Position numbers and translations under genes: made by a program. The notes under the pieces are model-generated. The model was not told the origin of the DNA and ran no database searches. It worked only from the letters and a program-made list of their open reading frames with translations. From NCBI RefSeq assembly GCF_026151205.1, contig NC_087083.1, forward strand, positions 3,548,536 through 3,612,535: a stretch of DNA of 64,000 bases, in the 5' to 3' direction. The stretch comes from Bolinopsis microptera (Eukaryota; Ctenophora; Tentaculata; Lobata; Bolinopsidae). Position 1 is the stretch's first letter, and each line of letters opens with the position of its first letter. Positions 1 to 64,000 of the stretch are shown here, one piece after another.

Positions 1-3000
1 CAGACGCAACACTAGACTACTCCTCTCACTGTTCAACCTCTCTACTTCACCCTGCTTGTTTAGCAACACCTGAACATATTGTCATAGTTACCAATATCAT
101 CATATTTCTATAGCAACCAGTATTACGGATGATACTGAAAGCTAGATTACCGAAATTTTTGTTGATAAACAGAAAATCATTAGAATAGAAGGAGACATTT
201 AATAAGTTTAATGCTATAAACGGTAAGATTTAACTACTGTCATTTCTAGTACCTCAGTGAGTGAGTTTATCTTGACCTCCAATTCCGAGTCACTGCCAGC
301 TCCATTGACGACAAACCGCGCGTTACGTACAGTCTCCAGCTCAGTGCGCAGCGCGCGCACTTCCGCCGCAGAGGTAGAACGCAAAACAGTCATGTCTCTC
401 TGACAAATTACCATCTCCTGAGAGTGTTTTCAGGGTAACAAAGTGTTGAGATCATTGCAGATCAGACAAGATATAAGACGGTTGTTCTGGTTACCTCTTT
501 CAGTCGCGACACTATGTCTTGGTACTCAGTTAACTCGTTTTCTCTGTCTTTTGTTGCACTTTCTGCCGTTGAGCACTGCTCTAATGCTTGTTGCAGCTCC
601 TACAATGGTATGGGATTCACAACCAACAGAAACAATATAGTGACAAGATCTGGGTAACTAGGCGGTAACTAGGTGGTAACTAGGTGGTAACTAGGTGGTA
701 ACTAGGTGGTAACTAATGGTAACTAATGGTAACTATTGGTAACTAGGTGGTAACTAGGTGGTAACTAATGGTAACTAATGGTAACTATTGGTAACTAGGT
801 GGTAACTAGGTGGTAACTAGGTGTTAACTAGGTGGTAACTAATGGTAACTAATGGTAACTATTGGTAACTAGGTGGTAACTAGGTGTTAACTAGGTGGTA
901 ACTAGGTGGTAACTAGGTGGTAACTAATGGTAACTAATGGTAACTATTGGTAACTAGGTGGTAACTAGGTGGTAACTAGGTGTTAACTAGGTGGTAACTA
1001 GGTGGTAACTAGGTGGTAACTAGGTGGTAACTAGGTGGTAACTAGGTGGTAACTAGTGGTAACGTGTTTGCAAGATCTGGGTAACGTGTTTGCTTCCCGA
1101 GCCCCCTCGAGTACAGTGTACGAATAACCACCCGGTTTTCCCTTAATATATAAGTAAGTAAGTACAGTTACAGTAAATAATGAGAGCTGAGTGTTTGTTA
1201 TAGTTACCTCGCTGTGAGTTTGCTCTACACTGGTCAAATGCTCCTTCGTAATCACCAACTCGCACTTAGTCGACCTATAATAATAACACTGTTATTATAG
1301 TTCCATCAAATTTAAATAAGAAATTTGCAGAATATCATTTTGTGTTGATGTGAGAATTTATAAACTCTAACCTGAGCTCGGACTCTATCAAGTTGCGCTC
1401 TTGAATCATCATCTCCACTCCTTCGTCATCTAAAATTGAGGTATCTGCAGGGGATTTCTTTTCTTTTGCCTGAATTATTTGATGGTATTTATGATGAAGT
1501 ATAATGAGAAAGATAATAGTATATTTGAGAAATTAAAGACCGCCCCACAAGCTCTTTATATAATTTCAGTTTAAGTTTACCCCTTACTAGCCTGTCACGT
1601 GACCAAAACAGTTTTTTGCCCATGATAACTCTCCGGGGACGCATTTTTACAATACATCATGGGGGGTGATTCGGAATTAGCGTTCAAAAATACACCGATC
1701 ATGATTATTGTCATACCCTCAGGGCCTTTTCACAAGAATTTTCTTTTAATTTGGGCGAGCGATTTAGTGGGAGCGGTTACAGTTAAATTACATTTTTTTC
1801 CCTTAATATGTACAGGGTGGGCCAAAAGTCAGTACCCATACGTTGACCTTTATAGCTCAGTCACTGAGTGCCCAATTGAAATAATTCTTTCTGGTATGAC
1901 TTAGTACCACCACTGATTCGAGGAATTTGTCAACTCGAAAAATGTTCGTGTTCATTTTTTTCAAATGAAGGTTCATTTTTGCATTTATTTGATAGTTTGG
2001 ATAGTCGGATTGAGCTTAATTTTATTTAATTGTGTTTGGCCATTCGAATTACGTTTAAGTCCTGAAAAAATTAGAACTGTAGATTCTCAGATGACCGAGA
2101 TATGAAGCATAACGAGTTGATTCATTACGTGTGATCAGGTGATTGGTTTACCTAATCACGTGATTAGGTGACCCCGTTAACCACCCCGTTAAACATTATG
2201 GGAATTGTTAAGGCTAGCAAATCAAGGTGTCGTGTCACGGTGTCACATAATAACCCAATCAATTTTGTTAACGAGATACAGAAAATACTTGATAACTTCG
2301 TCATTTCTAATCAGTTTTGCCTCATTTTTTTTAGATCATATGCAACATTTAATAATCTACCGTCTCTAAAAAAATTAGGCATTCAGTATGTTCATAGAAA
2401 ACAATATAAGTGTTTTAATATTGAATGGGCGTGGTCTAAAATATTCGAATTTTCAAATTTTGACGACGGAATCCTCGAACAAGTAGTAGGTATACAGTAT
2501 GCCATCTGCAAAGCAACAACTCTCAAATATAAAACACAGCGGAGGTATAAGACCCAACGTATGGGTACTGACTTTTGGCCCAACGGCCACCCTGTAGATG
2601 TAATGATCCAAGCCTCATCTACATTAATTATAACGCTGGCTTTATTGAAACCTCTTCATATCTTGGATCTGTGTAATAAAAACGTGGGCGCGCGGCGCAG
2701 TGACATGACATGGTGAACATAGCAAATGAAAATTCTTGATACGTAAAGAAACATGCGCGTTCCAATTTCAGTACAATTTTAGTGATTTGCCAGTGACACA
2801 CAAATGCTAAAATTTCGATTATACTCCGAAATCCTTTTTTATTCTGCTAAATACATTATAAACCGGCCAAAATCCTTTTAATTTACAAAATTTCCAATAG
2901 CAGATTATTTCAGAAGCTCAAAGCATGCAGAAAACAACAAACAGAACAAGAAGTGATGAAGAGAATGTTGATCTAAATGACAACAAATTTACCTGAAGTA

Positions 3001-6000
3001 CACGTGTAGCTCTCTCTTTGTAATCTGACAGATCTTTTCTTGAAAATTCCAATTCGTTTTGAGAAAGCTTCAGTTCGGACAATGTGCTGAAATGTGAAAT
3101 GTAAGGTGGCAACTTTAGATATAAGATGATAAGTAAAAATGCTCTCATTAAATGATGTCGCCCTAATTATTATATAGCACAAATGCGTTATGTATATAAA
3201 TAGTATACAGTATACAATACATAGGACTGAACGTCTTCTAGAACTTTGATTTAATTTTGCTTATAAAAGTTGAAACGTTTGGTCTTAGTTTCACATCCAG
3301 GAATTTGTGTAGTACTAATATATATAAAAAAATAATAATAGTATTATCTTATAGTTATTTTGGTCTAATGATTTATGATCATAATATTGTGAAGTTATAC
3401 ATTGTATGTATATAAGTTATACATTGTATGTATATAAGTTATACATTGTATGGATATAAGTTATACATTGTATGTATATAATGTATACATTGTATGTATA
3501 AGTTATACATTGTATGTATATAAGTTATACATTGTATGTATATAAGTTATACATTGTATGTATATAAGTTATACATTGTATGTATAAGTTATACATTGTA
3601 TGTATAAAGTGTATTGTACCCGGTATATCTGCGCTTCTCCTCTCTGAGTAATTGCTGTGTGTTGTGTAGTGTGTTAGTTACTTTTACTATTTGACACTGT
3701 AACTCTTCTTCTCGCTCCCTACTTTCACCCTGCAATAGTATAGTGCAGTGTAGTAACGAAGGACCCCGCTGACCCCGCAGTGTGGGGGGGGGGGGTTGGG
3801 CAGGGGGGAATCTTAGGGGGGGGGGCGCAAAATCGTCGTTTGAATGTGGGACAATTTTTAAAAACTTAACTGAGGTACTAGCAAAACTGCACGTTTTGCT
3901 CTAGAAACACACTTTCTTAAAGATTTTACCGGCATACCCTCTAAAATCACCTAATTTGTTCAATTTTATGGAGGGGCGCCAAAAGGGAAGGGGGCGCCAA
4001 CAGGAGGGCGCATTTTCGGCGGGGGGGGGGGGGGGGGGGGTGCCAACAGGCAACGTTTCGCCACTGGTATAGTGTATAGTTACTGTTACATTAGAACCAC
4101 AATACGTGTATATAAGGCCCCTAATGCAAGGCCCCTAATGTAAGGCCCCTAATGTAAGTCCCTAATGTAAGGCCCCTAATTTAAGGCCCCTAATGTAAGG
4201 CCACTAATGTAAGGCCCCTAATTTAAGGCCCCTAATGTAAGGCCCCTAATGTAAAGCCCCTAATGTAAGGCCCCATAATGTAAAGCCCCTAATGTAAGGC
4301 CCCTAATGTAAGGCCCCTAATGTAAAGCCCCTAATGTAAGGCCCCTAATGTAAGGCCCCTAATGTAAGGCCCCTAATGTAAGGCCCCTAAGAAGTGTTTA
4401 AGATGGCAAAAATGAAAAATAACGGTTTAGAAGGCTTGAAAAAGGTCGAATTGAAGGGCAATAAAACTGTTACCTGTATTTTAGAGAGAGATTCTTTGTA
4501 ATGTTCTACCAGTTCATTAGAAACCGTTACTATGGTTACTATGGTTACTATGGTAACCTGTACTTGAGAGAGATTCTTTGTAATTTTCTACAAGCTCATT
4601 AGAAACTGTTACCCTAGTTACTATGGTTACTATGGTTACTATGGTTACTATGGTTACTATGGTTACCTGTACTTTAGAGAGAGATTCTTTGTAATGTTCT
4701 ACCAGTTCATTAGAAACCGTTACTATGGTTACTATGGTTACTATGGTTACTATGGTTACTATGGTTACTATAGTTACTATGGTTACCTGTACTTTAGAGA
4801 GAGATTCTTTGTAATGTTCTACCAGTTCATTAGAAACCGTTACTATGGTTACTATGGTTACTATGGTAACCTGTACTTGAGAGAGATTCTTTGTAATTTT
4901 CTACAAGCTCATTAGAAACTGTTACCCTAGTTACTATGGTTACTATGGTTACTATGGTTACTATGGTTACTATGGTTACCTGTACTTTAGAGAGAGATTC
5001 TTTGTAATGTTCTACCAGTTCATTAGAAACCGTTACTATGGTTACTATGGTTACTATGGTTACTATGGTTACTATGGTTACTATAGTTACTATGGTTACC
5101 TGTACTTTAGAGAGAGATTCTTTGTAATGTTCTACCAGTTCATTAGAAACTGTTACCTCCTCTTTCAACTGGCTCAGTTCTCCGTGACAAGAACTGGACA
5201 CTCTCAACTCCTCCTCCATTCGTTTTGTATGCGCTGTAAAGATTAGTAGATAATTACCTAATTATTAATTACTTGCTATTTAATTAGTAACTAAATATTA
5301 ATTACTTGCTATTTTCGTTTCAACATTTCTCATCAATTCGTCATTTGTATTTCATTTTTATGAAAAAATGAAATACAAATAGAAATGAGGGGGGGAGGGG
5401 GAGGGGGCGGGTCAATTACCGGTCTGAGCTCCGAGCTCCGAGTCAGCCTCCGCTAGCCTTACTTTGAGAACTCCTATCTGAGTATCTTTAGCCTGCAAAA
5501 CATACCTTTACAATTAGTTAATAAGTTGATAAGCTAATTAATTAAGGTTTACAATTAGTTACCTAAATGGTTACTATGGTTACTATGGTTACTAAATGGT
5601 TACTATGGTTACTATGGTTACTAAATGGTTACTATGGTTACTATGGTTAATATGGTTACTATATGGTTACTAAATGGTTACTGTGGTTACTATGGTTACT
5701 ATAGTTACTGTGGTTACTATGGTTACTATAGTTACTATGGTTACTGTGCATATAATGGTAACTAAATGGTTACTATGGGTACTATTGACTAACAGTGAGG
5801 GCCTCCTTTAAATCAGCCTCAGTTCCCTTTATGCTTCTTATCAAGGACAGTTGTTTTGTTATTTCTTCTTCTCTTTCTTTCAGTTTCTTCTTCTGCTTCT
5901 CCTCCAGGATCTGCTGTGACTGCAACTTATCCTGAAATATCATTCTAATAATCATTTACAAAGCTTATTAGTGAGACTGCAACTTATCCTGAAATATCAT

Positions 6001-9000
6001 TCTAATAATCATTTACAAAGCTTATTAGTGAGACTGCAACTTATCCTGAAATATCATTCTAATAATCATTTATAAAGCTTATTAGTGAGACTGCAACTTA
6101 TCCTGAAATATCATTCTAATAATCATTTACAAAGCTTATTAGTGAGACTGCAACTTATCCTGAAATATCATTCTAATAATCATTTACAAAGCTTATTAGT
6201 GAGACTGCAACTTATCCTGAAATATCATTCTAATAATCATTTACAAAGCTTATTAGTGAGACTGCAACTTATCCTGAAATATCATTCTAATAATCATTTA
6301 CAAAGCTTATTAGTGAGACTGCAACTTATCCTGAAATATCATTCTAATAATCATTTACAAAGCTTATTAGTGAGACTGCAACTTATCCTGAAATATCATT
6401 CTAATAATCATTTACAAAGCTTATTAGTGAGACTGCAACTTATCCTGAAATATCATTCTAATAATCATTTACAAAGCTTATTAGTGAGACTGCAACTTAT
6501 CCTGAAATATCATTCTAATAATCATTTACAAAGCTTATTAGTGAGACTGCAACTTATCCTGAAATATCATTCTAATAATCATTTACAAAGCTTATTAGTG
6601 AGACTGCAACTTATCCTGAAATATCATTCTAATAATCATTTACAAAGCTTATTAGTGAGACTGCAACTTATCCTGAAATATCATTCTAATAATCATTTAC
6701 AAAGCTTATTAGTGAGACTGCAACTTATCCTGAAATATCATTCTAATAATCATTTACAAAGCTTAGTACTTACTAGTGAGTAGTGTGCCTCCTAATGTTT
6801 AATAAAATCTGTGGTTAAAAGGTCACACTAGTGCCTGTTAGTGTGAAAAATATTTACTATAATATAAGTTACATAAATTTTATGGTAGTCATGTACACAT
6901 AAAAAACTTACAATGTACATCAATATAATATGATTAATTCCTAATCATTTCGTATAAATGTACAACTTTAAAGTGAGAACATACCCTGTACGAACTAATT
7001 TTAGAAGATAAGAACCCAATCTCATCAGTTAGCTGAGTAACTTCTTGTTTAATCAGTTTATTTTCCAGCTCCAGTCTGTCAAAGTACTCTCCCCTCACCG
7101 CCTCTCCTTAGATAAAACAAGCTAAACGTAGATTATAAGGTAAGGTAATTCCGCTGTTATTTAGCGGCATTATTTAAAAACACCAGTTAATTAATGCTAA
7201 TAAATAATAACTAGTATATAATTAAAGTAGAGATCTGACTAACCATCCCCACTATCATCACTAAGCGACACCAGGTCCTGGGATGAAGGTACTATCTCTG
7301 GAGAGGAGTGAGATTCTTCTGAACCTGGGGTATTAAATAGTGGTAACTAGGTGGTAACTAGGTGGTAACTAGTGGTAACTAGTAGTAACTAGGTGGTAAC
7401 TAGGGGTAACTAGTGATAACTAGGTGGTAACTATGGTTATTAGTGGTAACTAGTGATAGCTAGTGGTAACTAGGTGGTAACTAGGTGGTAACTAGTGGTA
7501 ACTAGTGGTAACTAGGTGGTAACTAGGTGGTAACTAGTGGTAACTAGTGGTAACTAGTGGTAACTAGGTGGTAACTAGTGGTAACTAGGTGGTAACTAGT
7601 GGTAACTAGGTGGTAACTAGTGGTAACTAGGTGGTAACTAGTGGTAACTAGGTGGTAACTAGTGGTAACTAGTGGTAACTAGTGGTAACTAGTGGTAACT
7701 AGGTGGTAACTAGTGGTAACTAGGTGGTAACTAGTGGTAACTAGTGGTAACTAGGTGGTAACTAGGTGGTAACTAGGTGGTAACTAGTGGTAACTAGTGG
7801 TAACTAGGTGGTAACTAGTGGTAACTAGTAGTAACTAGTGGTAACTAGGTGGTAACTAGTGGTAACTAGTGGTAACTAGGTGGTAACTAGTGATAACTAG
7901 GTTGTAACTAGTGGTAACTAGGTGGTAACTAGTGGTAACTAGTGGTTACTAGGTGGTAACTAGGTGATAACTAGTGGTAACTAGTGGTAACTAGCAGTAA
8001 CTAGTGGTAACTAGGTGGTAACTAGTGATAACTAGGTGATAACTAGTGGTAACTAGTGGTAACTAGCAGTAACTAGTGGTAACTAGTGATAACTAGGTGG
8101 TAACTAGGTGGTAACTAGGTGATTACTAGTGGTAACTAGGTGGTAACTAGGTGGTAACTAGGTGGAAACTAGGTGGCAACTAGGTGGTAACTAGGTGGAA
8201 ACTAGGTGGCAACTAGGTGGTAACAAGGTGGTAACTAGTTGGTAAATAGTTGGTAACTAGTTGGTAACTAGTGGTAACTAGTGGTAACTAGTGGTAACTA
8301 GGTGGTAACTAGGTGGTAACTAGGTGGTAACTAGTTGGTAAATAGTTGGTAACTAGTTGGTAACTAGTGGTAACTAGGTGGTAACTAGGTGGTAACTAGT
8401 TGGTAAATAGTTGGTAACTAGTTGGTAACTAGTGGTAACTAGTTGGTAACTAGTTGGTAAATAGTTGGTAACTAGGTGGTAACTAGGTGGTAACTAGTTG
8501 GTAACTAGTTGGTAACTAGTGGTAACTAGTGGTAACTAGTGGTAACTAGTGGTAACTAGTGGTAACTAATGGTAACTATTTGGATTGATGGATTGAAAGC
8601 ACCCATCTCTGGGGAGCAATGAGACTGAAATACTATTAGTTAAATTAATTAATTAGATTAAGTGTATGTTAGCTGATTAGATAGATATCAGAATATTTAT
8701 ATAATTAGATGTTAGACTAGGAAATAATAAAAAGTTGTTTAAAGTATAAAGTAAAACCAGTGAGGAAGATGTTTTGTTCTCCAGGCAGAAGAGAGTTGTT
8801 CAGACTTGAGAACACATTCTTATCTTCCTCTTCTGAAATATTTATCAATTTAAAGGAAATTAAATTAAATGCTCAATCAATACAATTGTTTAACTTGTTA
8901 GTACAGTAAAACCCCGCGGTAAAGTGGGCTGTAGTACAGTGTACTAGTATAGTTACCATGGTAACTAGGTGAATCTTCCTCTTGAAGAGATTCAGCAGTT

Positions 9001-9074
9001 TTTTTGTCCACCTGATCCAAAAAAGCTTCTGCTTGATTAGCGAGATCAGTCAACGACAATGTCCATGCTGACAT
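1..9074 (-). CDS. GOLGA5: Golgin-84-like Golgi coiled-coil tether (partial, C-terminus off the left edge)
   Basis: Golgin-84 is a Golgi-membrane coiled-coil tether acting in intra-Golgi traffic. Exons joined by GT-AG junctions with matching phase: 8957-9074 (start; the donor may instead leave 8966), 8758-8832, 7244-7324, 6985-7100, 5794-5931, 5420-5492, 5100-5233, 3682-3729, 2993-3067 (another acceptor gives 3086), 1372-1469, 1208-1274, 495-599, 253-399, 1-69 (open). The first exon reads MSAWTLSLTDLANQAEAFLD, close to the vertebrate start MSWFVDLAGKAEDLLNRVD as I recall it. AKDTQIGVLKVRLAEAD, LSDYKERATRVLQ and SELEVKINSLTE line up, in order, with AKDSQLAVLKVRLQEAD, LIDYKQKATRILQ and SELENRLHQLTE of the vertebrate protein. 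The rest is charged heptad-like coiled coil. The stretch coded by 5420-3682 is about 35 residues shorter than in vertebrates unless extra exon copies (4474-5036) are used. The membrane anchor is outside the window. Introns are full of minisatellites and two transposons. Confidence 0.88.
652..1066. repeat. Minisatellite of about 10-11 bp in a GOLGA5 intron
   Basis: Tandem ggtaactaggt units with variants ggtaactaat and ggtaactatt, lying between the exons at 495-599 and 1208-1274. A related array is at 7335-8578. Confidence 0.95.
1813..2594. mobile_element. Mariner/Tc1-like miniature element
   Basis: Inverted ends start CAGGGTGG and share GGCCAAAAGTCAGTACCCAT; the right end carries a few extra bases inside the terminus. 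Each end is flanked by TA (1811-1812 and 2595-2596), the target duplication expected for the mariner/Tc1 superfamily. The 782-bp body has no transposase I can recognise. A 182-codon plus-strand frame (2168-2716) runs out of the element and shows no DDE motif, so I take the element as non-autonomous. It sits in a GOLGA5 intron. Confidence 0.8.
3390..3607. repeat. AT-rich 22-bp minisatellite
   Basis: About ten copies of a unit built on ataagttatacattgtatgt, in the GOLGA5 intron upstream of the exon at 2993-3067. Confidence 0.93.
3746..4066. mobile_element. hAT-like miniature element inserted next to a splice acceptor
   Basis: Same family as 18179-18482 and 37143-37432. It ends ...cgccactg on the right and starts cagtgtagtaacg on the left, a changed form of cagtggcgtaacg. 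The 8-bp direct repeats gtatagtg at 3738-3745 and 4067-4074 are a hAT-type target duplication. It contains G-rich runs, one about 20 bp. The insertion lies 7 bp beyond the AG (3730-3731) of the GOLGA5 exon 3682-3729. Confidence 0.9.
4108..4391. repeat. 14-bp minisatellite
   Basis: About 20 copies of aatgtaaggcccct with single-base variants, in the GOLGA5 intron. Confidence 0.95.
4474..5156 (-). repeat. Seven copies of a GOLGA5 exon end plus donor, separated by 9-bp repeats
   Basis: Copies at 4474-4530, 4558-4612, 4667-4723, 4787-4843, 4871-4925, 4980-5036 and 5100-5156 (the last is the 3' end of the real exon 5100-5233). Each intact copy reads on the minus strand VSNELVEHYKESLSKVQ followed by a GTAACC donor. 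Between copies lie runs of gtaaccata, nine bases, which read V-T-I without stops. The copies at 4558 and 4871 lack bases and are out of frame. A 313-bp higher-order period (4558 to 4871, 4667 to 4980, 4787 to 5100) shows a later block duplication. Confidence 0.9.
5560..5785. repeat. Degenerate tggttacta repeats
   Basis: Nine-base tggttacta units with tggttactaaa variants, next to the donor of the GOLGA5 exon 5794-5931. The same nonamer separates the exon copies at 4474-5156. Confidence 0.9.
5918..6766 (-). repeat. 57-bp tandem array made of a splice acceptor and exon start
   Basis: About 15 nearly identical 57-bp units. Read on the minus strand each carries the intron end ATTAGAATGATATTTCAG followed by the first bases GATAAGTTGCAGTC of the GOLGA5 exon 5794-5931. 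The exon thus has about 15 equivalent acceptors upstream of it. The 232-codon plus-strand frame across the array is a by-product of 57 being divisible by three. Confidence 0.95.
7335..8578. repeat. Long ggtaactagt minisatellite
   Basis: About 1.2 kb of 10-11-bp units (ggtaactagt, ggtaactaggt, later ggtaactagtt) filling the intron between GOLGA5 exons 7244-7324 and 8758-8832, with patches of local homogenisation. Confidence 0.96.
8577..8623 (-). pseudogene. Possible decayed duplicate of a GOLGA5 exon
   Basis: On the minus strand a TTTCAG acceptor is followed by TCTCATTGCTCCCCAGAGAT, similar to TCTCACTCCTCTCCAGAGAT in the exon 7244-7324. A possible donor abuts the ggtaac array. The 47-nt length would break phase between the flanking exons, which join in phase without it. 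Confidence 0.4.
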
Positions 9075-9651
9075 TCCCTATACTGAATTACTTTGTTAAA
9101 ATATAATATGTTATGTACTAAGATATTAAGATATTTAATAATATAACTTCTTGACAGTAATTTTGAACATATTATAAACATGTTTTGAAATAAAAACCTA
9201 TATCTAGTGGTAACTGAAAACTGTTGTTGAGGATGGCGTGGTTGATAGTATTAGTGTTGGGTATGTATCTAAAATATATATTTGGTCAAAAGATACTTAA
9301 ATCATGAGATTATTAGCCTTAGAGCTGAGAATTATTGATTATTACGAGAATTGTTCCTAATTAGCCTGATTGTAGTTACTTGAGAAGAAACTTTCCTTTA
9401 GGTTGGCTAATATTATAATTCCACAGCAGCTAATTAATAATTAAGCTGTGAGCTCAGTACAGAGTTGAGGGGGAGACCATTATATTGTGTGGGCGATATT
9501 TCCCCCAACAATCTTTGTGAGCTCATTACTTCACTGCAAACAAACCCCCTCACTATTTACACACCTGCACTTCTGTTCCCTATTATTGTAAACATATTGA
9601 TCCTGTGTAATCCTGTGTAATCCTCTGTAATCCTGTATATTGTGAGTCATC
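9075..9651. other. Intergenic space between divergent GOLGA5 and P450 genes
   Basis: The 577 bp between two start codons on opposite strands must hold both promoters. A plus-strand ATG at 9234 opens a short hydrophobic reading (MAWLIVLVL) ending at a GTATGT donor; it could be an alternative first exon, but I find no matching acceptor. Near 9598-9640 there are four tcctgtgtaa-type repeats. I see no clear TATA box. Confidence 0.5.
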
Positions 9652-11518
9652 ATGTTCCTTATCGTGTGCCTCATCACAACCTACCTTATCTGGAAAACGT
9701 ATCTTATAATCAATACGATGTTAAATAGAAAGAGTTTAAGTGCAATCCCACAACCGCCCATTGATAACTTCTACTTTGGACACGAGCCGTCCATTACCAA
9801 GGCCAAAGAAGAGAATAGATTCCTAGACCTGTTTGTTGAATGGGTCAACACATACGGGACAACAGTGCTGTTCTGGATCGGAGCCCGACCCTTTGTCTTT
9901 ACAGCAGACCCTGAAATGCTGAAACAGTGCGCCACTGATCTCAAGTCTTTCTCAAAAGTCAACAATCTCCCCAACAGACATTTGTTCGGACAGAAGATAA
10001 TAGGGACAGACAGTATTCTCAGTGGAGGGGGGCTCAAGTGGGCGGTGAAGAGAAAAGTAATGTCGCGTTTCTTTGCAAAGACCAACATGAAGGAGATGTT
10101 TGAAGCAGCAAAGCCCCACATGGAGGGACCAGAGTTGGGGAGATGGAGGGAGCAAGTTGGGAGAGGAGAAGTACTGGACCTGCATGAAGAGCTATCCATC
10201 ACCTTCTCTTCTTATCTCCAGGTCCTAGGACTATCAGACTTCCTCCCAGCTAAAACCATTGCTAGAAACGTGTTCCTTCTTCTAGAGGCTATCCCCAAAC
10301 AGCTCTTCCAAAGATGGTCCTATCTATTATCCTCTGACAAGACTAAAATGTTTGCTCTGATCAAGAAGATGAGAAGTGATACAAAACAGACTGTAGTGGA
10401 AAGAATAGAGGAGATGAAGAACAACCCTGACGACACAATCCCATCTCTAGACATGTTAGGACACCTGATAGAGGCTAACCAGAGTAACGATGGTCAGACT
10501 TCTAACTCCGAGGCAAAGGTAGTTGAGGGAGTGGTGGACGATGTGATGACCGTGTGTCTTGTTCTGGATAACATGGTTAAGCAGATATGTGCTCTTTTCA
10601 TGTTCCTAGAAAATGAGCAGGAAGTACAAGGGAAAATGATGGAGGAGCTCCGCAACACCGATATAGAGGATTTCAATGACCTGAACAATTTGAAATACAC
10701 AGAGAAGTGCATTCTAGAGTCTCTCAGGATGGGGCCGGCACTGTTGAGGGGCACCAGAACTTACAAGTTAGTGAAATATTTAGTTTTACAAATCTAATTA
10801 GTAAATAGCGAGTCACTTGTTACAGAATTTAATTTTTGTTCCAGTCTAACCTATACTTGGTGTGGTTGAATTATGTGGAATTTATACTTTCTGCAACCAA
10901 TTTTTCTCAATATATATTATAAAATGATCACTCTTCACTGCAATTGCAATAAAATGCTATAACAGAGGCTGGCAACCTTACTTCATAAACTTGATTATCT
11001 GTAATATGGTGAGACAAAATCAACTGTTCCATGAAAAATGAAAAATATCAACAAAAAAATGTCCATATTAAGAGGGAATCAATTGAGTGTTACATAAAAT
11101 AACTAAATATTTTGCGTGCTTAGCAGACCTATCTAATGTTTTCAGGACCGCCACAAACAAGAGGTTCGGACCATACGTAGTGAACACAAGAAATGTTAGA
11201 GTTCACTTCTCGGAGTACGTAATGCAGATGAACCCGGATTATTGGCCAGAACCTAAAAAGTTTAACCCAGAAAGATGGCAGCCAGGATTCAACCCAGAGC
11301 CCTTCTCCTACATGCCATTCTTCGTAGGAAGTAGAGGCTGTCTGGGTAAACATATGGCTATGATGATGATGAAGTTAACGCTTTCTGTGCTGGCTAAAAA
11401 CTTTGAGTTGCAGCAGAGTTTTAACAAGAAGGAACCGCCCACTATAAATCAGAACATGGCTGTGATGCGCATTATCAACAGAGTAGATTGTTTGATAACA
11501 CCCTTAGCAGTAAGTTGA
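9652..11518 (+). CDS. Cytochrome P450, CYP46-like, with an unusual I-helix
   Basis: Two exons, 9652-10766 and 11146-11518, join in phase (GT donor in ttacaa|gttag, ttcag acceptor) to give 495 residues, the normal P450 length. Residues 1-20 form a hydrophobic ER signal anchor, followed by the proline hinge IPQPP. The K-helix ESLR is at about 356-359, a PERW-type meander follows, and the heme-binding loop FFVGSRGCLG places the iron-ligand cysteine at about 437. The layout and the segments FLDLFVEWVNTYG and FNPERW resemble cholesterol 24-hydroxylase (CYP46) more than other families I know, so a sterol or fatty-acid substrate is a guess. The I-helix oxygen-activation motif AGxxT is not present; the aligned stretch reads TVCLVLDNMVKQI (about 298-312). 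Only one intron, unlike its neighbours. No frameshift or stop. Confidence 0.92.
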
Positions 11519-11872
11519 GTAGTTGGACAATTTCTATTGAAATTTTCATGTTTTTAAAGTTTCTATAACTGATCATCGGTAAAGAATATTTTATGGCCTT
11601 AAAAAAAGAACAATGAGCGTGATGATTATGATATGTGATAATACACAGTATTATATACATAGAATTTCACTGGACAGAAATTAAGCGCCTAACAGGTTTT
11701 TAGATTAACGAACAGAAACAGAACACTAACTTCTAACATGATTGTTATGTTGAAGAAGCAATATATTATGTACCTCTCTGTTAATACACCAAACTCTTAT
11801 GAAATGTTATGACTATACTGATCTACTGATATTTGTATGCCAGCTTTACTGTCTTATTATGTTGAGGTTTAA
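11519..11872. other. Downstream region of the P450 gene
   Basis: AT-rich presumed 3' UTR and spacer with no coding or repeat feature that I recognise. Confidence 0.4.
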
Positions 11873-12120
11873 CCAGTGGCGTAAAGTTGCCTGTTGCCCC
11901 CCCTCCTTAAAATTGAACAAATTAGGTGATTATTTGTAGGTTTACAACCTACCAGGACGCGCCGAGTTGGACTCAGATATTTTACGAGTATCACCCGTTA
12001 AGTGATTATAGGGCATATGCCGGTAAAATCTCTAATAAACTGTGTTTCTAGAGCAAAACGCACAGTTTTGCTAGTACTTAAGTTAAGTTTTTCAAAATTG
12101 TCCCACATTCAAAGACGGTT
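11873..12120. mobile_element. Damaged hAT-like miniature element with a nested insertion
   Basis: Starts with the family terminus cagtggcgtaaagttgcctg and retains the core containing gagcaaaacgcacagttttg and tgtcccacattcaaa. The right terminus is missing. A 66-bp sequence at 11936-12001 (gtaggtttacaacctac to cacccgttaa) interrupts it and is a member of the GC-rich family at 12491-13062. Confidence 0.75.
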
Positions 12121-13062
12121 ATATTTTTGTCTGCTTTAATTGGTACTAAAATTGTTGTTTTCTTGAAATTGTTGACTTTCTTTCACTTTTAGTAATTGAG
12201 AACAGTACAAATTAAAAAACAAATATTGACTCTTGAACACATTATTGTGAATCTTCGGCCGTAAAGTAAAGGTAAACTTTTTTGTTTCATTTTGTAACAG
12301 ACTGAAGAAATATATCGAAAATTCATATGATTTTGTGATCCTATAAAAAAAATTGTAAAGCAATTCTGCCAGACTCACTCAATACAAACATTGCTTCCAT
12401 TATAAACCACTTGTCCAAATTTTAAAAATCTTGTGGATTATGAAAGTAAACGTGTCATTTGATGTATTGTATACACTAGTTCTGAATAATTTAACGGGTG
12501 ATACTCGTAAAATATCTGTTCCATATTATATTGGACCGTCGACGAGTCCAACTCGGCGCGCGTCCTGGCCTGGTAGGTTGTAAACCTACAAATATATTCC
12601 AAATTATGCCCATTTGTAAATATGAAAATTTCTGAAGAGTAATTTCAAATTTGCCAGATTTGATGAGCTTTTTGCCCAATTACAATGACCAATTAGTCAG
12701 TTAACTGAAAATGGTATTATTGAGTCATTCATTATTATTTATAGGAAGTCAAAAAAAATGAAAGAAATCATATATTTCCATTTTCGAAATTGACGATGTC
12801 AAACTTTCAAAATCTTTCCCTTGCGAAGCAAAACAACTAATAACGTCATTGGTCATGTGAACAATAATGATAGTTTGCGCGGCGCCTTTTTTTCTTATGT
12901 GACGCGAATTTATGCCTCATGTTGTGGGCTTGACGGATGTTACTAGTTTAAATTTCTTTGTAGGTTTTCAACCTACCAGGACGCGGACGCGCGACGCGCG
13001 CCGAGTTGGACTCGTCGACGGTCCAATATATGGAACAGATATTTTACGAGTATCACCCGTTA
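11936..13062. repeat. Inverted and direct copies of a short palindrome-headed element
   Basis: Copies at 11936-12001 (plus), 12491-12592 (minus) and 12957-13062 (plus). Each has a foldback head such as gtaggttttcaacctac, a GC-rich core with gccgagttggactcgtcgac, and a tail tattttacgagtatcacccg. The first two are in opposite orientation and could be the ends of one element with an AT-rich centre. Confidence 0.7.
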
Positions 13063-13770
13063 AAAATTTCTTCGAAGTAGCGCGCGCCGCGTTTCCTTCT
13101 CGAAATGCCTGCGATGGCACGTGCTACGAAGTAGCGCGCGCCGGGCCAGATCATTAACAATGGTCAAGTTGTGGGCTTGCCTTACCTGGGTATCCCAGGC
13201 TATAATGGTGATCATAAAAATAAAAATAATGCTGTTCGTTAATGGGCGAGATGCACCACTGGGATCGCCAAGGCAAGCGAGCGGCAAAAAATTTATAACC
13301 GATGTTACTCGTCTAAATTTTTTCGAAGTAGCGTGCGCCGCTTAGTCTTACTTCTCGAAATGTTAATGTTATTAGCACGATGCAAGTGCTACAAATTAGT
13401 AGCGTGCGCCGGGCTAGTCCGTTAAAAATGGACAAAATTGACATTTTCAATTAAGGTTGAATATTCATTTAATTTTTACTGGGCCGCGCTCAGCCTGTCA
13501 TTCCGCCAAATCTTTATTCGTTAATGAACATAATAGCCTGGGGTCCTCAGGTAATTTAATTTTAGCACGCTCGTATAGCCGTTGTGTGGAAATGAAAATA
13601 GCATTGAACCGTACTGTACGGTTAAAAACACCCCTTCTACATATTCCAACTTGACCCGGCGCGTGCTACTTTGAAGCACTTTACCTCGGGTCATAATAAT
13701 AATATTTCGCGAGAAGAAAGCGGCGTGCGCTACTTCGAAGAAATATAGACGAGTATCATCCATCAAATCC
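13063..13770. repeat. Cluster of ttcgaagtagcgcgcgccg elements
   Basis: Three related copies near 13066-13148 (plus), 13315-13415 (plus) and 13655-13745 (minus) share cgaagtagcg(c/t)gcgccg and ttctcgaaat. Between them at 13479-13552 lies gggccgcgctcagcctgtca with ataatagcctggggtcctca, which recurs at 29861-29970 and in part at 32291-32320. No protein or RNA function recognised. Confidence 0.65.
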
Positions 13771-14546
13771 CAATTTTATTTATCTATTTGTGTTGGGACA
13801 AGATAAATGCATTTAGTTCAAAACTTCACAAATTATTTATATTAAATACCAACCGTATCGTATCGAAAATTGAAATTAACTTACAATTTAGCAAATTCAA
13901 ATCAATTTTATTTAATTGTGGAAGAAATTTTCAATTGTGGAACATTTCATTCTAAGAACACCATATTTTATTTGCTGCATGCTGCACTCAAGATAAAACC
14001 TCAACCTTGTAATATGTTGACGGACACTTAACACACATAAAAAGAACTTTAACATTTAAACCTATCATAGGAATATGGTAGATACCGGGGCAGGAAGTGC
14101 ACACCCTAGTACTGATATCACGGTGTTATGTCACAGAAGGATGCTAGGACCTTATTAATATGAAACAGACAAGCTATTAAACCTGTTATTCGGAATGAAT
14201 GTTAAATCGTACAAATCAACAGGGTGTTTCAAGGCTCGTGTCCAAAATGTAAATCGTACAAATCTAGATAACCGCCAGCTAATTTTATTCACTTCTGTTG
14301 TGGGAACAGAATGTTAAGTTTCTCCACTGAACAAAGCGCTTATTTAACACAGAACCAACTTTATCGAGTTAAACTGTAACAGTGCCGCAGTAACACACTG
14401 TTACACATTGTAACACCTTTCTTCAAATGAAACCTCAATCAACCAGGACAGTCTATACCATTAATCTAACAACTCTTTGAAACATGATTTCAAGTGAGAG
14501 CAATCTGAAGAATATTAACGAGGAAGTTAAAAAACACAACTGATTT
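13771..14546. other. AT-rich spacer before the RING gene 3' end
   Basis: No exon-like open frame or obvious repeat. It probably contains the 3' UTR of the minus-strand RING gene. Confidence 0.4.
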
Positions 14547-17524
14547 TCAGGTGAGAGCCTCCTGAATATCAGTTCTGCAAAAGGGACACTTTCTGGAACA
14601 GGTGGTGAGCCAGCGATCTATACAGTACTCATGAAACTCATGTTCACAGGGCAGCACACGTAGTGTCTCTCCGACACTGTAGTGACCTGTAATATGGTAA
14701 CTTGTTACAAAACACAATGTAACTATGGTAACTTGTTACAAAACACAATGTAACCATGGTAACTTGTTACTAAACACAATGTAACTATGGCAACTTGTTA
14801 CAAAACGCAATTTAACTATGGCAACTTGTTACTAAACGCAATGTAACCATGGTAACTTGTTACAAAACACAATGTAACCATGTTAACTTGTTACAAAACA
14901 CAATGTAACTATGGCAACTTGTTACAAAACGCAATTTAACTATGGCAACTTGTTACTAAACGCAATGTAATCATGGTAACTTGTTACAAAACACAATGTA
15001 ACCATGGTAACTTGTTACAAAACACAATGTAACCATGGTAACTTGTTACAAAACACAATGTAACCATGTTAACTTGTTACAAAACACAATGTAACTATGG
15101 CAACTTGTTACAAAACACAATGTAACTATGGCAACTTGTTACAAAACACAATGTAACTATGGCAACTTGTTACAAAACACAATGTAACCATGGTAACTTG
15201 TTACAAAACACAATGTAACTATGGTAACTTGTTACAAAACACAATGTAACCATGGTAACTTGTTACAAAACACAATGTAACCATGTTAACTTGTTACAAA
15301 ACACAATGTAACTATGGCAACTTGTTACAAAACGCAATTTAACTATGGCAACTTGTTACTAAACGCAATGTTAGCAGGGTGATTTGTTACAATACACAAT
15401 GTAACTATGGTAACTTGTTACAAAACACAATGTAACCATGGTAACTTGTTACAAAACACAATGTAATCATGGTAACTTGTTACAAAACACAATGTAACTA
15501 TGGTAACTTGTTACAAAACACAATGTAACCATGGTAACTTGTTACAAAACACAATTTAACCATGGTAACTTGTTACAAAACACAATGTAACTATGGTAAC
15601 TTGTTACAAAACACAATGTTACCATGGTAACTTGTTACAAAACACAATGTAACCATGTTAACTTGTTACAAAACACAATGTAACTATGGCAACTTGTTAC
15701 AAAACGCAATTTAACTATGGCAACTTGTTACTAAACGCAATGTTAGCAGGGTGATTTGTTACAATACACAATGTAACTATGGTAACTTGTTACAAAACAC
15801 AATGTAACCATGGTAACTTGTTACAAAACACAATGTAACCATGGTAACTTGTTACAAAACACAATGTAATCATGGTAACTTGTTACAAAACACAATGTAA
15901 CCATGGTAACTTGTTACAGAACACAATGTAACCATGGTAACTTGTTACAAAACGCTATGTTACTATAGTAACTTGTTACAAACCACAATGTAACCAAAAC
16001 ACAATGTAACTATGGTAACTTGTTATAAAACACAATGTAACCATGGTAACTTGTTACAAAACACATTGTAACCATGGTAATTTGATGGTACAATGTTGGA
16101 ATGTTAACAATGTAAGAATGTTCTTTTTCTACTAACCAAGACAAATGGAGCATTTCTTTTCCCGGCTCATATCTGCTTCACTAGCAACTTTAGTAGGAGC
16201 GCGGTCTAACACGTTCTTATCCACCAGAGGCGGGTTAGGAGTGGGTGCTATTCTGTGTAATAACTGAAATAGTTTTATATTTCACTTTATAAATGTAGTG
16301 TATTGAGGAGACGGGGGGAGATGATACTAATAATAGTCTATTAGTTGTAATAGTCTATTTCAAGTTGGACTTTTCTGGAAGACTACTCCACATATTGGGA
16401 CTGTACCATGATAACACACTTGTAAATACTGATTATAAACCTCAAAAGAGTCCGTGAGAAGTCCGTTTAAGTTTTGGAGATCTCGTCGGAGTGTTGTTAT
16501 CCGGTCCCTTAGGCTAGTCATGTGCAGTAACTCCTCGTGGGCAACAACCCCCCGTCTCTACCCAAATAATACGGTGAGTGCTGCGTGACATAATGCCTGA
16601 ACTAAACGCAGTGAGGCTAGCACGCAAACTAACACTACTAGTAACTAGAACTGTGTGTTCGTGCAAACTAACACTACTAGAACTGTGTGTTCGTGCAAAC
16701 TAACACTACTTTAACTGTGTGTTCGTGCAAACTAGCACTACTAGTAACTAGAACTGTGTGTTCGTGCAAACTAACACTACTAGAACTGTGTGTTCGTGCA
16801 AACTAACACTACTTTAACTGTGTGTTCGTGCAAACTAACACTACTACAACTGTGTGTTCGTGCAAACTAACACTACTAGAACTGTGTGTTCGTGCAAACT
16901 AACACTACTTTAACTGTGTGTTCGTGCAAACTAACACTACTTTAACTGTGTGTTCGCGCAAACTAACACTACTTTAACTGTGTGTTCGTGCAAACTAACA
17001 CTACTAGAACTGTATTTACTTACAGTTGGTATGTTGATAGGAGGAGCACCAATAGAGTCGCCCGCACTTGAAATGTTCCTGCAAATAAAATTAATGAATA
17101 ATATAATAAGCTTAAAGTTATTATAGATTTGCTACTTACGGATGACAGAATATAATATGTAGTTTATCTGCACTACATACACACTAATGTCTGTACCTTG
17201 CGTTGATTGGATCTTGAGAAGCTTGAAAAGTAACATCCTGAAAAATGATAATTTAACTCATGTATTTCTAACATGAACATTGATCATCACTTTTAAAAAT
17301 GTTGGGGCAATGCTACTGAAACCCAAATTGGGCCACTGCTATTAATTGTGCACCGATTTGACTTTTAAAATGATGTTATCAGTTTGGTTTTGCTCAATAG
17401 CAATATCTCCCCTCCTTACCAAGTGTCGACTGTATGATCGCAGGCGCCTGGGGTTCGAATGGTTTGTGACTCTGGTCAGGGGGCTAACAATAACTCCTTC
17501 ACTGGTAAGGTCGCGCATTACATT
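14547..17524 (-). CDS. RING-H2 finger protein, probable E3 ubiquitin ligase (5' end uncertain)
   Basis: Five exons join in phase on the minus strand: 17420-17524, 17197-17237, 17024-17078, 16137-16263 and 14547-14686 (stop TGA at 14547). The C-terminus is a C3H2C3 RING: CSIC, then [14 protein letters not shown], then CPFC, with all eight zinc ligands present and the finger split by one intron after the second cysteine. RING-H2 domains of this type recruit an E2 enzyme and transfer ubiquitin. The upstream part is basic and Ser/Pro-rich ([18 protein letters not shown]) without another domain or membrane segment. These exons give 155 residues. Codon 3 of the first exon is ATG and could be the start, but the exon has a good acceptor (tttcag), so a further 5' exon is likely; a candidate on the same strand ends at 18654 or near it. 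The layout recalls short C-terminal RING-H2 ligases; no orthologue assigned. Confidence 0.82.
14690..16085. repeat. 30-bp minisatellite in the RING gene intron
   Basis: About 46 units of the type ggtaacttgttacaaaacac + aatgtaacca, starting 3 bp beyond the acceptor AG of the last exon. Several hundred-base blocks are repeated as groups (for example the gcagggtgatttgttacaat variant occurs twice). Confidence 0.95.
16622..17012. repeat. About 30-bp minisatellite beside a RING gene donor
   Basis: Units of gaactgtgtgttcgtgcaaa + ctaacactacta. The last unit runs directly into the donor of exon 17024-17078 (actgtatttacttac), so the edge of the array is the splice junction. Confidence 0.92.
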
Positions 17525-18170
17525 CTGAAACAATATTGTCAAAATTTGATTTAACTATGTTACTCATCTGATTGTGAGAGCTAACATTCTACAACCCCCC
17601 CTCTCTGTAAGCCATTTTACACATAACTATGGTGTAGCAATTACCAAAATTTACTTAACTTTTCTCAACAAATGCACAGATCTTGTGTATTCTTATTAAA
17701 GAGGAAGAGGGTACACTACTAGTCTGGATAATGTTCCAGTTTCACAGATCAGCTACCTGTACTGATCTGACCGTGTTTTAAGGCTAGTAAGCTGTCTCTC
17801 ATTGACTGTGCGACATATACATGTGTACACATGTGTACACAAAATGCGCTAATTCGATGACGATTGTCACACTCTCTTTGAAGTTTCGAGCGCGCGTCGC
17901 TAAAATTGTGTGCGCGCGGCTTAGTCCAGACTTTATACGATTGGCGAACGCGCGTTCCATCAAAAAGCCATAAGAGACCGAATTACAGGGGGACATTCTA
18001 TGCCATTGTACAATAATTCATTGCCAATGTTCTGAGTTACATTTTCCTTTTGGGGCTGATGCAGGTAAGATAATTACTTATCTACAATTAATCAATTCGA
18101 TCATTTCTTCATTTTTAAAAATCGTATCACAAAGAGAAGTTTCCCTCGTTTAAAAAAAGATTTCAATGTA
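17525..18170. other. Upstream region of the RING gene
   Basis: No certain exon. A minus-strand stretch at 17765-17815 is open and ends at a GTAGCT donor, but its phase conflicts with the exon at 17420-17524. Confidence 0.35.
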
Positions 18171-18178
18171 CAAGTACT

Positions 18179-18482
18179 CAGTGGCGTAATGAAGGGCCCC
18201 GCTGACCCCGCTGTGCAGGGGGGCGCCGTCTTAGGGGGCGCCAAATCGTCGTTTGAATGTGGGACAATTTCGAAAACTTAACTAAAGTACTAGCAAAACT
18301 GCGCGTTTTGCTCTAGATACACACTTTTTTAGAGATTTTACCGGCGTATCCTCTAAAATCACCTAATTTGTTCAAATTTAGGGAGGGGCACCAAAAGGGG
18401 AGGGGGCGCCAACAGGGGGGCGCCTTTTCGGCGGGGGGGGGGGGGGGGGGGGGGGGCGCCAACAGGCAACGTTACGCCACTG
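18179..18482. mobile_element. hAT-like miniature element, reference copy
   Basis: Perfect terminal inverted repeats cagtggcgtaa / ttacgccactg, 304 bp, with 8-bp target duplications caagtact at 18171-18178 and 18483-18490. Inner part has gggggcgcc blocks and a G-run of about 23 bp. Codes for nothing; needs a hAT transposase from elsewhere. Confidence 0.95.
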
Positions 18483-18629
18483 CAAGTACTTCTCAGAATT
18501 CAGACGTAATTATTCGCCGGACCAACTCAAGGTTGTTAACAGGTCAATTGTAAATAATCAACTGTGTTGTGCAATGTTTTTGCAAAAAAGACGCTGTCAT
18601 GGAGAACATATTACAAACAAAGAAGAATA

Positions 18630-18830
18630 TTATATTATATAAGTGAACTGTACCATGAATTGCCCATACTGTCTGGAGCGTATAGGGCGGCGCGCGGTGG
18701 GTCTGCGAGCTCTATACCGCGACACTGAGTGTGCATTCCGTCTCACTCCAACTCCTTCAGTGGGACTCGAGCGCTGCACAAACTGCCTTAAAAAACGGGA
18801 AATCAGACTTGGTATCATTCTGTGAGGGTC
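18630..18830. other. GC-rich candidate exon, strand undecided
   Basis: A GC-rich island in AT-rich surroundings, open on both strands. Plus strand: TATA-like ttatataag at about 18635, then ATG at 18655 for a 57-residue frame with two cysteine pairs, CPYC and CTNC, spaced like a zinc ribbon, ending at 18825. Minus strand: an ATG at about 18819 opens a basic 55-residue frame ending in RSRQYGQFM at a GTACAG donor in phase 0, which would join the first RING exon at 17524 correctly. I cannot decide between them. Confidence 0.35.
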
Positions 18831-18852
18831 CAGGGTTAGAAAACAGGTTATC

Positions 18853-18863
18853 GCACGCACGTA

Positions 18864-18931
<68 letters not shown>

Positions 18932-18976
18932 CACACGCACACACGCACGCACACACGCACGCACACACGCACGCAC
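18853..18976. repeat. (acgc)n/(acac)n microsatellite
   Basis: Simple four-base repeat. Confidence 0.97.
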
Positions 18977-19599
18977 AGTCACACACAAATTGCAAGACAT
19001 GACACACAGATAAACAATATATTTTGATATTTTAATATTTTCAATGTCTCAGGCTCTAAATTGATTCTAGATAAGCTAAATGGAAATAGAAATTTGGAAA
19101 ATTTCCTTAACGAGGGGGCAGTAAGGAACAGTCACCCTACTACATGTAATATAATAATACTGTAATATAATAATACTGTAATATTTATGGCCGCAAAAAT
19201 TAAAGCCGACAAAATGGAAAGCCAACATAACAATGGAACGATTACTACCATTGTCTGGCATTGCACCAGCGCATTAATCGCACTGTTAACTAATTCAGGG
19301 TAGTTACAGGGTGATGTGAACTAAACTCGGTGAAAATTACAGCTTTGGTAAACCGTAAAACTATCATTAACAATCACTCATTATGTAATTATGTAATAAT
19401 AATTATGTAATGTCTCAACCACTCATTCAAATAGCTTCTAAGATTATTGAAAACCATTTAAAATACTCACAACACGCAAACAAATACAGATAATATTATG
19501 TAATATTAACACTATTGTAATGTTAACTGTATTACACTGAACACTATACTAGTAGTGTGAGTAGTTTCCTGGTGGAGACTAAAAACAAGAAACACAGAC

Positions 19600-19924
<325 letters not shown>

Positions 19925-20750
19925 AAAAAAGCTTATCAAGATTTTTCACTTACAAGGAAAGTGTCCGAAAAATGTAAAGCATATCCAACCATCAGACATT
20001 ACGTTACAGCTAAAAGTAGCGTATTTTGCCCCATTTTGCCCCATTTTTATCACTATATCAACTCCAATATCCACCAATTTTTCGGACAGTTGTGAATGCC
20101 CTATTGGAAGGTCTTCACCAATTTTCAGAATAATTTCATTCAAGGAACTGAAGATATGACAGAATAATACGACAAAAATCAACGAATTTCGTCAAATTAT
20201 GCGACTTTTACACTTTGACCTACTTTTGCTCCGAAAGCCGCGCACCATCAAATATGGCAACAAGGCGAAACTCACTGATCAAGTGATCATTTCAAAAAGG
20301 TATGACAAATTTGGTATTGTGAAAATTCTCACAGTCTCTAAAAAACAATGGTACAAAAATTTCGAAAATCCGAGCAAGTTTATTTTTTATCGTGCACCCC
20401 TGTTAAGGGGCTAGCTCGGATTTTAGCACGTTAAAACTTATTAAAACTACCTACTTCAAGTATTATTTTCCCATGACTACTAGAGATTATTTAATTCTTA
20501 TATTTCATTAAATTAGGATCGCATTAATTTAACTACGTATAATCGGGCTCCTTTTAACTAGAGTATGGAAATTCAAGTTCCGATGTTACGGTTCTCCCGG
20601 TTTGAGACTCACTCAGGGAAGAAGTTCAAGCCCAAACTCTCATTGTACAGATAATTATTAGGACAGTAAATTTATATTGCAATTATGGACTTTAGAATTT
20701 TATGTGAATTTATATCTGGAAGATAACCAATTGAAACAGGTAAATAAGGA
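19925..20750. other. Spacer left of the LTR element
   Basis: No exon structure, RNA gene or repeat recognised. A 71-codon frame at 20199-20414 has no family features. Confidence 0.4.
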
Positions 20751-20754
20751 TAGT

Positions 20755-21440
20755 TATAGAAAACGGAGTTCTCTTGGTATTTAGTGTATGCTAGTCAAGC
20801 TCTAGTCACGTAGCACGAACGGCAGGGCGTACCGTATAGTAGAAATGAAACGAGTAACTAAAAAGGAGAATTAAATAAATGGAAAAGTAATACAAAGTGA
20901 ACGTCAACAGATAAAAACTTCCAAGTGTTCGCTCTAATCGATTAACGTGATTATAGATCACACGACGTGTCAAATCACAACTGGTAGTGCTCAGTAAGAC
21001 TGGCTACCGTTAATTCGAATCCCTTAAAGTTATTAAGGGGCAACTAAGAAGTGAGCTCTTCACATCCGGCTCTCCGGGTATACTCTCAAAACTCGTCACG
21101 CCATACTGCGTGACGGCACAACGCATCTGCTTGTACCACGTGACACGCCGTCTCGCCAATAAGCACTCCACTAGCAGTCACCCTGCGTCCGCGAGGACCA
21201 ACCACAGGTCTGGCTGTTAGTCAGGTGCAAAGTGAGCGGACGGCTCGTTACAGACAGTTAGTCTGACAGTAGTTCTGCCAGCCAACCGACTTACACTCAA
21301 AATGTGTAACTCCCAAATACGAACATATAAAAACATTGGTTAATATATACCCGGAAACACATACTAAATTCTACGTCCCGTAAACGTTATACTAAAACTA
21401 AGATATCCTAAAAGATATCTCTGAATACCATATTACAACA
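20755..21440 (-). repeat. 3' LTR of the Ty3/gypsy element
   Basis: 686 bp, from tatagaaaacggagttctct to ccatattacaaca on the plus strand. On the coding strand it begins TGTTGTAATATGG. Same length as the LTR at 28498-29183. Confidence 0.96.
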
Positions 21441-21461
21441 TCTCTACCCAAAAATTTTTTT
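21441..21461 (-). promoter_or_regulatory. Polypurine tract of the Ty3/gypsy element
   Basis: On the coding strand AAAAAAATTTTTGGGTAGAGA directly precedes the 3' LTR, the position from which plus-strand DNA synthesis is primed. Confidence 0.7.
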
Positions 21462-21597
21462 CGAATATTTTAAAACAATAAAATAATCGCCCTTTTCAAA
21501 ATTTAAATTTCAATGCTCCGACGCATCAAAAGTCCAAAACTTAAAAATAAGTCAAGTCTCAAAATATAATACACGGCCCTAACCCTGTGCATTAAAT

Positions 21598-21891
21598 TCA
21601 AATCATCAAAATCCTAAAGTTAAAACTGAAATTGACTTCCACAAATCTTTCAAAACTTTCCAAAACCTTCAAATACTTCCCTTTTGCACCAAGTTGTAGA
21701 GTCTTTGGTGTTGAGTCTTCATTATTAGATAGAGATGTATCGGAATCTCTAAAACGTCCTTGACAAGCAAACAAAGAAGTCAAAATAAATTCGAAAGTTT
21801 CTACGTTTCCGCCACTAAAGCAGCCCTGAGCGAGTCGTGTTGAGAGTAATGATCCTATTATCCCTATCAGTAATGTTCTGAAAGATAACAC
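21598..21891 (-). CDS. Short open frame with signal-peptide-like start, downstream of integrase
   Basis: 97 residues beginning MLSFRTLLIGIIGSLLST, then small residues and a cysteine as in a secretory signal. It lies between integrase and the 3' LTR. No similarity recognised and no transmembrane anchor; it may be chance. Confidence 0.25.
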   Translation of the reverse strand: MLSFRTLLIGIIGSLLSTRLAQGCFSGGNVETFEFILTSLFACQGRFRDSDTSLSNNEDSTPKTLQLGAKGKYLKVLESFERFVEVNFSFNFRILMI

Positions 21892-22026
21892 GTGTTATGC
21901 CTAAGTAAGGTACAATACCACTGCTAAGTACTAAGTAGAAAGTCTAGCTAAGTGAGTAAGACTATACTGTACTGAAACTAGATTCCAAAGTAAGTGTACT
22001 TCCCTATCCGTGCATCCACCCGTCTT

Positions 22027-23628
22027 CTACTGGTTGAAGAGTTTTATAAGATCCGTAACTAGTCTAACGTTGTATCCTAGACGATCAGGTTGTCTCCGTT
22101 CCTCAGGTCTCCTAGTGTTATATCTGCGCTCCTCCCTCGGAGGGCTCTGTCTTCTTAGATCCACAGGAGAAAGCGATCCTGTTGTGTCAATGTCGTGCCC
22201 CACTGTATCATATGACATAGAACTGCTATGACCCATCGTTCCTTCACCAACAACCGGACTCGATGATCTTCTAGCGGCCGATCTCTCTCTAGCTGGAGTG
22301 AAGAACTCTGCAGAATTATCAACTGTTTCTACACTATCGCCTGAAGGAATGTTATGTGTGAGAGGTGTTACAGTACTAAAACTAGGATTTGTAGAATTCA
22401 GATCTAGTTGAGCAGGTCTATTAACAGCCCTAGGAGTTGAACTAAAACTAGGTTGTTTATAAATGCTATCTGCACCATCCTCCTCCAGACGAAACTTCTT
22501 CGGATGAACCTCTCTTCTCCTTGCTACAACTGGTGCTCTTCTCAGTTGAAAATCTATCTCCTCTTCACTATCACTATCGGAATAGACTACATCTCGCCTT
22601 GATGAGTCCGTCTTCAACTCAGCTTCACTGCTAACAATTTTCGGCACTGTAGGACTAGTCTCTAGTTTTTTAGAAAATCTGTTCCTGACATACCGTTTTA
22701 ACTTACCAATGTTAAACACCTTCTTCTCTCCATCAGGCAAATCTAAACAGTACAAGTGATCGTTTATCTTCTTAGAGATCTTATACGGGCCAACCCAACG
22801 AGGACCGAACTTGTGCTTTGGACAATTTATCAAAACAAAAGCTTCCTCACCTTCCTCAAAGAATGGTCCCTTAACGTGCTTATCGTGATATCTCTGTGCA
22901 TAGCAAAAATCACGCTCAGCTTGGACCCTCACCTTCCTGGTGATAAACTTGAGATTTTTGTACAGCTCGTACGCTTCAACATCAAACTCATTCTCCTTCA
23001 TAGGCTCTAACTCGAAATCCTTACGATTCTCAGCTAGCAGGCTTAACGGTGTGTTTAACTCACGACCAAACACCAATCTGTTGCTAGAATAACCTGTGTG
23101 CCGATTCCGCAATGAGTTCAGTACAAAGACTACTCTAGATAACCAAAGATCCCAGTCCTGGTATCGTCCCGGTGGTAAGCTGGTTCTCAGTGCAGTATTC
23201 AACCGACGTTTTGCTCTCTCAACTCTTCCAGTTCTACGAGAAACGTACGGTTGGCCATGAATGTACTTGCAATCTAGTGCTTGAGCTATGGTCTCGAAAT
23301 ACTTAGCTCTAAAACCCGGATGATTATCAGCCATCATGAATCTAGGCTGGCCAAAACGATCAATCCAAAACCTTCGAATCAATGACACGCTCTCCTTAGC
23401 TGTCTGGGTCTTAGTAGGAATAGCTACCACATAATTTGACCAACAATCGGTTATAGTCAGAATATACTTGTAACCTCTAGGTGTACCACCAACCTTTTCA
23501 GGAACTATATGATCGAAACAAATTGCTGAGTTAAAGGAGTGGAATAATATGTGCTTGAGGGGTGCCTTATTGTATGCCTGAGGTGGCTTACTTGCTGCAC
23601 ACCTGCAACATGCTGCGATCCATAACAT
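22027..23628 (-). CDS. Integrase frame of the Ty3/gypsy element
   Basis: 533 codons in frame. The start has the second cysteine pair of the H2C2 zinc finger (CCRC). The DDE core follows: D in CFDHI (about 38), D in MADNHPGF (about 100), E in GRVERAK (about 136), the last two with the usual spacing near 35. A GPY/F module (KFGPRWVGPYKI) is at about 270-282, then a long Ser/Arg-rich tail. The zinc finger is split between this frame and the preceding one, so a shift of reading frame is needed around 23628-23640, at a run of five G on the coding strand. Confidence 0.93.
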   Translation of the reverse strand: MLWIAACCRCAASKPPQAYNKAPLKHILFHSFNSAICFDHIVPEKVGGTPRGYKYILTITDCWSNYVVAIPTKTQTAKESVSLIRRFWIDRFGQPRFMMADNHPGFRAKYFETIAQALDCKYIHGQPYVSRRTGRVERAKRRLNTALRTSLPPGRYQDWDLWLSRVVFVLNSLRNRHTGYSSNRLVFGRELNTPLSLLAENRKDFELEPMKENEFDVEAYELYKNLKFITRKVRVQAERDFCYAQRYHDKHVKGPFFEEGEEAFVLINCPKHKFGPRWVGPYKISKKINDHLYCLDLPDGEKKVFNIGKLKRYVRNRFSKKLETSPTVPKIVSSEAELKTDSSRRDVVYSDSDSEEEIDFQLRRAPVVARRREVHPKKFRLEEDGADSIYKQPSFSSTPRAVNRPAQLDLNSTNPSFSTVTPLTHNIPSGDSVETVDNSAEFFTPARERSAARRSSSPVVGEGTMGHSSSMSYDTVGHDIDTTGSLSPVDLRRQSPPREERRYNTRRPEERRQPDRLGYNVRLVTDLIKLFNQ

Positions 23629-25817
23629 TCCCCCATTTTCGGCCAGTAGAAATGTCGTTTACAGACCTCAAGACAATTTTCTACTCCAGCATGTGCAGTC
23701 TCCTGGTTATGCACCATGTCCAGGACAGATTCATGCAAGGATTCGTGGACTATGATCAACTCTCTACTCCCCTCCGGATCTCTCACTTCAGTCCAACGTC
23801 TCCTAAGTATCCCGTCCTTCATACTTATAAGATCAAACTGTTTCCAATAACTCAACAGTTCCTGAGGCAGTTTACTAGTCTGAATGGCAACAGGTTTCTC
23901 ACCCTTGGTAACCCAACTGTAGACCTGGTTTAAAATATCATCATCCTTCTGAGCCTGTTTAATCTGCTCATGGGTAGGATTAAGAAATTTGACCCCTCTC
24001 TCTAGTGAGCTTACATCACTAGTAACCGCTGAAACATTTTCCACTGCTTCCACTACTGATGCTTCCTCTGTAGGAATAGGATCAGCCTGGGTAAGATTAC
24101 AATTGCAATGACGGCTATCAACTTCAGGCGTAATTTGAACAATGCTTACAATACTAGGGTCTTCTCTACTTTCATCAAACAAGAACCCCGGAATCATACT
24201 GTCCTCAACACTCACCTCATTGCAAGATTCCTCAATCAGATTACTGCAATCATCATCAACCACAGTCTCGCTGCTAACCGATACTTGCATCCTCTTAAAC
24301 AGTATCGGGTGTTTACATCTATAATGCTCACGTCTCACCCGGTTTACTCCCTCTAACGCAGCATCAAGACTAAAAGTGGAACTATGACCAATGCTCGCAA
24401 CATTTTCTCGAGATTTACCATAAACCTGATACTTATAACGACTAAGTCCATCACACATCTGGTTACTCTTCCCCGAGATATGCTTCATAGTAAAAGTATA
24501 GTTAGCAAGCTCCTGAAGCTTCCTGATAACAGAAGATGACATCTTTGAAAATATTGTCGTAATATTCAAGAGTGGCAGACAATCTGTGATAACAGTGAAG
24601 TTTTTAACGCCACGTAAGTAAACCGAGAAATGTTTCAGAGTCTGATATAAAGTCTCAAATTCAATCTGAGTTTGCGGCCATATCCGCTTGTGGTCCGGAA
24701 CCTTACGAGAAAAGTATGCAATCACCCTCCTCTTTCCTTTGATCCACTGAGTCAAAGTGCCACCAAATGCGTGTTTAGAACCATCTAGAGTCACCTCATA
24801 ACTATTTTCCGGGTCGCTAACCTCCGGAAAAGCTAGGACAGGACTTGATATCAACATGTCACGTAACCTCTGAAATGCACTCTGGCAATCTTCAGTCCAC
24901 TCAAACACCTTATTTTTCCGAAGTAAAGCATAAAGGGGACGTGCTATCTCGGAGTATCCCTTGCAGAACTTCTTGGAATAGTTTAACATGCCCAAAACTG
25001 ACTGCAATTCCGCTCTATTACAGGGAGGTTCTAACTTCTTAATATGCTCTATGCGAGAGTCGTTCATCCTGACTCCTTCCTTAGTTAGAGTAATACCGAC
25101 ATATTCAACCTCCTCACGTAAAAATCTGCACTTACGAGGTGTTAGTTTCAGATTACCCAACTTAAGACGAGCAAAAAGTACCGAGAGTATCTGAATGTGA
25201 GACTTAACATCACGTGTGAATATCAGTAAATCATCTATGAAGAATGCTAACGCATCTGATATACCCAGACCGTTTATCAGTCGCATGACCATTCTAGTAA
25301 ACGTAGCTGAACTAGATTTCAGGCCCATGACCATTCTAGCAAACTGATACCTCTTCTGATTGTGCATGAACGCCGTGACATGCCTGGATTCCTTGGTATA
25401 CGGAACCTGGTGAAAAGATTTACTCAAATCCACTGTCGAATACAGATTCTTATCGCCCACTTTATCTAAAATGTGGTTCAAGTTAGGCAGCTCCATCAAA
25501 TCATCCTGAAGCTCTAAATTTACCATTCTCAGATCCGCAACTAATCTAGAGCGATCTCCTGATGGCACCAGGAAAAGGGGAGAATTAAAATTAGAGTGGT
25601 CAGGGCATTCCTCAACCACACCAGATCTAAGCAAACCTCTAATCTGTCTATCCATTTCCGGCTGCTGCTTAAACGGAATCCTTCTCGATGGAACCCATCT
25701 AGGTTTATAGTTATCCTTGAGCTGGAGATGTGCCTCAAAGAAATTACAACAACCTAAATCATGCTCTCCACTCGAGAAAATGGTTCTATACTCCCACACA
25801 GTCCTCTCGAAGATCAT
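23505..25817 (-). CDS. Reverse transcriptase-RNase H frame of the Ty3/gypsy element
   Basis: 770 codons. Reverse transcriptase palm motifs include STVDLSKSFHQVP and the catalytic FFIDDLL (about 190, the YxDD box with F for Y). RNase H has TLDGSKHAFGG (about 342) and ITDCLPLL. It ends with the HHC part of the integrase zinc finger (HAGVENCLEVCKRHFYWPK) and then leaves the integrase frame. It overlaps the end of the gag-protease frame by 32 bases. Confidence 0.95.
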   Translation of the reverse strand: MIFERTVWEYRTIFSSGEHDLGCCNFFEAHLQLKDNYKPRWVPSRRIPFKQQPEMDRQIRGLLRSGVVEECPDHSNFNSPLFLVPSGDRSRLVADLRMVNLELQDDLMELPNLNHILDKVGDKNLYSTVDLSKSFHQVPYTKESRHVTAFMHNQKRYQFARMVMGLKSSSATFTRMVMRLINGLGISDALAFFIDDLLIFTRDVKSHIQILSVLFARLKLGNLKLTPRKCRFLREEVEYVGITLTKEGVRMNDSRIEHIKKLEPPCNRAELQSVLGMLNYSKKFCKGYSEIARPLYALLRKNKVFEWTEDCQSAFQRLRDMLISSPVLAFPEVSDPENSYEVTLDGSKHAFGGTLTQWIKGKRRVIAYFSRKVPDHKRIWPQTQIEFETLYQTLKHFSVYLRGVKNFTVITDCLPLLNITTIFSKMSSSVIRKLQELANYTFTMKHISGKSNQMCDGLSRYKYQVYGKSRENVASIGHSSTFSLDAALEGVNRVRREHYRCKHPILFKRMQVSVSSETVVDDDCSNLIEESCNEVSVEDSMIPGFLFDESREDPSIVSIVQITPEVDSRHCNCNLTQADPIPTEEASVVEAVENVSAVTSDVSSLERGVKFLNPTHEQIKQAQKDDDILNQVYSWVTKGEKPVAIQTSKLPQELLSYWKQFDLISMKDGILRRRWTEVRDPEGSRELIIVHESLHESVLDMVHNQETAHAGVENCLEVCKRHFYWPKMGECYGSQHVAGVQQVSHLRHTIRHPSSTYYSTPLTQQFVSII

Positions 25818-27999
25818 TCTTGTCTTCCTCGCTTATCTTCAACTCGTCTAACTTCAACTGTTTGAAAAGACTCTCTCTATCCCATTCCTTAACTAGCGGC
25901 TCCTCATCAGCTAACTTGCTCACCTCTGGCACTGAACAATCAGATGATATCGCATTAACCGTTTCACAGGTTATTCTCATCACTCGCTCACCAAACTCTA
26001 CTGGCTTCATCTTGCCCAGCCAGGTTCTCTTACTTATCTTCACAGGCTTATCTGTAGGATTCATGACTCTAACAGGGACCATGTTGTCCTCAGACCGTAT
26101 GAGAGAGTGCGCTGTGAATATGCCAGTACCTACAACTGTGTTAATATGAGGTTCTAACTGGCCATAAACGTCATCACGTTGACTTTTAGGTCGCAACAAT
26201 TTGCCTTGTATATGAGTGCCCGAGAGAGGTGGTATAATTACTGTTTCATTGCATACTACCTTCATGCAGCGCTTAGTGGGTTTAGGTGGTGTTCTAAAAC
26301 ATGATGAACCCTTATTAGTATACAGCAATCTATCTCTGGCATTAATATTAATCCCCTGATCAAACATCAAATCCATGCCTATCAGAACCTCTGCCTCATG
26401 AAATTCAGAAACAAAAAACGTGTGCTCAAAAGATTTTCCGGCAATTATCACTGGAAGCTTAATCTGACCGAAAGTCTTTATGCTATTTCCCGAAAAGGAC
26501 TTGAGCTTGAGATTACACGACACAACCTTCTCAAACTTATCTATAAATCTGACAAATGATTCAGCAATTATAGAAATAGATGATCCCGTATCCACAAAGA
26601 AATTTGCTGATCTACCAGCACAATTTCCTCCAACCAAAATGCAGTTTCCCTTACTGCCACCAATCTCGTTGCAATCCTCATAGAAGTTTAAAGGCGCCTG
26701 GTTGTTAGGTCTATACGCTCTGTTCCCACTCTGTTGGCCATAACCACTCTGATATAAAGATCCTCTGTCTTGATATCTACTTCTATTACCAGAAAATCTG
26801 CTCGGACAGTTTCTCTGAAAATGCCCTTTATTACCACACTCCCAACAACCTTCTAACTGAGAGCGAACGTTACGTGATCCCCGATTATTAGAATTAACCA
26901 CGTTGCGAGTTGGCTGATAACGTGACCGAACAGACGTGTTTCTACGATCATAATTTCTCATACCACCCCTAAAACTATTGCTAACTAGATTAGGAGTCCA
27001 TGATCGGCCTGTGTGCTGGTTAACTTCCGAATGGGAAGGAGGACATTCAGGACTGTAACTCTCCTGTCTAGTGCCCGTCATAAAGTGGTCACGTGTTTGT
27101 CTAGGTGCTGCAAACCTAGCTCTCTGGCCATCTAATTCAGGATTACTAATGGCGAAAATCGTATCCTGGGCCTGAGTGAAACTCCCTGGTTCACCACCAA
27201 CAGCTAACGTGATACGCTTAGTGTGGATTGCTAGTTTTACTGCCTCTCTATAGGAGTGTAACTGGGACTCATAAAGCTTAGTCCTTACAGCTACGTCACG
27301 AGCTCCTACAACAAGAACATGCAAGCAACTCTCGTCCCTCTTCGACTCGCAGTCGTATCCGGCTTTAAAATCAAGCTCATCTATACGTGAAATAAACTGC
27401 TGTAGGTTCTCATTTGCTAACTGACGCAATGACATGAGCTCAGTTCTATAGGCCCAAGATTGAGTAGCTGGAAATATCTCCTCTGAGTATCGCTTAATAA
27501 GAAGATCAATATTACATCTCTCGTCCGGCCTAAGAGAGATTTTCTGCAGTATTTCCCAGGTGGATTCACAACGAATGTACGACAACATATACGTGCTAAT
27601 ATCAGAACCACCGCTATGTCCACACAGAATCAAATGCTCCTTGAACCGCCTGGAAAATCTGATGAAATTAGATCCAGTGTCAAAGTAAGGAGGCTTGGGA
27701 GGCTTGGCACCCGTCAAATGTGGACCAGCGACTGAACTATTCAATGGGGTTATCATACTGTTGTCAAAATCATCCCCGATGTTCACGTTTCTAAACTTAG
27801 TAACTGTGCTAAGTGGTTCTGGCCGTACATTATCAATCTTATTCTGCAGGCATTCTAAAGCTGAATTCAACTCCTTCTCTAAATCGGAAATGTCATGGCT
27901 ATCTGTATCTAAACCATCTATCTCCTCCATAGTCTTATTTATGTTTGACTCGATAATTGACGTTGCCCACTCCATTTCAGCTGCATAACTATCACACAT
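25786..27999 (-). CDS. Gag-protease frame of the Ty3/gypsy element
   Basis: 737 codons. Gag part with a nucleic-acid-binding zinc knuckle CWECGNKGHFQRNC at about 385, preceded by an Arg/Asn-rich stretch. The aspartic protease follows with FFVDTGSSISIIAES at about 466 (catalytic D in DTGSS). The frame ends 32 bases inside the reverse-transcriptase frame, which lies +1 relative to it, so translation of the enzyme part needs frameshifting or a splice. Confidence 0.94.
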   Translation of the reverse strand: MCDSYAAEMEWATSIIESNINKTMEEIDGLDTDSHDISDLEKELNSALECLQNKIDNVRPEPLSTVTKFRNVNIGDDFDNSMITPLNSSVAGPHLTGAKPPKPPYFDTGSNFIRFSRRFKEHLILCGHSGGSDISTYMLSYIRCESTWEILQKISLRPDERCNIDLLIKRYSEEIFPATQSWAYRTELMSLRQLANENLQQFISRIDELDFKAGYDCESKRDESCLHVLVVGARDVAVRTKLYESQLHSYREAVKLAIHTKRITLAVGGEPGSFTQAQDTIFAISNPELDGQRARFAAPRQTRDHFMTGTRQESYSPECPPSHSEVNQHTGRSWTPNLVSNSFRGGMRNYDRRNTSVRSRYQPTRNVVNSNNRGSRNVRSQLEGCWECGNKGHFQRNCPSRFSGNRSRYQDRGSLYQSGYGQQSGNRAYRPNNQAPLNFYEDCNEIGGSKGNCILVGGNCAGRSANFFVDTGSSISIIAESFVRFIDKFEKVVSCNLKLKSFSGNSIKTFGQIKLPVIIAGKSFEHTFFVSEFHEAEVLIGMDLMFDQGININARDRLLYTNKGSSCFRTPPKPTKRCMKVVCNETVIIPPLSGTHIQGKLLRPKSQRDDVYGQLEPHINTVVGTGIFTAHSLIRSEDNMVPVRVMNPTDKPVKISKRTWLGKMKPVEFGERVMRITCETVNAISSDCSVPEVSKLADEEPLVKEWDRESLFKQLKLDELKISEEDKNDLREDCVGV

Positions 28000-28497
28000 G
28001 CTAAAACGTGAATCTAAATGTAAAAGTACACTTACAAATAGAGAAGATAAGTACTGGAACAGGCGTACTCCTCACGTTGCTGGAAAATCTTCTAGTCAAG
28101 ACTTTACTTAGCTTTACTGGAACTGTAACTTCTACGTCTATCACTCCTGAGTAGATGTACGAAAAGTAAGGTTGCTAAACTCACGCAAAACTCACTAATA
28201 ATCTAGGTAATAACGTACTGAAGTCTCCAAGCGGCTGTAAACTAGGTGCTCGTCAAAACGATCGCACTCAACAGGAATATATAACAGGTACCACAAAATG
28301 GGTAGCAACACTTACCAAATCTAGTAGGAAGTACTGAAAGATCTCGAACAATCTCCACGTAATTCTTCTGAACTGCGACGTAACCCCGAACTTAGCTTAG
28401 CAAATGACAACGTTAGGATCTAATCGAAACTATACTGAATATAAGTGATAATAGAAGGATCACGAGCAAAATAGCAACACTAAAAGTGGCCTCCAGA
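28000..28497 (-). other. Untranslated leader of the Ty3/gypsy element with primer binding site
   Basis: About 500 bp between 5' LTR and gag. On the coding strand TGGAGGCCACTTTTAGTG (28478-28495) begins two bases after the LTR; a TGG start is what pairing with a tRNA CCA end requires. Confidence 0.7.
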
Positions 28498-29183
28498 TAT
28501 AGAAAACGGAGTTCTCTTGGTATTTAGTGTATGCTAGTCAAGCTCTAGTCACGTAGCACGAACGGCAGGGCGTACCGTATAGTAGAAATGAAACGAGTAA
28601 CTAAAAAGGAGAATTAAATAAATGGAAAAGTAATACAAAGTGAACGTCAACAGATAAAAACTTCCAAGTGTTCGCTCTAATCGATTAACGTGATTATAGA
28701 TCACACGACGTGTCAAATCACAACTGGTAGTGCTCAGTAAGACTGGCTACCGTTAATTCGAATCCCTTAAAGTTATTAAGGGGCAACTAAGAAGTGAGCT
28801 CTTCACATCCGGCTCTCCGGGTATACTCTCAAAACTCGTCACGCCATACTGCGTGACGGCACAACGCATCTGCTTGTACCACGTGACACGCCGTCTCGCC
28901 AATAAGCACTCCACTAGCAGTCACCCTGCGTCCGCGAGGACCAACCACAGGTCTGGCTGTTAGTCAGGTGCAAAGTGAGCGGACGGCTCGTTACAGACAG
29001 TTAGTCTGACAGTAGTTCTGCCAGCCAACCGACTTACACTCAAAATGTGTAACTCCCAAATACGAACATATAAAAACATTGGTTAATATATACCCGGAAA
29101 CACATACTAAATTCTACGTCCCGTAAACGTTATACTAAAACTAAGATATCCTAAAAGATATCTCTGAATACCATATTACAACA
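28498..29183 (-). repeat. 5' LTR of the Ty3/gypsy element
   Basis: 686 bp, matching 20755-21440 at every stretch compared. It should carry the element's promoter. Confidence 0.96.
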
Positions 29184-29310
29184 TAGTTAAATGATTGTAT
29201 TATATCACAATGCTGGCAAGCATTACCGTTGCCGTTATATTCACAATACTTTTTGCCCCCTATACTATTAGTATTATATCCCCTTTATTGTTTTCCAGGC
29301 ATTTTCCAAA

Positions 29311-29622
29311 ATGCAAAATGATACCGAGAATGAAATCGGTCGCTCGCTTTTCCCATTCATTCACGGCTTACGAATTGTAATAAGTTTCGATTAATTACAT
29401 CATGATCAATCACATGCTGTAAAAATCTCTTTGGGTTGTGTTCGGGTCGATACCTAGTATTTCGGGAAAAGGGTGGTAATTAAATTTTAATGAATTAGCT
29501 GAAGTTTATTGAATCTTTGTTGCCGAGTACAGCTGCCTTCGGGTAGTTCTTCTTAATCTATTACAATTGTAAATGAATGGGAAAAGCGAGCGACCGATTT
29601 CATTCTCGGTATCATTTTGCAT
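29311..29622. repeat. Perfect 50-bp inverted repeat with 212-bp spacer
   Basis: 29311-29360 (atgcaaaatgataccgagaa...) is exactly inverted at 29573-29622. The arms face inward around an AT-rich centre. It could be a miniature element or a hairpin RNA; no target duplication found. Confidence 0.85.
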
Positions 29623-30983
29623 TTGAGAACGGTCAATCAAATTGATATCATATCCTTTTGTTTGGGAAAGAGAGACACTGGCAGCGGTCCACCCTACCCA
29701 TGATTATGGGTTTTGGTCAAATATACTAATTATAAAAAACGTTATATTTGGCCCACAGATTTGAAGGAAAATACGCAAATTTGGTCCTCAGATTTAAAGG
29801 AAAATGCACAATTTGACGCGGAGAACTGAAAAAATCGCGATTTGTCTTACTGCCAGAGCCACTGGGCCGCGCTCAGCCTGTCATTCCGCCGAAATCGAAT
29901 CTCTATTGATCGGTGATTTATGTTCATATGATTATAAACATGAATATAATAGCCTGAGGCCCCCAGGTAAGATTTTGTGATGCCAGGATCTGAAAAATCG
30001 CGATACCGCACATCAACATGCTGCAAGTGCAATTTCCTTTTGTCCTTACCCTCGAAATTTGGCTGTGGCGCGAAGCGCCAAAAAATATTTAGAATTTTAG
30101 AAGAAAATCATTCCTACACCCCTGACAAAAGGAAATCGCAGCATGTGCGGAATCGCGATTTTTCCATTATTTGCGACAAATTTTATGTATAGTCTTAACT
30201 GTCTTCTGTATAGTCTGTTAAAAATCGCAATATCGCGATTTTTTGGCAAAATAATCGCGATTTTCTTTTGTCCCTGACCATGACTATGAGTAATGGAAGC
30301 CAATTTATATCAAAATTGAAAAAGTTGATCGTCTGATTTTAAAAAAAGTTTCACCTAAAATAATGAAAATGATTTTAAAGATATTATAGGACTGAAACTT
30401 GTTTGCATTCAATGTACAATGTACATACTATGTACATTGTACATTGAATGCAGCAACAAAGTTTCAGCCGTATATGTTTAAAACCATTTATGTAACATGG
30501 CAATATTTATTTTAAAGTTTGAATAATCTTAGGTAAATCAAGCTTTTTGTTTTATTAACAAACCATTCTATCAAGTTCACTCAATTTGGAATTGAAATTC
30601 CACCCTCGGCAAATTTAACCTTGTCCCTGAGTGATCAGGCTGAAAATTGCGCGTTGTTATGACGACATCGTTTTGCGGAGTGATCGAGCTTTTTGGATAT
30701 CGCAGCTCCCTACATGCGCGCTCTGATCAAACCGAAAATAAAAGTTGTCTAATCACTCCATCTTACAATATAAAAGGAAAAACAAATTATTATCTGAAAG
30801 TTATTAATATTAACGAAATAATTAGTATTACAATTTGTAAAAAACGTTTGGGATTCGAAGTCAAAGTGTCGGACTATAGTGGTGATAATATTGATGATAA
30901 TATCGGTTTTCTGCCCCACAAAAATGATCTCTCAATTTGTGATATATAAATGTGGGCAGGCTTTGGGTATCTGGTCAAATAGC
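29623..30983. other. Spacer downstream of the glycosyltransferase gene
   Basis: Contains a copy of the gggccgcgctcagcctgtca family at 29861-29970, many atcgcgattt motifs (29832-30260), and a near-perfect palindrome at 30392-30467. A 100-codon plus-strand frame (30647-30949) has no recognisable features and I do not call it a gene. The 3' UTR of the gene at 30984 should lie here. Confidence 0.45.
30392..30467. repeat. Long palindrome
   Basis: Core arms 30405-30427 and 30429-30451 (gcattcaatgtacaatgtac and its complement) around one base, with outer arms ctgaaac.../...gtttcag. It would form a cruciform or hairpin. Confidence 0.85.
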
Positions 30984-31863
30984 CTAGCAGTATCCAATCT
31001 TGTGTTTTGTTTCCAGACACTTAAGTTCTTGAGTTTCTTCTACAACTTCGTACTTTGAACACCAGAACAGCCCGTTAACGTTGTAGCGAGCGTTCATTAA
31101 TCGGAACATCCTGTTCTTTCTTCCCATATCGTACCTGAGAACAAGCAACATCAACTTACTCTAACTTACTTTAACTTTTAGTGTTGCTATGATCATCATA
31201 GTATGATGTTGCTATAGTAACTTCTAGTGTTGCTATAGTAACTTGGGTTCTTTTGCGATAGTCAAAACGCGACAACTAGCGCTATCCAGCGCTAGTTGTC
31301 GCCATCCAGCGCTAGTTGTCGCTATCCAGCGCTGGATAACGCTGGCCAGCGCAAAATTTATATGTTCGATAATTGTCGCTATCCAGCGCTAGTTGTCGCC
31401 ATCCAGCGCTAGTTGTCGCCATCCAGCGCTAGTTGTCGCCATCCAGCGCTAGTTGTCGCTATCCAGCGCTAGTTGTCGCTGGCTATGCGACACTGTCGCA
31501 CGCGATAGTTTGCGATGGCCAGCGCAACTGGCCATCGCAGAAAACAGTTCGATAACTAGCGCTGGATAGCGACAACTAGCGCTGGCAAGCGCTGGCCAGC
31601 GCTGGCCATCGATAGCCAGCGCAAAATGTTTGCAATATTACTCGTCAGCTAGCGCTGGCCAGCGCTATCCGGCGCTATCCAGCGCTATCCAGCGCTATCC
31701 AGCGCTATCCAGCGCTATCCAGCGCTAGCCAGCGCTATCCAGCGCTATCCAGCGCCAAGCGTGCTGAATCACTCTACAGTCGATCTTCGAGATTGTTCTA
31801 AAAGGGCCCCCGACGGATGAAACCAACTTCAATCGATGTATTTTCGGACGCTGATTCCGAATC

Positions 31864-31895
<32 letters not shown>

Positions 31896-34800
31896 ATGAC
31901 ATAGGGTTAAAATGCTCCCCTGACGAGATATTGGCGAAAAACTGTCTTGATCACGTGATATGACCGTATAAGGAAGTTAGTCTAATTTTTCGTTAGGGTT
32001 AGGGTTTCAGCATATGTTTTTGTTAAGGATTGGGTTAGGGTTAGGGTTGGGATCAGATTAGAGGGTTAGGGTTTCGAAAAGTCGTTCAGAACCAGCTAGA
32101 GAACGGGTTGAAAAAGTCACGTGACAGTCGAGTGTAGAGTGATTAATCATCATCCATTCAGCGCCATGCGCCAGCGCTATCCAGTGCGCAAATATTTGTA
32201 AAAACTAAAACTAAAACTAAAGGTACGGTTATAAACCTACATTTACAATTGTTAGCGTTGGCTTACTAGCTGGGCGGAGCTCAACTTATTGGGCGGCGCT
32301 CAGCCTGTCATTCCGCCGAATTTCTATTCTAATAGTAATAATATATCGCAAGTATATACTTATAGTAATATCGCAAGTATATGATATTGATTTTGATACA
32401 TTGTGCTGGCCAGCGCTAGCTGACGAGTAATATCGCAAAAATTTTGCGCTGGCTATCTATGGCCAGCGCAGGCCAGCGCTAGTTGTCGACATCCAGCGCT
32501 AGTTGTCGCTATCCAGCGCTAGTTGTCGCTGTCCAGCGCTAGTTATCGCTATCCAGCGCTAGTTGTCGCTGTCCAGCGCTAGTTGTCGCTATCCAGCGCT
32601 ATTTGTCGCGACAATTATCGAAAAATTATCAAAAATTGATATTTTGCGCTTGATAGCGACAACTAGCGCTGGACAGCGACAACTAGCGCTGGATAGCGAC
32701 AACTAGCACTGGATGTCGACAACTAGCGCTGGATAGCGACAATTATCGAACACATATATTTTGCGCTGGCCAGCGTTATCCAGCGCTGGATAGCGACAAC
32801 TAGCGCTGGATAGCGCTAGTTGTCGCCATCCAGCGCTAGTTGTCGCGTTTTGACTATCGCAAAAGAACCGTAACTTGTACTGTTGTCCAGTTGTCTGTAA
32901 CGATGCTAACTTTTAGCGTTACTGTAGTAAATAAGTAACTAGAAGTTTGGCTATAATCAATAATGTTGCTATAGTGACTTGCTGCGTTGCTATAGTAACC
33001 TATAGTATTGCTATAGTAAATTATTAACCTGAGTTTTTGATAATTTTTGGATCGTTCCTCCGGAGTCTCCTGTTGATTTATAACCTCTATATCGTCACAG
33101 TACACTATTTTATTTCCCACGGCTTTCATTTTTACGAAGAAATCTGCATGTTCTGCTATCAGTAACTCTTCGCTCCAGCCTCCTATCTGATGCAAAAACA
33201 ATTATTAGGACAATTATTAAAACAATTACCAGAAAGGGTATTAGCAAAAATATCAGGACAGGTATTAGGAAAGATATTAGGACAGATATTAGGAAAGATA
33301 TCAGGACAGGTATTAGGAAAGATATTAGGACAGGTATTAGCAAAGATATGAGGACAGGTATTAGGAATGATATTAGGACAGGTATTAGGAAAGATATTAG
33401 GACAGGTATTAGGAAAGATATTAGGACAGGTATTAGGAAAGATATCAGGACAGGTACTAGGAAAGATATTAGGACAGGTATTAGCAAAGATATGAGGACA
33501 TGTATTAGGAAAGATATCAGGACAGGTATTAGGAAAGATATTAGGAAGATATTAGGAAAGATATTAGGACAGGTATTAGCAAAGATATTAGGACAGGTAT
33601 TAGCAAAGATATGAGGACATGTATTAGGAAAGATATCAGGACAGGTATTAGGAAAGATATTAGGACAGATATTAGGAAAGATATTAGGACAGGTATTAGC
33701 AAAGATATTAGACAGGTATTAGGAAAGATATTAGGACAGGTATTAGGAAAGATATTAGGACAGGTATTAGCAAAGATATTAGACAGGTATTAGCAAAGAT
33801 ATTAGGACAGGTATTAGGAAAGATATCAGGACAGGTATTAGGAAAGATATTAGGACAGGTATTAGGAAAGATATTAGGACAGGTATTAGCAAAGATATTA
33901 GGACAGGTATTAGCAAAGATATTAGACAGGTATTAAGAAAGATATTAGGACAGGTATTAGCAAAGATATTAGGACAGGTATCAGGAAAGATATTAGAACA
34001 GGTATTAGGAAAGATATTAGGACAGGTATTAGGAAAGATATTAGGACATGTATTAGGAAAGATATTAGGACAGGTATTAGGAAAGATATTAAGACAGGTA
34101 TTAGGAAAGATATAAGGACAGGTATTAGGAAAGACATCAGGACAGGTATCAGCAAGATTCAGTGTCCTACCTCTAATACAGGCTGAGTTTTAGCCATGAA
34201 GATGTTGCTGGTGGAGTCGCACTGCTCGCACCCCCCTTACCTCTAATACAGGCTGAGTTTTAGCCATGAAGATGTTGCTGGTGGAGTCGCACTGCTCGCA
34301 CCCCCACTTACCTCTAATACAGGCTGAGTTTTAGCCATGAAGATGTTGCTGGTGGAGTCGCACTGCTCGCACCCCCCTTACCTCTAATACAGGCTGAGTT
34401 TTAGCCATGAAGATGTTGCTGGTGGAGTCGCACTGCTCGCACCCCCACTTACCTCTAATACAGGCTGAGTTTTAGCCATGAAGATGTTGCTGGTGGAGTC
34501 GCACTGCTCGCACCCCCACTTACCTCTAATACAGGCTGAGTTTTAGCCATGAAGATGTTGCTGGTGGAGTCGCACTGCTCGCACCCCCCTTACCTCTAAT
34601 ACAGGCTGAGTTTTAGCCATGAAGATGTTGCTGGTGGAGTTGCACTGCTCGCACCCCACTTACCTCTAATACAGGCTGAGTTTTAGCCATGAAGATGTTG
34701 CTGGTGGAGTCGCACTGCTCGCACCCCACTTACCTCTAATACAGGCTGAGTTTTAGCCATGAAGATGTTGCTGGTGGAGTCGCACTGCTCGCACCCCACT

Positions 34801-37800
34801 TACCTCTAATACAGGCTGAGTTTTAGCCATGAAGATGTTGCTGGTTGAGTCGCACTGCTCGCACCCCACTTACCTCTAATACAGGCTGAGTTTTAGCCAT
34901 GAAGATGTTGCTGGTGGAGTCGCACTGCTCGCACCCCACTTACCTCTAATACAGGCTGAGTTTTAGCCATGAAGATGTTGCTGGTGGAGTCGCACTGCTC
35001 GCACCCCACTTACCTCTAATACAGGCTGAGTTTTAGCCATGAAGATGTTGCTGGTGGAGTCGCACTGCTCGCACCCCACTTACCTCTAATACAGGCTGAG
35101 TTTTAGCCATGAAGATGTTGCTGGTTGAGTCGCACTGCTCGCACCCCACTTACCTCTAATACAGACTCAGTTTTAGCCATGAAGATGTTGCTGGTGGAGT
35201 CGCACTGCTCGCACCCCACTTACCTCTAATACAGGCTGAGTTTTAGCCATGAAGATGTTGCTGATGGAGTCGCACTGCTCGCACCCCCACTTACCTCTAA
35301 TACAGGCTGAGTTTTAGCCATGAAGATATTGCTGGTGGAGTTGCACTGCTCGCACCCCCCCTTACCTCTAATACAGACTCAGTTTTAGCCATGAAGATGT
35401 TGCTGGTGGAGTCGCACTGCTCGCACCCCACTTACCTCTAATACAGGCTGAGTTTTAGGGATGAAGATGTTGCTGGTGGAGTCGCACTGCTCGCACCCCA
35501 CTTACCTCTACTACAGGCTGAGTTTTAGCCATGAAGATGTTGCTTGTGGAGTCGCACTGCTCGCATCCCACTTACCTCTAATACAGGCTGAGTTTTAGCC
35601 ATGAAGATGTTGCTGGTGGAGTCGCACTGCTCGCACCCCCACTTGGTGAGGTTTCTGTCACAGTGCCCGCTGAAAATAGCAAACTCTTCTCTCCCGTGGT
35701 AGTTACCGAACCTCAGCGCTCCCGCAAACTTCATAAACCCTTCAAACTTGCCTCCGACCAGGGTAGCGTCCGTTGTGTCGAGTATCTCTATCATCTGAAT
35801 GTTTTATAGTTAGTTATAAGATACCTTAACATAGCAACTATGGTTTAAAATGTTACAATTTCTTAATGTTAGTTTCTTTCTTTCTAATTATCTTTACTTT
35901 GACATATGGTTATCAAAAACAGTAGAACCTATAACAACTGACCTTGTCAAGATTAGACTTATCGTTGAAAACATGATCGTCATCCACCAGGAGGAAATAC
36001 TTAGTTTTTACCATCTTGAGAGCCAAGTTCCTGCCTAGGAATTAAACAGGAATTAAAACAGGAATTAAACATGAAATGACCACTAACGAACTCGTCTTGG
36101 TAATACAACAATTCATAAAGACGAACAGAACTCTAAAAATCGAGAGAAAGCTTAAAAATTAACCTAGCGAGATGCCCATATCATCACTGTCCCCTATCAT
36201 ATACTGAAGGAAGGGGTACTCCTTCATATCGTCCCAAACTTCTTTCGGGTAGTCGTTAGGACCATCGTCATATGCTATTATCCTTAGATCATATCCTGTA
36301 ATGTGGCATTGGTCAAAGAGATCAGGTTAAATCATTGGACAGCATGTGAAGCATATCTCAAAAAACCGAGAGGAAACCATGGTGATACTTAGCTAAATAG
36401 TAAATGATCCCTGACCGTGCGTTTATAAGTAAGTGCTGATTGTCAGTAAATGACAAACTACAAACTACAAACCTTTTTTGTCCCTGATAGATTTAGCAAG
36501 TCTCATGACAAGGTAAGGTCTTCTCGCTGTCTTTGTTACCACGGTTACACAATCAAACACTTTCTTACATCTGACAATCATTGTTTTTGTCATTATTTTA
36601 AATTTAAGTTTTCATTCAAAAAATAATTATTCTTGATTCACATCATTATAGATTTGCCTGTGGTTATTGTATTTTTATTCGAAAATTCGATATATAAAAG
36701 AATCAAGAATCATTGTACCTGATGGTAAAGAGAGGTTTTAACATCTCCACTGCTTTGACAGGGGGGTTCAGTCCGCATGCTTTAAAAGTGCATGACCCGG
36801 TTGACGGGGCGACTGTGTCTTTGAAAGTTTTTCTCTCCGACAAGAAAACTGAAAATGTTAATCAATCAGTAACAATACTATAAATTAGCAATACTAATAC
36901 AATGATTGCAATGCTAATTGTTTTTATTTAATTTAACCACTTTTTTCTATTAATATATTAACATAGTCACCATAAAATTCATACTAATCTTTTTTGAAAT
37001 GTTTGTGCTTTGTATGGTAAAAATTGATAATAACATTTATTGTTATTGTTACCGGGAGTAACATTGTATTGCTATGTTAACATTGAGTAACATTGTATTG
37101 CTATGGTAACACTGAGTAACATTGTATTGCTATGGTAACACTCAGTGGCGTAACGTTGCCTGTTGGCGCCCCCCTGCCGAAAAAAGCGCCCCCCTGTTGG
37201 CGCCCCCTCCCCTTTTGGTGCCCCTCCCTAAAATTGAACAAATTAGGTGATTTTAAAGAATACGCCGGTAAAATCTCTAAAAAAGTGTGTATCTAGAGCA
37301 AAACGCGCAGTTTTGCTAGTACTTTAGTTAAGTTTTCGAAATTGTCCCACATTCAAACGACAATTTGGCGCCCCCCTAAGACGGCGCCCCCCCTGCACAG
37401 CGGGATCAGCAGGGCCTTTTGTTACGCCACTGGTAACACTGAGGTCTGAGAGTAACATTGTATTGCTATGGTAACACTGAGAGTAACATTGTATCGCTAT
37501 GTTAACATTGAGAGTAACATTGTATTGCTTTGGTAACACTAAAGTAACATTGTATTGCTATGGTAACACTGAATAACATTGTATTGCTATGGTAACACTG
37601 AGAGTAAAATAATACACTAACATGAATCCTCGATAAGCTCTATTCGTGAATCCTCTTCGTGACACGGCGTCAAAGCAACAGGGACATTCAAACAGGTGAA
37701 TCTATTAGATTGGCGGATATCTGTCTCTGAAATAAAAAATATTGAATTTAAAATAAACAAATAGGAGACAAAAAAGCTGTTAGATAAGGCAGTTACCATG

Positions 37801-40800
37801 GTAACCTTGTGCAATGTGCAGTTACCATGGTGACCTTGTGCAATGTGCAGTTACCATGGTAACCTTGTGCAATGTGCAGTTACCATGGTAACCTTGTGCA
37901 GTGTGCAGTTACCATGGTAACCTTGTGCAATGTGTAGTTACCATGGTAACCTTGTGCAGTTACCATGGTAACCTTGTGCAATGTGTAGTTACCATGGTAA
38001 TCTTGTGCAATGTGCAGTTACCATGGTAACCTTGTGCAATGTGCAGTTACCATGGTAACCTTGTGCAGTGTGCAGTTACCATGGTAACCTTGTGCAATGT
38101 GTAGTTACCATGGTAACCTTGTGCAGTTACCATGGTAACCTTGTGCAATGTGTAGTTACCATGGTAACCTTGTGCAATGTGCAGTTACCATGGTAACCTT
38201 GTGCAGTTAGCATTGGAAATATCTCTGGAACACTGGAACAGTCAGATAGCAACTAACGGACTGTAGGAGAGATGCACATTGTCCTGCCACCTATCTCACT
38301 TCGGATGAAGGAGTTATTAAACAGGTTGAATATCATACCCTCTTCGCAATCCACTAAATCTGAAATATTGTTAATCAAAATCAGAAAATGTATACTGATT
38401 TCTAAGTAAAACCTTTTTATCAGTTGATTACTAAGTAGAAGGTGTATTGATTTTATCATTTATTATCATAAATACTTTCTTATTATTTATAATACAGATA
38501 CTTACTTAGTAAATACAGTTAATCTGTATTATACTTACTTAGTAAATACAGTTTATCTTCATTATACTTACTTAGTGAATAAAGTTTATCTTTATTATAC
38601 TTACTTAGTGAATAAAGTTTATCTGTATTATACTTACTTAGTGAATAAAGTTTATCTTTATTATACTTACTTAGTGAATAAAGTTTATCTTTATTATACT
38701 TACTTAGTGAATAAAGTTCATCTTTATTATACTTACTTAGTAAATACAGTTTATCTTTATTATACTTACTTAGTGAATAAAGTTTATCTTTATTATACTT
38801 ACTTAGTGAATAAAGTTTATCTTTATTATACTTACTTAGTGAATAAAGTTTATCTTTATTATACTTACTTAGTGAATAAAGTTTATTTTTATTATACTTA
38901 CTTAGTGAATAAAGTTTATTTTTTATTATACTTACTTAGTGAATAAAGTTTATCTTTAGTATACTTACTTAGTGAATAAAGTTTATTTTTATTGAGAGCG
39001 GCACACTTTCCCGACGGGTCGTGAATCAGTTTACCCTCCGCCGTTAAACTAAAGGTTTGTTCCTGAGGAAAGCGCGATTATTCTGCAGTTTAACTAAAGA
39101 TTTATCCCTCAACCTTGTACCCCCAATATGCCCCCAACCTTGTACTCCCAATATGCCCCCTATCCCCCAACCTTGTACCCCCAATATGCCCCCTACAGGC
39201 ACGTAGCTAGGGGGTCCCTACACACACCCTTGTACCCCCAATATGCCCCCTACAGGCACGTAGCCAGAGGGGGGTCCCTACACCCACCCTTGTACCCCCA
39301 ATATGCCCCCTACAGGCACGTAGCTAGGGGGGTCCCTACACACACCCTTGTACCCCCAATATGCCCCCTACAGGCACGTAGCCAGGGGGGTCCCTACACC
39401 CACCATTGTACCCCCAATATGCCCCCTACAGGCACGTAGCTAGGGTGGCCCCTACACCCAACCTTGTACCCCCAATATGCCCCCTACAGGCACGTAGCCA
39501 GGGTGGCCCCTACACCCACCATTGTACCCCCAATATGCCCCCTACAGGCACGTAGCTAGGGTGGCCCCTACACCCAACCTTGTACCCCCAATATGCCCCC
39601 TACAGGCACGTAGCCAGGGTGGCCCCTACACCCACCATTGTACCCCCAATATGCCCCCTACAGGCACGTAGCTAGGGTGGCCCCTACACCCAACCTTGTA
39701 CCCCCAATATGCCCCCTACAGGCACGTAGCCAGGGTGGCCCCTACACCCAACCTTGTACCCCCAATATGCCCCCTACAGGCACGTAGCCAGAGGGGGGTC
39801 CCTACACCCACCCTTGTACCCCCAATATGCCCCCTACAGGCACGTAGCTAGGGGGGCCCCTACACCCAACCTTGTACCCCCAATATGCCCCCTACAGGCA
39901 CGTAGCCAGAGGGGGGTCCCTACACCCACCCTTGTACCCCCAATATGCCCCCTACAGGCACGTAGCTAGGGTGGCCCCTACACCCAACCTTGTACCCCCA
40001 ATATGCCCCCTACAGGCACGTAGCTAGGGGGGCCCCTACACCCAACCTTGTACCCCCAATATGCCCCCTACAGGCACGTAGCCAGAGGGGGGTCCCTACA
40101 CCCACCCTTGTACCCCCAATATGCCCCCTACAGGCACGTAGCCAGGGTGGCCCCTACACCCAACCTTGTACCCCCAATATGCCCCCTACAGGCACGTAGC
40201 CAGAGGGGGGTCCCTACACACACCCTTGTACCCCCAATATGCCCCCTACAGGCACGTAGCTAGGGGGGTCCTTACACCCACCCTTGTACCCCCAATATGC
40301 CCCCTACAGGCACGTAGCCAGAGGGGGGTCCCTACACACACCATTGGAACATTGCACCCTGATCAAGTCAACACCTACCCAGTCAGGATTGCAGTTTATT
40401 ATACTTACTTAGTGAATAAAGTTTATCTTTATTATACTTACTTAGTGAATAAAGTTCATCTTTATTATACTTACTTAGTAAATACAGTTTATCTTTATTA
40501 TACTTACTTAGTGAATAAAGTTTATCTTTATTATACTTACTTAGTGAATAAAGTTTATCTTTATTATACTTACTTAGTGAATAAAGTTCATCTTTATTAT
40601 ACTTACTTAGTAAATACAGTTTATCTTTATTATACTTACTTAGTGAATAAAGTTTATCTTTATTATACTTACTTAGTGAATAAAGTTTATCTTTATTATA
40701 CTTACTTAGTGAATAAAGTTTATCTTTATTATACTTACTTAGTGAATAAAGTTTATTTTTATTATACTTACTTAGTGAATAAAGTTTATTTTTATTATAC

Positions 40801-43330
40801 TTACTTAGTGAATAAAGTTTATCTTTAGTATACTTACTTAGTGAATAAAGTTTCACCTTGTACCCCCAATATGCCCCCTATCCCCCAACCTTGTACCCCC
40901 AATATGCCCCCTACAGGCACGTAGCCAGGGGGGGTCCTTACACACACCCTTGTACCCCCAATATGCCCCCTACAGGCACGTAGCTAGGGGGTCCCTACAC
41001 ACACCCTTGTACCCCCAATATGCCCCCTACAGGCACGTAGCCAGAGGGGGGGTCCCTACACACACCCTTGTACCCCCAATATGCCCCCTACAGGCACGTA
41101 GCTAGGGGGGTCCCTACACCCACCCTTGTACCCCCAATATGCCCCCTACAGGCACGTAGCCAGAGGGGGGTCCCTACACACACCCTTGTACCCCCAATAT
41201 GCCCCCTACAGGCACGTAGCCAGAGGGGGGTCCCTACACACACCCTTGTACCCCCAATATGCCCCCTACAGGCACGTAGCTAGGGGGGTCCCTACACCCA
41301 CCATTGTACCCCCAATATGCCCCCTACAGGCACGTAGCCAGAGGGGGTCCTTACACACACCATTGGAACATTGCACCCTGATCAAGTCAACACCTACCCA
41401 GTCAGGATTGCAGTGGGCAACTGTAAGTTCTTTATTGTCATCATCTGCATCAATACAGCGACCACCAAACCAGATCTTTAACCTGTTTCCTGTGAAAGTG
41501 TCACCTGAGGAAGTAACCATTAGTAACCAATAGTAATCATAAGTAACCATTAGTAACTAATAGTAACCATTAGTAATCATAGGTAACCAATAGTAACCAT
41601 TAGTAACTAATAGTAACCATTAGTAACCAATAGTAATCATAAGTAACCATTAGTAACTAATAGTAATCATAAGTAACTAATAGTAATCATAAGTAACCAA
41701 TAGTAACCATTAGTAACCATTAGTAACTATTAGTGACCCCACGGTTACTCAGTTAACCTTTTTATGAATATGTTACTCATTAGTCCAAACCTGTTATCTA
41801 AAACAAAATAGTAAAATAAAAGCAGCAGCAAATCAGCGGCAGAAAGCGGCAAGCATTATTAAAAACTCACTGTAATCTAATTAAAGTAAAACTCACTGTA
41901 ATCTATTTAAAGTAAAACTCACTGTAATCTAATTAAAGTAAAACTCACTGTATGTAATTAAAGTAAAACTCACTGTAATCTAATTAAAGTTAAACTTACT
42001 GTAATCGAATTAAAGTTAAACTTACTGTATGTAATTAAAGTAAAACTCACTGTAATCTAATTAAAGTTAAACTTACTGTATGTAATTAAAGTTAAACTCA
42101 CTGTATGTAATTAAAGTAAAACTCACTGTAATCTAATTAAAGTAAAACTCACTGTAATCTAATCAAAGTAAAACTCACTGTAATCTAATTAAAGTAAAAC
42201 TCACTGTAATCTAATTAAAGTTAAACTTACTGCAATCTAATTAAAGTTAAACCTACTGTAATCTAATTAAAGTTAAACTTACTGTAATCTAATTAAAGTA
42301 AAACTTACTGTATTGGTTGGCAACAGCGCTCAGCGGCTGCGGTTTAGCTTTACCGTCTAATTTTATAATAACTTCTGAGGGTATCTTCATATGGTCTGAA
42401 ATTCAGATCACTTACTTTTAACACAGCATATTGATTAACTTACTATACTTACTACTAACACAGCATATTAATTAACTTACTACTTACTATACTTAATACT
42501 AACACAGCATATTAATTAACTTACTACTAACTATACTTAATACTAACACAGCATATTAATTAACTTACTACTTACTATACTTAATACTAACACAGCATAT
42601 TGATTAACTTACTACTTACTATACTTAATACTAACACAGCATATTAATTAACTTACTACTTACTATACTTAATACTAACACAGCATATTGATTAACTTAC
42701 TACTTACTATACTTAATACTAACACAGCATATTTATTAACTTACTACTTACTATACTTAATACTAACACAGCATATTAATTAACTTACTACTTACTATAC
42801 TTAATACTAACACAGCATATTAATTAACTTACTACTTACTATACTTAATACTAACACAGCACATTAATTAACTAACTACTTACTATGCTTAATACTAACA
42901 CAGCACATTAATTAACTTACTACTTATTATACTTACTACTAATACAGCACATTAATTAACTTACTACTTACTATACTTAATACTAAGTACTCACACAGCA
43001 TATTACTGTACATAATAGTAATGTGGAAGTGTGAAACAGAATTATATTACATTACAAAACAGCAGTTCAGCAAGACAGCAGTTAAAACTGAGTCAATATA
43101 TAGCTTAATCAACGAATAACTAAATATTATATGAATAACTTAATAAATAACTAAATAAATAAGAAACCTTGTCTCCGGCTGGATCGCTCTGTGTTTATAG
43201 AGGTGAGAGTGAAGTTGAGAGAGTTGATGCAGGGGGGACTGACGAACTGAGCAATCTCTTTAAGAGCCAGTATTGCGCAAATTAGCAGTACTACTAAACC
43301 CACATACTTCTTCATTAGGTTACTAACCAT
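30984..43330 (-). CDS. B4GALNT: Type II membrane GT12 N-acetylgalactosaminyltransferase with an added ricin-type lectin domain
   Basis: GT12 enzymes transfer GalNAc in beta-1,4 linkage from UDP-GalNAc in the Golgi. Thirteen exons: 43168-43330, 42309-42395, 41398-41504, 38969-39062, 38258-38359, 37622-37726, 36719-36848, 36473-36570, 36164-36295, 35943-36034, 35576-35794, 33029-33186, 30984-31134. All phases agree and they sum to 1,638 nt, 545 residues. Residues 8-24 are a signal anchor (YVGLVVLLICAILAL). Exons 3-6 (about 84-219) are a beta-trefoil lectin: GGRCIDADDD, HCNPDWEQTFSLTAEGKLIH, SGKCAAL, MCISPTV, FTCLNV. Exons 8-13 match B4GALNT1 in order: VTVVTKT, GRNLALKMVKTKYFLLVDDD (metal-binding DDD at 357-359), LVGGKFEG, NIFMAKTQ, AEHADFFVKM. 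In enzymes I know, such a lectin is fused to GT27 at the other end, so this arrangement is odd. Acceptor sugar unknown. Confidence 0.92.
31246..32869. mobile_element. 1.6-kb inverted-repeat transposon built of agcgctgg repeats
   Basis: Ends GGTTCTTTTGCGATAGTC... and its exact inverse, about 37 bp each, flanked by 8-bp direct repeats gtaacttg at 31238-31245 and 32870-32877. The interior is many inverted and direct copies of ccagcgctagttgtcgc and ccagcgctat. No transposase frame. It sits in the last intron of the glycosyltransferase gene. An 8-bp duplication fits hAT or P-type elements, but the ends are not the usual cag. Confidence 0.85.
31768..32143. mobile_element. Element nested inside the 1.6-kb transposon
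   Basis: Inverted ends atcactctacagtcga and tcgagtgtagagtgat interrupt the agcgctat array. The inside differs from the host element: a C-run of about 29 bp, and several ttagggttagggtt tracts (31990-32070). Confidence 0.6.
33200..34152. repeat. 22-bp pyrimidine-rich (on the transcript) minisatellite before an exon
   Basis: About 43 units of gatattaggacaggtattag with variants. On the transcribed strand each unit is rich in T and C with CTAAT motifs like branch points, and the array ends just upstream of the acceptor (TTTTTGCATCAG) of exon 33029-33186. Confidence 0.95.
34165..35575 (-). repeat. About 20 extra copies of the 3' part of glycosyltransferase exon 11 with its donor
   Basis: Units of 70-72 bp. 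On the minus strand each contains GAGCAG, then a block coding CDSTSNIFMAKTQPVLE, then GTAAG. The block is 51 nt, phase 0 to phase 0, preceded by AG and followed by GT, so each is a formal micro-exon. The real exon end is at 35576. Most copies are identical; a few differ (for example gactcag for gctgag). Confidence 0.95.
37036..37611. repeat. 30-bp minisatellite split by a transposon
   Basis: Units taacattgtattgctatggt + aacactgag at 37036-37140 and 37433-37611, interrupted by the hAT-like element at 37143-37432, which therefore inserted into the existing array. Confidence 0.93.
37143..37432. mobile_element. hAT-like miniature element in a glycosyltransferase intron
   Basis: 290 bp, cagtggcgtaac...gttacgccactg, with 8-bp duplications gtaacact at 37135-37142 and 37433-37440. 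Same family as 18179-18482, opposite orientation. Confidence 0.95.
37790..38208. repeat. 28-bp minisatellite
   Basis: About 15 units of gttaccatggtaaccttgtg + caatgtgca. The inner gttaccatggtaac is palindromic. Lies between exons 37622-37726 and 38258-38359. Confidence 0.95.
38495..38995 (-). repeat. 33-bp array of glycosyltransferase exon 4 end plus donor
   Basis: About 15 units. On the minus strand each reads GATAAACTTTATTCACTAA followed by GTAAGTATAA, that is, the last codons (KLYSL) of exon 38969-39062 and its donor. Since 33 is divisible by three, use of any downstream donor would add the 11-residue unit SKYNKDKLYSL in frame. Confidence 0.95.
39105..40345. repeat. 58-bp C-rich minisatellite, first block
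   Basis: About 21 units of the type ccccctacaggcacgtagcc + aggg + tccctacacccacc + cttgtacccccaatatg. Lies in intron 3 of the glycosyltransferase gene. Confidence 0.95.
40341..40395 (-). pseudogene. Partial copy of glycosyltransferase exon 3
   Basis: Duplicates the 3' end of exon 41398-41504 with its GTAGGT donor and following intron bases (ttggaacattgcaccctgat to gtcaggattgcagt, also at 41363-41416). It has no acceptor. Confidence 0.85.
40394..40852 (-). repeat. 33-bp exon-4-end array, second block
   Basis: About 14 more units of the array at 38495-38995, without the rest of exon 4. Together with the flanking 58-bp units it is part of a duplicated block in intron 3. Confidence 0.95.
40853..41362. 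repeat. 58-bp C-rich minisatellite, second block
   Basis: About eight units like 39105-40345, ending at the copy of the exon 3 flank. Confidence 0.94.
41512..41735. repeat. taaccattag-type repeats before exon 3
   Basis: Ten-base units agtaaccatt, agtaatcata and agtaaccaat, starting within 10 bp of the acceptor of exon 41398-41504. Confidence 0.92.
41860..42308 (-). repeat. About 25-bp array containing a splice-donor motif
   Basis: About 18 units. On the minus strand each has TTAGATTACAGTAAGTTT or TTACAGTGAGTTT, and the first is the real donor of exon 42309-42395 (CAATACA|GTAAGTTTTAC). So the donor is repeated downstream along the intron. Confidence 0.93.
42425..43000. repeat. About 48-bp AT-rich minisatellite
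   Basis: About 12 units of actaacacagcatattaatt + aacttactacttactatact + taat in intron 1 of the glycosyltransferase gene. Confidence 0.94.
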
Positions 43331-44375
43331 CCTGCCTATATACCTTCAGTGCAGAGCTTTTAGTTATAATAACTAAATACTTCGGACAACCATGGCTATA
43401 TAGTTAACATTTTTATTAAACAGTAAAGACAATTCGGAGGACGACTAACCACAAAGTTTTAGTCGTCCTTACAGTTGGCACTACTAGAGGCCAGAGGGGG
43501 TGCCAATTTGCTTTTGATGCCAAGTTGATGCAAATAAGTTCAATTTAACGTCCTATAGCCGCAAAAAAGAGAGGGTGCAAACAAAGCAAATAAAACTGCC
43601 AAAGCATAAGCAAAAGACATGAAAAAGACATGAAATAATTTTAGGGGCTAAAATTGCGAGGTTACACTAATTAAGGAACTCGTTTACCTTGGCAACTGTG
43701 TTACCTTGGCAACCCCTTGTTATACCTTGCCAACTGTGTACAATACAATCTAACAGGTCGGTGTTATAGCTGTAGTGGTACTGTGACGTGTGTAAAAATG
43801 CCAACAACAACAAGGGGGACAATGACCTTCACAAAAAGTGGTAAATAGGTGTTATGTTAGAGGAGCTCTATAGTAACAATTAAAACTTTGAGACAATTCA
43901 CGTGTAATTCGGAGCAACTAGTTCCTGTGTAATATGTATAGATTGTGTAGTTTCTTTAGTATAAGGCAACAAATATTTAAGTAAGATTTGCGATTAAGTT
44001 GGTCTACAAGTATTAAACTGGAAGTAACCCGAGTTAAGATAGCAACAGCAGAAATACACAACTCAAATTAAACTCTAGCTATGTCCTGTGAGATTGCAAT
44101 CACACGGAACTCTGAAATAGTGACACCTCGTAACCCCCCCCCCCCCCCCCCCCCCCCTCCAATGTAAAACCTAATGTGTGATCAGCTTTATATTATCCAG
44201 TGCTGCTGCTAACAGGAATACAATAAATCACGGTGCTTTAATTACATTTCAGTTTGATCTTACATCCAATAATACAATTACATCCGGGATTAGATTACAA
44301 TATCCACCCCTCGTATATATAGAAGGGGTATATATATATATATACGATATATGATATCCCTGTAAAAATATCGTG
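43331..44375. other. Upstream region of the glycosyltransferase gene
   Basis: Should hold the promoter and 5' UTR. A perfect hairpin ggacgactaa...ttagtcgtcc lies at 43439-43468, a C-run of about 25 bp near 44133-44157, and a palindromic tatatata stretch at 44328-44350. No coding exon seen. Confidence 0.45.
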
Positions 44376-44379
44376 AAAC

Positions 44380-45085
44380 CTCATCCTGATGGGCGCCTGT
44401 AAGCCTCGTGGCTCGTATATATCAACCTGCAAAGTGAAACCTCATACTGATGGGCGCTGTAAGCCTCGTGGCTCGTATATATCAACCTGCAAAGTGAAAC
44501 CTCATCCTGATGGGCGCTGTAAGCCTCGTGGCTCGTATATATCAGCCTGCAAACCTCATACTGATGGGCGCTGTAAGCCTCGTGGCTCGTATATATCAAC
44601 CTGCAAAGTGAAACCTCATACTGATGGGCGCTGTAAGCCTCGTGGCTCGTATATATCAACCTGCAAAGTGAAACCTCATACTGATGGGCGCTGTAAGCCT
44701 CGTGGCTCGTATATATCAACCTGCAAAGTGAAACCTCATACTGATGGGCGCTGTAAGCCTCGTGGCTCGTATATATCAACCTGCAAAGTGAAACCTCATC
44801 CTGATGGGCGCTGTAAGCCTCGTGGCTCGTATATATCAGCCTGCAAACCTCATCCTGATGGGCGCCTGTAAGCCTCGTGGCTCGTATATATCAACCTGCA
44901 AAGTGAAAGCTCATCCTGATGGGCGCTGTAAGCCTCGTGGCTCGTATATTATATCAACCTGCAAACCTCATCCTGATGGGCGCTGTAAGCCTCGTGGCTC
45001 GTATATTATATCAACCTGCAAACCTCATCCTGATGGGCGCCTGTAAGCCTCGTGGCTCGTATATATCAGCCTGCAAAGTCAAAAA
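44380..45085. repeat. 58-60-bp minisatellite
   Basis: About 12 units with cctcatcctgatgggcgctg, taagcctcgtggctcgtata and tatcaacctgcaaagtgaaa, some lacking the aagtgaaa part. Open frames on both strands are by-products. Confidence 0.94.
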
Positions 45086-45139
45086 CACTCATCCTCATCC
45101 TAGTGCCAAATCACGTACAAATTTTCTATAAAATTGTAT

Positions 45140-46350
45140 AAGAGTATAAGCTGTTTGATCAATTGTTCGATCAGTTGTTCGATCAGTTGTTCGATCAATT
45201 GTTCATCAGTGGTTCGATCAGTTGTTCGATCAGTTGTTCGACCAGTTGTTCGATCAGTGGTTCGATCAGTGGTTCGATCAGTGGTTCGATCAGTTGTTCG
45301 ACCAGTTGTTCGACCAGTTGTTCGACCAGTTGTTCAACCAATTCTTTGACCAATTCTTCGACCAATTCTTCGATCAGTTATTCGATCAGTGGTTCGATCA
45401 GTGGTTCGATCAGTGGTTCGATCAGTGGTTTGATCAGTGGTTCGACCAGTTGTTCGATCAATTGTTCGATCAGTGGTTCGATCAGTGGTTCGATCAGTTA
45501 TTCGATCAGTGGTTCGACCAGTGGTTCGATCAGTGGTTCGATCAGTGGTTCGATCAGTGGTTCGATCAGTGGTTCGACCAGTTGTTCGATCAGTTGTTCG
45601 ATCAGTGGTTCGATCAGTGGTTCGATCAGTTGTTCAACTAATTGTTCGATCAGTTGTTCGATCAGTGGTTCGATCAGTGGTTCGATCAGTTGTTCGACCA
45701 GTTGTTCGACCAGTTGTTCGACCAGTTGTTCAACCAATTCTTTGACCAATTCTTCGACCAATTCTTCGATCAGTTATTCGATCAGTGGTTCGATCAGTTG
45801 TTCGATCAGTTGTTCGACCAGTTGTTCGATCAGTGGTTCGATCAGTGGTTCGATCAGTGGTTCGATCAGTTGTTCGACCAGTTGTTCGACCAGTTGTTCG
45901 ACCAGTTGTTCAACCAATTCTTTGACCAATTCTTCGACCAATTCTTCGATCAGTTATTCGATCAGTGGTTCGATCAGTGGTTCGATCAGTGGTTCGATCA
46001 GTGGTTTGATCAGTGGTTCGACCAGTTGTTCGATCAATTGTTCGATCAGTGGTTCGATCAGTGGTTCGATCAGTTATTCGATCAGTGGTTCGACCAGTGG
46101 TTCGATCAGTGGTTCGATCAGTGGTTCGATCAGTGGTTCGATCAGTGGTTCGACCAGTTGTTCGATCAGTTGTTCGATCAGTGGTTCGATCAGTGGTTCG
46201 ATCAGTTGTTCAACTAATTGTTCGATCAGTTGTTCGATCAGTGGATCGACCAGTGGTTCGATCAGTTGTTCGATCAGTGGATCGATTAGTGGATCGATTA
46301 GTGGATCGATTAGTGGATCGATTAGTGGATCGATTAGTGGTTCAACCAGT
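45140..46350. repeat. 12-bp gatcagtggttc array
   Basis: About 100 units of gatcagtggttc / gatcagttgttc / gaccagttgttc with higher-order blocks repeated (45230-45660 resembles 45810-46235). The unit has no stop in any plus-strand frame, giving long frames such as SISGSISGS (45163-46353). None starts at ATG with gene-like context. Confidence 0.93.
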
Positions 46351-46915
46351 TGATTTACCACTTGCAAAAGAAAAGAACCAAAAGTTCGGGGACAACGGAG
46401 CTAATGATCCATATCCAGTAGTTTGAGCAATAAAATAGCCAACAGGACGAACTAGACTGCAGCAACCGACAAAACAGAATTAATTAATTAATAAACTCCT
46501 AAAATAATGATGACACGAAAAAAGAGAGTTTTAAAAGAAGTGATCCCAAGAATTAGAGTAGTTATAAGCTGACTAAAATGACAGAGGAGAGAGAGGAGTG
46601 ACATGCAGTCCACTGTCCAACTGAGAGTTACTGGCTCTCCCCCGTGTTTTGCTGACGTGTACTGTACACTAGCTCTCATTACACTATAACTATCTTGATC
46701 TAGCAGGTATTTACTTCCTAATTTATCGAGTACAGACAGCTACAGCTGCTGCAAAGCGCTCCTCTGTGATTACAGTATTGTTGTTGGCGAATATCCGGTC
46801 CTACAGACTATTAGTCTTGCTTCGAAAATAAAAATTAGATTTGAGACAGCAAATAATTCAAACCACTCCACCGAGGCACTTCATCTCGTATCCTCCACCA
46901 TGTTTGTTTATTTTT
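46351..46915. other. Spacer between the 12-bp array and the LINE
   Basis: One plus-strand frame leaves the array into unique sequence ending NGANDPYPVV at 46426, with aataaa at about 46430. No exon assigned. Confidence 0.35.
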
Positions 46916-49900
46916 ATACTACTACTACTACTACTACTATGTCGGAGCTAAGTCCGATCTACGCCAGAAAACCCCCTCCATATATCCCTGTCCCGCATCA
47001 GGGTTCGCAGTTCCTCTTTAGAGTTTGTCCCAACTTCCTTCAGTAACATAGACAAGTAGCTTTGTCTTGGTCGGCCTTGCTGTGCTCTACCGTGCGTAGG
47101 TTCCCATAAGACTAAATCACTGGCAAGTAGCTCAGGATGTCGGATGCAGTGTCCCGCCATTTTTAATCTCCTGCTTCGTAACTTGTTTGACAGCCTTGGG
47201 AGGCTACCATACAAAGTTATATTGCTGACCTTGTCCTTCCATGAGATACCCAGCACCATACGCAACATCTTTGTGTATGTCCCGTCCAAACTTTTCTCTT
47301 GAGCCTTTGTCAGTGTCCAGGTTTCTGATCCGTAGAGCAGTACTGATTCACAAGCCGCTATGAACAATCTAATCTTTAGGCTCTTTGAGAGTTTGGATTT
47401 CCAGATATCCTTCAGTCTATGTAGGGCACCCCACGCTTTTCCCTTTCTAACCCTTATCTCCCTATCTGTGCTCTCAATCCAGGAGCCTAAGTAGATGAAA
47501 TCATCTACATTTTCTATGGCTTCCCCGGATCGACTTTGTAGGTCGCTAGATCGATCCTCCATATTCAGTGTCATGACCTTGGTCTTGCCTTCGTTTATGT
47601 GTAGTCCCACGCTTGCTGCCGCCGATTCTACTCTGAGCAGGAACTCGTTAGCCTTGTCCATGTCCTCAGATATAAGTGCTATATCATCTGCAAAGTCCAC
47701 ATCGGTGATGATCTTGGGCCCCACTCTTCTGCTTTTTCTACGTTCGAGGGTGAGTCCAAGTCGCTCCGCATCATCGCCTATGGCTTGCCTCATACAGTAG
47801 TCGATGACTATTGCAAAGAGGTAAGGTGCTAAGGTATCACCCTGTAACACACCTGCAAGTATCTCGAACAATTCAGTTTCTCCGTCTGGAGTTAGGACTT
47901 TGGCCATTGTCTTCTCGTACATGAGCCGTATAAGCTGCACGATTTTGACTGGAATGCCGTAAGCTTCTAGAATCTTTAGCATTTTCCCACGATGTACACT
48001 GTCGAAAGCCTTCTTAAAGTCTATAAATGTCAGAACAGCTGGCAGTTTCCGACTCTTGACACCCTCTATAAGACGTCTCAGTACCAATATCTGTTGAGTT
48101 GTTGACCTTCCTGGTCTGAATCCATTCTGGTTTCTACGCAGAATTGTCTCGATTTCTGGCTTCAACCGGTTTAGAACCATCTTGTTTAGAGACTTGGCAA
48201 CTAGGGATGACAAGCTTATTCCCCGATAGTTCATTGGTTCGCTAAGGTCGCCCTTCTTTGGAATTGGTATGATGTTGGCAGTTGACCATTGGTCTGGTTT
48301 CTCACCTTTCAATAGAGCATTGTTACAGAAGTCTAAGACAATTTGATCAAGGTCGCATCGTTTTAAGACTTCTGGGGCTATGTTGTCGTCACCCCATGCT
48401 TTCCCTTCCTTTATGCTGGACTTTGCTTTCCTGTACTCATCCAACGTAAACGGTTCTGTTCCGATATTCAGAGGTGGGTGGACTGGATCAATATCCTCTT
48501 CCGCGTTCTCTACCGTCGGTGGTGAGCCGAGAAGAGTAGCAAAATAGTCCTTCCATTTCTGAACCCTTTCCGTTGGTGAGTTTCCCTTGATTTTGCCAGT
48601 ATATGATGGAGCTTTACCTGTGATCTTGTTGATCATGGTCCAGCTTTTAGCATGTCTGCCCTGCCAACTTGCTTCCTCCAGTTCCCGGACCTGCCCCTCC
48701 AGCAGGTGCTCTTTGGCTGCTTGATAAGCATCGCCTAGCTTCTGTTTGCCCTCTTGAACAGCTATTCGGTTGTCTTCTGTAGCATCTGAGTGGTATTTTA
48801 TGCTACATTCCCTCAGCTTCAGCCTGGCAATCTCAACACTTGGAGTCGCTGAGATTTTACATCTTTTCTTTTTCTCCTTTTCAGGTAGTAAAAGTCGAGA
48901 AGTTGTCCTATTCGCATCAATAAAGCATTGGTACCTTTCTGTTGCCGTCTGATCATCCTTTTCAAGTATGGAAAAGCGGTTTTTAACTTCCACTGTGTAC
49001 CTCTCTTGTAGAGCGATATCAGTTTTAAGTTTAGACCAGTCCAGAACCGGAGCCCTCTTCTCCGTCTTGCTTATCCGTAGACTAAGCTTTACCCTTGCTA
49101 CGACTACTCTGTGATCCGAGCCAATACTGTGGAAACTACCATATGCTTCGGAGTTCTTGACGGAGTTCCGCCATTTCTTCCGGCAAATGATGAAGTCGAT
49201 TTGAGATTTACTTTGACTCATATCTGAGAGATATGTCCAGAGTTTACCTCTTCGCTTCTGAAATCTGGTGTTTGTGATTTCTAGCTGTCGCTCCAACAGC
49301 ATATCCTCTAGCAGTCTACCATTTCGGTTTGCTGGACCCTTGTGGAAGGATGTCCAGTTTCCTGATGATGAGACATGCGCATTGAGGTCTCCTACAACGA
49401 ATAGTAAGTTGTGGGCTGGTATCTGGTCGATGGCACCACCAAGGCTGTCGTAGTAGTTTTCTGCTTCGTCGACAGTCGCCCCCTCTGTCGGGCTATAAGT
49501 CACAATAACAGTTGTGACCGGGTTCCCTGCAAAGTTGGCTACCATCGTCCTCCTGTCATGTGAGTATACACTAATCAATGAGTTGAATACTGTCTTTTTG
49601 TCCAAGACAATACCAACCCCACCAGCAGCCGCCCCATTGCTGGTTCTCCATGCCGAAGTTGTTATGAGGTGAGAGCTTCCAAGATCTTGATACTCGATTT
49701 CAGTGCTATGTACTACCCGATGCTCCTGAATGCCCAAAATATGTACGCCACTATCCCTCATGCATACACCCAGCTCATCCCTCTTGTATTGTTCTCTTAT
49801 TGTTCGTACATTAAGAGTTCCTACAAGAATTTCCTTCTGGCCACGTAGTAGTAGGGTACCAGCCTTTGAAAGAGTTGGAGCAGGAGATTTGGGTGTGACC

Positions 49901-50010
49901 CGCCGGTCGAGAGATTAAGGTGTGTGCCCGAGGTAAATACCCCACACACCATGTGTTGAGTCTACGGCGGCGCCCGGCCAATAGGCAGGTCACAAATTGT
50001 TTTGCCAGAC
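46916..50010 (-). mobile_element. RTE-like LINE retrotransposon
   Basis: One long endonuclease-reverse transcriptase frame, then a very short 3' end: the stop codon is followed directly by a (tag)n tail (46916-46939), typical of RTE-type elements. The 5' part upstream of the frame (49919 to about 50010) is GC-rich. The exact 5' end and target duplication are not determined. Confidence 0.88.
46948..49914 (-). CDS. LINE endonuclease-reverse transcriptase
   Basis: The first ATG (49761) gives 937 residues, but the frame is open from 49914 and the missing bases encode LVGTLNVRTIREQ, the usual start of an APE endonuclease domain, so the protein probably starts upstream of 49761. Endonuclease motifs: GIQEHRV, VVGDLNAHV, and SDHRVVVARV near 220. 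The reverse transcriptase has PIPKKGDLSEPMNYRGISL, FIDFKKAFDSVHR, LQGDTLAPYLF and the catalytic FADDIALIS at about 690 (numbered from 49761). The C-terminal part (LYGSETWTL, RRLKMAGHCIRHP) is that of RTE-like and CFDP2-related proteins. No stop or frameshift, so it may be active or recently so. Confidence 0.94.
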   Translation of the reverse strand, partial: SLDRRVTPKSPAPTLSKAGTLLLRGQKEILVGTLNVRTIREQYKRDELGVCMRDSGVHILGIQEHRVVHSTEIEYQDLGSSHLITTSAWRTSNGAAAGGVGIVLDKKTVFNSLISVYSHDRRTMVANFAGNPVTTVIVTYSPTEGATVDEAENYYDSLGGAIDQIPAHNLLFVVGDLNAHVSSSGNWTSFHKGPANRNGRLLEDMLLERQLEITNTRFQKRRGKLWTYLSDMSQSKSQIDFIICRKKWRNSVKNSEAYGSFHSIGSDHRVVVARVKLSLRISKTEKRAPVLDWSKLKTDIALQERYTVEVKNRFSILEKDDQTATERYQCFIDANRTTSRLLLPEKEKKKRCKISATPSVEIARLKLRECSIKYHSDATEDNRIAVQEGKQKLGDAYQAAKEHLLEGQVRELEEASWQGRHAKSWTMINKITGKAPSYTGKIKGNSPTERVQKWKDYFATLLGSPPTVENAEEDIDPVHPPLNIGTEPFTLDEYRKAKSSIKEGKAWGDDNIAPEVLKRCDLDQIVLDFCNNALLKGEKPDQWSTANIIPIPKKGDLSEPMNYRGISLSSLVAKSLNKMVLNRLKPEIETILRRNQNGFRPGRSTTQQILVLRRLIEGVKSRKLPAVLTFIDFKKAFDSVHRGKMLKILEAYGIPVKIVQLIRLMYEKTMAKVLTPDGETELFEILAGVLQGDTLAPYLFAIVIDYCMRQAIGDDAERLGLTLERRKSRRVGPKIITDVDFADDIALISEDMDKANEFLLRVESAAASVGLHINEGKTKVMTLNMEDRSSDLQSRSGEAIENVDDFIYLGSWIESTDREIRVRKGKAWGALHRLKDIWKSKLSKSLKIRLFIAACESVLLYGSETWTLTKAQEKSLDGTYTKMLRMVLGISWKDKVSNITLYGSLPRLSNKLRSRRLKMAGHCIRHPELLASDLVLWEPTHGRAQQGRPRQSYLSMLLKEVGTNSKEELRTLMRDRDIWRGFSGVDRT

Positions 50011-51160
50011 TTGTATAACCGCATCATAGTACTCAAGCGAACAACCATCCCCCTGTTCGCTAGGGCCGTTACTGCAGAAAGCCTCACGTCTAGAACAATT
50101 GATCATTTGTCGCTCCTGATCCTAGAGCATCCTTGTCTCGTTACTTGTCACATGCACTTTTTCTAAAGAGGAACTGTATAGTGATATACAGAAAGAAAAT
50201 CTGTAGTAGATTTTCAAAGGCGACTGATAATATTGCGGACGCCACACCAACAATATGACAACCATACCATAATCCAACATTCCCATGCACCTTTATAGTT
50301 TAGAGTGCTTAGCACTATCCCAACTGCCAATATATTGCCAAAACGTTTTTGTCCAACAGAAATGCCAACTATAGTTATAGTGTTATACACTGTGCCTCAA
50401 ATTATTTGATCAAAGCCGAGAATGTGTGGGATGGTAGGCCGGTATATGTAGTGTAGTGCTGACACCTAACTAGGACTGAGTGCAGTAGGACGGTAGAATG
50501 CAAGTGTGGAAGTGAGGATGTGGGATGGTAGGCCGGTATATGTAGTGTAGTGCTGACACCTAACTAGGACTGAGTGCAGTAGGACGGTAGAATGCAAGTG
50601 TGGAAGTGAGGATGTGGGATGGTAGGCCGGTATATGTAGTGTAGTGCTGACACCTAACTAGGACTGAGTGCAGTAGGACGGTAGAATGCAAGTGGTATAG
50701 ACATATCTTACTATATAAAGCGAGACGATCTTACTATAAATATCCATACCAATTTTTTGACACCACGTCATCAACTTTAAGTTTAACAATAACGCGACTT
50801 TCCGCAAAAACCGTAAAAGATATACAACTGAAACTTTTTTGACTGGTTCAAATGCTTTAATAGCCTCCAAATCCGCATGAAAAAATAAAAAAATTGGCCA
50901 AGGAATAAGAATTTAAGTGCCCAAAATTTGGACCCCCATAAAACGCGAATTTAAACAGGTAATAATTATTTTAGTCTCTTGAGTCTTGACACCACTTTAG
51001 GGTTAGACGGGTTCCTGGAAGCACTAAAAATAAGCTGAAAGGCAGGTGCAAAGAAACCTCAAAAGCATTTATAATCTGACATCAATAAGTGATCTGTGAT
51101 TATCATCATGAAAAACGGGAAAATTGATCTTGGAAACGCAATTATTAACGGAGATAGGGT
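50011..51160. other. Spacer with a 94-bp triplication
   Basis: Unique AT-rich DNA apart from 50423-50695, where nearly three copies of a 94-bp unit (atgtgggatggtaggccggt... gcaagtgtggaagtgagg) stand in tandem. No gene seen. Confidence 0.6.
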
Positions 51161-51164
51161 GGGC

Positions 51165-51306
51165 GACAATTGACCCCCCGACAATTGACCCCCCGACAAT
51201 TGACCCCCCGACAATTGACCCCCCGACAATTGACCCCCCGACAATTGACCCCCCGACAATTAACCCCCCGACAATTGACCCCCGACAATTTACCCCCCGA
51301 CAATTG
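51165..51306. repeat. cgacaattgacccccc satellite, forward block
   Basis: Nine copies of a 16-bp unit cgacaattgacccccc. The inverse unit (ggggggtcaattgtcg) stands on the far side of the telomere-like arrays at 52122-52300 and 52978-53160. Confidence 0.95.
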
Positions 51307-51319
51307 ACCCTCCGGCTGA

Positions 51320-52120
51320 CCTTGACCCTGACCCAGGACCCGGGACCCAGGACCCAGGACCCAAGACCCAGGACCCAGGACCCAGGACCCAGGACCCAGG
51401 ACCAAGGACCCAGGACCCAGGACCCAGGACCCAGGACCCAGGACCCAGGACCCAGGACCCTGACCCTGACCCTGACCCTGACCCTGACCCTGACCCTGAC
51501 CCTGACCCTGACCCTGACCCTGACCCTGACCCTGACCCTGACCCTGACCCTGACCCTGACCCTGACCCTGACCTGACCCTAACCCTAACCCTGACCCTAA
51601 CCCTGACCCTGACCCTGACCCAGGACCCTAACCCTAACCCTAACCCTAACCCTAACCCTAACCCTAACCCTAACCCTAACCCTAACCCTAACCCTAACCC
51701 TAACCCTAACCCTAACCCTAACCCTAACCCTAACCCTAACCCTAACCCTAACCCTAACCCTAACCCTAACCCTAACCCTAACCCTAACCCTAACCCTAAC
51801 CCTAACCCTAACCCTAACCCTAACCCTAACCCTAACCCTAACCCTAACCCTAACCCTAACCCTAACCCTAACCCTAACCCTAACCCTAACCCTAACCCTA
51901 ACCCTAACCCTAACCCTAACCCTAACCCTAACCCTAACACTAACCCTAACCCTAACCCTAACCCTAACCCTAACCCTAACCCTGACACTGACCCTAACCC
52001 TAACCCTAACCCTAACCCTAACCCTAACCCTAACCCTAACCCTAACCCTAACCCTAACCCTAACCCTGACCCAGGACCCTGACCCAGGATGCCGATCCAG
52101 GACCCTGACCCTAACCCGAT
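51320..52120. repeat. Telomere-like array, first block
   Basis: In order: ccaggacc repeats, (ccctga)n of about 22 units, then (ccctaa)n from 51626 to 52070 (over 70 units, nearly pure), then a short unique segment caggatgccgatccaggacc. ccctaa is the complement of the animal telomere repeat ttaggg. Confidence 0.96.
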
Positions 52121-52121
52121 C

Positions 52122-52310
52122 AATTGACCCCAGTGTAATTACATGGGGGGTCAATTGTCGGGGGATCAATTGTCGTACTAAACCCTAGATTTCGCGACAA
52201 TTGACCCCAGTGTAATTACATAGGGGTCAATTGTCGGGGGGTCAATTGTCGGGGGGTCAATTGTCGGGGGGTCAATTGTCGGGGCGTCAATTGTCGCGGT
52301 ACCCGGAGAT
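52122..52310. repeat. ggggggtcaattgtcg satellite, inverse block
   Basis: Inverse-orientation copies of the 16-bp unit, with a segment caattgaccccagtgtaatt twice, ending at cgcggtacccggagatacag. Confidence 0.94.
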
Positions 52311-52329
52311 ACAGTCGTTTCCATGCATG

Positions 52330-52975
52330 ATACTGGACCCAGGACCCAGGACCCAGGACCCAGGACCCAGGACCCAGGACCCAGGACCCAGGACCCAGGA
52401 CCCTGACCCTGACCCTGACCCTGACCCTGACCCTGACCCTGACCCTGACCCTGACCCTGACCCTGACCTGACCCTAACCCTAACCCTAACCCTAACCCTG
52501 ACCCTGACCCTGACCCAGGACCCTAACCCTAACCCTAACCCTAACCCTAACCCTAACCCTAACCCTAACCCTAACCCTAACCCTAACCCTAACCCTAACC
52601 CTAACCCTAACCCTAACCCTAACCCTAACCCTAACCCTAACCCTAACCCTAACCCTAACCCTAACCCTAACCCTAACCCTAACCCTAACCCTAACCCTAA
52701 CCCTAACCCTAACCCTAACCCTAACCCTAACCCTAACCCTAACCCTAACCCTAACCCTAACCCTAACCCTAACCCTAACCCTAACCCTAACCCTAACCCT
52801 AACCCTAACCCTAACCCTAACCCTAACCCTAACCCTAACCCTAACCCTAACCCTAACCCTAACCCTAACCCTGACCCAGGACACTGACCCTAACCCTAAC
52901 CCTAACCCTAACCCTAACCCTAACCCTGACCCAGGACCCTGACCCAGGATGCCGATCCAGGACCCTGACCCTAAC
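52330..52975. repeat. Telomere-like array, second block
   Basis: Repeats the order of the first block: ccaggacc, (ccctga)n, (ccctaa)n at 52527-52870, then the same caggatgccgatccaggacc segment. Confidence 0.96.
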
Positions 52976-52977
52976 CC

Positions 52978-53200
52978 GATCAATTGACCCCAGTGTAATT
53001 ACATGGGGGGTCAATTGTCGGGGGATCAATTGTCGTACTAAACCCTAGATTTCGCGACAATTGACCCCAGTGTAATTACATAGGGGTCAATTGTCGGGGG
53101 GTCAATTGTCGGGGGGTCAATTGTCGGGCGGGGGTCAATTGTCGGGGGGTCAATTGTCGCGGTACCCGGAGATACAGTCGTTTCCATGCATGATACTGAT
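52978..53200. repeat. ggggggtcaattgtcg satellite, second inverse block
   Basis: Nearly identical to 52122-52340, including the cgcggtacccggagatacag end, showing that the block was duplicated as a whole. Confidence 0.94.
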
Positions 53201-53433
53201 CATACAAAAAGCATACATAACGGCAAAGTTTCACTGTTATATACATTTTTAAAGAAACAGAGCATGCAATGCATGAGAAATTATTGCAAAGATACTAGGG
53301 AGGGTTTTTAATAATTGCTAGAGCCGGGAGATATAACGATGTTAACTATTAGAATTTAAATATTTAACTTAGTTTTCATTATCAGATTTAAATTATATTT
53401 AGATTATGCTCCTGAGCAAACAAGGCTGATGTC

Positions 53434-53852
<419 letters not shown>

Positions 53853-54036
53853 ATACAGTATAATAATATTTGCATTATCGCGATGTAGATTGTATACTGT
53901 AGATTGTATGTAGCTCCCATATGGTCACGTGTACAAAGATAAAAAGTCTCCAGAATCCATGTGATTGTGTGCCTGGTTTACTTTAATGTTAGTGCTAGTT
54001 TCGTTCTCTTATATTTTTTCAGCTGATCAAACCACA

Positions 54037-56028
54037 ATGAAGTGGTTGATCCTTTTCTTGTTAATAGCTGGTGTCTGCTCTGCGGAGATTACAGGTAGAA
54101 AACGGTTTACATTTATAAATAATTTAACTGCGAGCAGATTAAACTTAGACCATCAAAGCAGTCAGATATTGGAATACTTATATTTATTTTGCCACGATCA
54201 GACTAACTTGATAACAACATTTATAAGTAAATAAAATGTATCGTTTTTAGATGAAGAAGAAATTGTGAGCCAGCCTCCAGAAGGCCCAGGAGGCCCAGGA
54301 GGCCCAGGAGGCCCAGGAGGCCCAGAAGGCCCAGAAGGCCCTGGTGGACCTGGTGGACCTGGTGGACCTGGTGGACCTGGTGGACCTGGTGGACCTCCAC
54401 ATGGTGGACCTGGGGGACCTGGTGGACCTCCACATGGTGGACCTGGTGGACCTCCACATGGTGGACCTGGTGGACCTCCACATGGTGGACCTGGTGGACC
54501 TCCACATGGTGGACCTGGTGGACCTCCACATGGTGGACCTGGTGGACCTCCACATGGTGGACCTGGGGGACCTGGTGGACCTCCACATGGTGGACCTGGT
54601 GGACCTCCACATGGTGGACCTGGTGGACCTGGTGGACCTCCACATGGTGGACCTGGTGGACCTCCACATGTTGGACCTGGTGGACCTCCACATGGTGGAC
54701 CTGGTGGACCTCCGCATGGCGGACCTGGTGGACCTGGTGGACCTGGGGGACCTGGTGGACCTCCTCATGGTGGACCTGGTGGACCTCCACATGGTGGACC
54801 TGGTGGACCTCCGCATGGTGGACCTCCACATGGTGGACCTGGGGGACCTGGTGGACCTCCACATGGTGGACCTGGTGGACCTCCACATGGTGGACCTGGT
54901 GGACCTCCACATGGTGGACCTGGTGGACCTCCACATGGTGGACCTCCACATGGTGGACCTGGTGGACCTCCACATGGTGGACCTCCACATGGTGGACCTG
55001 GTGGACCTGGTGGACCTGGTGGACCTGGGGGACCTGGTGGACCTCCTCATGGTGGACCTGGTGGACCTGGTGGACCTCCGCATGGTGGACCTGGTGGACC
55101 TCCGCATGGTGGACCTGGTGGACCTCCGCATGGTGGACCTGGTGGACCTCCACATGGTGGACCTGGTGGACCTGGTGGACCTCCACATGGTGGACCTGGT
55201 GGACCTGGTGGACCTGGTGGACCTCCGCACGGTGGACCTGGTGGACTTGGTGGACCTGGTGGACCTCCGCATGGTGGACCTGGTGGACCTCCACATGGTG
55301 GACCTGGTGGACCTCCACATGGTGGACCTGGTGGACCTGGTGGACCTGGTGGACCTGGTGGACCTGGTGGACCTGGTGGACCTCCGCATGGTGGACCTGG
55401 TGGACCTGGTGGACCTCCACATGGTGGACCTGGTGGACCTGGTGGACCTGGTGGACCTCCACATGGTGGACCTGGTGGACCTGGTGGACCTCCACATGGT
55501 GGACCTGGTGGACCTGGTAGACCTCCACATGGTGGACCTGGGGGACCTGGTGGACCTCCGCATGGTGGACCACCTGGTCGTGGACCACCTGGTCGTGGAC
55601 CACCTGGTCGTGGACCACCTGGTCGTGGACCACCTGGTCGTGGACCACCTGGTCGTGGACCACCTGGTCGTGGACCGCCCAGGCGTGGACCACCTGGTCG
55701 CGGACCACCCAGGCGTGGACCACCTGGTCGTGGACCACCCAGGCGTGGACCACCCAGGCGTGGACCACCCAGGCGTGCACCACCCAGGCGTGCACCACCC
55801 AGGCGTGCACCACCAAGGCGTGCACCACCCAGGCGTGCACCACCCCCTCACAGGTCTCCTCACAGGCCACGTCCAAGATCACCTAAGAGAAGGAGACAGA
55901 GAAGGAGAAGGATTGTCCACAGAACAAGATGTCGTAGATCTCGCCGACAAATGCTCCAGGCACGCAGATTGTTCTTCCAGCGTCTTAGACAGCGGAGGAG
56001 GGAAGCGAGGAAGAGGAGAGGGTACTAG
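54037..56028 (+). CDS. Secreted Gly/Pro/His-rich repeat protein with an Arg-rich C-terminus
   Basis: Two exons, 54037-54094 and 54251-56028, join in phase (acag|gtagaa, tttttag) to give 611 residues. Residues 1-16 ([16 protein letters not shown]) are a clear signal peptide. A short acidic stretch (DEEE) precedes about 430 residues of [12 protein letters not shown]-type repeats, then PPGRG and PPRRG repeats, and finally a strongly basic tail of about 60 residues ([20 protein letters not shown]) with one cysteine and the stop at 56026. The bias suggests an extracellular structural, adhesive or metal-binding protein; it is not collagen, since the repeat is not GXY with X free. The start is supported by the signal peptide and by tttttcag just upstream (5' UTR intron possible). 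The other strand and a second plus-strand frame are also open here, only because of the repeat. ATTAAA at 56226. Confidence 0.8.
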
Positions 56029-56500
56029 AGGAGGGGTTATCAGATCAGGACACTGTAAATAGTATATAGCATTTAGAGGGTAATTTGTCCTACTATAAGA
56101 TGATTTGATTTGTGCTTTCATGGTGAATTATTTTGCTGATGAGTAATACTGTTATGCTGCTAAATTTGGATCTTTAAATCAGCTCAATTATTCAAGTTTG
56201 ATATGATTTAGTTCTTGTCTTCTTTATTAAAAGACCGTCCTTAATTGTGTCCAACAACAAATCACCCTCCATTAGTAACCACTAGTAACCACTAGTAACC
56301 AACAAACCCTCCATTCAGAAGGTTGTATTTTCAACTTAATTAACTGCAATATAGGAAGCAAGGTAAGCGTGGGCTGTAAACACTCAAATAAACCTGTCAC
56401 GGTAATATTCACAAAGTATTGCTGTGCCGAAGAAGTTTTCTTATTTATAGTTTTCCTTGCTTGTAGTATAGCAGGGCTCGTTTTCAACTAATTGTCTACA
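56029..56500. other. Spacer between the repeat protein and the membrane protein
   Basis: Presumed 3' UTR with ATTAAA at 56226-56231, then a few agtaaccact units (56273-56300). No exon seen. Confidence 0.45.
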
Positions 56501-59500
56501 ATGATGCCTAAAACAGGAAAGCTGGAATGGGGACGATATTCAGAGTACCTTTCGTTCAAACTATTATTTGACTTTGATGAATTGTAAGTTAGATATTATC
56601 TAGTTTGTGTTGTGATTTGTGAAAACAATAATGAAATGAACAAGCCATAGTTCACTAAGGGCATCCTATAAACGATATGAGAGTTAACAAATTTAATTTA
56701 CTCAAGGAATTTCTTACCTGCGTCCGCGTGGACAATTAAACATTAAACCACAAACCATGTCAAAAATTAAAACTAAAAATGTAACCAATAGTAATCAATA
56801 GTTACCGCTAGTAACCACTAGTAATCATTAGTAACCACTAGTAACCAATAGTAACCAATAGTAACTACTTATAGTTACCAATAGTAACCACTAGTAACCG
56901 CTAGTAACCATGTGTGTCCAGGAGTCGGAGAGAGGAGAAGCACGTGATGAAGGTATTAGAGAGGAACTCTACTGAACTTCTTACAGCAGCAGTAGCCGCC
57001 TTCCTCACCCCTTTAGTGGGGTTGTTACAGTACAAGAGTGTAGCTCTCTTCATCATCCTAACAAGAGTACTGACACTCATCAATACTCCTACATATCACA
57101 ACAAACACACACTGGTAAGAGTACTGACACTCATCAATACCCCTACATATCACAAACAAACACACACTGGTAAGAGTACTGACACTCATCAATACCCCTA
57201 CATATCACAAACAAACACACACTGGTAAGAGTACTGACACTCATCAATACCCCTACATATCACAAACAAACACACACTGGTAAGAGTACTGACACTCATC
57301 AATACTCCTACATATCACAAACAAATACACACTGGTAAGAGTACTGACACTCATCAATACCCCTACATATCACAAACAAACACACACTGGTAAGAGTACT
57401 GACACTCATCAATACCCTACATATCACAAACAAACACACACTGGTAAGAGTACTGACACTCATCATTACCCCTACATATCACAAACAAACACACACTGGT
57501 AAGAGTACTGACACTCATCAATACTCCTACATATCACAAACAAACACACACTGGTAAGAGTACTGACACTCATCAATACCCCTACATATCACAAACAAAC
57601 ACACACTGGTAAGAGTACTGACACTCATCAATACCCTACATATCACAAACAAACACACACTGGTAAGAGTACTGACACTCATCAATACCCCTACATATCA
57701 CAAACCAAACACACACTGGTAAGAGTACTGACACTCATCAATACCCCTACATATCACAAACAAACACACACTGGTAAGAGTACTGACACTCATCAATACT
57801 CCTACATATCACAAACAAACACACACTGGTAAGAGTACTGACACTCATCAATACTCCTACATATCACAAACAAACACACACTGGTAAGAGTACTGACACT
57901 CATCAATACTCCTACATATCACAAACAAACACACACTGGTAAGAGTACTGACACTCATCAATACTCCTACATATCACAAACAAACACACACTGGTAAGAG
58001 TACTGACATCATCAATACTCCTACATATCACAAACAAACACACGCTGGTAAGAGTACTGACACTCATCAATACTCTACATATCACAAACAAACACACACT
58101 GGTAAGAGTACTGACACTCATCAATACTCCTACATATCACAAACAAACACACACTGGTAAGAGTACTGACACTCATCAATACTCCTACATATCACAAACA
58201 AACACACGCTGGTAAGAGTACTGACACTCATCAATACTCCTACATATCACAAACAAACACACACTGGTAAGAGTACTGACACTCATCAATACTCCTACAT
58301 ATCACAAACAAACACACACTGGTAAGAGTACTGACACTCATCAATACTCCTACATATCACAAACAAACACACACTGGTAAGAGTACTGACACTCATCAAT
58401 ACTCCTACATATCACAAACAAACACACACTGGTAAGAGTACTGACACTCATCAATACTCCTACATATCACAAACAAACACACACTGGTAAGAGTACTGAC
58501 ACTCATCAATACTCCTACATATCACAACAAACACACACTGGTAAGAGTACTGACACTCATCATTACCCCTACATATCACAAACAAACACACACTGGTAAG
58601 AGTACTGACACTCATCAATACCCCTACATATCACAAACAAACACACACTGGTAAGAGTACTGACACTCATCAATACTCCTACATATCACAAACAAACACA
58701 CACTGGTAAGAGTACTGACACTCATCAATACTCCTACATATCACAAACAAACACACACTGGTAAGGGTACTGACACTCATCAATACTCCTACATATCACA
58801 AACAAACACACACTGGTAAGGGTACTGACACTCATCAATACTCCTACATATCACAAACAAACACACACTGGTAAGAGTACTGACACTCATCAATACTCCT
58901 ACATATCACAAACAAACACACACTGGTAAGAGTACTGACACTCATCAATACTCCTACATATCACAAACAAACACACACTGGTAAGAGTACTGACACTCAT
59001 CAATACTCCTACATATCACAAACAAACACACACTGGTAAGAGTACTGACACTCATCAATACTCCTACATATCACAAACAAACACACACTGGTAAGAGTAC
59101 TGACACTCATCAATACCCCTACATATCACAAACAAACACACGCTGGTAAGAGTACTGACACTCATCAATACTCCTACATATCACAAACAAACACACACTG
59201 GTAAGAGTACTGACACTCATCAATACTCCTACATATCACAAACAAACACACGCTGGTAAGAGTACTGACACTCATCAATACTCCTACATATCACAAACAA
59301 ACACACGCTGGTAAGAGTACTGACACTCATCAATACCCCTACATATCACAAACAAACACACACTGGTAAGAGTACTGACACTCATCAATACCCCTACATA
59401 TCACAAACAAACACACACTGGTAAGAGTACTGACACTCATCAATACCCCTACATATCACAAACAAACACACACTGGTAAGAGTACTGACACTCATCATTA

Positions 59501-62500
59501 CCCCTACATATCACAAACAAACACACACTGGTAAGAGTACTGACACTCATCAATACCCCTACATATCACAAACAAACACACACTGGTAAGAGTACTGACA
59601 CTCATCAATACTCCTACATATCACAAACAAACACACACTGGTAAGAGTACTGACACTCATCAATACTCCTACATATCACAAACAAACACACACTGGTAAG
59701 AGTACTGACACTCATCAATACTCCTACATATCACAAACAAACACACACTGGTAAGAGTACTGACACTCATCAATACTCCTACATATCACAAACAAACACA
59801 CACTGGTAAGAGTACTGACACTCATCAATACTCCTACATATCACAAACAAACACACACTGGTAAGAGTACTGACACTCATCATTACCCCTACATATCACA
59901 AACAAACACACACTGGTAAGAGTACTGACACTCATCAATACCCCTACATATCACAAACAAACACACACTGGTAAGAGTACTGACACTCATCAATACTCCT
60001 ACATATCACAAACAAACACACACTGGTAAGAGTACTGACACTCATCAATACTCCTACATATCACAAACAAACACACACTGGTAAGGGTACTGACACTCAT
60101 CAATACTCCTACATATCACAAACAAACACACACTGGTAAGGGTACTGACACTCATCAATACTCCTACATATCACAAACAAACACACACTGGTAAGAGTAC
60201 TGACACTCATCAATACTCCTACATATCACAAACAAACACACACTGGTAAGAGTACTGACACTCATCAATACTCCTACATATCACAAACAAACACACGCTG
60301 GTAAGAGTACTGACACTCATCAATACTCCTACATATCACAAACAAACACACGCTGGTAAGAGTACTGACACTCATCAATACCCCTACATATCACAAACAA
60401 ACACACGCTGGTAAGAGTACTGACACTCATCAATACCCCTACATATCACAAACAAACACACACTGGTAAGAGTACTGACACTCATCAATACCCCTACATA
60501 TCACAAACAAACACACACTGGTAAGAGTACTGACACTCATCAATACTCCTACATATCACAAACAAACACACACTGGTAAGAGTACTGACACTCATCAATA
60601 CTCCTACATATCACAAACAAACACACACTGGTAAGAGTACTGACACTCATCAATACCCCTACATATCACAAACAAACACACACTGGTAAGAGTACTGACA
60701 CTCATCAATACCCCTACATATCACAAACAAACACACACTGGTAAGAGTACTGACACTCATCAATACCCCTACATATCACAAACAAACACACACTGGTAAG
60801 AGTACTGACACTCATCATTACCCCTACATATCACAAACAAACACACACTGGTAAGAGTACTGACACTCATCAATACTCCTACATATCACAAACAAACACA
60901 CACTGGTAAGAGTACTGACACTCATCAATACTCCTACATATCACAAACAAACACACGCTGGTAAGAGTACTGACACTCATCAATACTCCTACATATCACA
61001 AACAAACACACACTGGTAAGAGTACTGACACTCATCAATACTCCTACATATCACAAACAAACACACACTGGTAAGAGTACTGACACTCATCAATACTCCT
61101 ACATATCACAAACAAACACACACTGGTAAGAGTACTGACACTCATCAATACTCCTACATATCACAAACAAACACACACTGGTAAGAGTACTGACACTCAT
61201 CAATACTCCTACATATCACAAACAAACACACAATGGTAAGAGTACCGACACTCATCAATACTCCTCACACACTGGTAAAAATTTGGTGCAAAAAACAACA
61301 ACTTTTAAGAAACATGAAACTTTATTTTCGCGCTTTATCTAATATCTTTGTCAATCAATTAATTGAATGATGTGATAATCAAACACTGTACTTGCAGTGA
61401 ATATGAAGATGTTAGCAAGTGCTGTTGGGTGCTTTGTAGCATGTGCTTTTCAAACCTGGACTAATGTTTCTGCGTGGTGAGAATAATTACTTTCACTAGT
61501 TACCAATAGTAACCACTGGTTACCACTAGTAACCAATAGAAACCAATATTCTAAAACTTTGTAGTAACACTATTATAGTAACACTATTCACTAATAATAA
61601 CCATTAGTCACCATTAGTAACCAATAGTAACCACTGGTTACCACTAGTAACCAATATTCTAAAACTTTGCACTTTTATAGCTACACTATTCACTAATGGT
61701 AACCATTAGTCACCAATAGTAACCAATAGTAACCAATAGTAACCACTAGTAACCAATAGTCACCACTAGTAACCACTAGTAACCAATATTAACCAATAGT
61801 TACCACTACTATGTTTTTCTACGCGCAGGACTGTTGGATGTTGGATGGTACGAGTAGCTGTATTAACATTCGCTTATAGTCGAGCTACTGTAACATTCTC
61901 TGAATACCTCCAGTGAGTAACCTCTTATTACTTTTATTAGGGTACACCCCTTTTAGTAACCACTAGTAACCACTAGTAACCACTAGTAACCACTAGTAAC
62001 CACTAGTAACCACTAGTAACCACTAGTAACCACTAGTAACCACTAGTAACCACTAGTAACCACTAGTGACCACTAGTAACCACTAGTAACCACTAGTAAC
62101 CACTAGTGACCACTAGTAACCACTAGTAACCACTAGTAACCACTAGTAACCACTAGTAACCACTAGTAACCACTAGTAACCACTAGTAACCACTAGTAAC
62201 CACTAGTCATATCCACAGAAGAGTGAAAGGTCGACTGAGTTCGAAAAAAATAAGTGATATAAAGGAAGAAAGAAAAGGAACGGAGTTGTCGTTCAACAGA
62301 CTTAACCTCTACGCAGCCGGTCCAGTACTCGCCTTTCTAGCCCTTCTAGCATTCGATCTAGTTTTATCCTCCGTTACAACTTACAGTGTTGATATGGTAA
62401 GTTACCAATAGTAACTGCTAGTAACCAATAGTAACCAATAGTAACCAATAGTAACCAATAGTAACCAATAGTAAGCACTAGTAACTATTGGTTACTAGTT

Positions 62501-63188
62501 TTATCCTTCGTTACAACTTACAGTGTTGATATGGTAAGTTACCAATAGTAACTGCTAGTAACCAATAGTAACCAATAGTAACCAATAGTAACCAATAGTA
62601 AGCACTAGTAACTATTGGTTACTAGTTTTATCCTTCGTTACAACTTACAGTGTTGATATGGTAAGTTAGTTTACTTAGACACTTTTTAGTTATAATATTA
62701 AGTGATTCCATACTGTTTGAATTAAATAGTGTAAAAATAAGGCTTCAGTAAGAGAATCTTTAAAATGTTCAAACGTACACGCACCAAAACGAAACCTCAC
62801 GTTCTTTATCTAAAATCGTTATATTTGTTTATTTATGTATATCATTTAAATGATTGCAATTAAGTATTTTAAGGCGTTTATAGTGACCCTAGTAGTAATC
62901 AATACAATTATTACAATAATTTATTCAAGTTAAAGTAATAATTTTAATGTTTACTTTTTAACTGATTCTCAGGCGTTCCAGCTAAAAACCGTAGGAGTGC
63001 TCACAGTTCTTCTATTTATGAACAGTCAGTTTATAATCGCAAAGAGTAACTACTATGACAGGGATCACATCACACAGGTGTTGGAAATGTACGGGGAGAC
63101 CTTGCTGTCTCTCTATTATCTTCCCAAATCTGCTTTCTTCTATAGTTTCAGTGGAGACACTTTGCAAACTAAAGTATCTGCTGACTAA
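56501..63188 (+). CDS. Multi-pass membrane protein of unknown family
   Basis: Six exons: 56501-56583, 56922-57114 or -57169, 61398 or 61409-61476, 61829-61912, 62219-62396, 62973-63188 (stop TAA). Two combinations keep phase: donor at 57169 with acceptor before 61398 (295 residues), or donor at 57114 with acceptor before 61409 (273 residues). The protein starts MMPKTGKLEWGRYSEYLSF and has about five or six hydrophobic helices: LLTAAVAAFLTPLVGLL with LFIILTRVL, MLASAVGCFVACAF, VRVAVLTFAY, LYAAGPVLAFLALLAFDLVL and VGVLTVLLFMNSQFIIA. A charged loop (KKISDIKEERKG) precedes the fifth exon's helix and the tail is polar. I do not recognise the family. AATAAA lies 140 bp after the stop. Intron 2 is almost entirely a 55-bp array carrying donor sites, and intron 5 holds two extra copies of the exon 5 donor. 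Confidence 0.8.
57065..61262 (+). repeat. 55-bp array of exon 2 end plus donor, about 76 copies
   Basis: Each unit reads actgacactcatcaatactc + ctacatatcacaaacaaaca + cacactg followed by gtaagagt. The first unit is the coding end of exon 2 (LTLINTPTYH) and its donor at 57115; all later units repeat the donor. As 55 is not divisible by three, each step changes phase, and the frame closes after about two units. Confidence 0.96.
61495..61805. repeat. agtaaccaat repeats, intron 3
   Basis: Ten-base agtaaccaat / agtaaccact units mixed with a duplicated segment containing ccaatattctaaaactttg. Confidence 0.9.
61955..62208. repeat. Pure agtaaccact array, intron 4
   Basis: About 25 ten-base units ending 10 bp before the acceptor of exon 62219-62396. 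Confidence 0.96.
62357..62668 (+). repeat. Three copies of exon 5 end plus donor
   Basis: The exon 5 end (tagttttatcctccgttaca ... gttgatatg) and its gtaagt donor at 62397 recur with donors near 62534 and 62659, separated by agtaaccaat units. Confidence 0.93.
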
Positions 63189-64000
63189 TGCTGATACTAA
63201 TGGCAGTTTGCCAGGTTACAATATATTACTTTTGTTAATTTCAGTTTGGGTTATGATTTTGTAATTTATCGTGTTTGATTCTTGTTATCATTTTCTATAA
63301 TTACTACTTGTTCTGGTTTAACATTTTAATAAAACATTACTCTTTCTTGTAATATTAATAACAACAACAATAACTTAATGACCAAGTATTAGGGTTGTAG
63401 GAATCAATTTCTTCGTGGGGGGGGGGGGGGGGGGGGTGATTCACGATGTCAATCGTTCAAAGCTCGGCAAGGCCCAGTGGTGCATCTCGCTACAAGGGGG
63501 GGGGGGGACAAAATTATAGTCTTTAAAATATCGGGCGCTGTGCGCCTGAATGTCAAAACAGTGAAACATTCAGTAGTGTCAACCATGCCTGTAAAAGTTT
63601 AAAGTTCAAAGTTTATGACTTACCCTATAATACTTACCCCCTTCTGTCGGCCAGCGAGGGGTTTTGAAAGTTCGGACACACCCGGGGAGGGGTGGTCTGA
63701 AAATCTGCGACGTCCTAAGTAGATGGCCTCCAACAAAGTTCAGTTCACCGAATGGTACTAATATTGAGGAAATTAGCGAATTTTTACTGTTAATAAAATT
63801 GATTTGAAACAAAAAATTTGTCCAAAATTTACGTTATATTTCTGCTGACGTCAGCATTTTCATTTCCAAACCCGCTCTTTCCCCTTGGCTGCTGACGTCA
63901 TAACATGTTAACGCTCCCATACTCACAACTCGATTGTTCGATATTCCAGCTCAAACTTTTGAAGTTATCGGTATCTATGATAAGTCAAAGTCTAGACTGT
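63189..64000. other. 3' flank of the membrane protein gene
   Basis: Poly(A) signal at 63328-63333, G-runs at 63417-63436 and 63497-63508, and a segment near 63470-63495 (cccagtggtgcatctcgc) whose inverse occurs at 13245-13262. No gene seen to the right edge. Confidence 0.5.
63328..63333 (+). terminator. Poly(A) signal AATAAA
   Basis: Canonical hexamer 140 bp after the stop codon of the membrane protein gene. Confidence 0.65.

Follow-up and report, generated by a model that had tools for sequence, protein, structure and literature searches.

Minisatellites that repeat splice junctions in the genome of the ctenophore Bolinopsis microptera

The window analysed here is a 64,000-nt stretch of the Bolinopsis microptera genome (NC_087083.1, positions 3,548,536 to 3,612,535) that includes GOLGA5, a B4GALNT-like gene (GT12), a membrane-protein gene and a RING-H2-like gene. 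A preliminary description of the window stated that seven tandem arrays in the first three of these genes, on both strands, repeat a splice site. TRF found an array at all seven places, reading of the sequence assigned six of them to donors and one to an acceptor, and the exon calls fit proteins or homologs. Two of the further arrays that it placed near junctions do end a few base pairs from an acceptor (Table 1). The arrays at 14690 and 16622 lie in the RING-H2-like gene and were assessed by eye only.

Table 1. Arrays and associated exons in the window (a slash marks the splice site)
Feature	Position	Strand	Basis and repeat unit
GOLGA5 donor array	4469-5156	-	TRF and reading of sequence; CAG/GTAAC donor inside unit
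GOLGA5 exon with amplified 3' edge	5100-5233	-	P0065, P0066
GOLGA5 exon with amplified 5' edge	5794-5931	-	Comparison with P0065/P0066
GOLGA5 acceptor array	5918-6765	-	TRF and reading of sequence; 57-bp unit, 14.9 units
GT12 exon 12 donor array	34168-35644	-	TRF and reading of sequence; 70-bp unit, 21 units
GT12 exon 12	35576-35794	-	502-aa frame, B4GALNT1 alignment, P0001
GT12 exons 10 and 11 with 129-bp intron between	35943-36295	-	
GT12 exon 5 donor array	38498-38993	-	TRF and reading of sequence; 33-bp unit, 15 units
Second 33-mer block, GT12 intron between exons 4 and 5	40395-40853	-	TRF; 13.9 units
Intronic array, end 7 bp from GT12 exon 4 acceptor	41512-41738	-	TRF
GT12 exon 2 donor array	41862-42312	-	TRF and reading of sequence; 26-bp unit, 17.5 units
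Membrane-protein exon with amplified 3' edge	56922-57114	+	
Membrane-protein donor array	57063-61265	+	TRF and reading of sequence; 55-bp unit, 76.5 units (~4.2 kb)
Intronic array, end 11 bp from membrane-protein acceptor	61954-62207	+	TRF
Donor array, 127-bp unit	62357-62668	+	TRF and reading of sequence; probable real donor 62396/62397

In GOLGA5, the units of the donor array consist of the exon end (57 nt at most), the donor CTAAAGTACAG/GTAACC and intronic 9-mers. Seven exon-like blocks were counted by eye, and the real donor is probably at 5100/5099. The units of the acceptor array join 43 nt from the 3' end of the intron to 14 nt of exon, the acceptor being ATTTCAG/GATAAGTTGCAGTC. The GOLGA5 exons match P0065 ('golgin subfamily A member 5-like [Bolinopsis microptera]', NCBI) across the aligned part.

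The 13 exons proposed for GT12 give a stop-free, B4GALNT-like frame of 502 aa, and the junction of exons 12 and 13 aligns with B4GALNT1 right across. The NCBI protein P0001 equals this frame apart from substitutions and a proposed 21-nt mini-exon (41797-41777), which was dropped because P0001 joins exon 2 directly to exon 4. The arrayed donors are TTAGAG/GTAAGT with approximately 61 exon nt per unit at exon 12, CACTAA/GTAAGT with approximately 19-25 exon nt at exon 5, and TACA/GTAAGT with just approximately 4 exon nt at exon 2 (unit TACA/GTAAGTTT), and the real donors of exons 12 and 5 would lie at 35576/35575 and 38969/38968, respectively. The second 33-mer block adjoins a duplicated piece of exon 4. 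The 55-bp units in the membrane-protein gene carry 52 exon nt and the donor ACACTG/GTAAGAG, with the first donor at 57114/57115, and this junction agrees with the homologs P0062 and P0063. The array with the 127-bp unit holds three junction copies (the exon copy and two more) with the donor GATATG/GTAAGTTACC.

The window sits in a direct duplication of approximately 70 kb, or else the two copies are haplotypes placed in tandem on one contig. Array lengths differ between the copies, be they alleles or paralogs, the length instability known from the amphioxus arrays discussed below. In GOLGA5, the seven blocks at the donor correspond to a single copy (L029:3532-3593) and the 14.9 units of the 57-mer to approximately 3-4 units by eye (L029:4358-4565). 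In GT12, the window and the other copy have, respectively, 21 and approximately 80 units of the 70-mer (the latter approximately 5.7 kb, estimated from the span C12:3516831-3522497), 15 and 3.4 units of the 33-mer (L038:3203-3314), and 17.5 and 28.3 units of the 26-mer (L038:4074-4796), and the second 33-mer block has no equivalent in the TRF list of L038, which represents the other copy. The membrane-protein 55-mer array has at least 27.9 units in the other copy (L042), and the counterpart of the array at 62357 (L040) has a 137-bp unit. Three junction arrays were found in one copy only, namely that at the GOLGA5 donor (window) and those at the donors of GT12 exons 10 and 11 (L038), and some arrays inside introns are also confined to one copy, 4113-4390 and the 58-mers at 39110-41365 among them. 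The earlier suggestion that such arrays offer a route to length variants and new exons was thus borne out for length variants, in which the two gene copies differ, and not for new exons, as none was seen.

The ten GT12 introns compared (11 exons) are all common to both copies, and nine have kept their position. In the tenth, between exons 10 and 11, the splice position is 4 nt further on in the other copy, despite 96-99 % identity of the exons on either side. The two versions of this intron are unrelated in sequence, and that of the other copy holds an array. No new intron in a formerly continuous exon was found among the ten, and the GT12 reading frame is the same in both copies.

With one exception, all proteins compared (protein models and homologs) hold only the exon-proximal copy of the repeated junction. 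Hence, the arrays appear to be intron. The proteins known to come from array-bearing copies are two: P0001, whose residues are those of the other GT12 copy, in which the donors of exons 2, 5, 10, 11 and 12 are arrayed, and P0065, whose residues assign it to the other GOLGA5 copy, bearing the 3-4 acceptor units. One-copy junctions were also found in the homologs P0002 and P0003 (GT12), P0066 (GOLGA5), and P0062 and P0063 (membrane protein). The exception, P0064, reads through one extra copy and resembles genomic sequence or sequence that retains an intron. All 183 units scanned in eight arrays have intact splice dinucleotides, a figure that is biased upward because the units were picked by similarity. 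A comparison of exonic and intronic mismatch rates as evidence for constraint was dropped because changes in the length of G runs inflate the intronic rate.

The frequency of junction arrays elsewhere was estimated from 20 loci of 10 kb each, the first of 180 places drawn at random from eight contigs; the 20 fall on seven contigs. Genes were predicted using a custom HMM trained first on genes of the window and afterwards on its own output. Its accuracy was judged by Pfam alone, with six of seven hand-picked predicted proteins or parts matching a family (E<=1e-4), and it missed an exon in L013 and the RING-H2-like gene of the window. The median collapsed length of the 113 introns predicted in these 200 kb is 214 bp, and arrays as such are more numerous than chance would give, TRF reporting 38 in the approximately 31 kb of real introns kept versus one in 157 kb of introns that had been collapsed at arrays and shuffled. 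Five arrays in the random 200 kb span a junction, though one (L013) was judged by eye and another (L019) belongs to a predicted protein without a Pfam match. The boundary-spanning structure characteristic of the amphioxus arrays is thus seen in these five, in seven arrays of the window and in two more in L038. Both boundary types are affected, with acceptors repeated at 5918-6765 and L019:1-2151 and donors in the remainder. A further candidate, L022:1729-2578, was rejected as the predicted exon was doubtful when read. Extrapolation of five per 200 kb would give approximately 6,600 in 265 Mb (Poisson range approximately 2,000-15,000).

Placement was compared with a null in which arrays fall at random and are tolerated at junctions. 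Junction-spanning arrays were not in excess of this null, either in the window (7/26; 5.6-7.8 expected) or in the sample (5/44; 5.1-7.2 expected). When the count includes, besides spanning arrays, those whose edge lies 20 bp or less from a junction, there is a clear excess in the sample (22/44 versus 10.2-12.1 expected, P<=0.0003) and a weak one in the window (16/26 versus 10.1-12.1, P 0.01-0.07). Units of <9 bp, L011, L012, L023, the second part of L019 and the 3' part of L020 were excluded from the counts. The junction arrays of L013 and L019 were added by hand with guessed intron lengths of 300 and 400, L020:7307 was recoded as intronic, and the window rows were entered by hand with corrections to the arrays of exon 12 and 62357; before the hand corrections, the numbers were 24/45 versus 14.3 for the sample and 14/25 versus 11.3 (P 0.17) for the window. 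The preliminary description had set as a test that array edges be enriched no more than 20 bp from junctions; in the 20 random loci, 17/38 wholly intronic arrays have such an edge versus 5.2 expected. With all loci retained, 12 of 43 wholly intronic arrays have an edge within 10 bp (3.0 expected) and 19 within 20 bp (5.7 expected). An edge 40-120 bp from a junction was found for only one wholly intronic array in the random loci (10.1 expected). Within the sample, there is a modest extra tendency for arrays to start approximately 20 bp or less from a junction.

As far as the sequence allows a judgement, these arrays are probably exon-intron-boundary minisatellites like the 'mirages' of amphioxus, nearly neutral and with the exon-proximal copy spliced. 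A short direct repeat would seed a tandem duplication that, by chance, covers a splice site, and slippage or unequal exchange would next multiply the duplicated unit. The spliceosome would keep to the copy adjoining the exon body, namely the first donor or the last acceptor, and the remaining copies would leave as intron, making the array almost neutral. As the introns are short and minisatellites very active, many arrays must fall on junctions. A likely seeding repeat is present in the array-free copy of GOLGA5, namely the 9-bp direct repeat AGGTAACAG, whose arms, one of them the donor itself, enclose the stretch that the other copy has amplified. It is the longest such repeat in its 260-bp piece, though repeats of at least 9 bp occur in 26 % of random pieces. 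At the second array-free junction, GT12 exon 11, the unit ends share a mere 5-bp repeat and other repeats nearby are at least as long. The exon-proximal copy in proteins and a spanning count equal to random placement support the earlier proposal that junction copies are tolerated because one can be spliced. Tolerance appears to account for much of the pattern. However, neutral uniform birth does not predict the excess of spanning and near-edge arrays or the depletion at 40-120 bp, and a junction-linked birth bias is possible.

The near-edge arrays could alternatively be decayed mirages, in which selection held the exonic copy while the intronic copies drifted and were homogenised away from it, and we regard this as quite plausible if on balance doubtful. 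Those in L027 and L017 start within the donor motif, the 40-120 bp depletion marks near-edge arrays as a separate class, and PMC3087553 reports an amphioxus mirage with homogenisation that excludes the boundary copy. However, the total of spanning and near-edge arrays still exceeds the null, and births would be non-uniform regardless.

It is rather unlikely, though possible, that exon-intron borders are mutational hot spots at which a transcription- or splicing-linked process (R-loops, nicks or the edges of nucleosomes) favours tandem duplication. The edge excess within 10-30 bp in the random loci holds both for introns of up to 600 bp and for longer ones, and also when strong arrays alone are counted, and the three junction arrays present in one gene copy only are as a hot spot would produce. 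However, spanning arrays show no excess, the edge excess in the window is weak, and the further arrays confined to one copy sit inside introns. Donors are poorer than intron interiors in exact 5- and 6-mer direct repeats (5-mers, 1585 versus 2357 per million pairs tested), and splice words as extra microhomology were therefore rejected. The amplifying process first proposed may exist, and the preliminary interpretation as a whole is partly supported. A broader reading, that ctenophore splice junctions are birthplaces of minisatellites, with thousands of arrays copying splice sites and their turnover replacing intron sequence and sliding intron positions in no more time than near-identical gene copies took to diverge, is unlikely; if it were true, intron sliding would be directly observable.

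Arrays kept because spare splice sites are useful, for alternative isoforms or as a buffer against mutation, seem improbable. The membrane-protein exon in the window is 1 nt shorter than its counterpart, such that the first donor would join exon 2 out of frame with an immediate stop and the second donor would restore the frame, but this is a single case, and an error in the assembly could account for the missing nucleotide. In addition, copy number varies widely between gene copies, and, P0064 apart, extra copies are absent from the compared proteins of this and other species. An artefact of assembly, through over-expansion of repeats or false duplication of haplotypes, is highly improbable: two copies in tandem on one contig are the pattern of unpurged haplotypes, but these would remain real alleles, unit sequences vary within most arrays, several junctions are arrayed in both copies, and the same structure occurs at random loci on other contigs.

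Exon-edge minisatellites are an already known kind of element; in Bolinopsis, a ctenophore, they look common. In amphioxus, mirages are reported over exon-intron boundaries in Adh3, BflGb6, BflGb9 and troponin C, with similar repeats in PGBD5; they include 5' or 3' splice sites and exon bases, have units of 10-160 bp, vary in copy number between haplotypes and reportedly leave splicing undisturbed (PMC3087553, PMC3902484), and somatic instability is reported for that of Adh3. The Bolinopsis arrays likewise span 5' or 3' boundaries with exon bases and vary in copy number, but some are larger (76 units, approximately 4.2 kb; approximately 80 units, approximately 5.7 kb), they number five per random 200 kb, and some are absent from a near-identical gene copy. 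The human IFI6 (6-16) minisatellite (Turri et al. 1995 NAR 23:1854) also sits at a donor, to judge from its title and a citing passage (PMC4526556), but there the array supplies several donors and downstream units are reported as used, whereas at the protein level only the exon-proximal copy appears in Bolinopsis. Internal tandem repeats at exon-intron boundaries whose number differs between recent paralogs, as between the gene copies here, are reported in human segmental duplications, with 27 intron modifications including some novel introns (PMC2812944), whereas the two Bolinopsis copies revealed no new intron and share an unchanged GT12 frame. Tandem duplication of exon-edge sequence has been linked to altered intron positions in Drosophila near intron pairs (PMC2891723), and Rogers proposed intron gain or sliding via tandem duplication of proto-splice sites (cited in PMC3087553). 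The Bolinopsis introns, in contrast, pre-exist, and one has slid 4 nt between near-identical copies.

In the literature consulted, the cases are scattered, coming from amphioxus, a single human gene and certain human paralogs. Common occurrence in a ctenophore would mean that such arrays are not a lancelet oddity and would offer a genome in which to trace how they arise, lengthen and are spliced. In array-rich genomes, the annotation of genes and assembly from short reads would be affected. Array turnover may help to remodel introns, and the GT12 copies, in which an intron has shifted by 4 nt with no detectable similarity left, bear on the reality of intron sliding, the existence of which is debated for mammals (PMC7730772).

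TRF arrays were present at all seven positions given beforehand for this region of the lobate ctenophore Bolinopsis microptera (assembly of 264.65 Mb in 232 contigs) and, when both strands were read, six were found to lie over a splice donor and one over an acceptor. The genes bearing them are golgin-84 (GOLGA5), a B4GALNT-like GT12 gene and a small membrane-protein gene, bearing out the preliminary description of splice-site minisatellites in at least three genes and on both strands. The GT12 model encodes 502 aa in a reading frame open throughout, matches Glycos_transf_2 in Pfam, with a further Ricin_B_lectin match under its curated cut-off, and its alignment with B4GALNT1 runs across the exon 12-exon 13 junction. 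A Pfam search with the membrane-gene product gave no match.

Each GT12 exon edge is present once in the B. microptera NCBI protein P0001 ('uncharacterized protein LOC134824255 [Bolinopsis microptera]') and in a homolog sharing 79 % identity (P0002). The GOLGA5 model is consistent, in the aligned part only, with the B. microptera protein P0065 and the Mnemiopsis protein P0066, and the membrane-gene model is consistent with homologs P0062 and P0063. As these proteins carry only the copy adjacent to the exon body, the remaining copies of each array are predicted to be intron. Residues in P0001 and P0065 point to gene copies outside the window and, among the proteins compared, an array-bearing source gene was established for these two only. 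In the GT12 copy behind P0001, exons 2, 5, 10, 11 and 12 each carry an array at their donor, and the GOLGA5 copy behind P0065 has the acceptor array and lacks the donor array. In P0064, from a 544-bp public contig, the membrane-gene exon (100 % identical over 55 aa) is followed by a shorter second repeat copy and intron. The contig may represent a two-copy allele or related sequence, or result from an assembly in which the repeat was collapsed.

Features of the window and of comparison loci (L029 and L038, other copies of GOLGA5 and GT12; L013 to L020, random loci)
Feature	Locus	Position	Remarks
Junction array	window	4469-5156	minus strand
Junction array	window	5918-6765	minus strand
Junction array	window	34168-35644	minus strand
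Junction array	window	38498-38993	minus strand
Junction array	window	41862-42312	minus strand
Junction array	window	57063-61265	plus strand
Junction array	window	62357-62668	plus strand
GT12 exon 10/11 intron	window	36035-36163	129 bp
GT12 exon 10/11 intron	L038	801-1474	674 bp
1-nt deletion in membrane-gene exon copy	window	57063-57169	first donor shifts the frame, second does not
Intronic array	window	4113-4390	
Intronic 58-mers	window	39110-41365	
44-bp array	window	42438-42986	GT12 intron 1; several AGTAAGT words; away from any junction
Arrays with GTAAC/GTTAC word	window	653-1063, 7340-8578, 14694-16084, 37789-38205, 41512-41738, 61497-62207	
Dispersed ~265 bp element	window	18179-18442	
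Dispersed ~265 bp element	window	37169-37432	
Dispersed ~265 bp element	L029	3109-3377	
Ty3/gypsy-like frames	window	22027-28071	rve and SH3 within 22027-23658
LINE-like frame	window	46951-49914	RVT_1 + endonuclease
RING-H2-like gene	window	14550-17080	minus strand; by eye (KCSICL ... CPFCR)
Spanning array	L013		donor; by eye
Spanning array	L015		donor; Ig-domain gene
Spanning array	L019		acceptor; predicted protein without Pfam match
Spanning arrays, two	L020		donors; TFIIE-alpha gene

The window, NC_087083.1:3548536-3612535, lies inside a direct duplication of ~70 kb (NC_087083.1:3516831-3631535) and spans parts of both copies, which are either paralogs or two unpurged haplotypes in tandem. 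GT12, the membrane gene and GOLGA5 occur twice in unchanged order, as does a P450 gene (by position in L029), and aligned DNA is 88-99 % identical. GT12 exons are 96-100 % identical (11 compared). The GOLGA5 donor array has seven blocks (by eye) in the window versus a single copy in L029, the 57-mer acceptor array 14.9 units versus about 3-4 in the other copy, and the exon 12 70-mer 21 units versus about 80, judged from span. Arrays at the exon 10 and exon 11 donors of GT12 are found in L038 and not in the window. Intronic arrays vary too, the one at 4113-4390 and the 58-mers at 39110-41365 being without counterpart in the L029 and L038 TRF lists. The membrane-gene exon in the window lacks 1 nt relative to the other copy, so that the first donor leads into exon 2 out of frame, whereas splicing from the second, which lies 55 nt further on, would bring exon 2 back into frame. 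This may be a genuine rescue, a sign of a gene copy in decay or a mistake in the assembly.

The GT12 intron between exons 10 and 11 is displaced by 4 nt between the near-identical copies, leaving the protein encoded there unchanged. In the window exon 10 ends CTAG/GTTAAT and exon 11 starts CTAG/GCAGGAAC, versus CTAGGCAG/GTAGTG and GCAG/GAAC in L038 (slash, exon boundary). The two introns shared no match at E<=1, and the remaining introns were unmoved (9/9 compared). In the L038 array unit, the opening bases of exon 11 adjoin the final ~60 of exon 10. The array may have caused the shift, and either state may be the older.

At the array-free GOLGA5 junction, AGGTAACAG occurs twice, 57 bp apart, one copy being the donor, and this pair exceeds in length every other direct repeat spaced 40-90 bp apart within the 260-bp piece. 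Since direct repeats of at least 9 bp were found in 26 % of random pieces, this repeat is telling by its position and not by its existence. The corresponding repeat at the array-free GT12 exon 11 junction is an unremarkable 5 bp, and no higher density of exact short repeats was found at donors.

Several other repeats lie nearby. The word GTAAC/GTTAC is common to many arrays, in some window arrays as GTTACCATGGTAAC, and the 4474-5156 array used as a DNA query retrieved related repeats across many contigs of the genome. Copies of the ~265 bp element occur in opposite orientations, both window copies being 86-88 % identical to that in L029. Judged by eye, intron arrays stop near the junctions of the RING-H2-like gene, which an HMM gene finder failed to call.

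Tandem repeats over exon-intron boundaries are called mirages in amphioxus (PMC3087553; PMC3902484). Among the papers listed in literature searches on ctenophores, no title or abstract opening reported such arrays; subscription papers are mostly outside the coverage of these searches and may hold such a report. In 20 random 10-kb loci of the same genome (the first 20 of 180 drawn), mean TRF coverage was about 14 % versus 39 % in the window, and five junction-spanning arrays were identified by reading. In L027 and L017, also random loci, arrays start within the donor. Pfam confirmed six of the seven predicted proteins submitted, the L019 protein being unmatched.

The preliminary description had also proposed testing whether array edges are enriched within 20 bp of junctions, and had offered tolerance of junction copies as one explanation. 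After each array had been reduced to about one unit, the 90 introns retained had a median length of 203 bp. Wholly intronic arrays in the random loci lay within 20 bp of a junction in 17/38 cases (5.2 expected), an enrichment in this sample, and within 10 bp in 11/38 (2.7 expected). The excess was seen in introns up to 600 bp (12/17, 4.3 expected), in those above 600 bp (5/21, 0.9 expected) and at a score of 100 or more (6/17, 2.3 expected, P 0.009). Under a tolerance null, where arrays may overlap junctions as freely as introns, junction-spanning arrays showed no excess in the sample (5/44, 5.1-7.2 expected) or the window (7/26, 5.6-7.8 expected); hence the window pattern is about that given by short introns and many arrays. 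Tolerance would account for the spanning arrays but not for the edge excess in the random loci. Counting spanning arrays together with those no more than 20 bp from a junction gave 16/26 in the window (10.1-12.1 expected, P 0.01-0.07) and 22/44 in the sample (10.2-12.1 expected, P<=0.0003), and the random loci of this genome hold a junction bias beyond tolerance.
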